A stretch of DNA of 51,647 nt from Hoeflea sp. Lineage in GTDB: Bacteria; Pseudomonadota; Alphaproteobacteria; Rhizobiales; Rhizobiaceae. The DNA is taken from assembly GCA_019084245.1 (NCBI GenBank), contig JAHRFE010000016.1, positions 1 to 51,647 of the forward strand, in the 5' to 3' direction. How positions within the stretch are numbered: position 1 is the stretch's first letter; each line of letters starts with the position of its first letter. The position numbers and the translations under genes are program-made. Shown in pieces: positions 1 to 51,647 of the stretch. Below the pieces are notes generated by a model. It was not told where the DNA came from, did not search any database, and worked only from the letters and a program-made list of their open reading frames with translations.

Positions 1-1992
<1,992 letters not shown>

Positions 1993-1996
<4 letters not shown>

Positions 1997-2280
1997 CCGA
2001 AGGCCGCGACAGTGAGACGGAAACCATCGCGCGCAAAGCGCAACAGATGGAAGAGGCCCGCAAGCGCCACCGCGAAAGCGCATGGTACGGGCTGGGCATG
2101 TTCGGGCTGGTAGGCTGGTCCGTCGCGGTTCCCATCGTGGCGGGCATCGCGCTGGGGCTCTGGATCGACGGGCGGTGGCCCGGCGAGGTATCATGGACGC
2201 TGACCCTGCTGCTTGCCGGCGCGTTGCTTGGGGCGGTCAACGCGTGGTACTGGGTCCAGCGGGAGGGACGGGATGACTGA
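1993..2280 (+). CDS. atpQ: N-ATPase AtpQ (AtpI/ATPase_gene1-like membrane subunit)
   Basis: 95 residues: a charged cytoplasmic N-terminus (to about residue 35) and two hydrophobic helices (about 38-60 and 68-88). This is the layout of the AtpI/ATPase_gene1 family proteins found in N-ATPase operons. ATG overlaps the atpC stop by four bases. Known members are thought to help c-ring assembly or Mg2+ handling; that role is inferred from family and position, not visible in the sequence. Confidence 0.85.
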
Positions 2281-2310
2281 CCGATGCAGACAGACCCTCG
2301 GGGGGGCACG

Positions 2311-2613
2311 ATGAGCCTGTCCATCATTTCCCTGCTTGCAGGCGCGCTGGTGGGCGCGGGGCTTGGTGCGATCTACCTCGGGCTGCTTTGGGTGGCCGTG
2401 CGTCACCTGCCGCAGGATCGGACTGGCGTCTTCGTTTTCGTGGGGCTTGGCCTTGGGCGCCTGGCACTGCTGCTTGGCGCGCTGGCGGTGGCGGCCGCGC
2501 TTGGGCCGCCAATTGAAGGGATTGCCGCGGCGGTGCTCGGGTTCGTCGCGATGCGGTTCGCCGCAACGCGCTTGCTGGCGCGGGCAACGTTGGAGGATAG
2601 GGCGTGGAAATAA
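2311..2613 (+). CDS. atpR: N-ATPase AtpR membrane subunit
   Basis: About 100 residues with three predicted transmembrane helices (MSLSIISLLAGALVGAGLG..., a second around VFVFVGLGLGRLALLLGAL, a third around IAAAVLGFVAMRFAATRLL). This matches the AtpR family found only in N-ATPase operons. The conserved Arg residues inside helices 2 and 3 (GLGR, AMRFAATR) are noteworthy, because AtpR has been proposed to interact with the carboxylates of the c ring. ATG 2311 follows a G-rich stretch; ATG 2284 would add nine residues. Overlaps the atpB start. Confidence 0.85.
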   Translation: MSLSIISLLAGALVGAGLGAIYLGLLWVAVRHLPQDRTGVFVFVGLGLGRLALLLGALAVAAALGPPIEGIAAAVLGFVAMRFAATRLLARATLEDRAWK

Positions 2614-3308
2614 GTCCCGACGCCTGGGTTATCTACGAATGGCGAGGCCTTTCGCTCAACGCCACAATCGTCTTTACCTGGGTGGTGATGGCGCTTCTGG
2701 TCCTCGGCTCATGGGCCGTCACCGCGCGGCTGAGCGAGGGCGAAACCGTTTCGCGCTGGCAGGTCGCGCTCGAGGTGATCGTCACCACCATCCGCGACCA
2801 GATCGCCGAGGTCGGCGCGGACGAGCCCGGCCGCTACCTGCCGTTCATTGGTACGCTCTTCTTGTTCATCGCCTCGGCCAACGTGCTCGGCATCGTGCCG
2901 GGCTACCAGCCGCCCACCGGCTCGCTATCAACCACCGCGGCGCTGGCGCTTTGCGTGCTGGTGGCGGTGCCGTTGTTTTCGATCGGCGAAAGGGGAATCT
3001 TCAGCTACCTGCGCACCTATGTGCAGCCAACGCCGCTGATGCTGCCTTTCAACATCGTGAGCGAGGCGTCGCGCACCATCGCGCTGGCTGTGCGCCTCTA
3101 CGGCAACGTGATGAGCGGCACTGTGATCGTGGGGATCCTGATCAGTGTCGCACCGTTCTTCTTTCCTGTCGTGATGCAGGTTCTGGGCCTGCTGACCGGC
3201 CTGATCCAGGCTTACATCTTTGCCATCCTCGCGATGGTCTATATCGGATCGGCCAGCCGCAGCCGCCGCAGAGCCGACGACCCGTCCACCAATGACACAG
3301 GAGACTGA
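2604..3308 (+). CDS. atpB: N-type ATPase subunit a
   Basis: 234-residue membrane subunit a, which forms the ion half-channels beside the c ring. The essential stator arginine is present in SRTIALAVRLYGNVMSG (about R164). Five to six transmembrane segments are visible. The start is GTG 2604, overlapping the atpR stop; no better ATG exists before the conserved WRGLSLNATIVFTW segment. Followed two bases later by atpE. Confidence 0.93.
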   Translation: MEISPDAWVIYEWRGLSLNATIVFTWVVMALLVLGSWAVTARLSEGETVSRWQVALEVIVTTIRDQIAEVGADEPGRYLPFIGTLFLFIASANVLGIVPGYQPPTGSLSTTAALALCVLVAVPLFSIGERGIFSYLRTYVQPTPLMLPFNIVSEASRTIALAVRLYGNVMSGTVIVGILISVAPFFFPVVMQVLGLLTGLIQAYIFAILAMVYIGSASRSRRRADDPSTNDTGD

Positions 3309-3310
3309 GC

Positions 3311-3601
3311 ATGGATGCAGCAACATGGATCGCCGTGATCTCGATCTTTACCGCCGGGATGACCATCGCGATCGGCTCCATCGGCCCGGCACTGGCCGAA
3401 GGACGGGCCGCCTCGCAGGCGCTTCAGGCGATCGCGCAGCAGCCCGACGCCGCCAACACCATCACGCGGACGCTGTTCGTCAGCCTCGCGATGATCGAGT
3501 CGACAGCGATCTACTGCTTCGTGGTGTCGATGATCCTGATCTTCGCCAACCCCTTCGCCAATCTTGCCATCGAGGCCGCCTCGCAGGCTGCCGGAGGATG
3601 A
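3311..3601 (+). CDS. atpE: N-type ATPase subunit c, two-carboxylate type
   Basis: 96-residue hairpin of two helices forming the rotor ring. Helix 1 ends in SIGPALAEGRAASQAL, putting a glutamate (E30) where Na+-binding c subunits carry a glutamine. The loop is QQPDAANT and helix 2 carries SLAMIESTAIY (E63-S64-T65). The E-S-T motif is the classical Na+-site signature, while the extra helix-1 glutamate is characteristic of N-ATPase c subunits. A Burkholderia N-type c ring was reported to be proton specific, so ion specificity should not be read off the E-S-T motif alone. Confidence 0.94.
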   Translation: MDAATWIAVISIFTAGMTIAIGSIGPALAEGRAASQALQAIAQQPDAANTITRTLFVSLAMIESTAIYCFVVSMILIFANPFANLAIEAASQAAGG

Positions 3602-3605
3602 TCCC

Positions 3606-4400
3606 ATGCAGATCGATTGGCTGACCGTCGCGGCGCAGATTGTCAACTTTCTGGTACTCGTCTGGCTGTTGCAGCGGTTCCTCTACCGTCCGATCACCGC
3701 CGCCATGGCGCGGCGCGAAGAGCGGATCGAATCCCGACTGTCAGAGGCCAAGACCGCACGCACAGAGGTCGAGGCCGAAGCAGAGCGTCTGCGCGAGCAG
3801 CAGAAAGACCTCGAGGCCAGCCGGGAAGAGGCGCTGCGCAAGGTGCGGCATGAGGCCGCTGACCTGCGCTCGGCGATGGAAGACGATCTCCGCGAAGAGA
3901 TGGAGGCCCGGCGCAAGACATGGGAGAATCATCTGCAGGAAGAGCGCGATGCCTTTGCCGCCAAATTGCGACAGCGCGCCGGCCATCAGGTTATCGAGAT
4001 TGTCGGCCGCGTCCTGCAGGATTATGTCGGCAGCGACCTCGCAGGTCAGGTGGCGGGCACCTTCGTGGACCGTCTGGGCAGACTTGACGACGAGGCGCGC
4101 GACAAGCTTTCGGCCGCAGCCAAGCGTGCGGACGGCCCCGTCAAGGTAGAAAGCAGTGTGCTGCTCAAGCCGGCCGCGCGCAGTCAGATCACGCGCGCGG
4201 TTCACGAGCACATCGCCCCCGACATCGAGGTTGACTATCACGAAGATGGCGACCTGCTGCTGGGCGTGCGTTTAACCGTTGGCGAGCAGACGGTCGAATG
4301 GTCGGCAACGCGGTTCCTCGGCCGTCTGGAAACGACGCTAGACGAAGTGATCGAGGGCAGCAGCAGACTCCGGTCCGGTCGCACACCGGCCACTGGTTGA
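3606..4400 (+). CDS. atpF: N-type ATPase subunit b (long form)
   Basis: 264 residues: one N-terminal membrane helix (about 5-25), a long charged coiled coil (about 30-130), then a globular C-terminus. The operon has no delta gene. N-ATPase b subunits are longer than usual b subunits, and their C-terminus is thought to replace delta in binding the head. ATG 3606 has GGAGG eight bases upstream, inside the end of atpE. An earlier in-frame start at 3564 would overlap atpE by 38 bases and is less likely. Confidence 0.92.
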
Positions 4401-4410
4401 AGGGCACGTC

Positions 4411-5946
4411 ATGAATTTCGACGATCTGCACGACGATCTCTTCGCGCCGCTGGAGGACGCGCTGACACGCGTCGACCCGGCCCTGGAGATGGCCGAGATC
4501 GCGCGCATCCTGTCGGTCGGCAGCGGCGTGGCCGAGGTCGCGGGCTTTACCGATCTCCATGCGGACGAATTGCTGACCTTCTCGGACGGGGTGATGGGCA
4601 TCGCCTCGAACATCAGCACGAATGGCGCCGGTGTCATCGTGCTCGGCGAAACCCACCGCCTGCGCCCGGGCGATCCGGTGCGCCGGACGGGCCGCGTGGT
4701 TGACGTGCCTGTCGGTGCAGGCCTGATAGGGCGGGTGGTGGATGCGCTTGGTCGCCCGCTGGATGGCGGGGATGCAATCGACGTGGAGGAACTTCTGCCC
4801 ATCGAGCAGCCCGCGCCCCCGATCATGCACCGCGCGCCGGTGCAGGTGCCGTTGCAGACCGGGATCAAGGCAGTCGATGCCGCCATCCCCATCGGCCGCG
4901 GCCAGCGCGAGTTGATCCTGGGCGACCGGCAGACCGGCAAGACCGCCATCGCCGTCGATGCGATCCTGAACCAGAAAGACACCGGCGTCCTGTCGATCTA
5001 CTGCGCCATCGGCCAGCGCACCTCGGCGGTGTCGCGGGTGATCCAGAGCCTGCGCGAGGGCGGCGCGATGGAGCGCACCATCGTCGTCGTGGCCAGCGGC
5101 GAGGATGCGCCGGGACTGCAATTCGTGGCACCCTATGCCGCAACCTCGATGGCGGAGCATTTCATGGCCGAGGGGCGTGACGTATTGATCGTCTACGACG
5201 ACCTGACGCGCCACGCCCGCGCCTACCGCGAACTGTCGCTTCTGCTGCGCCGCCCGCCAGGGCGCGAGGCCTATCCCGGTGACATCTTCTACATACACTC
5301 CCGCCTGCTCGAACGCGCGACTCAGCTGCGAGAGGACCATGGCGGTGGCTCGCTGACCGCGCTGCCGGTGGTCGAAACGCAGGCGCAGAACATCTCGGCC
5401 TACATCCCGACCAATCTGATCTCGATCACCGATGGACAGATCTACCTGTCGCCCTCGCTGTTCGAAAAGGGCCACCTGCCGGCGATCGACATCGGCACCT
5501 CGGTCAGCCGCGTGGGCGGCAAGGTGCAACTGCCCGCTTTCCGCGCCGTCGCGGGCAACCTGCGGCTGATGTATGCGCAGTTCGAAGAGTTGGAGACCTT
5601 CGCCCGCTTCGGCACGCAGCTTGACGCCGAAACCCGCCGCAAGCTGACCCGTGGGTTGCGGGTGCGCGAGGTGCTGAAGCAACGCGAGCACGATCATATC
5701 GGTGTGCCCGAGCAGATCGCGGCGCTGCTGGCGGCGACCGAGGGCCTGTTCGACGACCTCGAGCCCGACGATGTGGCCGAGGCCGAACAAACCGTCCGCA
5801 AGGTCGTGCGGGCAGAAGCCCCCGAGATCTGCGACAAGATCGCCGCAGGCGAAAAGCTGGGGGACGCTGATCGAGAGACGCTGATCGAAGTGATGCGCGA
5901 AGCGCTGTCGGAGGCGCAGGTGGAGAAAAACGATGGAGACGCTTGA
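4411..5946 (+). CDS. atpA: N-type ATPase alpha subunit
   Basis: 511-residue non-catalytic alpha subunit. It has the nucleotide-binding loop GDRQTGKT at 171-178, the [20 protein letters not shown] segment near 100-119, and the [10 protein letters not shown] arginine-finger region. Full length. The start ATG follows the atpF stop by ten bases with a modest Shine-Dalgarno sequence. It overlaps atpG by 14 bases. Confidence 0.95.
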
Positions 5947-6811
5947 AAGCCTGTCGGACGCGCTGGAAACCACGGGCGACATCCAGTCCATCGTGCGCAC
6001 GATGAAGGCGCTGTCCTCGGTCAGCATCAGGCAATACGAACAAGCCGAAGCAGCAATGGCGTCTTATGCCCACACCGTCGAACTGGGTCTTATCGCCGTT
6101 TTGCGCCAGCACCGTGCAGCGGGACTGCCCCTGCCTGGCGCGGGCGGCGGCAATGGACGTGAGGCGCTGATCGTCATCGGCTCGGATCGTGGCCTGTGCG
6201 GCGGCTACAACGACAAGATAACGCGCTTTGCCCTGTCCAAGATGGGCGATCAACCAATGGTGCTCGGCGTCATCGGAACGCGCGCTGCGGCTCGGCTCGA
6301 GGCAGTCGAGCGGCCCGCCGACAAGGTTCACTCCCTGCCCGGCTCGGTCGAGGGATTGTCACGGCTGGTGCAGACCATGATCGTCGACGTCGACCGCTGG
6401 ACGCGGGAAGAGGGAGTCGGCCAGGTCTGGCTGGCGCATAACCGCCGCGAGGGGCGCAACCCGGCCAAGCCGCAGGCGCACCGCCTGCTGCCGCTGCCCG
6501 ACAGCTATCTGCGCAAACTGGCGCAGGCGGAGTGGCCGGGACGATCCCTGCCGCTGTTTCGAATGGACCCAGAGCAGCTGATGTCCTGGCTCGTGCAGCA
6601 AAGGCTGTTCGTGGTGATCTATCGCGCATTGGCGGAGGCGCTGGCCAGCGAACATGCATCGCGGCTCGCTGCGATGCATGCCGCCGAACGCAACATCGAG
6701 GAACGGCGGGACGACCTGCGCCAGCGCTACCGCCTCCGACGACAGGAGACAATTACACGCGAACTGCTCGACGTCGTGTCAGGCTTTGAGGCCGTCAGCG
6801 CAGTCGACTGA
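5933..6811 (+). CDS. atpG: N-type ATPase gamma subunit
   Basis: 292-residue central-shaft gamma subunit. The N-terminal helix carries the conserved [14 protein letters not shown] rotor segment. The middle contains the Rossmann-like [15 protein letters not shown] motif. The C-terminal helix ends in [19 protein letters not shown], the usual gamma ending. Last gene of the operon, with no recognisable terminator before the IS630 remnant that follows. Confidence 0.94.
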
Positions 6812-6895
6812 GCGGTACGCGACATGTGAAGTTCCCGAGCGGCGCGTCATGGCCGGCTGATTGAATTGCGGCGAGCCCCACGGCGCCGACAGCGG

Positions 6896-7249
6896 TTAGC
6901 CACTGGGCCAGATCACAAAGACGCCAGCGGACAACGCCGTCAAGATGGGGCCGCGTTCGATGGCTCGCGCCAAGGCCGAACGCTGATCATCGTTCAGCAG
7001 CGACGACTTGCCGGGAGCTTTGCCATTGATCAACGCGTCGGGACCGCGAGTATTAAAGCGCATCACCCAATCACGTACGATCTGCAAGGTCACACTGCCC
7101 AGCCGGGCGGCATCTGATCGCGGACCGCCGTCATAGATCGATGCGAGCGCAAGCAGCCGACGGGCTTGGTTAGCATCCTTTGTTTGGCGGGCCAGAAGAC
7201 GAAGCCTCTCCCCATCAAAGTCCGCCCGCAAAGAAACCGCTGAACCCAT
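6896..7249 (-). mobile_element. IS630-family transposase remnant (N-terminal helix-turn-helix part)
   Basis: On the minus strand an ORF of about 117 codons begins MGSAVSLRADFDGERLRLL and continues with ARRLLALASIYDGG, VTLQIVRDWVMRFNTRGP and ALINGKAPGKSSLLNDDQR. These are the hallmark DNA-binding half of IS630-family transposases. Full-length proteins are about 350 residues. Here similarity stops after AIERGPI (near 6940), and the DDE catalytic domain is missing. It marks the downstream border of the N-ATPase segment, as the IS5-family tail marks the upstream one. Confidence 0.75.
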
Positions 7250-7540
7250 CGCAAACCACTGCACCCAGATCCGCTCTTTTTTGGGAACGCCGTGAGTCAA
7301 CCTGTCGGACGAGGAGATGGTAGAGTGCTGGGTGGAATCCCTCCTGGCAATATTTCTGCGGTTTCGAATTCTTCCAGACCGAAATGCCGATCGATGCCAG
7401 CACCATGACCCGTTGACGCAAGCGCATCGGGCCAAAAAATTTGATCGAGTTCCTGAAGCAAAGCGTCGAGGTGTTGAACCAGGATATCCCGCCAACAAAA
7501 GCGATTGCCGCGATAGCGATGGCAATCATAGCGGCTAAAT
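7250..7540. other. No recognisable gene
   Basis: About 290 bases between the IS630 remnant and the DhaK fragment. Several frames stay open on both strands, but none gives a protein I can place. One plus-strand frame reads KQSVEVLNQDIPPTKAIAAI, which could be the start of some membrane protein, and one minus-strand frame is hydrophobic. It is best treated as scar sequence between two rearrangement points. Confidence 0.5.
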
Positions 7541-8707
7541 TTGATACTGCCGCAAACAGGGCGCGCCAATTTCGAGCTTCCGGTGGGCGAGATGGAAATC
7601 GGCATGGGCATTCACGGCGAGCCCGGCGTCGAGCGTATTCCTGCCGAAAGCGCGGACAACGTCGCCGACAGGCTGTTGTTGCCTATCCTGGAGGAACTAG
7701 ACCTGCGCACGGGCGACAAAGTTGGAGTACTCGTCAACGGGCTTGGCTCCACCACGCTGTTGGAACTCTATCTGTTGCATCGGCGCGTTGTGGAATTGCT
7801 GAACCAACGGGGCGTCGCGATCCATGCAAGCTGGGTTGGTGAATACTGCACCTCACTCGACATGGAGGGGGCATCGATCACGCTGTTAAAGCTGGATGAC
7901 GATCTGCAACGCTGGCTCGATCATCCTTGCGAGACACCAGCCCTGCGCGTCGGTGCGGCTCCGACAGGAGGAGCAGCAATGCCACGGCGCAAGACGGTCC
8001 GGTCAATAACAAGCGACAGACAGAAGATTGATCGCAATAACCTAAAGACCGACGGCAACATTTCGCCCGAAACATTCCGAGGCCTTAAGAAAGCCGGTGC
8101 TGATGCGATCTTCACGGAAAGCGACAGGTTGAGCGCTCTCGACGGCGAGATTGGTGACGGGGATCATGGCGTCACAATGGAAATTGGCTGGAAAGCCGTC
8201 ATGTCGTCGATGACAAAGAGTGAAGACCAGGCAACGATCTCAGAACTTTGCGAGGATATCGCCGAAGCGTTTCTTGAAGCCGTTGGGGCGTCCGCCGGGC
8301 CGCTCTATGCGGCGGCATTCCAGGCCGCCGGAAAGGCCGTTTCAGACAGGCTGAACCTCGATGCCGCATCGATGGTAGCGTGGTTGAACGGTTTGCATGA
8401 CGGAATTGTCGCGCGTGGTGGGGCTTCAACGGGTGACAAGACAATGATCGACGCATGGGCACCTGCCATCTCGGCCGCAGCGGTGCAATTGGGCAATGGC
8501 GGCACGACGGTCGAGTGCTTATCGGCAGCCGCCGAAGGTGCAAGGGAGTGTGCCGACGCCGCGAAAGGGATGATAAGCAATCGTGGCCGGTCGAAGAAGC
8601 TCGGGCAGCGGTCTGCCGGACATGTTGACCCAGGAGCTGAATCTGCCGCGGTTCTGCTCAAAGCATGGTCTCAAGCTGCTCCTCACTTGTTGCTCAATCG
8701 AGATTAG
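7541..8707 (+). pseudogene. Dihydroxyacetone/tetrulose kinase (DhaK-DhaL fusion), N-terminus missing
   Basis: The open frame encodes the end of DhaK (NFELPVGEMEIGMGIHGEPG, then ...VGVLVNGLGSTTLLELYLL...) followed by a linker and a complete DhaL ATP-binding domain with the Mg-binding LDGEIGDGDHGVTM motif and C-terminal GRSKKLGQRSAGHVDPGA. Single-chain kinases of this type are about 550-580 residues. Here roughly the first 190 are absent, including the half of DhaK carrying the substrate-binding active-site histidine. The frame opens at 7532, only a TTG (7541) precedes the homology, and no ribosome binding site is seen. Catalysis is not expected. An isolated DhaL product from an internal start cannot be excluded. 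Confidence 0.82.
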
Positions 8708-8732
8708 GCTGTGGGGTGTCAGAACCCGCGCC

Positions 8733-8960
8733 TTATCTACCAAACCCACCGCCACCAGGTGTGTGCATGATGAAAATGTCACCTGAGGCCATTTCAACCT
8801 TGTCATTCCCAGTCAGCTGCTTAACAGATCCGTCACTACGCTGGACGAGATTTAGCCCCGGCTTTCCGGGCTGTCCGCCCGCCAGACCTGCTGGAACTGT
8901 AATGCGATGCAATGACAGGACCGTTGCTGTCATGGGCTCAAGGAATGCCAATTTTCGTGT
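8733..8960 (-). pseudogene. Hydantoinase B / 5-oxoprolinase-type protein, C-terminal fragment
   Basis: The minus strand reads ...RKLAFLEPMTATVLSLHRI, then AGLAGGQPGKPGLNL and GDIFIMHTPGGGGFGR, stop. This is the very characteristic C-terminal tail of HyuB-type N-methylhydantoinase/5-oxoprolinase subunits (usually 500-600 residues). Only about 75 residues survive. The upstream part is replaced by the methyltransferase fragment described next. No function is expected. Confidence 0.75.
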
Positions 8961-8989
8961 GATCCACATTAATCGAGAGGAATGGGATA

Positions 8990-9157
8990 TCACTGACGCA
9001 ATTCGAGAATGCCCGCCGGCAGGATCACCGCGTCGAACCGCTTTTCGAACGCAAAGGTATCGAACGCGGCGGCTACGATATCTGCTGCCACATCGTGGTC
9101 GGCGCAGTTGCGCCGCAGATGATCGAGCATTTCAGGAGAGTTGTCGAAGCCGGTGGG
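8990..9157 (-). pseudogene. SAM-dependent methyltransferase fragment
   Basis: Fewer than 60 codons on the minus strand read PTGFDNSPEMLDHLRRNC, ADHDVAADIVAAAFDTF, FEKRFDAVILPAGILELRQ, stop. The GFDNSPEML motif is the SAM-binding strand-2 region of class I methyltransferases, and the DAVILPAG segment is motif IV-like. Both ends are lost: the 5' side joins an IS6 remnant near 9156 and the 3' side runs into the HyuB fragment. Confidence 0.6.
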
Positions 9158-9435
9158 CCTGAACAATCGGGCGGAGAATTCTCATCAACCTATCCGGCGA
9201 CGGGAGAGGATCATGAAGCGGTTCAAGTCACCGCGCCAACTTCAGCGCTTCGCCTCAATCCACGACCCGATCGCCAACCTCTTCCAAATTCCTCGCCACG
9301 ACATGCTATCTCACCATTATCGCGAGCTGCGAGGGGCCGCGATGAAGATGTGGAGCGAGATCGCCCATCTTCAGGTAGCCTGATCGCAGACCTCGTGCCC
9401 TACCTTGACCTGAAGCCGATAAGTTTACAGTGCCC
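9156..9435 (+). mobile_element. IS6-family insertion sequence, right half
   Basis: The plus strand reads GLNNRAENSHQPIRRRERIM, then KRFKSPRQLQRFASIHDPIANLF and a short tail ending at a stop at 9383. This is the C-terminal quarter of an IS6-family transposase, including its E residue. About 40 bases later lies aagtttacagtgcc (9421-9434), which reads GGCACTGTAAACTT on the other strand, a typical IS6-family terminal inverted repeat. The left three quarters of the element are missing. The truncated GAPDH homology starts immediately outside this end. Confidence 0.75.
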
Positions 9436-9436
9436 G

Positions 9437-9899
9437 TGAGAGTTCTGACGATTGAGGTGGTGTTACAGGAGACGACGCGTGTGCTGTCCCGGTACAGCGC
9501 GCTCGAATAGCTAGCCTCGGCGACGAAGGAATGTCCGGTGACCTCGTGTTTTTCGCCACCCTGGACGATGAACTTGATGTCCTTTTTTCGATAGATCTCG
9601 ACGTTAACCGCTGCGATCCGCTTCGGCGTACAGTCAACCACCAAATCACTCGCCCCAAGCAGATCATCGAGGTTTCCAGCAATGTCGAGACCTGCGTTCC
9701 GCATCGCGCTCGCATGTTCCTCGGTCGCCCCGAAAAGGCGGAATCCCTTCTTCATCGCAATGCGCGGCCGCCAGTCAGCACTGATGTCCGCCACCCCGGC
9801 AAGTTCCATATCGTCCTGTTGGACAACAGCGTCGGCGACACGCTTTCCGATCACACCGTAGCCGTTGACGGCTACCCGGATTGCTCTCGTTAGGCTCAT
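9437..9899 (-). pseudogene. Type II (archaeal-type) glyceraldehyde-3-phosphate dehydrogenase, truncated by IS6
   Basis: The first about 154 codons of a type II GAPDH: Rossmann start RVAVNGYGVIGKRVADAV, LVVDCTP, then VSCNTTSIVRTL carrying the catalytic cysteine (C145). Full proteins have about 340 residues; the catalytic domain beyond VRTL is gone, replaced exactly where the IS6 inverted repeat begins. The ribosome binding site AAGGAGA is intact four to five bases before ATG 9899. An inverted repeat lies upstream at 9993. Probably non-functional. Confidence 0.8.
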
Positions 9900-9992
9900 T
9901 TGCTTCTCCTTGCGTCGGAAGTGCTACGCTGTGATGACCATGGCCCATACCGCCAGACATCCCTGACAATCTGCCTAGTATTCCAAAGAAGT

Positions 9993-10009
9993 AGGTCAGG
10001 TTCTGACCT
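9993..10009. promoter_or_regulatory. Perfect inverted repeat AGGTCAG-N3-CTGACCT
   Basis: A 7-bp perfect inverted repeat with a three-base spacer, about 95 bases upstream of the truncated GAPDH gene and between it and the EamA gene. The size suits a dimeric repressor such as a GntR or TetR protein. No regulator gene is next to it. Confidence 0.4.
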
Positions 10010-10087
10010 CTAAACACCCGGGCTCAGACGCACATCTCGGACTGGGTCCACTTTATCATGGCCTTGTCATGATCTTACTTGTATCAG

Positions 10088-10975
10088 CTAGCCTCGCCTG
10101 GATGAAGCGGCGTCTCGCTGCACCAGAACAATCCCGGCCAGCACCAAGACGACACCCGCGACCTGGGCCACCTTGAGCCGCTCGCCGAAGAAGGCCGCGC
10201 CGATCATCAACCCGAAAATTGGTACCAGAAACGTAAAGGCGTTCGCCCGATTGAGCGAGACTCGCTCCAGCGCCTCGAACCAGAGCCAGAATGCGAGCGA
10301 TGAACCGAAGACTGAGAGAGCCACGAGGACGAGGACGAATTCCGTCGACCACGTCAGCAAGGAAACATCTTCAGTTACCATCGACAGGAGAGCCAAGGGC
10401 ACGGCACCTATGAGCAACTGGAAGCCCATAGCCATAATCGGATCAACCTGGCCGGTAAGGCGCTTGATGGCGACATTGCCTACGGAGACGCCAGTCGCAG
10501 CGATTACGACGTAGGCGATGCCGAGGGAGTAACCCTGGTTGTGGTCTGCGGCGAGGCTTGGCAAAGCGATGACGGCAATTCCGGCCAGACCGACCGCCAG
10601 CCCGATCTTTCCAGTCGCCTTGAGACGTTCCCCCAGTAAGAGGTGCGCGAGGACCGCGGCGATGATCGGCTGCACGTTTGCGATGACGGTCGCGAGTCCC
10701 GGCGAAACGAACTCGGCCGCATGGAACATGCCGAGGAAACCCATACTTGTCGCCCCGAGCCCCACCACCACGATAAGGCCCCACGAGCGACAGCCGGCAG
10801 GTATGGTACGACCACAGAGAATCCCGAGCGCGATCAGGCAAATGCCAGCCAACGCGGCGCGCATGGCCGCGAAGGCGATATGCGGCGCGAGATCCAGGCC
10901 AATGGTGATAAGGGGAAAGCAGGCGGCCCAAAGCACCATGACCGCCAGAAGGCGCAGGGCGGCATCAATGGTCAT
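10088..10975 (-). CDS. EamA/DMT-family exporter
   Basis: 295 residues with ten predicted transmembrane helices arranged as two EamA repeats (about 8-140 and 152-288). Each repeat ends with the familiar ...GERLKATGKIGLAVGLAGI.. / ..FGERLKVAQVAGVVLVLAG motif. Inner-membrane drug/metabolite exporter; the substrate cannot be inferred. Intact, unlike its upstream neighbours. Transcribed toward the truncated GAPDH and divergent from the copper cluster that starts at 11135. Confidence 0.85.
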   Translation of the reverse strand: MTIDAALRLLAVMVLWAACFPLITIGLDLAPHIAFAAMRAALAGICLIALGILCGRTIPAGCRSWGLIVVVGLGATSMGFLGMFHAAEFVSPGLATVIANVQPIIAAVLAHLLLGERLKATGKIGLAVGLAGIAVIALPSLAADHNQGYSLGIAYVVIAATGVSVGNVAIKRLTGQVDPIMAMGFQLLIGAVPLALLSMVTEDVSLLTWSTEFVLVLVALSVFGSSLAFWLWFEALERVSLNRANAFTFLVPIFGLMIGAAFFGERLKVAQVAGVVLVLAGIVLVQRDAASSRRG

Positions 10976-11053
10976 TGGCTGAGCGCCATGCTTCGCCCAC
11001 TTGCAGAGATTTGAAAAGTGTATCTGATGGCAATCTGGCCTTTCATCTCTGTC

Positions 11054-11067
11054 CTGATCCAGATCAA
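11054..11067 (+). promoter_or_regulatory. FNR/FixK-like box before the CopB copper cluster
   Basis: CTGAT-CCAG-ATCAA has nine of ten consensus half-site bases. A weak -10-like TACACA at 11090-11095 sits about 30 bases downstream of its centre, appropriate for activation. It lies 68 bases before the start codon of the exported leader at 11135. Pattern match only. Confidence 0.45.
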
Positions 11068-11134
11068 TGCGGAAGCTGCATTGACATCCTACACACGAAA
11101 TCGCTCGAAGTCCGCTGGAGAGAGAAAAGTTAGC

Positions 11135-11530
11135 ATGTCGCAGGCGAGTACATGGCAGCGCAGAAAGGGTCCGCGTCTTTCGACGTGGAGCTTGAGGCGC
11201 TGGCTGGTCCTGCTGCTTGTATTGGCCTTTTCCGCATCAGGTCTCGTTCATATTCCGATGGGTGACCATTCCGCATCGGCAGCATCGCTTGCGCATGAGA
11301 TTGCGTCTGCGGGCGAGGACGTGACTGCGGAGCCGAATTGTGCCGGCGATGCCGATGACGCAACATGTTGTATCGCCAGCGTCTGTTCTTTCTGCGTCCC
11401 TATGACCGCATCGGCGACGATTGCTAGAGCGATGGTCGCCGGGATTGTCGCAGCGCTACCCGACGAGGTTCTCTTCGGCCGCGCGCCGTCACCTCGTTTC
11501 CGTCCCCCGAGTCTCTCCGCGAACGCCTGA
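11135..11530 (+). CDS. Small exported Cys-rich leader protein (DUF2946/CruR-like), leader 1
   Basis: 131 residues: a basic N-terminus, a hydrophobic export segment (RRWLVLLLVLAFSASGLV, about 21-38), a short His/Asp stretch and the cysteine cluster CCIASVCSFC. It ends in RFRPPSLSANA. A CXXC motif after a signal sequence plus a proline pair near the C-terminus is the layout of DUF2946-type leaders such as CruR. First gene of the cluster leading to DUF2933, methyltransferase and CopB genes. ATG 11135 is chosen because it directly precedes the basic export signal; upstream in-frame starts would add about 39 unlikely residues. Family assignment is by architecture only. Confidence 0.6.
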   Translation: MSQASTWQRRKGPRLSTWSLRRWLVLLLVLAFSASGLVHIPMGDHSASAASLAHEIASAGEDVTAEPNCAGDADDATCCIASVCSFCVPMTASATIARAMVAGIVAALPDEVLFGRAPSPRFRPPSLSANA

Positions 11531-11615
11531 GCCCGCGCAGCTCTCCCGGTGCGGCGGGCCGATCTGATCGGCTCTGGTCGATCCGAACCTGTGACGTTCC
11601 CGAGAGAGTTTCATC

Positions 11616-11732
11616 ATGAACCATTTTTCGCTCTGCCAATTTCTGGCATCCACAGCCGGTGCAGGCATGCCCGGCGCGGTTCTTTCGGCGCCGTTTTCAA
11701 AGTTCCTCCGTCAGGAGGCGCCGGCATCATGA
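11616..11732 (+). CDS. Possible 38-residue ORF
   Basis: MNHFSLCQFLASTAGAGMPG... ends by overlapping the next start codon in an ATGA. GAGAG lies a few bases upstream. It could be a translational leader for the DUF2933 gene, or only chance. No family recognised. Confidence 0.25.
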   Translation: MNHFSLCQFLASTAGAGMPGAVLSAPFSKFLRQEAPAS

Positions 11733-11986
11733 CTCATCATGATCATTCACCCGCTGAGCCAAAGGCAGACGAAAGCCGGCGGCCGCCGTTCCTGAGAACA
11801 CCATCGGGAGTGGCACTCTGCATATTTCTCGCCACTGCCGGCGCATTTCTGCTTTTCGAGCACAGGATTCATCTTCTGGGGGCATGGCCGCTCTTGTTCC
11901 TGCTGGTTTGCGGCGGCATGCACTTTTTCATGCATCGCGGTCACGGTGGACACGGCGGACACAAGGGTGGCAGAGATGAACGGTGA
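11729..11986 (+). CDS. DUF2933-type small membrane protein
   Basis: 85 residues: His-rich N-terminus (MTHHDHSPAEP), two short hydrophobic helices (about 27-45 and 48-66) and a His/Gly tail HRGHGGHGGHKGGRDER. This is the pattern of DUF2933 proteins commonly found beside copper P-type ATPases. Function unknown; metal contact by the His tails is plausible. AGGAGG lies ten bases before ATG 11729. Its last codons overlap the methyltransferase start. Confidence 0.7.
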   Translation: MTHHDHSPAEPKADESRRPPFLRTPSGVALCIFLATAGAFLLFEHRIHLLGAWPLLFLLVCGGMHFFMHRGHGGHGGHKGGRDER

Positions 11987-12632
11987 TGTTCCCGCCTACG
12001 GCCTGTGGTTTCTGGCCGCCTTGAACGCGGGCATCTTCATCCTGTTCGCATTCAGCTTCTTCAAGCCAACCACGGCGCGAGACTGGCGTTCGCTCGGGGC
12101 CTTCTCGGCCTTCATCGTTGCCTTGTTCGCAGAGATGTATGGCTTCCCGCTGACGCTCTATCTGCTGGCAGGCTGGGTTGGGAACAACTTCCCGGCTCTC
12201 GATCCACTCTCACACGATGCAGGCCACCTTTGGCCTGCCCTTTTCGGTTGGTCCGTGAATCCTCACTGGTCGCCTTTCCACCTGCTGAGCTTCGTCTTTA
12301 TCGGCGGTGGCTTCATGCTGATCGCCTCCGGCTGGCGAGTGCTGCACGATGCGCAAAACAGGGGCATTCTCGCAACGACCGGCCCATACGCACGCCTTCG
12401 GCATCCCCAGTATGCCGGCTTCGCACTGATCATGATCGGCTTCTTCCTGCAGTGGCCGACGCTGGTCACAGGCCTGATGCTGCCGGTGCTGCTCGTCATG
12501 TATTGGCGCCTCGCCAAACGGGAGGAGCGCGAGGTGGAGGCAGCATTTGGTGATCAATACCGCCGTTATGCCGGTTCAGTTCCGGCCTTCCTGCCGCGCC
12601 TCGCCTCTCTGCTCCGGTCGAGCAGGGGGTGA
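11976..12632 (+). CDS. ICMT/PEMT-like membrane methyltransferase, copy 1
   Basis: 218 residues with about five transmembrane helices. The C-terminal half has the isoprenylcysteine carboxyl methyltransferase/phospholipid methyltransferase signature: TTGPYARLRHPQYAGF, then LAKREEREVEAAFGDQYRRY. Such enzymes use SAM at the membrane, but the substrate of this bacterial subgroup is not known. A second, related copy lies at 15860; both share an AEMYGFPLT.YLL helix. ATG 11976 overlaps the DUF2933 end by 11 bases. Confidence 0.75.
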   Translation: MNGDVPAYGLWFLAALNAGIFILFAFSFFKPTTARDWRSLGAFSAFIVALFAEMYGFPLTLYLLAGWVGNNFPALDPLSHDAGHLWPALFGWSVNPHWSPFHLLSFVFIGGGFMLIASGWRVLHDAQNRGILATTGPYARLRHPQYAGFALIMIGFFLQWPTLVTGLMLPVLLVMYWRLAKREEREVEAAFGDQYRRYAGSVPAFLPRLASLLRSSRG

Positions 12633-12673
12633 TCGTGGCGTCCAATCTTCCCTATCAACCTGGAGTATAAAAA

Positions 12674-13330
12674 ATGAAAACGCGAAATATCCACACCGCC
12701 CTGTTTGCCGGTTTGCTTCTGCTTGGGACGGTGACCTCGGTCGCATCCCAAACCGCGGCGCCGGAGCAGGATCCTCACCACCCTGCGGAAACGCAGGCTG
12801 CATCGCCTTCGCCCGCAACGCCGGGTGACGCACCCGTCGCAACCGCGCCAACCGATGCCATGCCCGGTATGGGCATGATGACGCCGGAAATGATGCAGAT
12901 GATGCAACGCATGATGGGTCAGAGTGGAATGCCGGGAATGATGGGCCAGGGCGGAATGCCCGGCATGATGGAGGGCATGGCCGGAGGTGGCGCGGGGCCC
13001 GGCATGATGGGTCAGATGCCGATGGCCGGCATGATGATGTGCCCGATGATGGGCGGTCAGGCGGGGATGGGCATGCCCGGCATGATGGGTAGCCAAGGCA
13101 GCATGCTCGGAGCGCCGCTTGGCGCAGCGGAGGAGATGACCGAGGACCGCGTCCGCGCGCTATTGGAGCGGCAACTCGACACTCTTGGCAACCCGCGTCT
13201 CAAGCTCGGCGGGATCGGCACGGCGAGTGACGGAAGCATCACCGCGGAGATCGTCACCGTGGACGGCTCGCTGGTTCAGAGGCTCGGCTTCAACCGCTAT
13301 CCCGGTCTGGTCCGGCAGATAGTCGAATAA
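12674..13330 (+). CDS. Methionine-rich exported protein, likely periplasmic copper binder
   Basis: 218 residues: Sec signal peptide (cleavage likely after SVASQ, about 25-27), a Pro/Ala/His-rich linker, then a segment (about 63-145) dominated by MM, MPGMM and GM repeats with about 40 methionines and one cysteine (MMMCPMMGG). It ends in a folded-looking domain of about 70 residues (MTEDRVRALLERQL...RYPGLVRQIVE). Met clusters bind Cu+ in the periplasm in other systems; the role here is inferred. Located between a membrane methyltransferase and CopB. Confidence 0.7.
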   Translation: MKTRNIHTALFAGLLLLGTVTSVASQTAAPEQDPHHPAETQAASPSPATPGDAPVATAPTDAMPGMGMMTPEMMQMMQRMMGQSGMPGMMGQGGMPGMMEGMAGGGAGPGMMGQMPMAGMMMCPMMGGQAGMGMPGMMGSQGSMLGAPLGAAEEMTEDRVRALLERQLDTLGNPRLKLGGIGTASDGSITAEIVTVDGSLVQRLGFNRYPGLVRQIVE

Positions 13331-13380
13331 ACCGGTCGGAGACCTAGCGCCGTTGTTGGCGCCCACGCAAGGAGAGCACG

Positions 13381-15693
13381 ATGAAAACGGATGTACTAGA
13401 GGTAGGCGCCTTGCTGACGGCGTGGAGCCCGGACGAAGTGGCAAGGCGCATCGGCGAAGCGCCGGGCGTCGAAAGCGTCTCAGTGGATCACGCTGCGAAA
13501 AGCGCCACGGTCGTCTACGACGAAACCCGCATCGAGATTGCCGATATCAAATCCCTGGTGCAGCGGCTCGGGCGGGACACCGCCCCGCCCGCCGCATCGA
13601 CCGGAAAGGACCACAAAGGTCACAAGGGTCACACAGCTGCGCAAGCGTCGTCAGACAAGGCGGGGCCGGCGTCCGGCCATTCGGGCCATTCGGGCCATTC
13701 GGGTCATTCGGGTCATGGGAACCATGACAAGCACGAGGGCCATTCCCCCGCAATGTTCCGGGACCGTTTCTGGCTCTCGCTTGCTCTCACCGTGCCGGTA
13801 GTCATCTGGTCGGCCCACATTCAGGAGCTTCTCGGCTACCAGGCCCCGGCGTTTCCCGGATCGGACTGGATCGGCCCGGTGCTGTCGACGGTGGTGTTCT
13901 TCTACGGCGGTCTGGTCTTCCTGCAGGGAGCGTGGCGCGAGTTGCGATCCCGGCTGCCCGGCATGATGACGCTGATCTCTCTCGCTATCACGGTCGCCTT
14001 CCTGTTCTCCTGGGTGGTTCACCTCGGCCTGATCGAGGCGGACGCGCTGTGGTGGGAACTGGCCACCCTTGTGACGATCATGCTGCTTGGGCACTGGATC
14101 GAGATGCGGTCCATCAATCAGGCCGAGGGGGCGCTGAAGGAATTGGCGAAGCTGCTTCCGGACACCGCGACGCGGATCACCGACGGGGGCGAGGAGAAGG
14201 TCGCCGTAAGCGCCTTGCGGAACGGAGACCTCGTGCTGGTTCGCCCGGGTGAAAGCATCCCTGCGGACGGTCTGGTGCAAAAGGGCGAGAGCGACGTCAA
14301 CGAGGCGATGATCACCGGGGAGTCGAGGCCGGCGAAAAAGAGGGAAGGCGACGAGGTGATCGCCGCCACGATCAACGGAGAGGGATCGTTGCGCGTCGAG
14401 GTCACCGGGACAGGCGACAAGACCAAGCTGTCCGGCATCATGCGGCTCGTGGCCGACGCGCAGAAATCCAAATCCCGGGCACAGCACCTTGCCGATCGCG
14501 CCGCCCGGCTTCTGACCGTCGTGGCTATTGTCGCAGCGGTCATCACCATCGTGGTGTGGCAGTCCCTGGGGGCCGAGATCGACTACTCTGTCGTGCGGAT
14601 GGTGACGGTGCTGGTAATCGCCTGCCCGCACGCGCTGGGTCTGGCGGTGCCGCTTGTGGTGGCGAATTCCACGACGATGGGTGCCCGCAACGGGCTTCTG
14701 GTGCGCGATCGCCGCGGGCTGGAGGAGGCCCGCAACCTCGACACAGTGATCTTTGACAAGACCGGCACGCTGACGCTGGGCGAATTCCGGGTGGTGGCCA
14801 TGTCCGTTGCGGAGGATTTGTCGGAAGATGAAGCGCTTCGGATCGCGTCCGGCATCGAAGCGGAGTCCCAGCATCCGATCGCCCGGGGGATCGTAAAGAC
14901 GGCGGAGGACAAGGGCATCGACATTCCATCAGCCGATGGCTTTCGCGCGATCACCGGCAAGGGTGTGGCGGCCACCATCGAGGGCAGCGAATACCACATG
15001 GGTGGCCCGGCGCTTCTCAAGGCCGAGAATGTCGGGGTGCCGGCAGCGCTCCTGGAGGCGGCCGGGGCGGCGGCCGACCGCGGCCAGGCCGCGATCTATC
15101 TGGTTCGCGACGGCAAGGCCCTCGCCGTCTTCACCGTGGCGGATGCCATCCGCGAAGAGAGCCGCGAAGCCATCGCAGCGCTGCACCAACGGGGGATCCA
15201 GGTCGCCATGCTAACCGGCGACGCACAGGCCGTGGCCGATGCCGTCGCGAAGGAACTCGGCATTGACACCGTGTTCGCGGAAGTGCTGCCCGAGGACAAG
15301 GCTTCCAAGGTCCGCGAGCTTCAGGCCCAAGGCAAGAAGGTCGCCATGATCGGTGACGGCGTGAACGACGCGCCGGCCCTGGCCACCGCCGACATCGGGA
15401 TTGCGATCGGCGCGGGCGCCGACGTCGCCGTCGAGGCCGGGCATATCGTGCTGGTGCGATCCGATCCGCGTGATATCCCCCGGATCATTACGCTGAGCCG
15501 GGCCACGTACCGCAAGATGATGCAAAATCTGTGGTGGGCGGCGGGCTACAATATCTTCGCGATACCGCTTGCCGCCGGCGCGCTTGTGCCTTGGGGCATC
15601 CTGCTGACACCAGCCGTAGGCGCGGTGCTGATGTCGGTGAGCACGATCGTGGTGGCGATCAACGCGCAACTGTTGAAGCGGGTCAAACTATGA
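13381..15693 (+). CDS. copB: Copper-exporting P1B-type ATPase, CPH (CopB) class
   Basis: 770-residue P-type ATPase. Residues 1-64 form an HMA-like fold that lacks the CXXC pair. Residues 76-121 are His-rich with an SGH repeat. The TM6 metal motif is CPH (415-417), the phosphorylated aspartate is D459 in DKTGTLT, the HP motif is in ESQHPIARG, the hinge is in GDGVNDAPA, and TM7-8 carry YNIFAIPLAAG and MSVSTIVVAIN. CPH plus a His-rich N-terminus is the CopB/P1B-3 class, linked to Cu+ or Cu2+ (or Ag+) export across the inner membrane. GGAGA precedes the ATG. With copA deleted at 35.6 kb, this is the only complete copper ATPase in the window. Confidence 0.93.
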   Translation: MKTDVLEVGALLTAWSPDEVARRIGEAPGVESVSVDHAAKSATVVYDETRIEIADIKSLVQRLGRDTAPPAASTGKDHKGHKGHTAAQASSDKAGPASGHSGHSGHSGHSGHGNHDKHEGHSPAMFRDRFWLSLALTVPVVIWSAHIQELLGYQAPAFPGSDWIGPVLSTVVFFYGGLVFLQGAWRELRSRLPGMMTLISLAITVAFLFSWVVHLGLIEADALWWELATLVTIMLLGHWIEMRSINQAEGALKELAKLLPDTATRITDGGEEKVAVSALRNGDLVLVRPGESIPADGLVQKGESDVNEAMITGESRPAKKREGDEVIAATINGEGSLRVEVTGTGDKTKLSGIMRLVADAQKSKSRAQHLADRAARLLTVVAIVAAVITIVVWQSLGAEIDYSVVRMVTVLVIACPHALGLAVPLVVANSTTMGARNGLLVRDRRGLEEARNLDTVIFDKTGTLTLGEFRVVAMSVAEDLSEDEALRIASGIEAESQHPIARGIVKTAEDKGIDIPSADGFRAITGKGVAATIEGSEYHMGGPALLKAENVGVPAALLEAAGAAADRGQAAIYLVRDGKALAVFTVADAIREESREAIAALHQRGIQVAMLTGDAQAVADAVAKELGIDTVFAEVLPEDKASKVRELQAQGKKVAMIGDGVNDAPALATADIGIAIGAGADVAVEAGHIVLVRSDPRDIPRIITLSRATYRKMMQNLWWAAGYNIFAIPLAAGALVPWGILLTPAVGAVLMSVSTIVVAINAQLLKRVKL
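13672..13716 (+). repeat. Five tandem 9-bp units coding Ser-Gly-His
   Basis: Five near-identical nine-base units (tccggccat, tcgggccat twice, tcgggtcat twice) encode SGH x5 at residues 98-112 of CopB, followed by a divergent GNH. In-frame slippage could change the number of histidines in the metal-binding tail. Confidence 0.85.
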
Positions 15694-15859
15694 ACCGGTT
15701 CAGGAATGCCCCTCCGTCGCCCTGTGCATTCCCTCACCGGAGCTGCCACCCTGTCTCCGATGATGGAACGAAGAAGCGGCTCGTTGGCCTTTCCGGTGTC
15801 CGGGCGGCGCCTCGCTGCACCCCCGTTCCATGCAAGACCCAACAGACAGGACCTTCGCC

Positions 15860-16516
15860 ATGACAGAACAGATTTCTCATACCGGAGCCTGGGCGATCGC
15901 GCTCATCGTGATCGTCCTGGTTTCCTGGTTCCTGTACCGCTACCTTGCGCCCAGAACCTGGAAGGAATGGGCCAGCGTCGGCGTGATCCAGGCCTTCATC
16001 ATCGCACTTTACGCCGAGATGTACGGGTTTCCGCTCACCATCTATCTGTTGGTCCGGTTCTTCGGCCTCGATCAGGGCGATCTCAGCGCCAGCCTCTGGT
16101 CGACGCTGCTGGGTGTCGGTGAGACCGGAATGATGATCGCAATGCTTCTCGGATACACGATCTCGTTTGCCGGCATCGGGATATTCATGGAGGGCTGGCG
16201 TGAACTGCACAGGGCCCGGCAGAAAAACCGGCTGGTCACGGATCGTCTCTACGGATTGGTGCGGCATCCGCAATATACCGGCCTCTTCATGGCGCTCGCT
16301 GGCGAGGGCATCGTGCACTGGCCCACCGTTTTCTCCGTCGCGCTGTTTCCCGTCATTGTCGCCGCCTACTACTTTCTGGCGAGAAGCGAGGAGCGAAAGG
16401 TCGAAGAAGAATTTGGTGAGGCCTATCGCGTCTACCGCAGGCGGGTGCCGATGTTTATCCCCCGTTGGGGTCAGTGGCGCACCATGATCACCACGCGCGA
16501 GGATACGCCGAATTGA
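15860..16516 (+). CDS. ICMT/PEMT-like membrane methyltransferase, copy 2
   Basis: 218 residues, same length and plan as the copy at 11976. The first helix is followed by WASVGVIQAFIIALYAEMYG, and the C-terminal SAM-binding region reads RLYGLVRHPQYTGL and RSEERKVEEEFGEAYRVYRR. ATG 15860 is preceded by AGGA at eight bases. The pair brackets the Met-rich protein and CopB, suggesting one functional unit. Target unknown. Confidence 0.75.
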   Translation: MTEQISHTGAWAIALIVIVLVSWFLYRYLAPRTWKEWASVGVIQAFIIALYAEMYGFPLTIYLLVRFFGLDQGDLSASLWSTLLGVGETGMMIAMLLGYTISFAGIGIFMEGWRELHRARQKNRLVTDRLYGLVRHPQYTGLFMALAGEGIVHWPTVFSVALFPVIVAAYYFLARSEERKVEEEFGEAYRVYRRRVPMFIPRWGQWRTMITTREDTPN

Positions 16517-16549
16517 AATATTCCATGGTCCCAAGAACGGAGAATAAAA

Positions 16550-16656
16550 TGGCGAATACAATTGTCGCAGGAGCGAGACTTGACGATGCACATACTCAAG
16601 GGCTGTTTCTGATCGCGGGAATTTGCGGTCCGGGCGGTCTTCCGGGTGAACAGTAG
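16550..16656 (+). CDS. Possible 35-residue ORF
   Basis: MANTIVAGARLDDAHTQGLF..., with GGAG a few bases upstream. It lies between the second methyltransferase and the permease and ends just before the permease start. No similarity recognised; it may be chance or a degraded gene. Confidence 0.2.
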
Positions 16657-16660
16657 TCAC

Positions 16661-18010
16661 ATGGAGCCTACGCCCGACAGAACGTCGGACTACAAGGCGG
16701 ACAGCCTTTCGCTGAGCGGCGCGGTCTCCATGGGGACTGGCGTGATGATCGGCGCGGGCATTTTCGCGCTGACCGGGCAGATCGCCGAGTTGGCAGGCCC
16801 GCTGTTTCCGCTTGCCTTCATCGCCGGGGCCTTTGTCACCGGATTCAGCGCCTATAGCTACATCCGCATGTCCAACACCTGGCCGTCCTCGGGCGGGATC
16901 GCGATGATCCTGCAGAAATGCTACGGGCCGGGCGCGGTTGCGGGGGGCGCGGCGCTTTTGATGGCACTCAGCATGGTCATCGCCGAAAGCCTGGTGGCGC
17001 GGACCTTCGCGACCTATGTTCTGCGGCCCTTCGACATTACCGACGGGCCGTTGGTTCCGATTCTCGCTGTCGGGGTAATCCTGTTCGCGTTCCTGGTCAA
17101 CATCGCGGGCAATCGCTCAGTCGGGCTGTTCTCGCTGGTCATGGCGACACTCAAGATCGGAGGCATCGCGCTCTTCGGGATCGCGGCGCTGTGGGTGAGC
17201 GGCTTTTCCTTCGCCGCCGCCTCCGAGAGCGGACGGGACTTCACCGCGACCGGGTTCATCGCCTCGGTGGCGCTGGCCATTCTCGCCTTCAAGGGCTTTA
17301 CCACGATCACCAACAGCGGCGCCGAGATTACCGAACCCAACCGCAATGTGGGCCGGGCGATCACGATCTCGATCGCGCTGTGCGTCGTCGTCTATCTGCT
17401 TGTCGCCTTCGGCGTCGGTTCGAGCCTGACCATCGACCGGATCATAGCGGCGCGCGACTATTCGCTGGCTGAGGCAGCAGAACCCGCGCTCGGTCAGACG
17501 GGGTTCCTCCTGACCGTCATTCTCGCAGCGGTGGCGACGGCCTCGGGCGTGCTGGCCAGCGTCTTTGCCGTATCACGGATGCTGGCGATGCTCACCGATA
17601 TGAAGATGATCCCGCACAGCCATTTCGGCATGTCCGGCCCGATCCAGCGCCACACGCTGATCTACACTGTCGTCGTCGCTTCGGCACTGGCGGTATTCTT
17701 CGATCTGGGCCGCATCGCGTCACTGGGCGCGTTTTTCTATCTGATCATGGACATGATTATCCAGTGGGGCGTGTTCCGTTACCGGCGGCAAGAGATTGGG
17801 GCCGCCGGTGCTGTGCTGCTCGCAGCGCTGGCCTTCGACGCGGTGGTGCTCGTGGCCTTCACGGTGATGAAGCTGCAGTCTGACCCGCTCATCGTGATTA
17901 TCGCTGCAGTCGCCATTTCCGCGGTGTTCGGTTTTGAGCGGCTCTACCTTGGTCGATGGACCGAAATGCGTGGAAATGGCCATGCGATGCACAAGGCCGG
18001 CAAATCATGA
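16661..18010 (+). CDS. APC-superfamily amino acid/amine permease
   Basis: About 449 residues, twelve predicted transmembrane helices, beginning with the APC signature SGAVSMGTGVMIGAGIFALTG in helix 1 and the conserved AFKGFTTITNSGAEITEPNR loop after helix 6. Inner-membrane cation-coupled transporter; substrate unclear. ATG 16661 is the first ATG; an upstream GTG at 16646 would add five residues, and neither has a clear ribosome binding site. It lies between the copper cluster and the PPK2/phosphoketolase cluster. Confidence 0.82.
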   Translation: MEPTPDRTSDYKADSLSLSGAVSMGTGVMIGAGIFALTGQIAELAGPLFPLAFIAGAFVTGFSAYSYIRMSNTWPSSGGIAMILQKCYGPGAVAGGAALLMALSMVIAESLVARTFATYVLRPFDITDGPLVPILAVGVILFAFLVNIAGNRSVGLFSLVMATLKIGGIALFGIAALWVSGFSFAAASESGRDFTATGFIASVALAILAFKGFTTITNSGAEITEPNRNVGRAITISIALCVVVYLLVAFGVGSSLTIDRIIAARDYSLAEAAEPALGQTGFLLTVILAAVATASGVLASVFAVSRMLAMLTDMKMIPHSHFGMSGPIQRHTLIYTVVVASALAVFFDLGRIASLGAFFYLIMDMIIQWGVFRYRRQEIGAAGAVLLAALAFDAVVLVAFTVMKLQSDPLIVIIAAVAISAVFGFERLYLGRWTEMRGNGHAMHKAGKS

Positions 18011-18137
18011 GCTCCCTCGATTCACTGTTTTCCCGGCCAGCCCGGCGGGGGGCGGCGCTGGGCGTCTGGTCTGAACGGAGGCCAGCTCAGTCGTGGCTGT
18101 CTCCGTCATACAAACTGAAAGCGAACAGGAACCGACC

Positions 18138-18926
18138 ATGAGCAAGAAATCGAACAAGAAGGCCGGGCCTGAGCCCGAGGGCTACAAAGAGACCCTGCAC
18201 CATCTTCAGGTCGAACTGGTCAAGCTGCAACGCCACCTGATCAAGAACGATCTGCGGATCCTGGTCCTGTTCGAAGGCCGCGACGCCTCGGGCAAGGACG
18301 GCGTGATCAAGCGGATCACCGCACATCTGAGCCCCCGCGAGACCCGTATCGTGGCGCTCGGCAAGCCCTCGGACGAGGACCGCGCCAGCTGGTATTTCAA
18401 GCGCTATGTCGCCAGCCTGCCCGCCCGTCAGGAAATGGTCATCATGAACCGAAGCTGGTACAACCGGGCTGGCGTCGAGAAGGTGATGGGGTTCTGCACC
18501 GCCGAAGAACACGAAGAGTTCATGCGCTCCGTCCTGCCGTTCGAGCGTATGCTCGTCGGGTCAGGCACGCAGCTTTTCAAGTATTATCTCGATATCTCGA
18601 AGCCGGAACAGAAGAAACGACTGGCGGACCGGCGTATCGATCCGCTCAAGCAATGGAAGATCAGCCCTATCGACAAAGGCGCGCTACGACGCTGGGACGA
18701 CTACAGTGCCGCGCGCAACGAGATGTTTACCCGGACCCACAGCGAAGATTTGCCCTGGCACGTCGTGCGGGCCGATAACAAGAAGCTAGCCCGGCTGAAC
18801 GTCATCCGTCACCTGATGACCCGCGTCGATTGTCCCGACAAGGACACGCATAAGGCCCAACCGGATCCGGAAGTAGTGTTCGACTTTGCCGACGAGCACA
18901 TCAAGAGCGGGGCGATCGTGCCATGA
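18138..18926 (+). CDS. ppk2: Polyphosphate kinase 2 family protein
   Basis: 262 residues. Walker A FEGRDASGKDG (46-56), the lid region, and the Walker B segment MVIMNRSWYNRAGVE (100-114) identify PPK2. These enzymes use polyphosphate to phosphorylate ADP or GDP (class I) or AMP (class II/III). The one-domain length suggests class I or III, but substrate choice is not certain from sequence. ATG 18138 has AGGA seven bases upstream. The gene ends in an ATGA overlapping a possible start of the acetate kinase stub. Confidence 0.9.
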   Translation: MSKKSNKKAGPEPEGYKETLHHLQVELVKLQRHLIKNDLRILVLFEGRDASGKDGVIKRITAHLSPRETRIVALGKPSDEDRASWYFKRYVASLPARQEMVIMNRSWYNRAGVEKVMGFCTAEEHEEFMRSVLPFERMLVGSGTQLFKYYLDISKPEQKKRLADRRIDPLKQWKISPIDKGALRRWDDYSAARNEMFTRTHSEDLPWHVVRADNKKLARLNVIRHLMTRVDCPDKDTHKAQPDPEVVFDFADEHIKSGAIVP

Positions 18927-18988
18927 GCAGCATGCATGCAGCAGCTCGGATGACACGCGCAGGATGCTGCGCGAGAGAGACCCGGCAG

Positions 18989-19342
18989 ATGCCGGACGGA
19001 ACAAGCATCCTGACGGTCAATGGTGGCTCGTCGAGCAACAAGTTCGCTTTGCAGCGGATGGGCGACCCGCCGAGGCGAGGTCTACGGGGCAAAATCGACT
19101 GCGTCGGCTTGAGTGGAGCCAGTATCGCTTTCAATGACCCTGCGCGGAAGCTGCAAGATGATCGAGGTATCTGTGACCTTGATCACCGTTCAACGGCGAA
19201 TTTTCTGCTCGACGGGCCCGATGGTCACATCGGGCTTGCGGCGATCACAGCACTGGGCCACCGCTTCGTCAGCGGCGGTACCAACTACCGTGACCCACTT
19301 CGCTTTACGCAGGAACGCCCAACTCGAGGAGTAGGCCCATGA
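18989..19342 (+). pseudogene. Acetate kinase, N-terminal stub
   Basis: The frame reads ILTVNGGSSSNKFALQRMGD (the acetate kinase start), then GLRGKIDCVGLSG, HRSTANFLLDGPDGHIGLAAITALGHRFVSGGTNY. These match the first roughly 105 residues of AckA, about a quarter of the usual 400. The canonical NxGSSS motif is kept, but H-V-H of GHRVVHGG has become GHRFVSGG, and the catalytic domain with its arginines is missing. The frame ends in an ATGA overlapping the phosphoketolase start, so it may persist only as a translated leader. Confidence 0.75.
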
Positions 19343-21723
19343 ACAAGCTGCTTTCGTCGGACCTCATCCAGAAGATGGACGCCTATTGGCGGGCGGCCAA
19401 CTATCTCTCTGTTGGCCAGATCTATCTGTATGACAATCCCTTGCTCAAAATTCCCTTGAGTCTTGAGCACGTGAAGCCACGACTGCTCGGCCACTGGGGC
19501 ACCACGCCGGGGTTGAACTTCATCTACGTCCACTTGAACCGCGTTATCAAAAAGCTAGACCTGAACATGCTGTATGTCACCGGCCCCGGGCATGGCGGCC
19601 CGGGCCTCGTGGCCAACACCTACCTCGAAGGCAGCTACACCGAGCTCTACCCGGACATCTCGCAGGACGAAGCGGGGATGAAAAAGCTGTTCACGCAGTT
19701 TTCATTTCCCGGCGGCATTCCTAGTCACGTTGCGGCAGAGACTCCGGGCTCCATCAATGAAGGCGGTGAACTCGGCTATTGCCTGTCGCACGCCTATGGT
19801 GCCGCCTTCGACAATCCCGGCCTCTTGGTCACTTGCGTCGTGGGCGATGGCGAGGCGGAAACCGGTCCACTCGCCACCAGCTGGCATTCGAACAAATTTC
19901 TCAATCCGGTGCACGACGGCGCGGTCCTGCCGATCCTGCATCTGAACGGCTACAAGATAGCAGGCCCCACCGTGCTTGCCCGCATTCCCCGTGACGAGCT
20001 CGAATCGCTGTTTCGCGGCTACGGCTACACGCCTCACTTCGTCGAGGGCGACGATCCGATGGAGATGCATCAGCTCATGGCTGAGACGCTCGATACCGTG
20101 GTCGAAAGCATCCGCCACATCCAGCAAGATGCCCGCGCCAACGGATTCAAGAAGCGTCCGCTCTGGCCCATGATTATCCTGCGCTCGCCGAAGGGCTGGA
20201 CGGGGCCGAAGGAGGTAGACGGCAAACAGACGGAGGGAACCTATCGCTCGCACCAGGTTCCAATGGGCGACATGAGCCACCCGGGCCACGTGAAGATTTT
20301 GGAAGAGTGGTTGGAAAGCTACCGCCCTCGCGAACTGTTTGATGAGACCGGCAGGCTTCGGCCCGAACTCGCTGACCTGGCCCCGCGCGGCACGCGGCGA
20401 ATAGGCGCCAACCCGCACGCCAATGGCGGTCTGCTGTTGCGCGACTTACACCTTCCGGATTTCCGAGACTACGCGGTGAAGGTTCCGAAACCCGGTAGCG
20501 TGAGTGCGGAAGCTACGCGCGTCCAAGGCGAACTGATCCGCGACGTGATCAAACTGAACCTCGAAACCTTCCGCGTTTTCAGTCCGGACGAAACGGCGTC
20601 GAACCGCTGGGGTGCGGTATTCGAGGTGACCAACCGTTGTTCGACCGCGGAAATAGTTCCCGGCGACGACCATGTTGCGCCGGACGGCCGGGTGATGGAG
20701 GTCTTGAGCGAGCACCAGTGCGAAGGATGGCTCGAAGGATATCTGCTCACGGGCAGACATGGCTTTTTCTCCTGCTACGAAGCCTTCATCCACATCATCG
20801 ATTCGATGTTCAACCAACATGCCAAGTGGCTCGACGTTGCAAACCACATTCCGTGGCGGCAACCGGTTGCTTCCCTGAACTACCTGCTTTCGTCACACGT
20901 GTGGCGCCAGGACCATAACGGTTTCAGCCATCAGGATCCCGGCTTCATCGACCATGTCATGAGCAAAAAGGCGGAGGTCATCCGCGTCTATCTGCCGCCT
21001 GACGCCAATACCTTGCTCTCCGTTACCGATCATTGCCTGCGCAGCCGCAACTACGTCAACGTCATTGTCGCCGGCAAGCAGCCGTCGCCGCAATGGCTCG
21101 ATATGGACGCAGCGATCAAGCACTGCACCGCCGGGCTGGGTATCTGGGAATGGGCCAGCAATGATGATGGCAGCGAGCCTGACGTAGTGATGGCCTGCGC
21201 CGGCGACGTACCGACCATGGAAACGCTGGCCGCGGTGGAGTTGCTTCGGCAGCATTTCCCGGAACTGAAGATCCGGGTCGTCAACGTGATGGATTTGATG
21301 ACTTTGCAGTCACAGAGCCAGCATCCGCACGGCCTCAGTGACGAGGATTTCGATGCCCTGTTCACCAGGGACAAACCCATCATCTTTGCCTATCACGGGT
21401 ACCCCCTGCTGATACACAAGCTGACCTATCGCCGAGCCAACCATCACAATCTGCACGTTCACGGGTTCAAGGAAGAGGGGACTACCACGACACCATTCGA
21501 CATGGTCGTGCTCAACGAGCTTGACAGGTTCCATCTGGCCAAAGCCGCTATCGACAGGGTGCCGGGATTGGGTCCGGAAGCGGCAGCCTTCGCTCAATTC
21601 ATCGGCGGCAAACTCTCCGCTCACGGAGCCTACATCCAGCAACATGGCGAGGACATGTCGGAAATCCGCAATTGGAAATGGGGTGCAAATGGAACGAATT
21701 CCAATAATTCCAGGCACACATGA
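19339..21723 (+). CDS. xfp: Xylulose-5-phosphate/fructose-6-phosphate phosphoketolase
   Basis: 794 residues, full length. This thiamine-diphosphate enzyme splits xylulose 5-phosphate (or fructose 6-phosphate) with phosphate to acetyl phosphate plus glyceraldehyde 3-phosphate (or erythrose 4-phosphate). Signatures: [19 protein letters not shown], the ThDP/Mg motif [20 protein letters not shown], and [15 protein letters not shown] near the C-terminus. The start overlaps the acetate kinase stub in an ATGA. Acetyl phosphate made here would normally be used by AckA or Pta; the local ackA is broken, so another copy must serve elsewhere or the product has a different use. Confidence 0.95.
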
Positions 21724-21744
21724 TCAAGCCGCTTCACGAGGCAA

Positions 21745-22533
21745 ATGATGAGCAAGCACGACGATGCAATCGGGAACAGCCGGGCTCACTGGCACATCAT
21801 ACGCTGGATCTTTTGGTGCTTCATCCGCAACGCCGCTCAGCGTGTTCTCATGGATAGAAGCCTGAGGAACAGGACGGGCCGCGAAATCCGTTGGTTGCGC
21901 ACCGACATCGATTTGTTCTTGAGCCAAGTCTCGGCAAGAACGGCACACCTGCGTCCGCTGGCGCGGCTTGATGCATTGCCAAATTTCGGCAGTCGCCTCA
22001 TGGTCGAGCTTGCAATCTATACTGTGGCTGCGGACCAGGCGCTGCGTGACAGTGATCTTGATCCCCAAAGCGCGCGGGATGCCCTGGCGGACATTGGATG
22101 GTCCGTCTATCGCAGGCAGCTAGCCTTCTCGTCCTTGCCATCCCGCCTCGTCACGCGCGACCCTGGAAAGCGATTACGGTGGAGCATCCGTGGGTTGCTC
22201 TTATTCCCCTTCCGGCCTGTGGGCGCGCCCGGCTACGCCGCCGAGGTCATTCGCGAGGGCGAGGACATCCACACGCACTTCACGCACTGTCCCCCGCAAA
22301 GCTTTGCCCGGCGCATTGCGGAAGAGGCGGGCGATCCTGAAGCGCTGGCCGGCTTCGCAAACAGCTGGTGCAAATATGACTGGCCTGGCGCTGATCTGAT
22401 CGCCGCCGACGGACATCGGGGACACTATATCCGGCGGCAAACACTCTCGGCCGGGGATCCGGTCTGCGACATGTGCTGGGCGGCGCGGGCACCCGGCGAG
22501 ACCAGCGAAAACAACAATGAGGCCGGCCAATGA
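21745..22533 (+). CDS. L-2-amino-thiazoline-4-carboxylic acid hydrolase-like protein
   Basis: 262 residues. The C-terminal part (THCPPQSFARRIAEEAGD...CKYDWPGADLIAA...RRQTLSAGDPVCDMCW) follows the pattern of the ATC-hydrolase-like family: a CP motif, a mid-chain C..D, and a terminal GD..CD. Three or four cysteines are conserved-looking. Members hydrolyse a cyclic thiazoline in cysteine synthesis, but most are uncharacterised, so the reaction is not asserted. GAGG precedes ATG 21745. It follows xfp by 21 bases and is probably co-transcribed. Confidence 0.5.
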   Translation: MMSKHDDAIGNSRAHWHIIRWIFWCFIRNAAQRVLMDRSLRNRTGREIRWLRTDIDLFLSQVSARTAHLRPLARLDALPNFGSRLMVELAIYTVAADQALRDSDLDPQSARDALADIGWSVYRRQLAFSSLPSRLVTRDPGKRLRWSIRGLLLFPFRPVGAPGYAAEVIREGEDIHTHFTHCPPQSFARRIAEEAGDPEALAGFANSWCKYDWPGADLIAADGHRGHYIRRQTLSAGDPVCDMCWAARAPGETSENNNEAGQ

Positions 22534-22665
22534 GGCCGGAGCGCAAGCAAAACAGAAATCGCTCTGCGGAGATGAAAGTATGAAAAACGCGCCGATCGAT
22601 GCGCCCACCAGTGATCCCCTGAAAAACAGGCACTGTGCTCAGCCTGTGTACAGGCAGGCCCCGTG

Positions 22666-23976
22666 ATGCAACGGCGATCGCACATGAGGCTGCCCCACCC
22701 CGGCGAAACGAGGCTGGATGCGTTGCAGCGCCATGCCTTCGATTACTTCCTCAACGAAACCAATCTCACCAATGGCCTCGTAGCCGACAAATCGCAACCG
22801 GGCGCCCCCGCGAGCATCGCGGCCGTAGGTTTCGCGCTGGCGGCCTACCCCGTCGGTGTCGAGCGCGCATGGATCTCGCGCATCAGCGCAATCGATCGAA
22901 CGCTGGCTGCATTGCGGTTCTTCAGCACGGCCCCGCAGGGCACGGGCCCTGACATGACCGGGCACAAAGGCTTCTTCTATCATTTTCTCGATATGTCCAC
23001 GGGGCGGCGCGCGGGGCTATGCGAGCTGTCCACCGTCGATACCGGCTTCCTGCTGGCCGGCATGCTCGCTGCCGCGGCGTATTTCGACCGGAACAGCGAA
23101 GACGAACAGGAGATACGGACGCTCGCCGATGCGCTCTACCGGCGGGCGGACTGGCAATGGGCCTGCGACGGCGGCGCGACGATCCCCCACGGGTGGACGC
23201 CTGAGGGCGGATTTCTGCCTTACCGCTGGGAAGGCTATGACGAGGCTTCCCTTCTGTACGTGCTCGGGCTGGGCTCGCCAACCTATCCGCTGGCTGCGGA
23301 GAGCTACCTAGCGTGGACCTCGACCTACCAATGGAAAGAAATCTACGGCTATGGATTCATCTATGGCGGCCCGCTCTTCATCCACCAGTACTCGCACATC
23401 TGGATAGACTTCCGCGGAATCCAGGATGGGTTCACGCGAGACAAAGGCATCGACTATTTCGAGAACAGCCGCCGCGCAACCTACGTCCAGCAAGAGTACG
23501 CGATCCGCAATCCGCTCGAATTTGCGGGCTACGGAGAGAACTTCTGGGGCCTGACCGCGAGCGACGGGCCTGGCTGGACGACGCGGCGCGTCAACGGCAT
23601 CGAGCGCACGTTCTTCGACTATGCCGCCCGCGGCGTTCCGTACGGCCCTGACGACGGGACGGTCGCGCCGTGGGCCGTGGTGGCGTCGTTGCCGTTCGCA
23701 CCGGAAATCGTGTTGCCGACGATCACACATTTTCAGGACGTGTATCCGCAAGTCACAGGCGCATATTGCTTTCGGTGCAGCTTCAATCTGACTTTTCAGA
23801 ACGAGGCGGAAGCCGATGCCGGCTGGACGTCGCCCTATCATTTCGGGATCAACCTCGGTCCCGTGGTGCTGATGTGCGAGAATTACCGAACGGATCTACT
23901 TTGGCGCCTTATGCGCGCGTCCCCTTACGTGGTCACAGGGCTGCGGCGCGCGGGGTTCAAAGGTGGTTGGCTGTGA
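22666..23976 (+). CDS. Glucoamylase-like (PF10091, GH144-type) glycoside hydrolase
   Basis: About 436 residues in an (alpha/alpha)6 barrel pattern. Diagnostic segments are ALQRHAFDYFLNETN, GFFYHFLDMSTGRRA, ELSTVDTGFLLAGML, WEGYDEASLLYVLGLGSPTYP, and the late PYHFGINLGPVVLMCENYRT. The family includes endo-beta-1,2-glucanases and the C-terminal domain of cyclic beta-glucan synthase ChvB of rhizobia. No signal peptide is evident, suggesting cytoplasmic action, which is odd for a polysaccharide hydrolase. Start uncertain (ATG 22666, or 22684). Confidence 0.75.
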   Translation: MQRRSHMRLPHPGETRLDALQRHAFDYFLNETNLTNGLVADKSQPGAPASIAAVGFALAAYPVGVERAWISRISAIDRTLAALRFFSTAPQGTGPDMTGHKGFFYHFLDMSTGRRAGLCELSTVDTGFLLAGMLAAAAYFDRNSEDEQEIRTLADALYRRADWQWACDGGATIPHGWTPEGGFLPYRWEGYDEASLLYVLGLGSPTYPLAAESYLAWTSTYQWKEIYGYGFIYGGPLFIHQYSHIWIDFRGIQDGFTRDKGIDYFENSRRATYVQQEYAIRNPLEFAGYGENFWGLTASDGPGWTTRRVNGIERTFFDYAARGVPYGPDDGTVAPWAVVASLPFAPEIVLPTITHFQDVYPQVTGAYCFRCSFNLTFQNEAEADAGWTSPYHFGINLGPVVLMCENYRTDLLWRLMRASPYVVTGLRRAGFKGGWL

Positions 23977-24181
23977 CGCTGCGGAGGACAACAATTGATG
24001 AAGGCGAGATCAATCGCCGGTGGAGCGTGAGAATGCATACGCAAACACCCAATACCCCCATCGGGAGATGCGCGGCAGCGGCGGACGGCCGCCGCAGTCA
24101 TCATCAAAGCCTGTTCGGAACTGCAATGCTTCGACAAACCGCACTGATGACCAACTTCAGCGACCAAGCAGGAACCAAACC

Positions 24182-25180
24182 ATGCGGCTGATCCTTCCCT
24201 TACCCGGCAACGAAACTCTCGCGCGCCAACTTGCAGAAGCGGGAGAATGGGAACTCGGGCGCCTCGAAACCCGGCGTTTCCCAGACGGTGAGTGCTATGT
24301 CCGTATTCTTTCGGATGTCGCCGAACGGCCGGTGGATCTCGTCTGCACGCTTGCACGGCCGGACGATAACTTCCTCCGGCTCGCATTCGCCGCCGACGCG
24401 GCGCGCGCTCTTGGCGCGAGCCAAGTGACGCTGATCGCGCCATACCTCTCCTACATGCGACAGGATCGCCGCTTCCAGCCGGGTGAGGCGGTGACGTCGA
24501 TAACCTTTTCGCGTCTGGTATCTTCGACCTTCGACCGGTTGGTGACAGTCGACCCTCACTTGCACCGGTATCCTGCGCTCTCCGCGCTCTACACGATCCC
24601 GGCCGACACCCTGCACGCAGCGCCACTGCTGGCGAACTGGATTGCTGCGGAGGTCGATCAACCGCTGGTCATCGGCCCGGATGAGGAGAGCGAGCAATGG
24701 GTGTCCGCCATTGCCCGGCGTATCGGCGCCCCTTACGCCGTGCTTCGCAAGATCCGGCACGGAGATCGCAACGTCGATGTCGAACTCCCCGACCTGTCCC
24801 AATGGAAAGCCCGCTGCCCGGTCCTCGTCGACGATATCGCCTCGTCGGGGCACACGCTCATTGAAGCCGCTCGCAAATTGCAGCTCCAGGGCTTCCGGCG
24901 ACCCGTCTGCGCAGTTGTCCACGGAGTGTTCGCGGAAGATTCCTACAGGCGCCTGAAGCCGTTCACAGACAGAATTGTCTCCAGCGATTCCATTCCACAT
25001 GAGAGTAACGCCATCCGGCTTGCGCCGTTGATCGCAGCAGCGATCGCATCAGCCGAGATGGCCCGGGAAGACTTCGTTCGGCACCGCCGCCCACACGAAC
25101 CCACCGCCGAAACTAAACAGGCAGAAATGCAGTCGATTCCTGCCAGCGTCGCGCCGCCCTGGACAAGTGGCGTTGAATGA
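24182..25180 (+). CDS. prs: Ribose-phosphate pyrophosphokinase (PRPP synthetase)
   Basis: 332 residues. The N-terminal phosphoribosyltransferase fold has LPLPGNETLARQLA and RFPDGECYVRI; YLSYMRQDRRFQPGEAVTS is the ATP-binding flexible-loop region. The PRPP-binding loop LVDDIASSGHTLIEAA is near residues 218-233. Makes PRPP from ribose 5-phosphate and ATP. It appears to be a divergent second copy rather than the housekeeping enzyme, given its context beside a phosphorylase. ATG 24182 chosen for the AGGA upstream; a longer frame from 24020 lacks homology. Confidence 0.88.
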   Translation: MRLILPLPGNETLARQLAEAGEWELGRLETRRFPDGECYVRILSDVAERPVDLVCTLARPDDNFLRLAFAADAARALGASQVTLIAPYLSYMRQDRRFQPGEAVTSITFSRLVSSTFDRLVTVDPHLHRYPALSALYTIPADTLHAAPLLANWIAAEVDQPLVIGPDEESEQWVSAIARRIGAPYAVLRKIRHGDRNVDVELPDLSQWKARCPVLVDDIASSGHTLIEAARKLQLQGFRRPVCAVVHGVFAEDSYRRLKPFTDRIVSSDSIPHESNAIRLAPLIAAAIASAEMAREDFVRHRRPHEPTAETKQAEMQSIPASVAPPWTSGVE

Positions 25181-25232
25181 GGGCGCACACAGTCCGGCAC
25201 TCAACAATATTGAACCCGATCAGGAGACAGTC

Positions 25233-26591
25233 ATGCTCAATCTCACATCCCTCGGCGGCGCCGGCACAGTCACCGGTTCGAAGCATCTGCTTGTTCATGA
25301 TGGCAAGCGTATTCTGATCGACTGCGGATTGTTCCAGGGCCTGAAGAACCTGCGCGAGCTGAACTGGGCGCCTTTGCCGATCAAGCCTTCAAGCATCGAC
25401 GCCGTCGTTCTCACCCATGCGCATCTCGATCACTCCGGCTATTTGCCGAAACTCGTGAAGGACGGCTTCCGCGGAAACATCTTCGCAACAGATGCGACCC
25501 GCGACGTGGCAGAGCTGATCCTGAAAGACAGCGGTCACCTCCAGGAGAAGGATGCTGAATACGCCAACCGGAAGGGCTTCTCCAAGCACAAGCCCGCCAT
25601 GCCGCTTTACGGCCTTCGTGATGCGGAGCGCGCACTCGAACGCTTCTTGTCCGTTCCTTTCGGCAAGCCGGTCCAGCTCCCCGGCGGGGCGACCCTCATG
25701 TTCAGACATGCCGGCCATATCCTGGGTGCCGCCACCGCCGATATCCACTGGGGCGGCAAGCGCATCGTCTTTTCGGGGGACTTGGGCCGCTACGGCGATC
25801 CAATGATGCATGACCCGGCGTCTGTCTCCGAGGCTGACTACATCGTCATTGAATCCACGTACGGCAACCGCATCCATGAACAGGGCGATCCAACCGAGAT
25901 GCTCGGTTCAGTCATCGAACGCACGGTTCAGCGCGGCGGGTCCGTGGTGATCCCGGCCTTCGCAGTCGGTCGGGCACAGTCGCTGCTTTATCATCTGTGG
26001 AAGTTGAAATCTTCGGGTCGGCTCTCAACCATTCCGATCTACCTCGACAGCCCGATGGCGATCAGCGCGACGGAATTGCTCCACGCCCATCGCAACGATC
26101 ATCGGCTCTCGCCAGAAGATTGCGATACCGTCTGCGGTATCGCCACTTACACAAGAGACGTCGAAGCATCCAAGGAAATTACCGCTATCTCCTTTCCAAA
26201 GGTTGTGATTTCAGCCAGCGGTATGGCAACTGGTGGTCGCGTTCTCCACCATCTCAAGGCATTTGCATCCGATCGAAAAAACACCATCCTGTTCTCCGGC
26301 TTCCAGGCTGCCGGTACTCGTGGACGGGCGATGCTGCAAGGTGCCCGCGAGATCAAGATTCACGGAAAATGGATACCGGTAGAGGCAGAAGTTACCGATT
26401 TGCCCGCGCTTTCAGCGCATGCGGACTCTGATGAATTGATGCGTTGGCTTTCCGGCTTCCGTCACGCGCCGACACGCATCTTCATCGTTCATGGGGAGGC
26501 GGAAGCAGCCGAGGCGCTACGCGTCCGCATCGGCAAGGACCTCGAATGGAATGCGACGGTTCCGCGCCAGGATCAGGCGTTCGACCTATGA
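25233..26591 (+). CDS. Metallo-beta-lactamase-fold RNase of the beta-CASP family
   Basis: 452 residues: N-terminal MBL domain with LTHAHLDHSGYLP and the VFSGDLGRYGDPM motif, then a beta-CASP insert (IPAFAVGRAQSLLYHL, DSPMAISATEL) and C-terminal ISASGMATGGRVLHHL and LSAHADSDELMRWL motifs. These proteins are zinc-dependent nucleases acting on RNA in related systems. GGAGA lies before ATG 25233. The stop overlaps the next gene in ATGA, indicating tight coupling with the phosphorylase. Confidence 0.88.
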   Translation: MLNLTSLGGAGTVTGSKHLLVHDGKRILIDCGLFQGLKNLRELNWAPLPIKPSSIDAVVLTHAHLDHSGYLPKLVKDGFRGNIFATDATRDVAELILKDSGHLQEKDAEYANRKGFSKHKPAMPLYGLRDAERALERFLSVPFGKPVQLPGGATLMFRHAGHILGAATADIHWGGKRIVFSGDLGRYGDPMMHDPASVSEADYIVIESTYGNRIHEQGDPTEMLGSVIERTVQRGGSVVIPAFAVGRAQSLLYHLWKLKSSGRLSTIPIYLDSPMAISATELLHAHRNDHRLSPEDCDTVCGIATYTRDVEASKEITAISFPKVVISASGMATGGRVLHHLKAFASDRKNTILFSGFQAAGTRGRAMLQGAREIKIHGKWIPVEAEVTDLPALSAHADSDELMRWLSGFRHAPTRIFIVHGEAEAAEALRVRIGKDLEWNATVPRQDQAFDL

Positions 26592-28120
26592 CCCCGGTCG
26601 ATACTCAAATGCCCGATCCAGCGACACTTCGCGCCAAACGCCTTCAACTGCACACCCAGCAACAGGCGGTGGCCATCATGCGGACGGACTGCTATGTTTG
26701 CCGATCAGAAGGTCTGGCTTCCAGATCGCAAGTGCTGGTGTCAAGCAACGGCCGGGAGGTGCAGGCAACGCTATTCCAGATCGAAGGGGACAATCTGCTT
26801 GCCATCGATCAGATTGCGTTGACGGAAACTGCGTGGCAGATCTTACGCATTGAAGAGGACGCGACGGTCACAGTCACGCATGCACCATCACTCGAATCCC
26901 TTGCGAGTGTCCGGCGTCGGATCTACGGGAATCGGCTCGACGCGAACGCCCTTCGATCGATCGTGAAGGACGTTGCCGCACACCGTTATACCGATGTGCA
27001 TCTCGCGGCCTTCCTGACGGCGAGCGCCGCACTTCCTCTCGACGAGCAGGAAACCACGGATCTCACCGGCGCCATGGTTGATGTTGGCGAGCGCTTGCGC
27101 TGGGATTCACCGGTCGTCGTCGACAAGCATTGTATCGGCGGGCTCCCTGGCAACCGCACCACTCCGATCGTCGTCGCGATCGTTGCAGCCCACGGTCTCG
27201 TCATTCCGAAGACCTCGTCGCGTGCTATAACATCTCCTGCAGGCACTGCGGATGCCATGGAGACACTCGCGCCGGTGGATCTCGATATCGCGACGCTTCG
27301 ACGCGTGGTCGAAGCCGAGGGTGGCTGCGTTGCATGGGGTGGGGCAATGCATCTGAGCCCGGCTGACGACATTTTCGTCCGCATAGAGCGCGAACTCGAT
27401 GTCGATACTGAAGGGCAACTCATCGCGTCCGTTCTGTCCAAGAAGATTGCCGCCGGTTCGACCCACGTGGTGATCGACATTCCGGTCGGACCTACCGCCA
27501 AGGTTCGCAGCGAGGCTACAGCGCGCCACCTTGCAGAACGGATCAGCGCCGTCGCGGCGCGCTTCGAACTGTCAGCGACATGCCTTCTGACCGACGGATC
27601 GCAACCGGTCGGTCGCGGAATCGGCCCGGCCCTGGAAGCGCTCGATGTCCTCGCGGTTCTCCGAGGTGCGCCCGATGCACCGGATGATCTGCGACGCCGC
27701 GCGGCGGCGTTGGCAGGCGCGGCACTTGAGATCGGTGGGAAAGTCGTCAAGGGGGAAGGATCCGCTGCTGCGCTGGATACCATTGCGGACGGGCGGGCTT
27801 GGAAAAAATTCCAGGCCATATGCGAGGCGCAGGGAGGCATGCGTACGCCACCCAAGGCGATCAATATTCATCCGTTGATCGCGCCGCGTGCCGGGCGTGT
27901 TGTTTCGATCAACAATCGCAAACTCTCAAGGCTCGCAAAACTGGCCGGCGCACCGGAGGCCAAGGCTGCAGGCGTCTTCATGCGTGTGAATCTCGGGCAG
28001 GAGATCGACAAGGGCCAGGTGATGCTCGACATCCACGCCGAGTCGGCGGGCGAGCTGGCCTATGCATTGGAATACGCGCGACGGAGTCCCGACATCATCG
28101 AAGTCGAGCTTTCGTCGTGA
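26588..28120 (+). CDS. Thymidine/AMP phosphorylase family protein
   Basis: 510 residues. An N-terminal about 90-residue domain precedes the phosphorylase core, with VVDKHCIGGLPGNRTTPIVV, IPKTSSRAITSPAGTADAME and the C-terminal pyrimidine-phosphorylase domain (INNRKLSRLAKLAGAP...). GGLPGN and KTSSRAITS are closer to archaeal AMP phosphorylase than to E. coli DeoA. AMP phosphorylase releases adenine and ribose 1,5-bisphosphate. No ribose-1,5-bisphosphate isomerase or RuBisCO is in the window, so the downstream route is unknown. Often annotated simply as thymidine phosphorylase. Confidence 0.85.
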   Translation: MTPVDTQMPDPATLRAKRLQLHTQQQAVAIMRTDCYVCRSEGLASRSQVLVSSNGREVQATLFQIEGDNLLAIDQIALTETAWQILRIEEDATVTVTHAPSLESLASVRRRIYGNRLDANALRSIVKDVAAHRYTDVHLAAFLTASAALPLDEQETTDLTGAMVDVGERLRWDSPVVVDKHCIGGLPGNRTTPIVVAIVAAHGLVIPKTSSRAITSPAGTADAMETLAPVDLDIATLRRVVEAEGGCVAWGGAMHLSPADDIFVRIERELDVDTEGQLIASVLSKKIAAGSTHVVIDIPVGPTAKVRSEATARHLAERISAVAARFELSATCLLTDGSQPVGRGIGPALEALDVLAVLRGAPDAPDDLRRRAAALAGAALEIGGKVVKGEGSAAALDTIADGRAWKKFQAICEAQGGMRTPPKAINIHPLIAPRAGRVVSINNRKLSRLAKLAGAPEAKAAGVFMRVNLGQEIDKGQVMLDIHAESAGELAYALEYARRSPDIIEVELSS

Positions 28121-28302
28121 TGGCCTCTATCGAGCTCGGACGGCTGAACCTGCCGCGATGCTGCCTCGCGGCCATGGCGTTCGGGGATAAGCGAGCATCA
28201 GCTTTCGAAACAAGATGGCTGAGTTCGCAGGAAGGCGGAAAGCTTGCCCCTCCCCGGCAAATCGACAATGTCCCTACTCGACGCGTCGATTTCGAATGGT
28301 AG
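28120..28302 (+). CDS. Possible 60-residue ORF at the end of the phosphorylase operon
   Basis: MASIELGRLNLPRCCLAAMAF... begins in a TGATG overlap with the phosphorylase stop and runs 60 codons. No family recognised; it could be the start of a gene truncated by rearrangement, since sequence composition changes just after it. Confidence 0.3.
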   Translation: MASIELGRLNLPRCCLAAMAFGDKRASAFETRWLSSQEGGKLAPPRQIDNVPTRRVDFEW

Positions 28303-28378
28303 CGGGGGGACCCTCCGATTCGCCACCAAAGCTCCTACATGCTAGCATCCAATTTGGTGTAATCCACGGGAGGTGGTA

Positions 28379-28747
28379 ATGCGGGCGCTTTATTTTACGG
28401 CAATCATCTTTTCGTGTCTCATGCTTCCTGCGAATGCAAGCGAGCATCAAATATTCTATACTGCGAACATTGAGGGACGAAAAACGATCAACCTGAACCT
28501 TGTTAGCAGTGATGTTGCTCGTGATCGCGATTTTGACGTTGACGTGGTGATCACTGTGATGAAGAAAGACGCCTTTGGAACTTCTCTGTACATCGACCGG
28601 TCCAAACATTTGGCAAGCGTAAGATGTGCCTCCCCGGAAAAAATCAAAATTAGGAAAACCGACTATATGGTCGATCCCGCAGGTTCTGCCGGGATTGACT
28701 GGAAGCACGATCTTTGGATGTTCGTGTGCAGGCCGCCTATGTCGTGA
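28379..28747 (+). CDS. Small exported protein of unknown function
   Basis: 122 residues with a clear Sec signal peptide (MRALYFTAIIFSCLMLPANA, cleavage before SEHQ). The mature part has two cysteines (RCASPEK and FVCRPP), likely a disulfide, and a mixed beta-strand pattern. The ribosome binding site GGGAGG is ideally placed five bases before the ATG. Lower GC than its neighbours. It sits alone at the border of the copper region. I do not recognise the family. Confidence 0.55.
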   Translation: MRALYFTAIIFSCLMLPANASEHQIFYTANIEGRKTINLNLVSSDVARDRDFDVDVVITVMKKDAFGTSLYIDRSKHLASVRCASPEKIKIRKTDYMVDPAGSAGIDWKHDLWMFVCRPPMS

Positions 28748-28866
28748 GCGGTCCTGAATTGGCAGAGCACCGTCGGCGGTGGTTGTGGAAAGCCGATTGC
28801 GAGATCGACTCCACGCTTTCTGTCCGGGTTCTCTGAAGCATGATTTTTAGATCGGCAGGGAGTGTC

Positions 28867-28900
28867 ATGAGCGGCCCCAATTCAACGATGGACCGCTCAT
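28867..28900 (-). terminator. Hairpin downstream of the cusF operon
   Basis: ATGAGCGG at 28867-28874 pairs with CCGCTCAT at 28893-28900 (8-bp stem, 18-base loop), seven bases beyond the cusF stop on the minus strand. No clear U-run follows, so termination is only suggested. Confidence 0.35.
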
Positions 28901-28907
28901 AAGCACC

Positions 28908-29192
28908 TTACTTCAGTTCGATGACCGTCAATTTGCCTTCCAGTCGGTCGGCGACGAACTCAATCGTCGAACCCACCTTCATCTTTTCGAACAGCGCCTC
29001 GTCTTTGACACGGAACACCATGGTCATCGCAGGCATGTCGAGGCTCTTGAGTTCCTCATGGATCAGCGTCACCTTCTTTGCCTTTGCATCGACCTTCTTG
29101 ACGGTCCCCTTGGTGAACTCCATGGCGGACGCGCCGGAAGCGAGGCCGAGGGCCAGAAAGGTAGCGGCTGTGATCTTGAACATATTTTTCAT
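28908..29192 (-). CDS. cusF: CusF-like periplasmic copper chaperone
   Basis: 94 residues: signal peptide to about residue 23, then one CusF domain. Metal-site residues by family alignment are H45 and M56/M58 in LDMPAMTMVF. The tryptophan that caps Cu+ in E. coli CusF (NWPEMTM) is a methionine here (M53). Last gene of the operon leader2-lipoprotein-OMF-MCO-cupredoxin-cusF. It resembles the third and fourth CusF-like domains fused to CusB at 43.3 kb, which are also MPxM type. Confidence 0.88.
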   Translation of the reverse strand: MKNMFKITAATFLALGLASGASAMEFTKGTVKKVDAKAKKVTLIHEELKSLDMPAMTMVFRVKDEALFEKMKVGSTIEFVADRLEGKLTVIELK

Positions 29193-29213
29193 CGGTATTT
29201 CTCCTTGGGGGCT

Positions 29214-29693
29214 TTACTGTGTGGCTACAGTGACGTTGCCGTGCATTCCTGAGTCATAGTGACCAGGTACAAGGCAAGCGACTTTGAAGGTGCCGTCATT
29301 TGTGAATTTCCAGATAATTTCACCGGACTCGCCAGGCGCTAGCCGAATCGCGTTTGGATCGTCGTGTTCCATCTCTGGGAACTTCTCCATCATGGCCTTG
29401 TGCTCCATGACCTTGTCTTCTTGATCGAGGACGAATTCGTGGTCCAGTTCGCCGACGTTTTTGATCTCGAATACGATAGTTTGACCCTTGCTAACCTTGA
29501 AGTCGCTCGGGGTGAACAGCATTTGGCCGTCGTCGGTCTCTGTCATGGACACGCTGATGGTCTGGGTGGCCTGGGCCTTCTCGCCAGGCTCGCCGACAGC
29601 CATGGCCTCATCGTGGCCGCCTGCGTGCGAACCGGCTGCGAGGGCTGGCGACGCGATCGCTGAGAGGAACAGTGCGATAATTGCAGCTTTCAT
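29214..29693 (-). CDS. Cupredoxin (plastocyanin/azurin-like) copper protein
   Basis: 159 residues: Sec signal peptide (cleavage after LAA, about 20), a His-containing linker, then a cupredoxin domain. Type 1 copper ligands are visible as H85 (ELDHEFVLD), C140, H145 and M150 (ACLVPGHYDSGM). An insert between about 88 and 115 is rich in Met/His/Glu. Periplasmic electron carrier or copper buffer; probably the partner of the multicopper oxidase encoded just upstream. Confidence 0.88.
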   Translation of the reverse strand: MKAAIIALFLSAIASPALAAGSHAGGHDEAMAVGEPGEKAQATQTISVSMTETDDGQMLFTPSDFKVSKGQTIVFEIKNVGELDHEFVLDQEDKVMEHKAMMEKFPEMEHDDPNAIRLAPGESGEIIWKFTNDGTFKVACLVPGHYDSGMHGNVTVATQ

Positions 29694-29732
29694 GGTTTTT
29701 CCTTTGGGTGTTGCATTGGATCGAGTTGATGA

Positions 29733-31091
29733 TCAGCCGTGCTTCATGGGGTTGGGCGTGACCTGTGTCTTTGCGTCATTGGCCTCGGCGAAGTCGGGCA
29801 ATTCCCCGGTCCACTCATAGGCCTGGGTTCCAGGTGGATTTTCATACCAACCGGGATCGCTGTAATCGCCGGCGGAGATGCCTTCGCGAACCTTGACTAC
29901 AGAAAACATGCCGCCCATTTCCAGCGGACCGTATGGCCCCCAGCCGGCCATCATTGGCACCGTGTTGTCGGGCAGTTCCATAGACATCTCACCCATATCA
30001 GCCATGCCGGCGGTTCCCATCGGCATGTATTCGGGCTGGACTATCCTGATCTTTTTGCTGACGGTCGATTTGTCGACGCCGATGAAAGTCGGCACGTCAT
30101 GTCCCATCGCATTCATTGTGTGGTGGGACTTGTGGCAGTGGATCGCCCAGTCACCCTCATATTTGGCGTCAAATTCGTACGCCCGCATTGCCCCCACCGG
30201 AATATCGATCGATACTTCCGGCCAACGCGCTTCGGGCCGCACCCATCCGCCATCTGTACAGGTCACCTCGAAATCATAGCCATGCATGTGGATCGGATGG
30301 TTGGTCATGGTCAAATTGCCGACGCGTACTCTGACGCGATCGTTTTTCGATACCACCAGCGGATCGATATCGGGAAAAATGCGGCTGTTCCATGTCCACA
30401 GGTTAAAATCGGCCATGGTCATGATCTTCGGCACGTAGGAGCCGGGATCGATGTCGAAGGCGTTGAGCATGATCAGGAAATCACGATCAACCGGCATGAA
30501 GGCGGGATCCTTCGGGTGAATAATGAAGAATCCCATCATGCCCATTGCCATCTGCACCATCTCGTCAGCGTGAGGGTGGTACATAAAGGTTCCTGACTTC
30601 ACCAGATCGAACTCGTAGATGAAGGTCTTGCCGGGCGGGATTGCGGGGTGAGAAAGGCCGCCGACGCCGTCCATGCCTGATGGCAGGATCATGCCGTGCC
30701 AGTGGATCGTGGTATGTTCCGGCAGCTTGTTGGTGACGTAGATCCTGACCCGGTCGCCTTCAACTGCCTCGATTGTCGGGCCGGTGGACTGTCCGTTGTA
30801 GCCCCAGAGATAGGCGGTCATTCCGTCGGCGAGTTCACGCTCCACCGGCTCAGCGATCAAATGAAATTCCTTGATCCCGTTGTTCATCCGGAATGGCAGG
30901 GTCCAGCCGTTGAGCGTGACTACCGGATTATAATCCGGTCCGGTTGAGGGCATCCGCGGCGCCTGGGTCAGCGGGCTTTCCATCAGGGCAGCATCTGGCA
31001 ATCCCATATTAGCGGTCTTCGACCAGGCCGTCGAGGAAACCAGGGCCGCGCTTGCAGCACCCGCACCGAGCAGTTGGCGTCTGTTCATCAT
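29733..31091 (-). CDS. Multicopper oxidase, CopA/CumA type, Tat exported
   Basis: 452 residues beginning with a twin-arginine signal (NRRQLLGAGAASAALVSS). Copper motifs: HWHG (130-133), HPH (172-174), HPIHMHG (265-271) and HCHKSHHTM (318-326), giving the type 1 and trinuclear sites. After the last site comes a Met-rich tail (about 355-395: YMPMGTAGMADMGEMSM and EMGGMF), suggesting extra Cu+ binding. Likely oxidises Cu+ to Cu2+ in the periplasm. Third gene after the lipoprotein and OMF genes of an operon headed by an exported leader protein. Confidence 0.92.
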   Translation of the reverse strand: MMNRRQLLGAGAASAALVSSTAWSKTANMGLPDAALMESPLTQAPRMPSTGPDYNPVVTLNGWTLPFRMNNGIKEFHLIAEPVERELADGMTAYLWGYNGQSTGPTIEAVEGDRVRIYVTNKLPEHTTIHWHGMILPSGMDGVGGLSHPAIPPGKTFIYEFDLVKSGTFMYHPHADEMVQMAMGMMGFFIIHPKDPAFMPVDRDFLIMLNAFDIDPGSYVPKIMTMADFNLWTWNSRIFPDIDPLVVSKNDRVRVRVGNLTMTNHPIHMHGYDFEVTCTDGGWVRPEARWPEVSIDIPVGAMRAYEFDAKYEGDWAIHCHKSHHTMNAMGHDVPTFIGVDKSTVSKKIRIVQPEYMPMGTAGMADMGEMSMELPDNTVPMMAGWGPYGPLEMGGMFSVVKVREGISAGDYSDPGWYENPPGTQAYEWTGELPDFAEANDAKTQVTPNPMKHG

Positions 31092-31112
31092 GGTCTTTTC
31101 CTTTCAGGAAGG

Positions 31113-32573
31113 TTAGTGTCCGGCACCGCCAGCGGCAGCCGTGGCAACTTCGGTTTCACCGCCTGCTGCACCCACGCCGCCGCCGTAAATGGCAGGCGCG
31201 AGATTAGCTTCGGACAACCAGAAATCGCGTTTTGCATTGACAGCGAGCAGGATCGAGTTGACCTTTTCGCGGCTGTCGGCGAGCAGTTCGAACGTGCTGC
31301 TGATCATTCCGTTGTAAGTGAGGAGCGACTCCTCCTCGATCTTCGTGCGCAACGGCACGACACTGTTGCGGTAGTGCCTGGCGATGTCGTAGTTGGACCG
31401 GTAGGCCTGGTACGCTGAACGGGCTTCGGAGCGCACGTTTACAGCCTTCTCGGCAAGCAGGTTCGCTGCGCGCATGTATGCGAGCTCGGACTTGCGCATG
31501 CGCGCTTGTCCGCTGTCGAAGATCGGAATGACGAACTCGAGTTCGACGTTTCCGGTGGTCTGCTTGTGCACCTCCCCATCTTCGAGTTCCCGCTCGGTTT
31601 CGAAACCGGAGAGGATCTCGAGATCGGTGACGTAGCGGGTGGCTTCCGTGAGCTTGAGCGACTTCGCGGTCGCCTCAAGGTCGAGCTTGGCCATCTGCAG
31701 ATCGACACGGCGTTGCAGAGCTTCCGCCTCGATCATGTCCCGCTTGATCAGTCCCTTCGGAAGCTGCGGCAAGCGATTAGGGACCTGAAAATCGAGGTCC
31801 GTGCCCCACAGTCCCATAAGCCTTGTTAGCTCCTCTTTTGCCAGACGAGCTTCAAGGCGAGCTTTCGCTGTCTGGCCTGCCAGTTCAGCATAAAAGACAT
31901 GCTCGCGGGCCTGACGGCCCTTCGTTATGGAGCCTGTTTCACCAAGTTTCTGCGCCAGTTCCGAAGAAGCGTCAGCCGCGGCTTGTGCCTGGTTGAGCTG
32001 GGCAACGGTTTCCCAGGAGGCAACGGCGGTGATCCAGGCACGTCTCGTGTCGGCCGCCAGTTGCAGCGTTTGCACGGCCGCAGCAAGTTCCGCTTTCCGT
32101 AGAGCTGCGTCGGCTATCTCGATATTGCTCTTCCGAGTAGCCAACGCCAGGATATTGGCGGCGATCACGCCTTCGACGGCTTTGAACGCGACCAAGCCCG
32201 GCGTACCAATACCCGTCAGACCCAGGGAAACCGTGGGATTGACCAGCATGGTGGATTGCCAGGCGTTAGCTGCAGCATCTCCAAGGTCGGCGTATGCCGC
32301 TTGAAGCCCCTTGTTGTTGATGAGGGCAACTTGCACCGCCGTGTCAGCATCAATGGTCTTCCTTGTCATCAATTGTTTGACCCGGCTCTTGGCGGCTTCC
32401 GCGTCGTGACGATTTTGAATCCAGACGGTGTCCTTGCCCGTCGCGGCCAACGTCGTTCCCGAGACGGAAGCAAAGCCCGCGTTGGCAGCCGAATAATCGA
32501 CCGCGGAAACACACCCCGTCAGAAACAATGGCAACGCCAGAGCTGCAGCGAGTTTGAAATGGTGTGTCATCAT
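31113..32573 (-). CDS. TolC-like outer-membrane efflux lipoprotein (CusC type)
   Basis: 486 residues, lipoprotein signal with lipobox FLTGC, then two repeats of the long alpha-helical OEP domain (around 60-260 and 280-450), including VDLQMAKLDLEATAKSLKL and the ARSAYQAYRSNYDIARHY coiled segments. The C-terminus is Gly/Ala/Thr-rich. Probably the outer-membrane exit for CusBA, whose genes lie 7.5 kb away in a separate operon. Start overlaps the small lipoprotein stop (ATGA). Confidence 0.9.
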   Translation of the reverse strand: MMTHHFKLAAALALPLFLTGCVSAVDYSAANAGFASVSGTTLAATGKDTVWIQNRHDAEAAKSRVKQLMTRKTIDADTAVQVALINNKGLQAAYADLGDAAANAWQSTMLVNPTVSLGLTGIGTPGLVAFKAVEGVIAANILALATRKSNIEIADAALRKAELAAAVQTLQLAADTRRAWITAVASWETVAQLNQAQAAADASSELAQKLGETGSITKGRQAREHVFYAELAGQTAKARLEARLAKEELTRLMGLWGTDLDFQVPNRLPQLPKGLIKRDMIEAEALQRRVDLQMAKLDLEATAKSLKLTEATRYVTDLEILSGFETERELEDGEVHKQTTGNVELEFVIPIFDSGQARMRKSELAYMRAANLLAEKAVNVRSEARSAYQAYRSNYDIARHYRNSVVPLRTKIEEESLLTYNGMISSTFELLADSREKVNSILLAVNAKRDFWLSEANLAPAIYGGGVGAAGGETEVATAAAGGAGH

Positions 32574-32797
32574 GAACCAGCTCCCTTTGGGGCCTGAGCA
32601 TCATTCTGGTTTCGCCACGGCTTTGGATCGACCGGGATGCGGTGCGTGTAGTCCCCGACGGGATTGTGATAGTGGATGGGGCGAGCCGTTGCCGTCGTCG
32701 CGGTAAGGTCGCCCGAAGCAATGACTTCAGGAGGCAATGTGCCTGCGCATCCGCTCGCAATGAGCGGCACTGCGGCCACAAGAAATGAGATTTTCAT
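32570..32797 (-). CDS. Small lipoprotein of the copper operon
   Basis: 75 residues: signal peptide MKISFLVAAVPLIASGC with lipobox IASGC, then a Thr/Ala stretch and HYHNPVGDYTHRIPVDPKPW. The histidines in HYHNP...YTHR are the only candidate metal ligands. Similar short lipoproteins occur before OMF/multicopper oxidase genes; function unknown. Translationally coupled to the OMF gene. Confidence 0.7.
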   Translation of the reverse strand: MKISFLVAAVPLIASGCAGTLPPEVIASGDLTATTATARPIHYHNPVGDYTHRIPVDPKPWRNQNDAQAPKGAGS

Positions 32798-32886
32798 GGT
32801 ATGATCCGAGTAGGAGATATCAGCGACGCAGTGAGCAAACCATGCTCAAATGCGCACGATCAAACCCGCAGAACGGGCATTCCTAC

Positions 32887-33282
32887 TCAGATTCTGGGTG
32901 GGCGGTGGAGGCCGGGGAATTCGCCGAAAATGAAATCTTCGTCGACAAATTCACGGAGAGGCAAAGCCGCAGGGTTGATCGAGGAATCCTGAAACGTCAC
33001 GAGCATGAAGCTTGCGCAGACATCACTGCAGCAATCCTGCTTCGCAAGCCTCGAACCGTCGTTGCCAGTCGATTCATCATCGTGATCGTGATGCAATGCA
33101 GTGTGGATAGCCGGCTGATCCATCGTCTGGGATAAACTTGCTTGATTGTCGGCAGATGGAGCGCTGTGCATGGCCGCTGCGGCATTTGACAACGAGTAGC
33201 CGGCCAGCGATGCGATGATCGCCAACCTGATGAGAACCAGCAGCTTCCTGCAAATGATTCGATACATCACGCTCATGCCCAT
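32887..33282 (-). CDS. Small exported leader protein (DUF2946/CutF-like), leader 2
   Basis: 131 residues: export segment (KLLVLIRLAIIASLAGYSL), His-rich stretch HTALHHDHDDE, the cysteine cluster QDCCSDVC, and a C-terminus ending GLHRPPRI. First gene of the lipoprotein-OMF-multicopper oxidase-cupredoxin-CusF unit, 89 bases before the next start. In Rhodobacter capsulatus an exported leader (CutF) with a proline-rich end heads the multicopper oxidase operon and controls its translation in response to copper; the analogy is by architecture. No canonical CXXC; the cysteines are C-C-x3-C. Start uncertain (MGM or MSVM). Confidence 0.6.
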   Translation of the reverse strand: MGMSVMYRIICRKLLVLIRLAIIASLAGYSLSNAAAAMHSAPSADNQASLSQTMDQPAIHTALHHDHDDESTGNDGSRLAKQDCCSDVCASFMLVTFQDSSINPAALPLREFVDEDFIFGEFPGLHRPPRI

Positions 33283-33687
33283 TGCGTAGATTCAAACCGC
33301 TCCGACTTCAAGCGCTTGAATTGATCTATTTTGTTAACGATTTCTTAACCATTTGAGACCTTTTCGCCTAGTCGAAGCGGTTTCCCGTCGAGAGGAGTTG
33401 CCTTCAGGATGCAGGCTTTTCTGCGACACCCTCTACAGAGCTGAGAGACACCCTAGTGGGGATCCGATGACGCGAGCGACGGGTTCGTTTCAGTGTCACC
33501 ATACGATCAAAGTGTGATTGCAGTACGTCGCTATTTCGTAAGTCCTGTCCAACGGGTTTGGACCCGTCTCAAACGCCGATCTCAGAAATTTCACCCATCA
33601 GGTGAGAGGTAATCAACATGCTGGACAAGAAGGCAGCTTTTGTTGCTAAAGTGCAAATTGCCCTGCCCAGCAATCCCTCCCTCAAAC
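33283..33687. other. Intergenic region with a palindrome and a possible gene scrap
   Basis: About 400 bases between divergent leader 2 and the DUF1007 3' end. The first part should hold the promoter of the copper oxidase operon. From 33618 an ORF with a GAGAGGT ribosome site reads MLDKKAAFVAKVQ, reminiscent of small coiled-coil stress proteins, but it loses resemblance after about 13 residues and runs into DUF1007 antisense. No other feature seen. Confidence 0.4.
33307..33320. promoter_or_regulatory. Perfect palindrome TTCAAGCGCTTGAA
   Basis: A 14-bp perfect palindrome 25 bases upstream of leader 2. The position fits an operator or the start of the untranslated leader. It does not match the CueR boxes at 35.7 and 36.2 kb, so this operon may answer to a different regulator. 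Confidence 0.35.
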
Positions 33688-34353
33688 TCAACCCTTTGCT
33701 GTGCAGTTCAATTCGAGACGCGTTGCAAATATCTTGCTTATGTCGGTACCTGCCGGATCATTGAAGAATTCATCCGTCAAATTGTCTTGATTATCTGTGA
33801 TCGCTTGGTTCGGATCGGGGCGAATGACAGCGCGTGTGCAGCGAGCGGGAAGCCCTTCCACTGCCAAACTCCCGTCCTTCACAAAGTCAATTGCAACGTA
33901 AAATGTCGGATCGTACACGCCGAAAACGACTTTACCAGCGAGCTTCAATAGATCTTTCGGTTCCGCTTCAAAAAGAACTATCAGCTGATCCTGGTCATAG
34001 CTGACGTTGAACCTTGCCGGTCGATTCATAACGATATCTTCGCCGTTGGATGTGACTAATTGGAAATAATTGTAGTCGGCCAAGGATTCGAAAATTGTCG
34101 TAGACACCTTCTGGAGTTCCTCATCATCTAACTTGAGATCGTTGTTGGCGTCAAAATCCAGCACGACGCTGCTTGAGAAAATTTCATCGAAACGCCAGAA
34201 ATGCCGAAGGAATCGAACGGTTTCGTCTGAATTCACGATCACATCTAATCGTGCCTCGGCAAGGATATGTGGATGCGCCCGAGCTAAAGTTGCGGATAGG
34301 AGAACGGTGGCTGAAGTGAAAGCCCAAAAGAGCAAGCGTAAAGAGATATACAT
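33688..34353 (-). CDS. DUF1007 family exported protein
   Basis: 221 residues: signal peptide (cleavage after LARA), then the HPHILAEARLDV start typical of DUF1007, with RHFWRFDEIFSS and an EF-hand-like DFDANNDLKLDDEE. DUF1007 proteins are usually encoded beside NicO-type nickel/cobalt exporters and offer an N-terminal His ligand after processing (H-P-H). No transporter gene accompanies this one. Lower GC than surrounding genes. Confidence 0.78.
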   Translation of the reverse strand: MYISLRLLFWAFTSATVLLSATLARAHPHILAEARLDVIVNSDETVRFLRHFWRFDEIFSSSVVLDFDANNDLKLDDEELQKVSTTIFESLADYNYFQLVTSNGEDIVMNRPARFNVSYDQDQLIVLFEAEPKDLLKLAGKVVFGVYDPTFYVAIDFVKDGSLAVEGLPARCTRAVIRPDPNQAITDNQDNLTDEFFNDPAGTDISKIFATRLELNCTAKG

Positions 34354-34489
34354 GGCTTGGGCTCGCGATGAATAGGGCTCGCTGACAGGGATCTAGGAAT
34401 TGGGCCAAATTAGGACCGGCCTTAATCAAGCGAGGATTGGTGGTTATGACGAGTGCAACGATCTTCATCTGTCTAGAAAGGAGAATTCG

Positions 34490-35050
34490 ATGAGCTTCAA
34501 GGTATATGCAGTTTTCGCGCCTGCAATCGCTTTGGCTGGTATCGTTGCGCCAATTCCGAATCAAGCGCAGGCCAATGAAAAGACAGTCATCGCTCGACAA
34601 CTTGACATGAAATCCATGGCTGAGGCAGCAAAGCTGATAGACGGTATGTTCAAGGGCAGCACTTCATACGATTCTGGGTTGTTCAAGGCAGCCGCGGAAT
34701 CGATACATAAGAGGTCCGGCAGAGCATTGGTGGCCCACTTTGAAGACAATCCGGTCCTTGCCGGATCGGCGGCGAGTTCGACGATCATGACCGAGAGCGC
34801 GGTGTTCGCTGCACTCGCCAATGACCTTCGCGTCTATGCGAATTCACTCTCCGCTTCCGCAGAACGCCATCCCGATGAATTGACCCCGGACATGCGGATG
34901 AAAGCGGGGGACGTCAAAGGGCTCGGACCATTCGGAAAAAAAGTTGATCCCGCCAAAGAGATTTTGACGATGTCCGCCGAACATGCTTTTCACATGATGC
35001 TTCAGACTTGCACTTCCTGCCACACGAGATTCCGCCAGAAACCAAACTGA
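34490..35050 (+). CDS. Class II (c'-like) cytochrome c
   Basis: 186 residues: signal peptide to about NQAQA, a four-helix pattern with many small and charged residues, and a single haem-binding motif CTSCH at about 174-178 just before the C-terminus, the hallmark of class II cytochromes (c', c556). Periplasmic; may bind NO or carry electrons. AAAGGAG precedes ATG 34490. Convergent with cueR, their stops six bases apart. Confidence 0.83.
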   Translation: MSFKVYAVFAPAIALAGIVAPIPNQAQANEKTVIARQLDMKSMAEAAKLIDGMFKGSTSYDSGLFKAAAESIHKRSGRALVAHFEDNPVLAGSAASSTIMTESAVFAALANDLRVYANSLSASAERHPDELTPDMRMKAGDVKGLGPFGKKVDPAKEILTMSAEHAFHMMLQTCTSCHTRFRQKPN

Positions 35051-35056
35051 ATTGGT

Positions 35057-35500
35057 CTAAACCAGGTGGGTGAGACCAAATTTCGACGGTAGTGTGTGGC
35101 CGTCGTCCGCCACCGGTTTCGAGATGCCGTCAATGATCGGACAATCGGGTCTGCCGTCGCCGTGGCAATTGTTGACGAGGTGCTTTAGCGTTTTCGTCAT
35201 GGCCTCTATTGCAGCAGCCTTGCGCTCAAGCTCGGCTATATGGCCAAGGGCAAGCGCTTTAACGTCCGAGCTTGCCCGGGAGCGATCCTTCCAAAGGGCA
35301 AGCAGGGTCTTCATCTGTTCGACGGAAAATCCGAGGTCGCGAGCCCCGCGAATGAAGCGCAACGTATGGACATCGCTGTCTGAATACATGCGATAGCTGG
35401 ACTCGGTGCGGCGTGCGGGCGCGATCAGTTCGATCTGTTCATAGTAGCGGATCATTTTGGTCGAGACGCCGGACGCCTTGGAAATTTCCCCAATATTCAT
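35057..35500 (-). CDS. cueR: MerR-family copper regulator CueR/HmrR
   Basis: 147 residues: winged-helix start MNIGEISKASGVSTKMIRYY, dimerisation helix, then the Cu+-binding loop CHGDGRPDC with C112 and C120, the same spacing and numbering as E. coli CueR. Senses cytoplasmic Cu+ and activates promoters with 19-base spacers. Two such promoters lie just upstream (35688-35718 and 36161-36191). Its last codons overlap a TTGGTCT...AGACCAA hairpin (35052-35079) that may serve the convergent cytochrome gene. Confidence 0.92.
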   Translation of the reverse strand: MNIGEISKASGVSTKMIRYYEQIELIAPARRTESSYRMYSDSDVHTLRFIRGARDLGFSVEQMKTLLALWKDRSRASSDVKALALGHIAELERKAAAIEAMTKTLKHLVNNCHGDGRPDCPIIDGISKPVADDGHTLPSKFGLTHLV

Positions 35501-35547
35501 GGTGGTCTCTTATTCTGCTTCGAGAGCGTTCATGCTTTGATCAATCT

Positions 35548-35658
35548 TCAGTTTGTATTGAACTGACGTAGTCGCAGCGCGTAGGTCATGCCTTCGATTC
35601 CGACATCGGTGGTAGCTGAGGATGTTACGGGTATTCTGATTTTCGATGCGACATTCAT
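35548..35658 (-). pseudogene. Relic of copper ATPase CopA: N-terminus fused to C-terminus by internal deletion
   Basis: A 36-codon frame with an intact AAAGGAG ribosome site. It begins MNVASKIRIPVTSSATTDVG then IEGMT, the usual run-up to the GMTCASC metal motif of CopA, but continues YALRLRQFNTN stop. ALRLRxF is the common last stretch of P1B ATPases (NALRLRRF). So about 2.3-2.4 kb encoding the HMA cysteines, membrane domain and catalytic domains is gone, leaving head and tail joined in frame. The CueR promoter upstream remains complete. The reading rests on short motifs. Confidence 0.65.
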
Positions 35659-35687
35659 AATAGCGGCTCCTTTGCTAACCACCCAGA

Positions 35688-35718
35688 TGTATAATCCTTC
35701 CCATGGTGGGAAGGTCAA
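35688..35718 (-). promoter_or_regulatory. CueR-type promoter upstream of the copA relic
   Basis: On the minus strand: -35 TTGACC (35718-35713), 19-base spacer containing the dyad CCTTCCCACCATGGGAAGG, and -10 TATACA (35693-35688). The over-long 19-base spacer with a dyad is diagnostic of MerR-family activation. Confidence 0.85.
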
Positions 35719-35927
35719 GGCCATTTTTATCTGTTTGAGAATTGTCGCGCCGCAGGCGGGAAGCGCCCATGTTCGGGCGCGAACAATAGCGATCAAGGTC
35801 TGCACAGCGACGGCTTGCTCCCACACCGGCGAGAAGGCAACCTATGAGATGGACCTTCGCAGTCAACTGCATGGTTTACTGAAAAGCGGCCGCCCCACGC
35901 ATGTGCAAAGGGCGGCCGGCCAGGCAA

Positions 35928-36134
35928 TCAGCGTTGCACGTAGGATGCCGGATATCCGGCATTCTTTATCGCCTCGCTGATGACAGTCGGGTCAAGGCTT
36001 GTTTGCACCGTCGCCTTTTTGGTGGCCAAGTCTACTGTTGCGACAGCATCCGGATCGGCTGCTTTGATCGCTTTTTCGACCGTCCCCCGGCAATGGCCGC
36101 AGGTCATATTTTGAACGTCGAACTCATGGGTCAT
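35928..36134 (-). CDS. copZ: Copper chaperone CopZ (single HMA domain)
   Basis: 68 residues, one heavy-metal-associated domain: MTHEFDVQNMTCGHCRGTVE with the CXXC metal site (C12, C15), ending NAGYPASYVQR. Cytoplasmic Cu+ carrier that normally hands copper to CopA and to CueR. AAAGGA precedes ATG 36134. It has its own CueR promoter at 36161-36191. Confidence 0.92.
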   Translation of the reverse strand: MTHEFDVQNMTCGHCRGTVEKAIKAADPDAVATVDLATKKATVQTSLDPTVISEAIKNAGYPASYVQR

Positions 36135-36160
36135 TGTGTTCCTTTCAATGTTGCTCGTCT

Positions 36161-36191
36161 GATATGGGACTTCCAACAATGGGAAGGTCAA
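36161..36191 (-). promoter_or_regulatory. CueR-type promoter of copZ
   Basis: Minus strand: -35 TTGACC (36191-36186), 19-base spacer TTCCCATTGTTGGAAGTCC with an imperfect dyad, -10 CATATC (36166-36161). It is 27 bases upstream of the copZ ATG. Confidence 0.8.
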
Positions 36192-36286
36192 GGGTCGCCA
36201 TTCCGGTATTCTCATGGACGAATGGTTCGGCAAGGACCATTCACATGGCCTTCGTCGCTGCCGGCCAGTCGTCAATTCCGTTCCGG

Positions 36287-36718
36287 TTACATTTTGTGCG
36301 GTTTGTAGGTGATACCGTTGGCGAGCTGTAGTTCGCGGACATAGCCAATGATCTTCGCCACCTCGTCAGGTGTCACCTGACTTTGTTTCGGCATGTTTCC
36401 GAAGGGCCAATGGTGTTGTGGAACACCGTTGGCTACCGCCCGATAGAAAGCTTCGTCGGGATGATGTCCGGGATTGTAGATATCATGGATGAGAGGCGGC
36501 CCCTTTTCGCTGCCTCCACCGGAATCTCCATGACAAGAAGCGCAATTGGCTCCGAACAGCGCCTGACCGGCTCGCGCTTCATCAGACATTTCGGTCAAAT
36601 TGGCCATCGCATAAGATGTCTCGGAATCTGGCATGAAGTTCTTTGAGACAAGAGCAGCCAATCCAAGCCCGAAGAATCCGATGACGAAATATTTTGGCAG
36701 GTTTTCCTTGAGTCGCAT
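36287..36718 (-). CDS. Class I c-type cytochrome, membrane anchored
   Basis: 143 residues: N-terminal uncleaved-looking helix (YFVIGFFGLGLAALVS, 10-25), haem motif CASCH (59-63) followed by GDSGGGSEKGPPL, and axial Met in FGNMPKQS (about 109). Periplasm-facing electron carrier; in copper operons such proteins may take electrons from Cu+ oxidation. Last gene of the YHS/DUF5676/propeller unit, separated from the propeller gene by about 150 bases with no obvious feature. Confidence 0.85.
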   Translation of the reverse strand: MRLKENLPKYFVIGFFGLGLAALVSKNFMPDSETSYAMANLTEMSDEARAGQALFGANCASCHGDSGGGSEKGPPLIHDIYNPGHHPDEAFYRAVANGVPQHHWPFGNMPKQSQVTPDEVAKIIGYVRELQLANGITYKPHKM

Positions 36719-36867
36719 TTTATATTCCCTGATTCATAGGACGACGCCTCGGTCTGAGGTTTCGAACATGGTGTCTGGTTTCCGGTTGCCTGGCTCACTG
36801 CAAGATTGGGCTACCATGCGGTCGCGAATACGCCCTTAACCATCTCGCCAAGGGTGAGTATGCGAAA

Positions 36868-37929
36868 CTACCAAAGCACCACCATCTGGTGGCCCTCGCC
36901 GGAAACGGCGATTTCGCCAATAACCGTGAGATCGACCTGGTTGATGATCCAAATCTTGGGTTCGTCGCGGCTCGATACGTAAATCTTGCCGGTGCCATCG
37001 ATCGTTGTCAAATGATAGGGAGCGGGCGACAGTGAAACGGTTCGCGTCGCACCGGAATGCAAATCGATCGCGACAAGTTTGTCATTGCCCTTTCCACTGA
37101 CGAACAGCGTGTTCCCGTCGTCCGAAAAGTCCAGGCCGTGCAACTCCCCGCCGATCTCGAATGAACGGAGAACGGCGCCATCGGATACTCCAATCTCATG
37201 GATTTTGCCGATCTCGGCGTCAGCAACGTATAATTTTGACCCGTCGCCGGAAATGACCAGATGCTCGGGAGATGAGCCAACAAGCAAATTGCGCCTGACA
37301 AATCCCTGCTCGATATCAACTTCACTGATTGTTTTATTGCCTGAATTTGTCACGAAAACCGAATCGCTATCTCTAGAAAACACGACATAATTCGGCACCG
37401 ATCCGGTTGGAACAAAAGCCTTGAATGCCAGTTTTTCGAGATCGATTATGCTTATCCCGTCACCTGAAGGATGAGTGGCAGCAGCGTAACGACCGTCGGG
37501 TGAAGCGGCGGTATGATGGACCGCGCCAGGCACTTCGATCCGACGCAGCGCCTCCCCAGATTTTGCATCCAGGATGGTCAGAATGCTGATCGCGGCGTCC
37601 TTGGGCATCGCCCCCGCCGCTGGTTTTGCATGATGGGCCGCATGTTCGTCCTCCGATACTCCTTCTGGTTTGGCGAGCGCCAGGGTCTCGGTGGCTGGAA
37701 CCTCGGAATAGCTCCCGGCGACGAGATACCGAACGCCGGATGCTCCGGAAAGGCCATGAATGGCTTCCAAGCCGGTGATTGTGCGTTCCACCGCCCCTGT
37801 GTCGGCATCGACGACGATGATTTGACCGGCGCTGCCGTCAGCAATGTAAACTGTCGCGGCCGTTGCTGATGCCGATGTCAGGAGAACGGTGAGGACTGCC
37901 GAAAGAGATAGCTTCAATCGTGATGTCAT
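36868..37929 (-). CDS. Exported YVTN/YncE-like beta-propeller protein
   Basis: 353 residues: signal peptide (cleavage near ATAA), then about seven beta-propeller blades with IVVDADTGAVERTI, SPDGRYAAATHPSGDGI, VFVTNSGNKTISEVD, LYVADAEIGKIHEIG, and LFVSGKGNDKLVAIDL. A loop between blades carries HAAHHAKPAAGAMPKD, a possible metal-binding insert. ATG 37929 has AAAGGA eight bases upstream. Probably periplasmic; function unknown, perhaps a scaffold or metal-storage protein in the operon. Confidence 0.8.
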   Translation of the reverse strand: MTSRLKLSLSAVLTVLLTSASATAATVYIADGSAGQIIVVDADTGAVERTITGLEAIHGLSGASGVRYLVAGSYSEVPATETLALAKPEGVSEDEHAAHHAKPAAGAMPKDAAISILTILDAKSGEALRRIEVPGAVHHTAASPDGRYAAATHPSGDGISIIDLEKLAFKAFVPTGSVPNYVVFSRDSDSVFVTNSGNKTISEVDIEQGFVRRNLLVGSSPEHLVISGDGSKLYVADAEIGKIHEIGVSDGAVLRSFEIGGELHGLDFSDDGNTLFVSGKGNDKLVAIDLHSGATRTVSLSPAPYHLTTIDGTGKIYVSSRDEPKIWIINQVDLTVIGEIAVSGEGHQMVVLW

Positions 37930-37957
37930 GGTTGAGTTCCTTTTGTTGTGCAAAGCA

Positions 37958-38281
37958 TCAACGTGCCCAACGGGCCGAGAAATAATTGAATAGCGGCGCG
38001 AATATCAAAGCGACGAACCAGCCATAGGCAAAGGCCTCCACCCCGCCGAGCAGAAAGCTTGGCCAAGTCAACCAAGTGAACCCCGGAAGCAGTTTCGACC
38101 AGGTCTGGTACATGGCTTGACCGGGAAACATGAGATCGAAGCCGACACACAGGACAAACGTGGCCACCAGAAAGAGGCCCAAGCTCATGCCGAACGCGGC
38201 GACGGGGATGCGCGGTGGACGGATCACCGGCAGCGGCACGCCTGCTCGGCGAGGTTGATCGGTTCTGGCCAGGTTAGCCAT
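37958..38281 (-). CDS. DUF5676-like two-helix membrane protein
   Basis: 107 residues, two transmembrane segments (about 26-50 and 75-100) with GLFLVATFVLCVGFDLMFPG and FLLGGVEAFAYGWFVALIFAPLFNYF. This matches the small DUF5676 family often placed next to YHS and copper genes. Overlaps the YHS gene by eight bases. Confidence 0.7.
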   Translation of the reverse strand: MANLARTDQPRRAGVPLPVIRPPRIPVAAFGMSLGLFLVATFVLCVGFDLMFPGQAMYQTWSKLLPGFTWLTWPSFLLGGVEAFAYGWFVALIFAPLFNYFSARWAR

Positions 38282-38615
38282 GAGCTTGCTCCCTCATGTC
38301 TGTCATGGCCCCATCAGCTTTGGCAAGATAGGAATCTGGCGCAGCCTCGAAGCGCTCGCGGCACTCCCGTGAACAGAAGTAGTAGACGTGGCCGTCATGG
38401 ACGGCCGACTTTGCGTTTCGGGTCTGAACGGATATTCCGCACACCGGGTCAGTGTCGGTCTCGGGGGCAGTCCAGCGAACATCGGTCTTTGAACCGCTTG
38501 GCCGATCGCGGGTTGTTGCCGGATTGCCATGACCCATGACATGAGCGCCACAGCCAAACCGCATCATGATGAAGATGAGGCCGGCCCAAAAGAGAAAGTA
38601 GAGTATCGTTTCCAT
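38274..38615 (-). CDS. YHS-domain membrane-anchored protein
   Basis: 113 residues: N-terminal helix (METILYFLFWAGLIFIMMRF), then a YHS domain TDPVCGISVQTRNAKSAVHDGHVYYFCSRECRERFEAAPDSYL with its CX(n)CxxxC metal pattern. YHS domains bind copper in several efflux proteins, so this could be a metal trap at the membrane surface. ATG 38615 has GGAG at six bases. Second gene after leader 3. Confidence 0.85.
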   Translation of the reverse strand: METILYFLFWAGLIFIMMRFGCGAHVMGHGNPATTRDRPSGSKTDVRWTAPETDTDPVCGISVQTRNAKSAVHDGHVYYFCSRECRERFEAAPDSYLAKADGAMTDMREQAHG

Positions 38616-38862
38616 TGCATGCTCCGCGCGCAAATTGAATTACGCATCCGCCGTTTCGGCTATGTCCGAACCGGGCCTGAGCCAACGAAGGTGACTGGAA
38701 GATGGTGGAGATGTGTTGGCGGGCGGTTCAACTCAACCCCCAACATCAAACACCGTTCCGATCGCCGCCATGCCCGCGTGGAAAAGTTGAACCGCCAATA
38801 GCAGCGGACAGCTCTCTTCCCATCGCTGGAACAAGCTCAGCCGGAAGAACGATTCCGTCGCA

Positions 38863-39225
38863 TCAGGAAAATTTGGGAGGGGGAGCTGGAAACGGGGAAA
38901 ACTGTTGCCTTACGAAGGCCTGGGTCGAGGAAATCGCGCCGGCCGCATCGGCTGCACGGCTCGGTGCCTCGCCCGGCAAAATCGCCGCGGAATTGCAATG
39001 TACTTGATCGGCGCATTGCGGTGAGTACGGCGACATATCTCGTTCGGAGTTTCCAGGATCAAGCGAATGTACGGAAATCGCAACCGTCTGCATGTCGGAG
39101 AATTCGCTGGCATGCGTTTGTTGCAGGGAAATGGCGGAGAAATACAGAGCGATGATAACCACAAGCGTCAAGGTCTGCCAGCTAAGCCGACCTCCTTGCA
39201 AACTGCGATTTCGACGTGTTGGCAC
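38863..39225 (-). CDS. Small exported leader-type protein, leader 3
   Basis: About 120 residues (GTG start uncertain): export helix (LTLVVIIALYFSAISLQ), then a low-complexity body with one cysteine pair (QCADQVHC), ending SPFPAPPPKFS. Followed after 247 bases by the YHS-DUF5676-propeller-cytochrome genes. The Pro-rich end and position are as in the other leaders, but the cysteine spacing is C-x5-C and no Shine-Dalgarno sequence suits the GTG, so this is the weakest of the six. Confidence 0.45.
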   Translation of the reverse strand: MPTRRNRSLQGGRLSWQTLTLVVIIALYFSAISLQQTHASEFSDMQTVAISVHSLDPGNSERDMSPYSPQCADQVHCNSAAILPGEAPSRAADAAGAISSTQAFVRQQFSPFPAPPPKFS

Positions 39226-39279
39226 GTTTTCAAATCCCTATTGAGGATGATCATTACCACATCGAATACTCAGCCTTCA

Positions 39280-39293
39280 TTGACATAGGTCAA
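39280..39293 (+). promoter_or_regulatory. FNR/FixK-like box, perfect dyad
   Basis: TTGAC-ATAG-GTCAA is a perfect five-base dyad with the four-base spacer of the FNR/FixK family (T to C at one symmetric position). It lies 133 bases before the orphan membrane gene at 39427. Confidence 0.5.
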
Positions 39294-39426
39294 TTTAGCC
39301 TCAAGGCTGCAATGCTTGCCGGTCTGCATCTGGACGCGCCGCGGTATTTGCCCTCAAGCCGGTCGCGGCCGCGCCATGCAGAACGTTCAAGCCGCATTCC
39401 TGATGTCAGCAGGTAAAGAGGGAAAT

Positions 39427-39885
39427 ATGGGATCTGGAGCGTCTACGATCGGGATCACGCGGCAGCCAGAATTTGGCATAGTAATATTCTCGTTCCTGTT
39501 GCATTTCGTTTGGGAGTATCTGCAGGCGCCCACCTATGCCGGCATGATGGAGTTATCCCACTGGGAAGGCGTCAAACTATGCACCTCGGCAACTATCGGT
39601 GATGTCGGCTTTGCGTTGGTGGCCTTCTGGGTGGCGAGTGCTTCAGCTCGATCCCGCGCCTGGCTGCTGTCGCCCAGGACGCTCCCTTTGCTAGTTTATC
39701 TCGGCACCGGCGTGGCGCTGACGATCGGTTTTGAATATTACTATACCCAGGTTACACAACGGTGGACTTATTCCGAGCTGATGCCGCTGGTTCCGCCGTT
39801 CGGAACCGGTTTGAGTCCGCTCCTACAGTGGTTGGTGGTGCCCCCGACCGTGCTGTGGTTAACTCGCCGACATATTGGTAACTGA
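39427..39885 (+). CDS. Orphan multi-helix membrane protein
   Basis: 152 residues, four predicted helices. Conserved-looking polar motifs sit in and between helices: LLHFVWEYLQAPTYAGM, LCTSATIGDVGFAL, FEYYYTQVTQRWTYSELMP and GTGLSPLLQWLVVPP. I do not recognise a named family, but the density of Trp/Tyr/Glu next to helices suggests a functional site. ATG 39427 follows AAAGAGGGAAAT. Monocistronic, convergent with cusA; an FNR-like box lies upstream. Confidence 0.6.
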   Translation: MGSGASTIGITRQPEFGIVIFSFLLHFVWEYLQAPTYAGMMELSHWEGVKLCTSATIGDVGFALVAFWVASASARSRAWLLSPRTLPLLVYLGTGVALTIGFEYYYTQVTQRWTYSELMPLVPPFGTGLSPLLQWLVVPPTVLWLTRRHIGN

Positions 39886-40087
39886 TCGACTTTCTTTGGA
39901 CACCCTGCGCCGAGGTGTAGGAGCTGACCAGTAGCGACTTTGCTGTGCCAGCAATGGTCTACATCACCGCATCGCTGTTGTGACGTTGCACAATCGGGGA
40001 ATTGACAGCGTCCCCTTCAAGCCTTCCGGGTTTTGCGTGGATACGTTTCCTGCGGCGATGTAAGCTCAAACAGGAAGCCGCGTGACC

Positions 40088-40119
40088 GGTTCCAGGCGGG
40101 TGTCTATTCGCCTGGAACC
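40088..40119. terminator. 11-bp perfect hairpin straddling the cusA stop codon
   Basis: GGTTCCAGGCG (40088-40098) pairs with CGCCTGGAACC (40109-40119) around a ten-base loop that contains the cusA stop codon. It lies between convergent genes (39427+ and cusA-). No U-run on either side. Confidence 0.5.
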
Positions 40120-43100
40120 AATTCTGATGGGACTGCGTGGGCTCCAGCCAGTTCACGGTTGATCCGTTTCAGGCCCAGCCGCTTCCAGATGACAAAGAGT
40201 GCCGGGATAACCAGAAGCGTCAGCAGCGTGGCGGTTGCCATGCCCCCGATCATCGGTGCCGCAATCCGTTGCATGATCTCCGATCCGGTCCCTATGCCGT
40301 ACATGATCGGAATCAGGCCGGCGAAAATGGTGGCGACCGTCATGATCTTGGGCCGAACGCGAAGCAATGCACCTTCAAAGACCGCCTCCTCGATATCGTC
40401 GCTGGTGACCATGCGCTGTTCAGCCGCGGCCGATTTCTTGCGCTTCTCCCAGGCCAGATTGAGATAGAGCAGCATGATAATCGCCGTCTCGACTGCGACC
40501 CCGGCAAGCGCGATGAAGCCCACGAGAACAGCAACCGAGATGTCGAAACTCAAATACCAGATCAGCCACATTCCACCTGACAAGGCCACTGGCAGTGATG
40601 CCAGAATGATGGCGACCTCCGTCACCCGATTAAAGGCCAGAAAGAGCATCAGAGTGATGATCAGGAGTGTGGCAGGAGCAACCAGTGTCAGTCGCTCCTG
40701 CATGCGTTCGATATATTCGTACTGGCCCGACCATGTGATCGAATACCCCGTCGGCAGGGACACCTGATCGGCAACAATCCGGCGGGCCTCCTGAACATAA
40801 CCGCCGAGATCCCGACCAGCGATATCTATGAACACAAAGCCGGTTCGCCGCGCATTTTCCGAGCGGATCATGGCAGGTCCGTCAACCACCTTGACCTCCG
40901 CAATTGCTCCCAGTGGAATATGCGCGCCAGAGGGTGTGACCACCGGAAGTTCGCGCAATCGTTCGGGGCTGTTGCGCCAGTCCTGGGGGTAACGAAGATT
41001 GATCGGAAAGCGCTCAAGCCCTTCCACACTTTCAGAAACCTGCATCCCACCGATGGCGGTTTGCACCAGGTCCTGGATTTCGCGCACGCTCATCATGTAG
41101 CGCGCCGCCTGGTCACGATCGACGTCGATTTCAATGAACCGGCCACCCACGGGGCGTTCCGCATAAGCAGAGGCCGTTCCGGAGATCCCCGCAACAACAC
41201 GCTCGATCTCAATCCCGATCCGCTCAATGACTTTCAGATCAACGCCAGAGATTTTCACGCCAACCGGTGTCTTGATACCGGTTGCCAGCATGTCGATCCT
41301 GTTCTTGATCGGCTGTATCCAGACATTGGTGACACCCGGCATTTGCACGGCCCTGTCGAGTTCATCACGGATTTTCTCCATGGTCATTCCTGGCCGCCAT
41401 TCGGCTTCCGGCTTGAGCTGGATTGTCGTCTCGATCATCGTCAGGGGCGCTGGGTCGGTGGCGGTGTCTGCGCGTCCGAGCTTGCCGTGAACGGTCTTTA
41501 CCTCCGGCACTGTCGCAATCAGCCGGTCAGTTTGCTGCAGCACTTCCCGTGCCTTGCCGATCGAAACGCCGGGATAGAGGGACGGCATGTAGAGAAAGTC
41601 GCCTTCATTCAGCGCAGGCATGAACTCCGTGCCGACACGCTGCAATGGCCAGGCGATCGATGCAACCACGACGACCGCCAGAAGGCTTGTTCCCCAAGGC
41701 CAAGCGACGGCCGCGTCAAGAAATGGCCTGTAGAGCCAGATGCAAAGTCGATTGAGCGGGTTCTTTCTCTCCGCGATGATGCGCCCGCGCACGAAATAGC
41801 CCATAAGAACCGGAACCAGCGTGATCGACAGAATGGCCGCCGCCCCCATGGCATAGGTCTTGGTAAAGGCCAGCGGTTTGAACAGCCTGCCTTCCTGACT
41901 TTCGAGCACGAACACCGGAAGGAAACTGACGGTGATGATGGCGAGAGAGTAGAAAAGCGCTGGGCCAACCTCGGAAGCGCACTCGGCGACCAGACGCCAG
42001 CGGTTCTGGGGCGTCAACGGCTCCTTCTCGATCCGTCGATGCATGGCCTCGATCATGACAATCGCAGCGTCGACCATCGCGCCAATGGCAATGGCAATGC
42101 CGCCAAGCGACATGATGTTGGCGTTCACGCCCTGGAGTTTCATGATGATGAACGCGGCCATTATGCCCAGAGGCAGGGAAACCACGATCACCAGGGACGA
42201 GCGGACATGCAGCAGAAACGCGCCGCAGACCAGGACCACCACAATGAACTCTTCAGTCAGCTTGTCCTGGAGATTCTCGATCGCCCTTTCGATCACGCCT
42301 GCGCGGTCATAGGTGGTGACGATCTCCACACCTTCAGGCAGACCTTTCTTGACCTCTTCGAGCTTGGTTTCCACGGCCTTGATGGTGGCAAGCGCATTTC
42401 CTCCCCACCGCATGATGATGACACCGCCCACGGCGTCGCCCTCGCCACCGAATTCACCGACGCCCCGCCGCATTTCCGGCCCGAGCCGTATATCCGCTAC
42501 ATCACCCAGGGTGACCGCCGCGCCGCGTGAATTGACCATCAAGGGCGCGCTGGCCAGGTCCGCAATCTCGTCGATATACCCGGTCGAGCGGACCATGAAT
42601 TCAGCCTCGCCCATTTCCACGACGCTGCCGCCGGTTTCGCGATTGGCGTCCTGAATAGCGCTACGGATTCTGGACAGGGTAATGTCGTAAGCCCTGAGCT
42701 TGTTGGGGTCGACCACGACTTGATATTGTTTGACCATACCTCCGATGGTGGCCACCTCGGAGACGCCATCGACGGTTTGCAGCTCATATTTCAGGAACCA
42801 GTCCTGCAAGGTCCGCAGCTGCGCCAGATCATGGCCACCGGTTCTGTCAATAAGCGCATATTGGTATATCCAACCTACTCCTGTGGCATCAGGCCCCAAT
42901 TGCGGAGATGCCCCAGCGGGCAGGCTGTTGGTGATTTGTGCCAGATATTCGAGCACGCGGGTACGCGCCCAGTAAAGGTCAGTACCGTCTTCAAAGACGA
43001 TGTAGACGTAACTGTCACCAAAAAACGAAAAACCGCGAACATCGGTGGCTCCGGGAACGGCCAGCATCGCCGTTGCAATCGGATAGGTGACTTGATCTTC

Positions 43101-43283
43101 AACCACTTGCGGGGCCTGCCCGGGATAGCTGGTCTTGATGATGACTTGCACATCGGACAGGTCAGGGATTGCATCCACGGGCGTGTTTCGAATTGCCCAG
43201 ATACCTGCCAATGCCATCATGATCGCCAGGGCAATGATGATGAGCCGGTTTTGAATTGAGCCTCGAATGACTGCGGGGATCAT
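40104..43283 (-). CDS. cusA: Heavy-metal RND efflux pump CusA
   Basis: 1059-residue RND transporter of the HME subfamily with twelve helices. Methionines equivalent to the E. coli CusA copper relay are visible: GTEFMPALNEGDFLYMP, APLTMIETTIQLKP, and IQPIKNRIDMLATGIK. The charged TM4 segment IAIGAMVDAAIVMIEAMHRR is the proton-relay region. Exports Cu+/Ag+ from periplasm (and cytoplasm) through CusB and an outer-membrane channel. ATG overlaps the cusB stop by four bases. Confidence 0.95.
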   Translation of the reverse strand: MIPAVIRGSIQNRLIIIALAIMMALAGIWAIRNTPVDAIPDLSDVQVIIKTSYPGQAPQVVEDQVTYPIATAMLAVPGATDVRGFSFFGDSYVYIVFEDGTDLYWARTRVLEYLAQITNSLPAGASPQLGPDATGVGWIYQYALIDRTGGHDLAQLRTLQDWFLKYELQTVDGVSEVATIGGMVKQYQVVVDPNKLRAYDITLSRIRSAIQDANRETGGSVVEMGEAEFMVRSTGYIDEIADLASAPLMVNSRGAAVTLGDVADIRLGPEMRRGVGEFGGEGDAVGGVIIMRWGGNALATIKAVETKLEEVKKGLPEGVEIVTTYDRAGVIERAIENLQDKLTEEFIVVVLVCGAFLLHVRSSLVIVVSLPLGIMAAFIIMKLQGVNANIMSLGGIAIAIGAMVDAAIVMIEAMHRRIEKEPLTPQNRWRLVAECASEVGPALFYSLAIITVSFLPVFVLESQEGRLFKPLAFTKTYAMGAAAILSITLVPVLMGYFVRGRIIAERKNPLNRLCIWLYRPFLDAAVAWPWGTSLLAVVVVASIAWPLQRVGTEFMPALNEGDFLYMPSLYPGVSIGKAREVLQQTDRLIATVPEVKTVHGKLGRADTATDPAPLTMIETTIQLKPEAEWRPGMTMEKIRDELDRAVQMPGVTNVWIQPIKNRIDMLATGIKTPVGVKISGVDLKVIERIGIEIERVVAGISGTASAYAERPVGGRFIEIDVDRDQAARYMMSVREIQDLVQTAIGGMQVSESVEGLERFPINLRYPQDWRNSPERLRELPVVTPSGAHIPLGAIAEVKVVDGPAMIRSENARRTGFVFIDIAGRDLGGYVQEARRIVADQVSLPTGYSITWSGQYEYIERMQERLTLVAPATLLIITLMLFLAFNRVTEVAIILASLPVALSGGMWLIWYLSFDISVAVLVGFIALAGVAVETAIIMLLYLNLAWEKRKKSAAAEQRMVTSDDIEEAVFEGALLRVRPKIMTVATIFAGLIPIMYGIGTGSEIMQRIAAPMIGGMATATLLTLLVIPALFVIWKRLGLKRINRELAGAHAVPSELVPGE

Positions 43284-45505
43284 CGGCCCGGCTCCGTGAC
43301 AGCTTCAACGCCAAGCAGTGTGAGGCTGAAGTCCGGGTTCTTGCGCATCAACAGCTGCAGCTCGCGGCCTTTTGGCAACTCCTCGAGCATGACCGTATCC
43401 GCAGCGAGGAAATCCATCACCATGCCTGGCATGCCGATCTCGACCATTGGACCATGACTGATATTGACCATACGGGTATCGGGGTCGACGGAATTGATGA
43501 TCCCTGAAACCCGCATCGGCGGCGCATCGAGAGCAACCGAAGCCAACACCATGGTCATGCCGTCAGGTCGCTCAAAAGTCAGCATGGCTTCGGATTTGAG
43601 CGGAAGTGATGCGGGATCAAGCGCATCCGAGATGGCAAAATCCATCGTCATGCCCGGCATGCCGATTTCCTTGATCGGCCCATGCTTTATGGTTGCCATT
43701 CCCGTGTTCGGGTCGATCTTTTCGATCTGACCGGAGACCATGATTGGTGCGGCCAAGGCAGCATCCACTTTGGGTTCTGCCATCGGCTCTGGGGCTTTCG
43801 CAATGCCATTCGGTTTTGGTGCACCTTCCTGGCCAATCGCGCGCACGGCAACAATCGAGACCATGCCGCTATCGTCCTTGGATAGATCGAACTCGACTTC
43901 TGCGTTGAGCGGAACGGCTGCAATGTCCACTCCGGCAACATCCATATCCATTCTCATGGCAGGCCAGCCCAGTTCCGGAATTGGTTTGTGATCAACGGTC
44001 AGTTTGCCATCTGCGGTCACCGCCTGCACCATCCCGGTTCCTGTTGCAGCGATACCGTTGTCCAGACCGAGTTCCGTGAGCGCCAAAACGCCGTCTGCAT
44101 CCCGTACGGCAGCAAATGCCACTTCTTCGCCCGGATTCAGGTGCGACTGAGAGATACCGGCACGGAGCGGAAATTGCGTCTCCATGGCAGGCCAGCCGAG
44201 CATTTCGAGTTGATCATGCCTTATCGTCGCTGTGCGGGCCTCGGCATCAAGGGCAACCAGTACTCCCTTGCCACGGGCCGGCTCCTGATCGGTCGGGGCC
44301 ATGCGCATTAGGCCCGCACTCAGCGAACTTTCACTGTCGATCAGGAATTGCGCAGAGGCGACAACCACTTCGCCAGCGGCAAGACCTTGAATGATTTCGG
44401 TTCTGGCACCTTCCCCGAAACTGTCATTAAGCCCTGTGGTCACCAGCCGTGGAATGAACGTTCCGTCAGCTGTCCTGAGAATGACCCGCTCAGCCGTTCC
44501 CGTACGGATGACGGCTTCAGTTGGAACCGTGACCGAGCGCTTCGTTGCATTGGGCACCAGTGCGACCTCACCGAACATGTTGGGGCGCAGCAGACCATCC
44601 TTGTTGTCAAATCGGAGCCGGACAGGAAGCGTTCGGGTGGTGGCATCCAGTTCCGGGTAGATGTAATCAATCGTCCCATTCAGCTCGATGCCTGGCAGGT
44701 GCTCGAACTTTGCAGAGGCCTTCATGTCTTCGTTAAGCCGTGCAATGTCACGCTCGAACACGTCAACAACGACCCAGATCGAGGACAGATCGCTCAATGA
44801 AACGGCTAGCGTATTGGGCTGGAGATACATGCCGTCGGCGGCAGTCAGACCAATCACAACTCCGTCTCTGGGTGCATAGACTTCAATCCTGTCGGTATTC
44901 TTGCCTTCGTTCAGGATCGCATCGATCTGTTGCTCGGACGCACCATGGCTGCGAAGCTTGTTCCGGGCGTTTCTTTGCAAGCTTGGATCATCGTTCTTGT
45001 AGTACAACGCGATATCTGCCACCGCGACGGCAAACTCGGGCGCAAACATTTCAAAAAGCAGATCACCTTCTGCAACCCGGTCACCGACTGCGCGGACATT
45101 GAGCTTTTCAATCCAGCCGTTCACACGGGTGTGCACATGGCTTGTGTTGTGCTCATTGTAGCGCACAAAACCGACCGTCTCGATCCGCTGCGAGATTTCG
45201 TCGATCTGGGCAGTCGCTGTCCTGACGCCGATTGAATTGATTTCGACAGCAGAGAGCTTGACCTCGGAGGGGTCGCCCGATTTCTCTTCACCCGCATAAA
45301 CCGGGATAAGGTCCATCCCCATGGGCGACTTCCCGGGTCCAGGCCGGCGAAAATTCGCATCCATCGGCGCGACCCAGTAGAGAATCTCCGGGCCGGCATC
45401 TTCCGAATTAATTGTCGAGGCAGAGTGAAAACGCTCCCCGAACACACCTCCGGCAACACCGGCACCAAAAGCAAGGATAGAAAGCGCAACATAGCGTCCA
45501 CGCAT
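43280..45505 (-). CDS. cusB: CusB adaptor with four C-terminal CusF-like domains
   Basis: 741 residues. An N-terminal anchor/signal is followed by a heavy-metal-binding domain (ILYWVAPMDANFRRPGPGKS, PMGMDLIP), then the membrane-fusion core (barrel, lipoyl and beta-barrel domains, about 80-400), then four consecutive CusF-like domains (about 412-736). Usual CusB proteins are about 400-500 residues, with at most one CusF fusion known to me. GAAGGAG precedes ATG 45505; an upstream start at 45541 lacks support. Delivers periplasmic Cu+ to CusA. Confidence 0.93.
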   Translation of the reverse strand: MRGRYVALSILAFGAGVAGGVFGERFHSASTINSEDAGPEILYWVAPMDANFRRPGPGKSPMGMDLIPVYAGEEKSGDPSEVKLSAVEINSIGVRTATAQIDEISQRIETVGFVRYNEHNTSHVHTRVNGWIEKLNVRAVGDRVAEGDLLFEMFAPEFAVAVADIALYYKNDDPSLQRNARNKLRSHGASEQQIDAILNEGKNTDRIEVYAPRDGVVIGLTAADGMYLQPNTLAVSLSDLSSIWVVVDVFERDIARLNEDMKASAKFEHLPGIELNGTIDYIYPELDATTRTLPVRLRFDNKDGLLRPNMFGEVALVPNATKRSVTVPTEAVIRTGTAERVILRTADGTFIPRLVTTGLNDSFGEGARTEIIQGLAAGEVVVASAQFLIDSESSLSAGLMRMAPTDQEPARGKGVLVALDAEARTATIRHDQLEMLGWPAMETQFPLRAGISQSHLNPGEEVAFAAVRDADGVLALTELGLDNGIAATGTGMVQAVTADGKLTVDHKPIPELGWPAMRMDMDVAGVDIAAVPLNAEVEFDLSKDDSGMVSIVAVRAIGQEGAPKPNGIAKAPEPMAEPKVDAALAAPIMVSGQIEKIDPNTGMATIKHGPIKEIGMPGMTMDFAISDALDPASLPLKSEAMLTFERPDGMTMVLASVALDAPPMRVSGIINSVDPDTRMVNISHGPMVEIGMPGMVMDFLAADTVMLEELPKGRELQLLMRKNPDFSLTLLGVEAVTEPGR
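43298..44272 (-). repeat. Four tandem CusF-like domain repeats in CusB
   Basis: Repeats at about 412-482, 489-558, 590-659 and 666-736 of CusB. Each has a beta-strand, D.....T..H motif, then LGWPAMET, LGWPAMRM, IGMPGMTM and IGMPGMVM. Repeats 1-2 keep the CusF tryptophan; 3-4 replace it with Met. Repeat 2 has H506, W514, M517 and M519, matching the full E. coli CusF site; repeat 1 lacks the second Met. A Pro/Ala linker separates pairs 1-2 and 3-4. Confidence 0.85.
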
Positions 45506-45591
45506 GGTCAACTCCTTCAGGCAAGCAAGACTTGCCAACAAACAGACAAATTTAGCCCAAAGGGATCTATCCCATTGGGCAATCAGTACTG

Positions 45592-45999
45592 TCAGATTGT
45601 GCGAGGAGGACGCTCATGAACCATCACAGCATTGGTTTTGGATGGCAGCAAATTGAGGTTGAGGTAACTGCTGAGGCCAAATATGAAAAGCGGGGAGACT
45701 GAGCGCAGGCGATCTTCTACCACAAAATAGCATGACAACGTGATGCAATCGCCGACCATAGAACCCAACTGATCGCCCTGCTTTTCATCATCGATCTGCA
45801 TGTGCGCCCGCACATGCGTGATCTCGCTCTCGGCATTAGCGGGCTGTGCTACCACAATTGAAAATGCAGCGGTTTTGTCGGCCGCGCAAGTGGTTGCATT
45901 CGCGACAGGCGCTGACTGAACCATCAAAATCGCGACAATCATTGCGCTCGCCAAGATGCGAGCTGTTATGTTTGAAATGTTGCATATGATCAACGACAT
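45592..45999 (-). CDS. Small exported leader-type protein, leader 4
   Basis: 135 residues: export segment (ARILASAMIVAILMVQSAPVANA), body with C-x4-C (DCITLSC) and an earlier TCAAD, ending VMVHERPPRTI. CAGGAG precedes the ATG. Located 86 bases before cusB, so it heads the cusBA unit. The HERPPRTI end resembles HRPPRI of leader 2. Function inferred from architecture only. Confidence 0.55.
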   Translation of the reverse strand: MSLIICNISNITARILASAMIVAILMVQSAPVANATTCAADKTAAFSIVVAQPANAESEITHVRAHMQIDDEKQGDQLGSMVGDCITLSCYFVVEDRLRSVSPLFIFGLSSYLNLNLLPSKTNAVMVHERPPRTI

Positions 46000-46016
46000 C
46001 GTCTCCTGCCTATTCC

Positions 46017-46029
46017 AACTGCAGCAGTT
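46017..46029. promoter_or_regulatory. Dyad AACTGC-A-GCAGTT upstream of leader 4
   Basis: A six-base perfect inverted repeat with one central base, 18 bases upstream of the leader 4 start codon and just before its CAGGAG. It could be an operator or a small RNA hairpin near the ribosome site. It could equally serve the end of the upstream operon. Confidence 0.25.
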
Positions 46030-46091
46030 TGCAAGCTGGAGGGACAGATTTGGTCAACGCGCTGTTCACTTTGGTGTGAGACTTGATTGGT

Positions 46092-46523
46092 TTAATCATC
46101 GGTCGTTTTCCTTGTCTGGCTGGTTTGGGATAGGGAATGCCGGGACGAAACCGCAATACTGACGGTTTGTGCGTCTCTGCCAGTTTCGTTCGGCAAAAAA
46201 TTATCTGGAGCACGGCCGGGTAACGAGGTTTGATCGCCTACGGCGGCGGTGTTTTCGGCCTGGCTTGACTTGCAGGAACCGCCGGTCACCTTGTTCATGC
46301 AGAGTCCGAGCGCGCACATGGCGGCGCATGGTAGCGCCGCAAGCAGCAGAGGGGCCGCCCCCACGGCGACGAGCCAGCTCCAATTGAAGACAAGGCCACC
46401 AAAGAGCGCAAGCGTGGCAAGTATGAGGAGACCCCTGCGCCCGCCGAGGTAGTAACGAAGCGCGTAGAGAACGCCGCGGCCAAGCGAACCGTCGTCTGAA
46501 TCGGGTTGTCGTATCGTGGCCAT
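46092..46523 (-). CDS. Small membrane protein with a Cys-rich segment
   Basis: 143 residues: one or two helices (LLILATLALFGGLVFNWSWL and LVAVGAAPLLLAALPCAAMC), then CALGLCMNKVTGGSC and a hydrophilic tail. The C-x4-C...C cluster at the membrane edge could bind metal. Last gene of the operon leader5-BNR-DUF411-small protein-cytochrome. AAAGGAAATC precedes ATG 46523. Family not recognised. Confidence 0.6.
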   Translation of the reverse strand: MATIRQPDSDDGSLGRGVLYALRYYLGGRRGLLILATLALFGGLVFNWSWLVAVGAAPLLLAALPCAAMCALGLCMNKVTGGSCKSSQAENTAAVGDQTSLPGRAPDNFLPNETGRDAQTVSIAVSSRHSLSQTSQTRKTTDD

Positions 46524-46579
46524 AATGATTTCCTTTTCAGTTCGCCGCGTTCCGGCCACCGGTTGCTCTCTGACCATGC

Positions 46580-47065
46580 TCATGACCCGTTCCCGTCTTT
46601 GGCAGTTACTCGAGCCTGTGATTCCCGTTGGCGCTCGGGCCAGGTACTCTTGATAAAAGCGAGCACGGCGGCGATGTCGGCGTCGCTCAGGATCTCGCCG
46701 AAGGCTGGCATGTCACTCTCATAGCCCGGGACGACGCCACTGACACCAAGCTTGGTGATGGTGAATAGGTCCTGGTCCGAGTGATGCCAAGTGTGGCCGT
46801 CCTCATCATGCGGCGGCGCGGGCATGCGGCCGTTCTCCAGCCTGCGCTTCCAGTCCGGCTGGCCCTCAAGGTTAGCGCCATGGCAGGAGGCGCAGTTTTG
46901 CGTATAGGCCTGCCTTCCGAGGGCGATCTGCTCGCTTGTTACTTGCTGGCCAAGGACGGTTAGGCTCTCCGCTCGCACATCGCCGCTCGGCAGTTGCGCA
47001 AGCCCAGCGATGGCAGCCAGAGCCGAAACGGCGATAGCGGAAAGGATGATCATGTATCGCATCAT
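46580..47065 (-). CDS. Class I c-type cytochrome
   Basis: About 161 residues: signal peptide (IILSAIAVSALAAIAGLAQL), haem motif CASCH (58-62) followed by GANLEGQPDWKRR, a His-rich loop DEDGHTWHHSDQD, and axial Met in ESDMPAFGEIL. Typical of small periplasmic cytochromes in copper/DUF411 clusters. ATG 47065 overlaps the stop of the preceding 47-residue gene (ATGA); MRY at 47062 is an equal alternative. Confidence 0.82.
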   Translation of the reverse strand: MMRYMIILSAIAVSALAAIAGLAQLPSGDVRAESLTVLGQQVTSEQIALGRQAYTQNCASCHGANLEGQPDWKRRLENGRMPAPPHDEDGHTWHHSDQDLFTITKLGVSGVVPGYESDMPAFGEILSDADIAAVLAFIKSTWPERQRESQARVTAKDGNGS

Positions 47066-47205
47066 CTCGGTCCCCACAGATATTTTACCAGCGCGAAGAG
47101 GCCGAGGACCAAGACAGCAAGGACCAGCAGCACGAAAAGACCACCTCCGGCCATCATCATTCCCATCATGGAGCCATCCATCATCCCGTTCATGCCATCA
47201 CTCAT
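47062..47205 (-). CDS. 47-residue Met-rich single-helix membrane protein
   Basis: MSDGMNGMMDGSMMGMMMAG then GGLFVLLVLAVLVLGLFAL and a short basic end. Ten of the first twenty residues are Met, followed by one transmembrane helix. Four-base overlap at each end (ATG inside the DUF411 end, stop overlapping the cytochrome ATG) argues that it is translated. Confidence 0.65.
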   Translation of the reverse strand: MSDGMNGMMDGSMMGMMMAGGGLFVLLVLAVLVLGLFALVKYLWGPR

Positions 47206-47677
47206 CGGAATAGACCGTGACGCCGTTCGTGCCGAACGCGTAAGTCTTAAGCGTGCCGGTTTTTACCGGCGCCATGCCGGGAGCATTCCCCGGCATCCCG
47301 GGCAATGTGATGCCGGTGACATCAGGACGATCGCTGACCAACCGCTCAATGATCTCGACAGGCACGAGCCCGCTCACGACATAGCCGTCGATCTCGGCCA
47401 GATGGCATCCGATTCCCTTCTCGGGAACGCCCATCTCAATCGAGCGCTTGTCGAAATCGCGATCATCGACGCGTGTCACGGTAAAGCCGTTGGCCTCCAT
47501 ATAGTCGGCATAGACGTCACAGCAGCCGCAACTCGGATCGAGCCAGATCGTGATCGCCTTTGCGTCAACTGCGGTGGCGCTTTCTTGCGCGGTCTGAGCC
47601 GCGGTCAACGTGATGAAGGCCGTACCACCTACTAGAGCTAGGGCGGCAACGGATGGGACAAAAGATATCTTTTTCAT
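47198..47677 (-). CDS. DUF411 metal-binding exported protein
   Basis: 159 residues: signal peptide (about 1-27), then the DUF411 domain with ITIWLDPSCGCCDVYADYM, an absolutely typical SCGCC motif, GIGCHLAEIDGYVVSGLVPV and a Met/Pro-rich LPGMPGNAPGM near the end. The family occurs in copper and silver clusters and is thought to bind metal via the cysteines. GAAGGAG precedes ATG 47677. Overlaps the 47-residue gene. Confidence 0.9.
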   Translation of the reverse strand: MKKISFVPSVAALALVGGTAFITLTAAQTAQESATAVDAKAITIWLDPSCGCCDVYADYMEANGFTVTRVDDRDFDKRSIEMGVPEKGIGCHLAEIDGYVVSGLVPVEIIERLVSDRPDVTGITLPGMPGNAPGMAPVKTGTLKTYAFGTNGVTVYSDE

Positions 47678-47688
47678 GATGTTCTCCT

Positions 47689-48627
47689 TCAAAGGTTTGC
47701 GAGCGCGGACCAGGACCTGCCGCCATCGCGAGTTTGTGTGAGGCCGTCCCGGGTCAGGGCGGCGACGTGATCGGCATTTTCTGGATGGACAGCGAGCGCT
47801 TGCGCGCGAGACGATGAGCGTTGCGCCCAGACAACTCCAGCGTCCTCGGACACCCAAATCCCCGAAGGCAGGGCCGCATAGAGCCTCATCGGAAGCGATG
47901 GCGCGCTGATCAGCGCGAGGATTGGCTCGCCTTTGGGCAATGGCACCTCGGGAACGGGTGCTCCTCCAGAAACCAATGCATCCATCGCATCGCCAGGCTG
48001 CACGTCTTGCCAGCGGCAGAAGCAGTCGGGCACGCGCGTCAGGCCCAGCTCAGTTCCGGCATAAATCCAGATACCGCCCATGCCTGTGGCCAGATCGACC
48101 GAAGTCAGGGCCATCGTGTCGCGCTCGGAGCCCTCCAACCATGGCCGGTCCATCGCGAAGGCCCAGGACCGGCCGGCATCATCGCTTTTCCACAGGCCGT
48201 CGCCACGAACGGCCGCGTACAAGGCATCGGGGCTCAAGGCCGCCACCGTGACGGCCGTCACCGGAGCATCGGGCAAGCCCTGATTTCTTGCCTCCCAGCT
48301 CCGCCCTCCGTCCACGGATAGGGCGACGCCCCCCTTTGCGAGCCCCGCCGCAATCCGGCCGGCACGGTCCTTGTGCGTCACAAGCGAGAGAACATTGCCG
48401 CCCGCAGGTCCGCGGAGCGGTGTCGATGCTTCGCCATCGTCGCGGCGCAACAACTGCTCACTCCCAACGATCAGCGCATCGCCATCGAAAGCAATCGCAA
48501 AACCAGTTGCGGCGGGCGTGGCGCCAACGGTCCGGATTCCTGAAGCCGAGGCCGCCGCACCGGCCCCGAAAGCCACAACGGATGTGAGAAAAGTTCGACG
48601 CGTTGGCGTCGGTAAAAGCAATGTCAT
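47689..48627 (-). CDS. Exported BNR/sialidase-like beta-propeller protein
   Basis: 312 residues: twin-arginine-like signal (TRRTFLTSVVAFGAGAAASAS), then repeats with SVDGGRSWEARNQGLPD, WKSDDAGRSWAF, WVSEDAGVVWAQR and RDGGRSWSALANL, the Asp-box (SxDxGxxW) motif of BNR propellers. No catalytic sialidase residues can be asserted; Asp-box propellers are also found in non-enzymatic photosystem and redox assembly factors. Eleven bases before DUF411, so co-transcribed. Confidence 0.8.
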   Translation of the reverse strand: MTLLLPTPTRRTFLTSVVAFGAGAAASASGIRTVGATPAATGFAIAFDGDALIVGSEQLLRRDDGEASTPLRGPAGGNVLSLVTHKDRAGRIAAGLAKGGVALSVDGGRSWEARNQGLPDAPVTAVTVAALSPDALYAAVRGDGLWKSDDAGRSWAFAMDRPWLEGSERDTMALTSVDLATGMGGIWIYAGTELGLTRVPDCFCRWQDVQPGDAMDALVSGGAPVPEVPLPKGEPILALISAPSLPMRLYAALPSGIWVSEDAGVVWAQRSSSRAQALAVHPENADHVAALTRDGLTQTRDGGRSWSALANL

Positions 48628-48756
48628 GATATTCCAACCATCCTGAGAGGTGCTCGAACTCGCAGTGCGCGACCTCGCGATGCGATGTAGGATCATGGGC
48701 GATCAGACAGACCGCGCATGATTTCAGCCGCTCGCCGGAACGGAGTCCGGGCGGCG

Positions 48757-49095
48757 TCAGCTCAGGGCAATGGATCGTGGAGGGTAAGGCTCCGGCAGTC
48801 CGGTGCGTCCGGACACGCTGTGAGAAACCAGGCTTTCGATGGTCGTCTCGACCTCAGGAAGGCCAGCTTGGTCGACTGGCACGACGGCCAATATGGGAAA
48901 TACGCAAACATTGCCGCATGGCTGCATGTCATCACCGCCGTCTGGACAATCCTGGCAGTCGCCCATGTCGCCGCTGCCGATAGCGGCAATCGTCATCTTC
49001 GCGTTCATGCTGGCGGCATTCGCAGCATGCAGAACCGATCCTGCCGAAAAAACGGCGAGTAACAGGATCAACAGAATGCGGACGCTCCTTACCAT
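48757..49095 (-). CDS. Small exported Cys-rich leader protein (DUF2946/CruR-like), leader 5
   Basis: 112 residues: export segment (RSVRILLILLLAVFSAGSVLHA), then DCQDC (CXXC), PDGGDDMQPC, GNVCVFP, and the end PEPYPPRSIALS. CXXC plus terminal PP is the CruR-like pattern. Heads the BNR-DUF411-small protein-cytochrome operon, 129 bases before its second gene. Divergent from leader 6; the 248 bases between (49096-49343) must hold both promoters, but I see no clear box. Start taken at ATG 49095 because it directly precedes the export segment. Confidence 0.58.
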   Translation of the reverse strand: MVRSVRILLILLLAVFSAGSVLHAANAASMNAKMTIAAIGSGDMGDCQDCPDGGDDMQPCGNVCVFPILAVVPVDQAGLPEVETTIESLVSHSVSGRTGLPEPYPPRSIALS

Positions 49096-49343
49096 ACCAC
49101 AGTGAATAGTCTGAAACCCCTGCCCTGTCGATATACGTTTTGTCGCATCACTCGTAAGGGGCCAAAAACCGATCGCCGCTCGAAAATCTAACCCAGACCT
49201 TGGTAGAGCCTGCAGCAGGAGCGCAGTGTTTCTGTTCTCGCTGGCAAATATGTCTCGGCTGAACGAAACGGGTGCGTTTTTCACACGAAAAGTTAACCAT
49301 GGATCATATAGAAAAAGGACGCCCTTGAAGCCAAAAGAGTGCC

Positions 49344-49688
49344 ATGATCCGCGTATTGACCTTCATTCTAGCCTTGCTGCTGGCGCTTCCGGCGCTCGCG
49401 CATTCCGTTGACTCGGTCAACATTCTCCCTGACTGCCAAAGCCGAACTGATGCGACCGAATGCATTTCAATCGCCGTTGGCAGTGCTCTTGGTTCCGACG
49501 CGATGCCGCTCGGCGAGGAAACCGGAAGCACATCATCCGCGCACTGTCAGATGCACTGTGCAATTTTTGCTGAGACGACTGTTCCAACTGTCGCGCCCGA
49601 CATAGAGGAGCATGACACCGAATTCACACCCGTGCTTCTTTTCAACGTCGGATATGTAGTCCCACGGCCGCCAGACGCTGACGCTTGA
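49344..49688 (+). CDS. Small exported leader protein, leader 6
   Basis: 114 residues: Sec signal peptide (MIRVLTFILALLLALPALAH), then PDCQSRTDATEC, SAHCQMHCAIF and the end YVVPRPPDADA. Cysteines are C-x3-C with interposed His/Met. Precedes the first L,D-transpeptidase gene by 57 bases. The PRPP end matches the proline-pair endings of the other leaders. This is the only one heading cell-wall genes. Confidence 0.58.
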   Translation: MIRVLTFILALLLALPALAHSVDSVNILPDCQSRTDATECISIAVGSALGSDAMPLGEETGSTSSAHCQMHCAIFAETTVPTVAPDIEEHDTEFTPVLLFNVGYVVPRPPDADA

Positions 49689-49745
49689 ACGTCCAAAAGC
49701 GCATTTTGCGCCTATCGGCAACTTTCAAAGACGTGAGTGTGAAAC

Positions 49746-50306
49746 ATGATTTCAAGAAGAGGACTACTGATTGGCATTGGCGCTGGCCTTGCCACATCCC
49801 ATGGGCTACCCGCCTACGCCCATACTGAGACATTCAAACTGGACGAGAAATTTGAACCGCAAACTATTCGCTTCAGCGGTTACGAGCCAGGTACAATCAT
49901 AATCGACCCGAAAAACCATTTCTTGTATTTGCAGCTTGCAGCAAGCACGGCGCGTCGCTACGGGGTCGGAGTGGGCCGGGCCGGGCTTGCTTTCAAGGGA
50001 CAGGCAAAGGTCGGACGAAAAGCCAAGTGGCCGTCATGGACCCCTACAGCCAATATGATCAGGCGAGATCCAAAGAAGTACGCGCGATTTGCCAAGGGTG
50101 TCCCAGGTGGACCGAACAATCCGCTTGGCTCACGGGCACTCTATCTGTACCGGGATGGGCGCGATACGCTCTACCGCATTCATGGCACCACGGAACCCTC
50201 GTCGATCGGGCGGTCAGTATCCAATGGCTGCATTCGCATGATCAATAACCATGTCGAAGATCTCTTCGAGCGGGTGCCGGTTGGCGCTCAGGTTGTGGTG
50301 CTTTAG
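49746..50306 (+). CDS. L,D-transpeptidase (YkuD domain) 1
   Basis: 186 residues: twin-arginine-like signal (ISRRGLLIGIGAGLATSHG), then a YkuD domain ending in RIHGTTEPSSIGRSVSNGCIRM with the catalytic cysteine C168 of SNGCIRM and the histidine of the HG motif. Makes 3-3 cross-links in peptidoglycan or attaches lipoproteins to it. Closest in order to the leader; probably co-transcribed with the next two genes. Confidence 0.88.
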   Translation: MISRRGLLIGIGAGLATSHGLPAYAHTETFKLDEKFEPQTIRFSGYEPGTIIIDPKNHFLYLQLAASTARRYGVGVGRAGLAFKGQAKVGRKAKWPSWTPTANMIRRDPKKYARFAKGVPGGPNNPLGSRALYLYRDGRDTLYRIHGTTEPSSIGRSVSNGCIRMINNHVEDLFERVPVGAQVVVL

Positions 50307-50435
50307 TATGAGCGCCCAGCTTGCCATGCAAGCAATTGCGAGCCGCAAATCGATCCCGGATTTTGCGGCTCTCTTTCTCCCAAGAACAGTTTTGAACAGG
50401 CCCCCCAGGCAAGAAGTTGTGAAAGTTGAAATGAT

Positions 50436-51104
50436 ATGAACCGCCGTCAATTCATTTGTGGAGCTGCAGGCTCCTCAGTGCTGGCATTGTCCGGATGCAC
50501 CACCGCAACCAGAATCGAGCAACCGGTTGAGGTAGTGACACCTAATCCGAAGTTGGCAACGGTTAGGGCGATGTATGGACCGATGCCCGGTGAACGATTC
50601 CCCCTGCCCGCTGTCGACATAAGCAAGGTACCGTCAAAATTCTGGAGGCGGCAGGTGGATTTCTCCAGTCCGTATCCGGTTGGTACAGTCATCGTCAACA
50701 CAAAGACATATTTCCTCCATCTGATCCAGGAAGGAGGAAAAGCCATGCGTTATGGCGTCGGCCTCGGTCGGCAAGGTTTCGAATGGTCGGGTGAAGGCGT
50801 GATCCAGTGGAAGCAGGCTTGGCCAAAATGGACTCCGCCCGACGAAATGATCGCGCGGCAACCCGAGTTGGTAAATTGGAGCGCCGCCAATGGCGGCATG
50901 CCGCCTGGTCTCGACAATCCTCTCGGCGCGCGCGCCCTCTACATCTTCCAGAATGGGGAGGATACGCTGTATCGCATCCACGGATCGCCAGAATACTGGA
51001 CCATCGGCAAGTCGGTTTCCAGCGGCTGTGTGCGCATGATCAATCAGGATGCTGTCGATCTCTATGGCCGCGTGACCAACGGAGCCAGGCTGATCGTAGT
51101 CTGA
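50436..51104 (+). CDS. L,D-transpeptidase (YkuD domain) 2, lipoprotein
   Basis: 222 residues. Signal MNRRQFICGAAGSSVLALSGC combines a twin-arginine start with a lipobox (LSGC), so the enzyme is probably anchored in a membrane. The YkuD domain ends RIHGSPEYWTIGKSVSSGCVRM with the catalytic cysteine of SSGCVRM. It is a paralogue of the preceding gene; both carry GNPLGARALY-like stretches (DNPLGARALYIF here). 129 bases separate it from gene 1, with no evident promoter. Confidence 0.88.
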   Translation: MNRRQFICGAAGSSVLALSGCTTATRIEQPVEVVTPNPKLATVRAMYGPMPGERFPLPAVDISKVPSKFWRRQVDFSSPYPVGTVIVNTKTYFLHLIQEGGKAMRYGVGLGRQGFEWSGEGVIQWKQAWPKWTPPDEMIARQPELVNWSAANGGMPPGLDNPLGARALYIFQNGEDTLYRIHGSPEYWTIGKSVSSGCVRMINQDAVDLYGRVTNGARLIVV

Positions 51105-51126
51105 CGCCAAGGGCAAGAAACGGAAA

Positions 51127-51647
51127 ATGATGCTGCGGATGAGCACAAAGAAGCATCGTACAAGTCAGGGATTCCGATCAAGTGTGATCGGCATCCTCAT
51201 GGCAGGTCTGGTTGTGTCCGGATGTGTGACGAGCACGCTGGAGCTTGATGGCCGCGGCGACGTTCCGATCCCGCAAAAGACTGTTGCCAAAATGCGGGAG
51301 ATGGGGATGAGGCCAGCAGACCCGGTGCTGGTTCGCATTTTCAAGCAGGAAAGCGAACTGGAAGTTTGGAAACGGGATTCATCCGGCAAGTATGCCCTGA
51401 TGAAAACCTATCCGATGTGCCGATGGTCGGGCGTTTTGGGTCCGAAAAAATTCGAAGGCGACCGCCAAGCCCCTGAAGGGTTCTACACGGTCAATTCCGG
51501 CAGATTGAACCCGAGATCGCAATATTATCTTTCCTTCGATCTCGGCTATCCGAACAGGCTGGAGCGCGAAAAAGGCTACACCGGTTCCGCCCTGATGGTT
51601 CATGGCGCATGCTCGTCGTCGGGTTGCTTTGCGATTTCTGACGAATA
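51127..51647 (+). CDS. YafK-type L,D-transpeptidase 3, cut by the window end
   Basis: At least 173 residues; no stop before the edge. Lipoprotein signal (IGILMAGLVVSGC), then YafK-type YkuD core: VLVRIFKQESELEVWKRDSS, MKTYPMCRWSGVLGPKKFEG, DRQAPEGFYTVNSGRLN, and LMVHGACSSSGCFAISDE, where the SSGC carries the catalytic cysteine and VHG the histidine. A different subfamily from the two preceding enzymes (YafK proteins act in 3-3 cross-linking or lipoprotein release). ATG 51127 is 22 bases after gene 2. Confidence 0.85.
   Translation, partial: MMLRMSTKKHRTSQGFRSSVIGILMAGLVVSGCVTSTLELDGRGDVPIPQKTVAKMREMGMRPADPVLVRIFKQESELEVWKRDSSGKYALMKTYPMCRWSGVLGPKKFEGDRQAPEGFYTVNSGRLNPRSQYYLSFDLGYPNRLEREKGYTGSALMVHGACSSSGCFAISDE

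What the first reader, a model, noticed from the sequence alone, without database searches (positions are those of the whole stretch)
11135..49688. Six transcription units each begin with a small exported protein ending in a proline-pair motif
Seen: ORFs at 11135 (+), 33282 (-), 39225 (-), 45999 (-), 49095 (-) and 49344 (+) are each about 110-135 residues, with an export segment, a cysteine cluster (CXXC in two, C-x3-5-C in the others) and ends RFRPP, HRPPRI, PAPPPK, HERPPR, PYPPR, PRPPD. Each is the first gene of a separate unit that follows 57 to 247 bases later. Known: CruR (DUF2946) of Bordetella and CutF of Rhodobacter are exported leaders whose nascent chain senses copper and arrests at a C-terminal proline motif. 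Inference: the window holds six paralogous copper-responsive translation leaders, possibly each tuned by cysteine spacing. I know of no such density.
Basis: partly seen in the sequence, partly recalled or inferred. Interest (0 to 1): 0.9.

Follow-up and report, generated by a model that had tools for sequence, protein, structure and literature searches.

The report
Six copper-sensing leader genes together
Six small exported proteins in one bacterial copper-handling region look like built-in copper sensors that switch on the genes behind them while they are still being made; this kind of switch is already known, but having six together, one in front of cell-wall enzymes, gives an unusually clean place to study it.

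Summary
All six ORFs exist, and a mechanical rule (export segment, late proline pair, cysteine pair in register) finds just these six in the window and none in 320 kb of the same genome. Five of the six could be tested for selection, and all five are constrained. Five precede copper genes; leader 6 precedes L,D-transpeptidases.

Best reading: CutF-type translational leaders. In the leader-2 family the leader's stop codon pairs with the next gene's Shine-Dalgarno (SD) sequence, with covariation; a ribosome held at the proline pair would open it. This lock is well supported in family 2, supported in 5 and 6 (covariation only in 5), weak in 1 and 4, and not shown in 3 or in unit 5 as it stands here.

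Pausing and copper response are inferred, not measured.

The parts
11135..11530 (+). Leader 1 (131 aa; CCxxxxCxxC; ...RFRPPSLSANA)
   Evidence: relative L015, 61% identical, before the same DUF2933 gene; weak relative L124; dN/dS 0.44
11616..11732 (+). 38-aa ORF with SD GAGAGAG, overlaps the DUF2933 start (ATGA); probable first regulated gene of unit 1
   Evidence: by reading, L015 has an ATG behind the same SD at the same place
11729..15693 (+). Unit 1 cargo: DUF2933 protein, Met-rich protein without Pfam match, P-type ATPase with a heavy-metal domain
32887..33282 (-). Leader 2 (131 aa; CCSDVC; ...HRPPRI); CopL-like
32805..32891 (-). RNA lock of unit 2: UCUGAGUAG (leader end with its stop codon) pairs with CUACUCGGA carrying the SD of the next gene; CCCG..CGGG hairpin between
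29214..32797 (-). Unit 2 cargo: 75-aa lipoprotein-like ORF, OEP/TolC, multicopper oxidase, plastocyanin-like protein
38863..39225 (-). Leader 3 (120 aa, GTG start; C-x5-C; ...PAPPPKFS)
   Evidence: dN/dS 0.24
36287..38633 (-). Unit 3 cargo: YHS-domain protein, DUF5676 membrane protein, YncE-like beta-propeller, cytochrome c
45592..45999 (-). Leader 4 (135 aa; C-x4-C; ...HERPPRTI)
   Evidence: ERPPR end kept in two relatives of only 23-27% identity before the same kind of CusB; dN/dS not computed
40104..45505 (-). Unit 4 cargo: CusB with four CusF stretches, CusA-type RND pump
48757..49095 (-). Leader 5 (112 aa; CxxC...CxxxC; ...PYPPRSIALS); same family as leaders of Tat multicopper oxidases in relatives
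46092..48696 (-). Unit 5 cargo: BNR/sortilin-like protein with a Tat-type signal (Pfam scores below the curated cut-offs), DUF411 (CopG/CutG-like) protein, cytochrome c, small membrane protein without Pfam match
49344..49688 (+). Leader 6 (114 aa; HCQMHC; ...PRPPDADA)
49746..51104 (+). Unit 6 cargo: two YkuD-type L,D-transpeptidase-domain proteins

Best explanation
The six ORFs are CutF-type nascent-chain sensors. Each small protein starts to be exported while being translated. When the ribosome reaches the late proline pair, about 30 residues lie in the tunnel, so the Cys cluster 37-41 residues back has just emerged, at or in the export channel. Copper bound there holds the ribosome at the PP codons. 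The held ribosome covers the 3' end of the leader, which otherwise pairs with the Shine-Dalgarno region of the next gene; the lock opens and the copper (in unit 6, cell-wall) genes are translated. Shown here: conserved leaders, Cys-PP ruler, cargo, covarying stop-codon/SD helix in family 2, correlated arms in family 5. Inferred: the arrest, copper as ligand, the direction (copper turns on), and the lock in unit 3 and in unit 5 of this window.
For: Leaders 1, 2, 3, 5 and 6: dN/dS 0.24-0.69 in 11 comparisons; last 15 residues more conserved than the rest in 10 of 11. Second Cys to PP 37-41 in all six, 39 in 14 of 14 leader-2 relatives counted, 41 in 19 of 25 leader-5 loci (window included); CutF C73 to P115 = 42, worked out from residue numbers in PMC8456105. 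Cargo. Family 2 (17 rows): RNAalifold alone pairs the leader stop with the SD; 92.8% of cells paired, 11 cells changed on both sides against 3.0 in shuffles, covariation score 0.266 against 0.132, both 0/500, and lower when slid. Own arms pair better than swapped ones in 11 of 11 (family 2, p = 0.0005) and 17 of 23 (family 5, p = 0.00015). Leader tail against SD region: mean z -1.94 in 54 relatives, 31 of 54 at p <= 0.05, against -0.21 and 8% in 37 control gene pairs. Covering the tail lowers the cost of opening the next start by 3.95 kcal/mol in 54 relatives (38 of 54 at 2 or more) against 0.81 in 37 controls (9 of 37), p = 2.6e-7; window units 4.6, 4.8, 1.5, 2.5, 0.1, 4.1 (p = 0.011 against 33 controls).
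Against: No copper, pausing or expression data. In the window only units 2 and 6 have a significant duplex, units 3 and 5 hardly open, and mean SD accessibility does not rise (change 0.00, against +0.22 in 38 relatives and +0.04 in controls). Family 3 relatives: 1 of 4. Family 6: swapped arms do as well (own better in 2 of 4). In family 2 the number of pairs changed on both sides (3) is reached by 75/500 shuffles, and RNAalifold's covariation term is only -0.04. Of 10 other CutF-like leaders, 3 open by 2 kcal/mol or more. Relatives share ancestry, so p values are optimistic. Leader 6 relatives in Martelella and on contig C23 lack the second Cys. Isolated CutF tails did not arrest in a LepB fusion (PMC9973294, section read). 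Most DUF2933 and YHS homologues found lack such a leader.
Confidence: 0.72

Rival explanations
1. CruR-type control: without copper the ribosome stalls at the PP motif and blocks Rho; copper relieves the stall and Rho ends transcription between leader and cargo, so copper turns the cargo off.
For: Same protein plan. Unit 3 has a long gap (229-247 nt; CruR 162 nt, PMC9426467) and no supported SD lock. C-over-G stretches of 78 nt exist near the leader ends (no control was run).
Against: No DUF2946 match in 6 of 6. Cargo is mostly detoxification, which should rise with copper. Families 2, 5 and 6 carry an SD lock that Rho control would not need.
Confidence: 0.12
2. The leaders are secreted copper-binding proteins or chaperones for the downstream proteins, and the PP end is a protein contact.
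For: Export segments and Cys clusters; this was the first published idea for CutF (PMC8456105, passages).
Against: Conserved RNA pairing with the leader's stop region; steady Cys-PP distance; the published failure of cutF to act in trans (PMC9973294, section read).
Confidence: 0.08
3. The same leaders, but sensing another signal (another soft metal, or the redox state of the Cys pair) rather than copper itself.
For: Cys pairs alone do not fix the ligand; leader 6 heads L,D-transpeptidases, and two of its relatives keep HCxMH rather than two Cys; arrest-type leaders before Dsb or thioredoxin genes are reported (PMC12992588, passages).
Against: Five of six cargos are copper or copper-associated genes.
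Confidence: 0.15

Closest known systems
CutF of Rhodobacter capsulatus (cutFOG)
   Same: Small Sec-exported leader, C-x3-C, PP-R end, Cys-PP distance 42 against 37-41; SD-shielding stem-loop; cargo Tat multicopper oxidase plus CutG (CopG-like). In 16 of 24 other leader-5 loci the next gene is a Tat-type protein of over 440 aa; all 10 of these that were scanned are multicopper oxidases. Window unit 5 keeps a DUF411 protein.
   Different: CutF itself was not compared by sequence here. In the window the oxidase place is held by a BNR/sortilin-like protein with the same kind of Tat signal. In family 2 the leader's own stop codon is part of the lock; whether that is so in CutF I could not check.
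CruR (Bp2923, DUF2946) of Bordetella pertussis
   Same: Exported uORF with Cys motif and late proline motif before copper genes; arrest in vitro with the two Pro codons in the P and A sites is reported (PMC12992588, passages).
   Different: RAPP with CXXC and 45 intervening residues; copper turns the cargo off through Rho (PMC9426467, sections 9-11). None of the six leaders matches DUF2946.
CopL (NCBIfam NF033807)
   Same: Leader-2 family: 14 of 16 members match at E <= 1, best 2.2e-5; located before a multicopper oxidase operon.
   Different: Window member 19.1 bits against a cut-off of 40; the other five leaders do not match.
CutF-like proteins, 29 similarity clusters (PMC9973294)
   Same: All six meet that paper's rule (<150 aa, signal peptide, PP in the last 15, same-strand gene within 1 kb).
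   Different: Its main text has no occurrence of transpeptidase, YkuD, DUF411 or YHS; supplements not seen.

Membership tests
CutF-like leader (rule of PMC9973294) | <150 aa, N-terminal signal, PP within the last 15 residues, same-strand gene within 1 kb | tested here: met
   (signal judged by a hydrophobicity rule, not SignalP)
CutF-like leader (rule of PMC9973294) | Cys (or His) metal motif upstream of PP | tested here: met
   second Cys of leader 6 not kept in Martelella and C23 relatives
CutF mechanism | Stem-loop shielding the SD of the next gene | tested here: inconclusive
   Relatives at p <= 0.05: family 2, 14 of 16; 5, 11 of 27; 6, 3 of 3; 1, 1 of 2; 4, 1 of 2; 3, 1 of 4. Window units: 2 and 6 only
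CutF mechanism | Copper prolongs the pause and raises cargo translation | not testable with these tools
   Needs reporters or toeprints
DUF2946 / CruR (PF11162) | Match to the Pfam model | tested here: not met
   0 of 6 at E <= 10; own-genome search: two weak hits under the cut-off, on contigs C27 and C25, none in this contig; 5 of 16 leader-2 members weakly, best E 0.0012
DUF2946 / CruR (PF11162) | RAPP with CXXC at 45 intervening residues | tested here: not met
   No RAPP in the six; second Cys to PP 37-41
CopL_fam NF033807 | Score above the curated cut-off | tested here: not met
   Leader 2 scores 19.1 against 40; 14 of 16 family members match at E <= 1

The most novel reading that the evidence does not exclude
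One copper region runs a parallel set of copper-gated translation switches whose sensor proteins share no detectable sequence, only a ruler (Cys pair 37-41 residues before PP) and, in several, an RNA lock built from the leader's own end. Each switch is tuned separately, so oxidase, pump, ATPase and cell-wall cross-linking enzymes come on at different periplasmic copper levels; the L,D-transpeptidase switch would make up for copper-inhibited cross-linking.
Probability: 0.27. Interest if true: 0.78.

Novelty: new member of a known kind. Interest (0 to 1): 0.56.

Why it matters
CutF and CruR are reported to answer copper in opposite directions, and how copper binding by the nascent chain reaches the ribosome is open. 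A region with six natural leaders that differ in sequence and Cys spacing but keep one ruler, with a covarying RNA lock in at least one family, allows side-by-side tests of tuning, polarity and ligand. L,D-transpeptidases are reported to be inhibited by copper (PMC11390936, passages), so a copper-gated leader before such enzymes would link copper stress to cell-wall repair. I saw no report of such a leader in the listings (only listed papers, not their texts) nor those words in the CutF paper's main text.

Tried and rejected
Paralogy of the six: 6 of 15 profile pairs, 1-53%; not supported, though leader 2 against leader 1 aligns CC..C and RPP in register.

Leader 4 by its own sequence: besides the window, 3 weak partial hits in 199 genomes, all in long frames, two with stops, and no plasmid hit; the cargo-based search worked. 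Leader 1: no plasmid hit, one close (L015) and one weak relative (L124). Leader-like ORFs upstream of cargo homologues (rows read by eye): DUF2933, 2 of 29 loci (window, L015); YHS, 3 of 30 in register (window, L082, L090) plus L094 farther off, several of these loci being YHS domains inside ATPases or cut short; BNR-like, 6 of 8 within 1.3 kb (in L074 another gene lies between); CusB, window plus L044 and L045, and 15 of the other 27 farther upstream (one further row lacks Cys).

The lock as a universal rule: 17 other leaders were taken, 10 could be given a next start by rule (7 dropped), 3 of 10 show it; rejected as universal. Rfam: no match at gathering score. Promoter scan: 6 found, 8.4 in shuffles; terminator-like sites: 28 found, 17.1 (sd 5.3) in shuffles, not followed up. 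A seventh candidate at 28373-28747 (+), ending CRPPMS, is not among the six that pass the rule, and I saw no same-strand cargo close behind it. No structure prediction was run.

Dropped rows: searches used 38 relatives; one search added 16 that I had left out (all four of family 3 among them). Still out: duplicates L127, L134, L143, L012, and L076, L155 whose next start was unclear. In one search one relative (L111) had a gap one base too long; corrected from then on.
Full report
What is there. The window is the whole contig C12 of a 4.8 Mb genome in 46 contigs; the genome is placed in one genus with G046, which carries leader 3 at nearly the same coordinates as the Hoeflea sp. IMCC20628 plasmid, so it is probably a Hoeflea relative (inference). 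All six ORFs are present. Behind them: unit 1, a 38-aa ORF overlapping DUF2933, a Met-rich protein and a P-type ATPase with a heavy-metal domain; unit 2, a 75-aa lipoprotein-like ORF, an outer-membrane efflux protein, a multicopper oxidase and a plastocyanin-like protein; unit 3, YHS, DUF5676, a YncE-like propeller and cytochrome c; unit 4, CusB with four CusF stretches and CusA; unit 5, a BNR/sortilin-like protein (under Pfam's cut-offs), DUF411 and cytochrome c; unit 6, two YkuD proteins. Leader 4 is only 92 nt behind a same-strand gene and may be internal to the unit-5 transcript.

More than chance. The mechanical rule passes these six ORFs in the window and none in 320 kb from contigs C27 and C25 (p 1.1e-4; the Cys window was chosen after seeing the six; with PP alone p = 0.013). 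The genome has at least two more such leaders: a leader-5 copy at C45:39993-40331, followed by BNR-like, DUF411-type and cytochrome c genes, and a leader-6 copy at C23:2405-2749, followed by two YkuD genes; the rule missed both. Density is not unique: by the rule, five in 46 kb of the Hoeflea plasmid and three in 20 kb of an Allorhizobium plasmid.

Conserved as proteins. Leader 2: 121 plasmid records. Leader 3: Hoeflea, 73% identical, and three distant relatives (L082, L090; L131). Leader 5: 28 of 247 family genomes including this one and four plasmids. Leader 6: three plasmid records and two other family genomes. Leader 1: one close and one weak relative. Leader 4: two relatives at 23-27% identity that keep ERPPR. 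dN/dS is 0.24-0.69 in 11 comparisons covering five leaders (not leader 4); the last 15 residues are more conserved than the rest in 10 of 11. Each window leader has a Cys pair whose second Cys is 37-41 residues before the PP.

Leader 5 and cutFOG. In 16 of 24 other leader-5 loci the next gene is a Tat-type protein of over 440 aa; all 10 of these that I scanned are multicopper oxidases. In the window, on C45 and in Martelella it is instead a BNR-like protein with the same kind of Tat signal, followed by DUF411. R. capsulatus cutFOG has CutF, Tat CutO and CopG-like CutG (PMC8456105 passages, PMC9973294 sections), so unit 5 looks like a cutFOG operon with a different middle gene.

RNA lock. In the leader-2 family (17 sequences) the fold predicted without guidance pairs the last bases and stop of the leader with the downstream SD (its covariation term is only -0.04). 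92.8% of cells pair; G-C to A-U and U-A to A-U exchanges occur; the covariation score is 0.266 against 0.132 in shuffles, 0/500, and falls when slid; the count of doubly changed pairs, 3, is not unusual (75/500). The tool warns that relatedness alone can beat such shuffles, so I also swapped partners: own arms pair better in 11 of 11 (family 2), 17 of 23 (family 5), 3 of 3 (family 4), but 2 of 4 (family 6) and 1 of 2 (family 1). Covering the tail as a ribosome at the PP codons would lowers the opening cost by 3.95 kcal/mol in 54 relatives (38 of 54 at 2 or more) against 0.81 in 37 ordinary gene pairs (9 of 37), and by 4.6, 4.8, 1.5, 2.5, 0.1 and 4.1 for units 1-6. By family, relatives with duplex p <= 0.05: 14 of 16, 11 of 27, 3 of 3, 1 of 2, 1 of 2, 1 of 4 for families 2, 5, 6, 1, 4, 3. 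Against: in the window only units 2 and 6 are significant, mean SD accessibility there does not rise, and other leaders gave 3 of 10. One of those three precedes a sigma factor in Hoeflea (z -4.3, 12.2 kcal/mol).

Membership. None of six matches DUF2946. Leader 2 lies near CopL. The six meet the published CutF-like rule. They are not shown to be paralogues.

Mechanism and novelty. I take them as CutF-type copper-responsive translational leaders, copper turning the cargo on. Arrest and copper response are inferred from CutF and from CruR, for which arrest at PP is reported in vitro (PMC12992588, passages). The kind is known; the number in one place, the L,D-transpeptidase cargo, the changed cutFOG middle gene and the covariation evidence for a stop-codon/SD lock are the additions. 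Papers: PMC9973294 (abstract, results parts 2-3, section 5, discussion part 1, a word search), PMC9426467 (abstract, sections 9-11), PMC8456105, PMC12992588 and PMC11390936 (passages only).

Noticed in passing
window 43280-45505 (-): CusB adaptor with four CusF-type stretches in one 741-aa protein; besides this genome, 2 of the 249 genomes searched have a full-length relative (57% identity).
   Followed up: partly
window 47689-48627 (-): BNR/sortilin-like protein stands where many relatives of leader 5 have a Tat multicopper oxidase, and carries the same kind of Tat signal (LPTPTRRTFLTS).
   Followed up: partly
L009:9945-10361 (Hoeflea sp. IMCC20628 plasmid): A CutF-like ORF directly before an RNA polymerase sigma factor gene, with a strong predicted tail-SD pairing.
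   Followed up: partly
L009:4603-5028: A second hypothetical-TolC-multicopper oxidase unit on the same plasmid is headed by a leader that looks unrelated in sequence, as if leaders are swapped while cargo stays; it shows no lock.
   Followed up: partly
G000 contigs C45:39993-40331 and C23:2405-2749: Further copies of the leader-5 and leader-6 units in the same genome; the C23 leader lacks the second Cys.
   Followed up: partly
window 142-6811 (+): ATP-synthase-like operon (two alpha/beta-type subunits by Pfam; the rest read by eye), possibly an N-type ATPase, lies before the copper region.
   Followed up: partly
window 11616-11732 (+): 38-aa ORF between leader 1 and DUF2933 with its own SD and an ATGA overlap; in L015 an ATG with the same SD sits at the same place.
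   Followed up: partly
window 32500-50500: Terminator-like hairpins are more frequent than in shuffles (28 against 17.1, sd 5.3).
   Followed up: no
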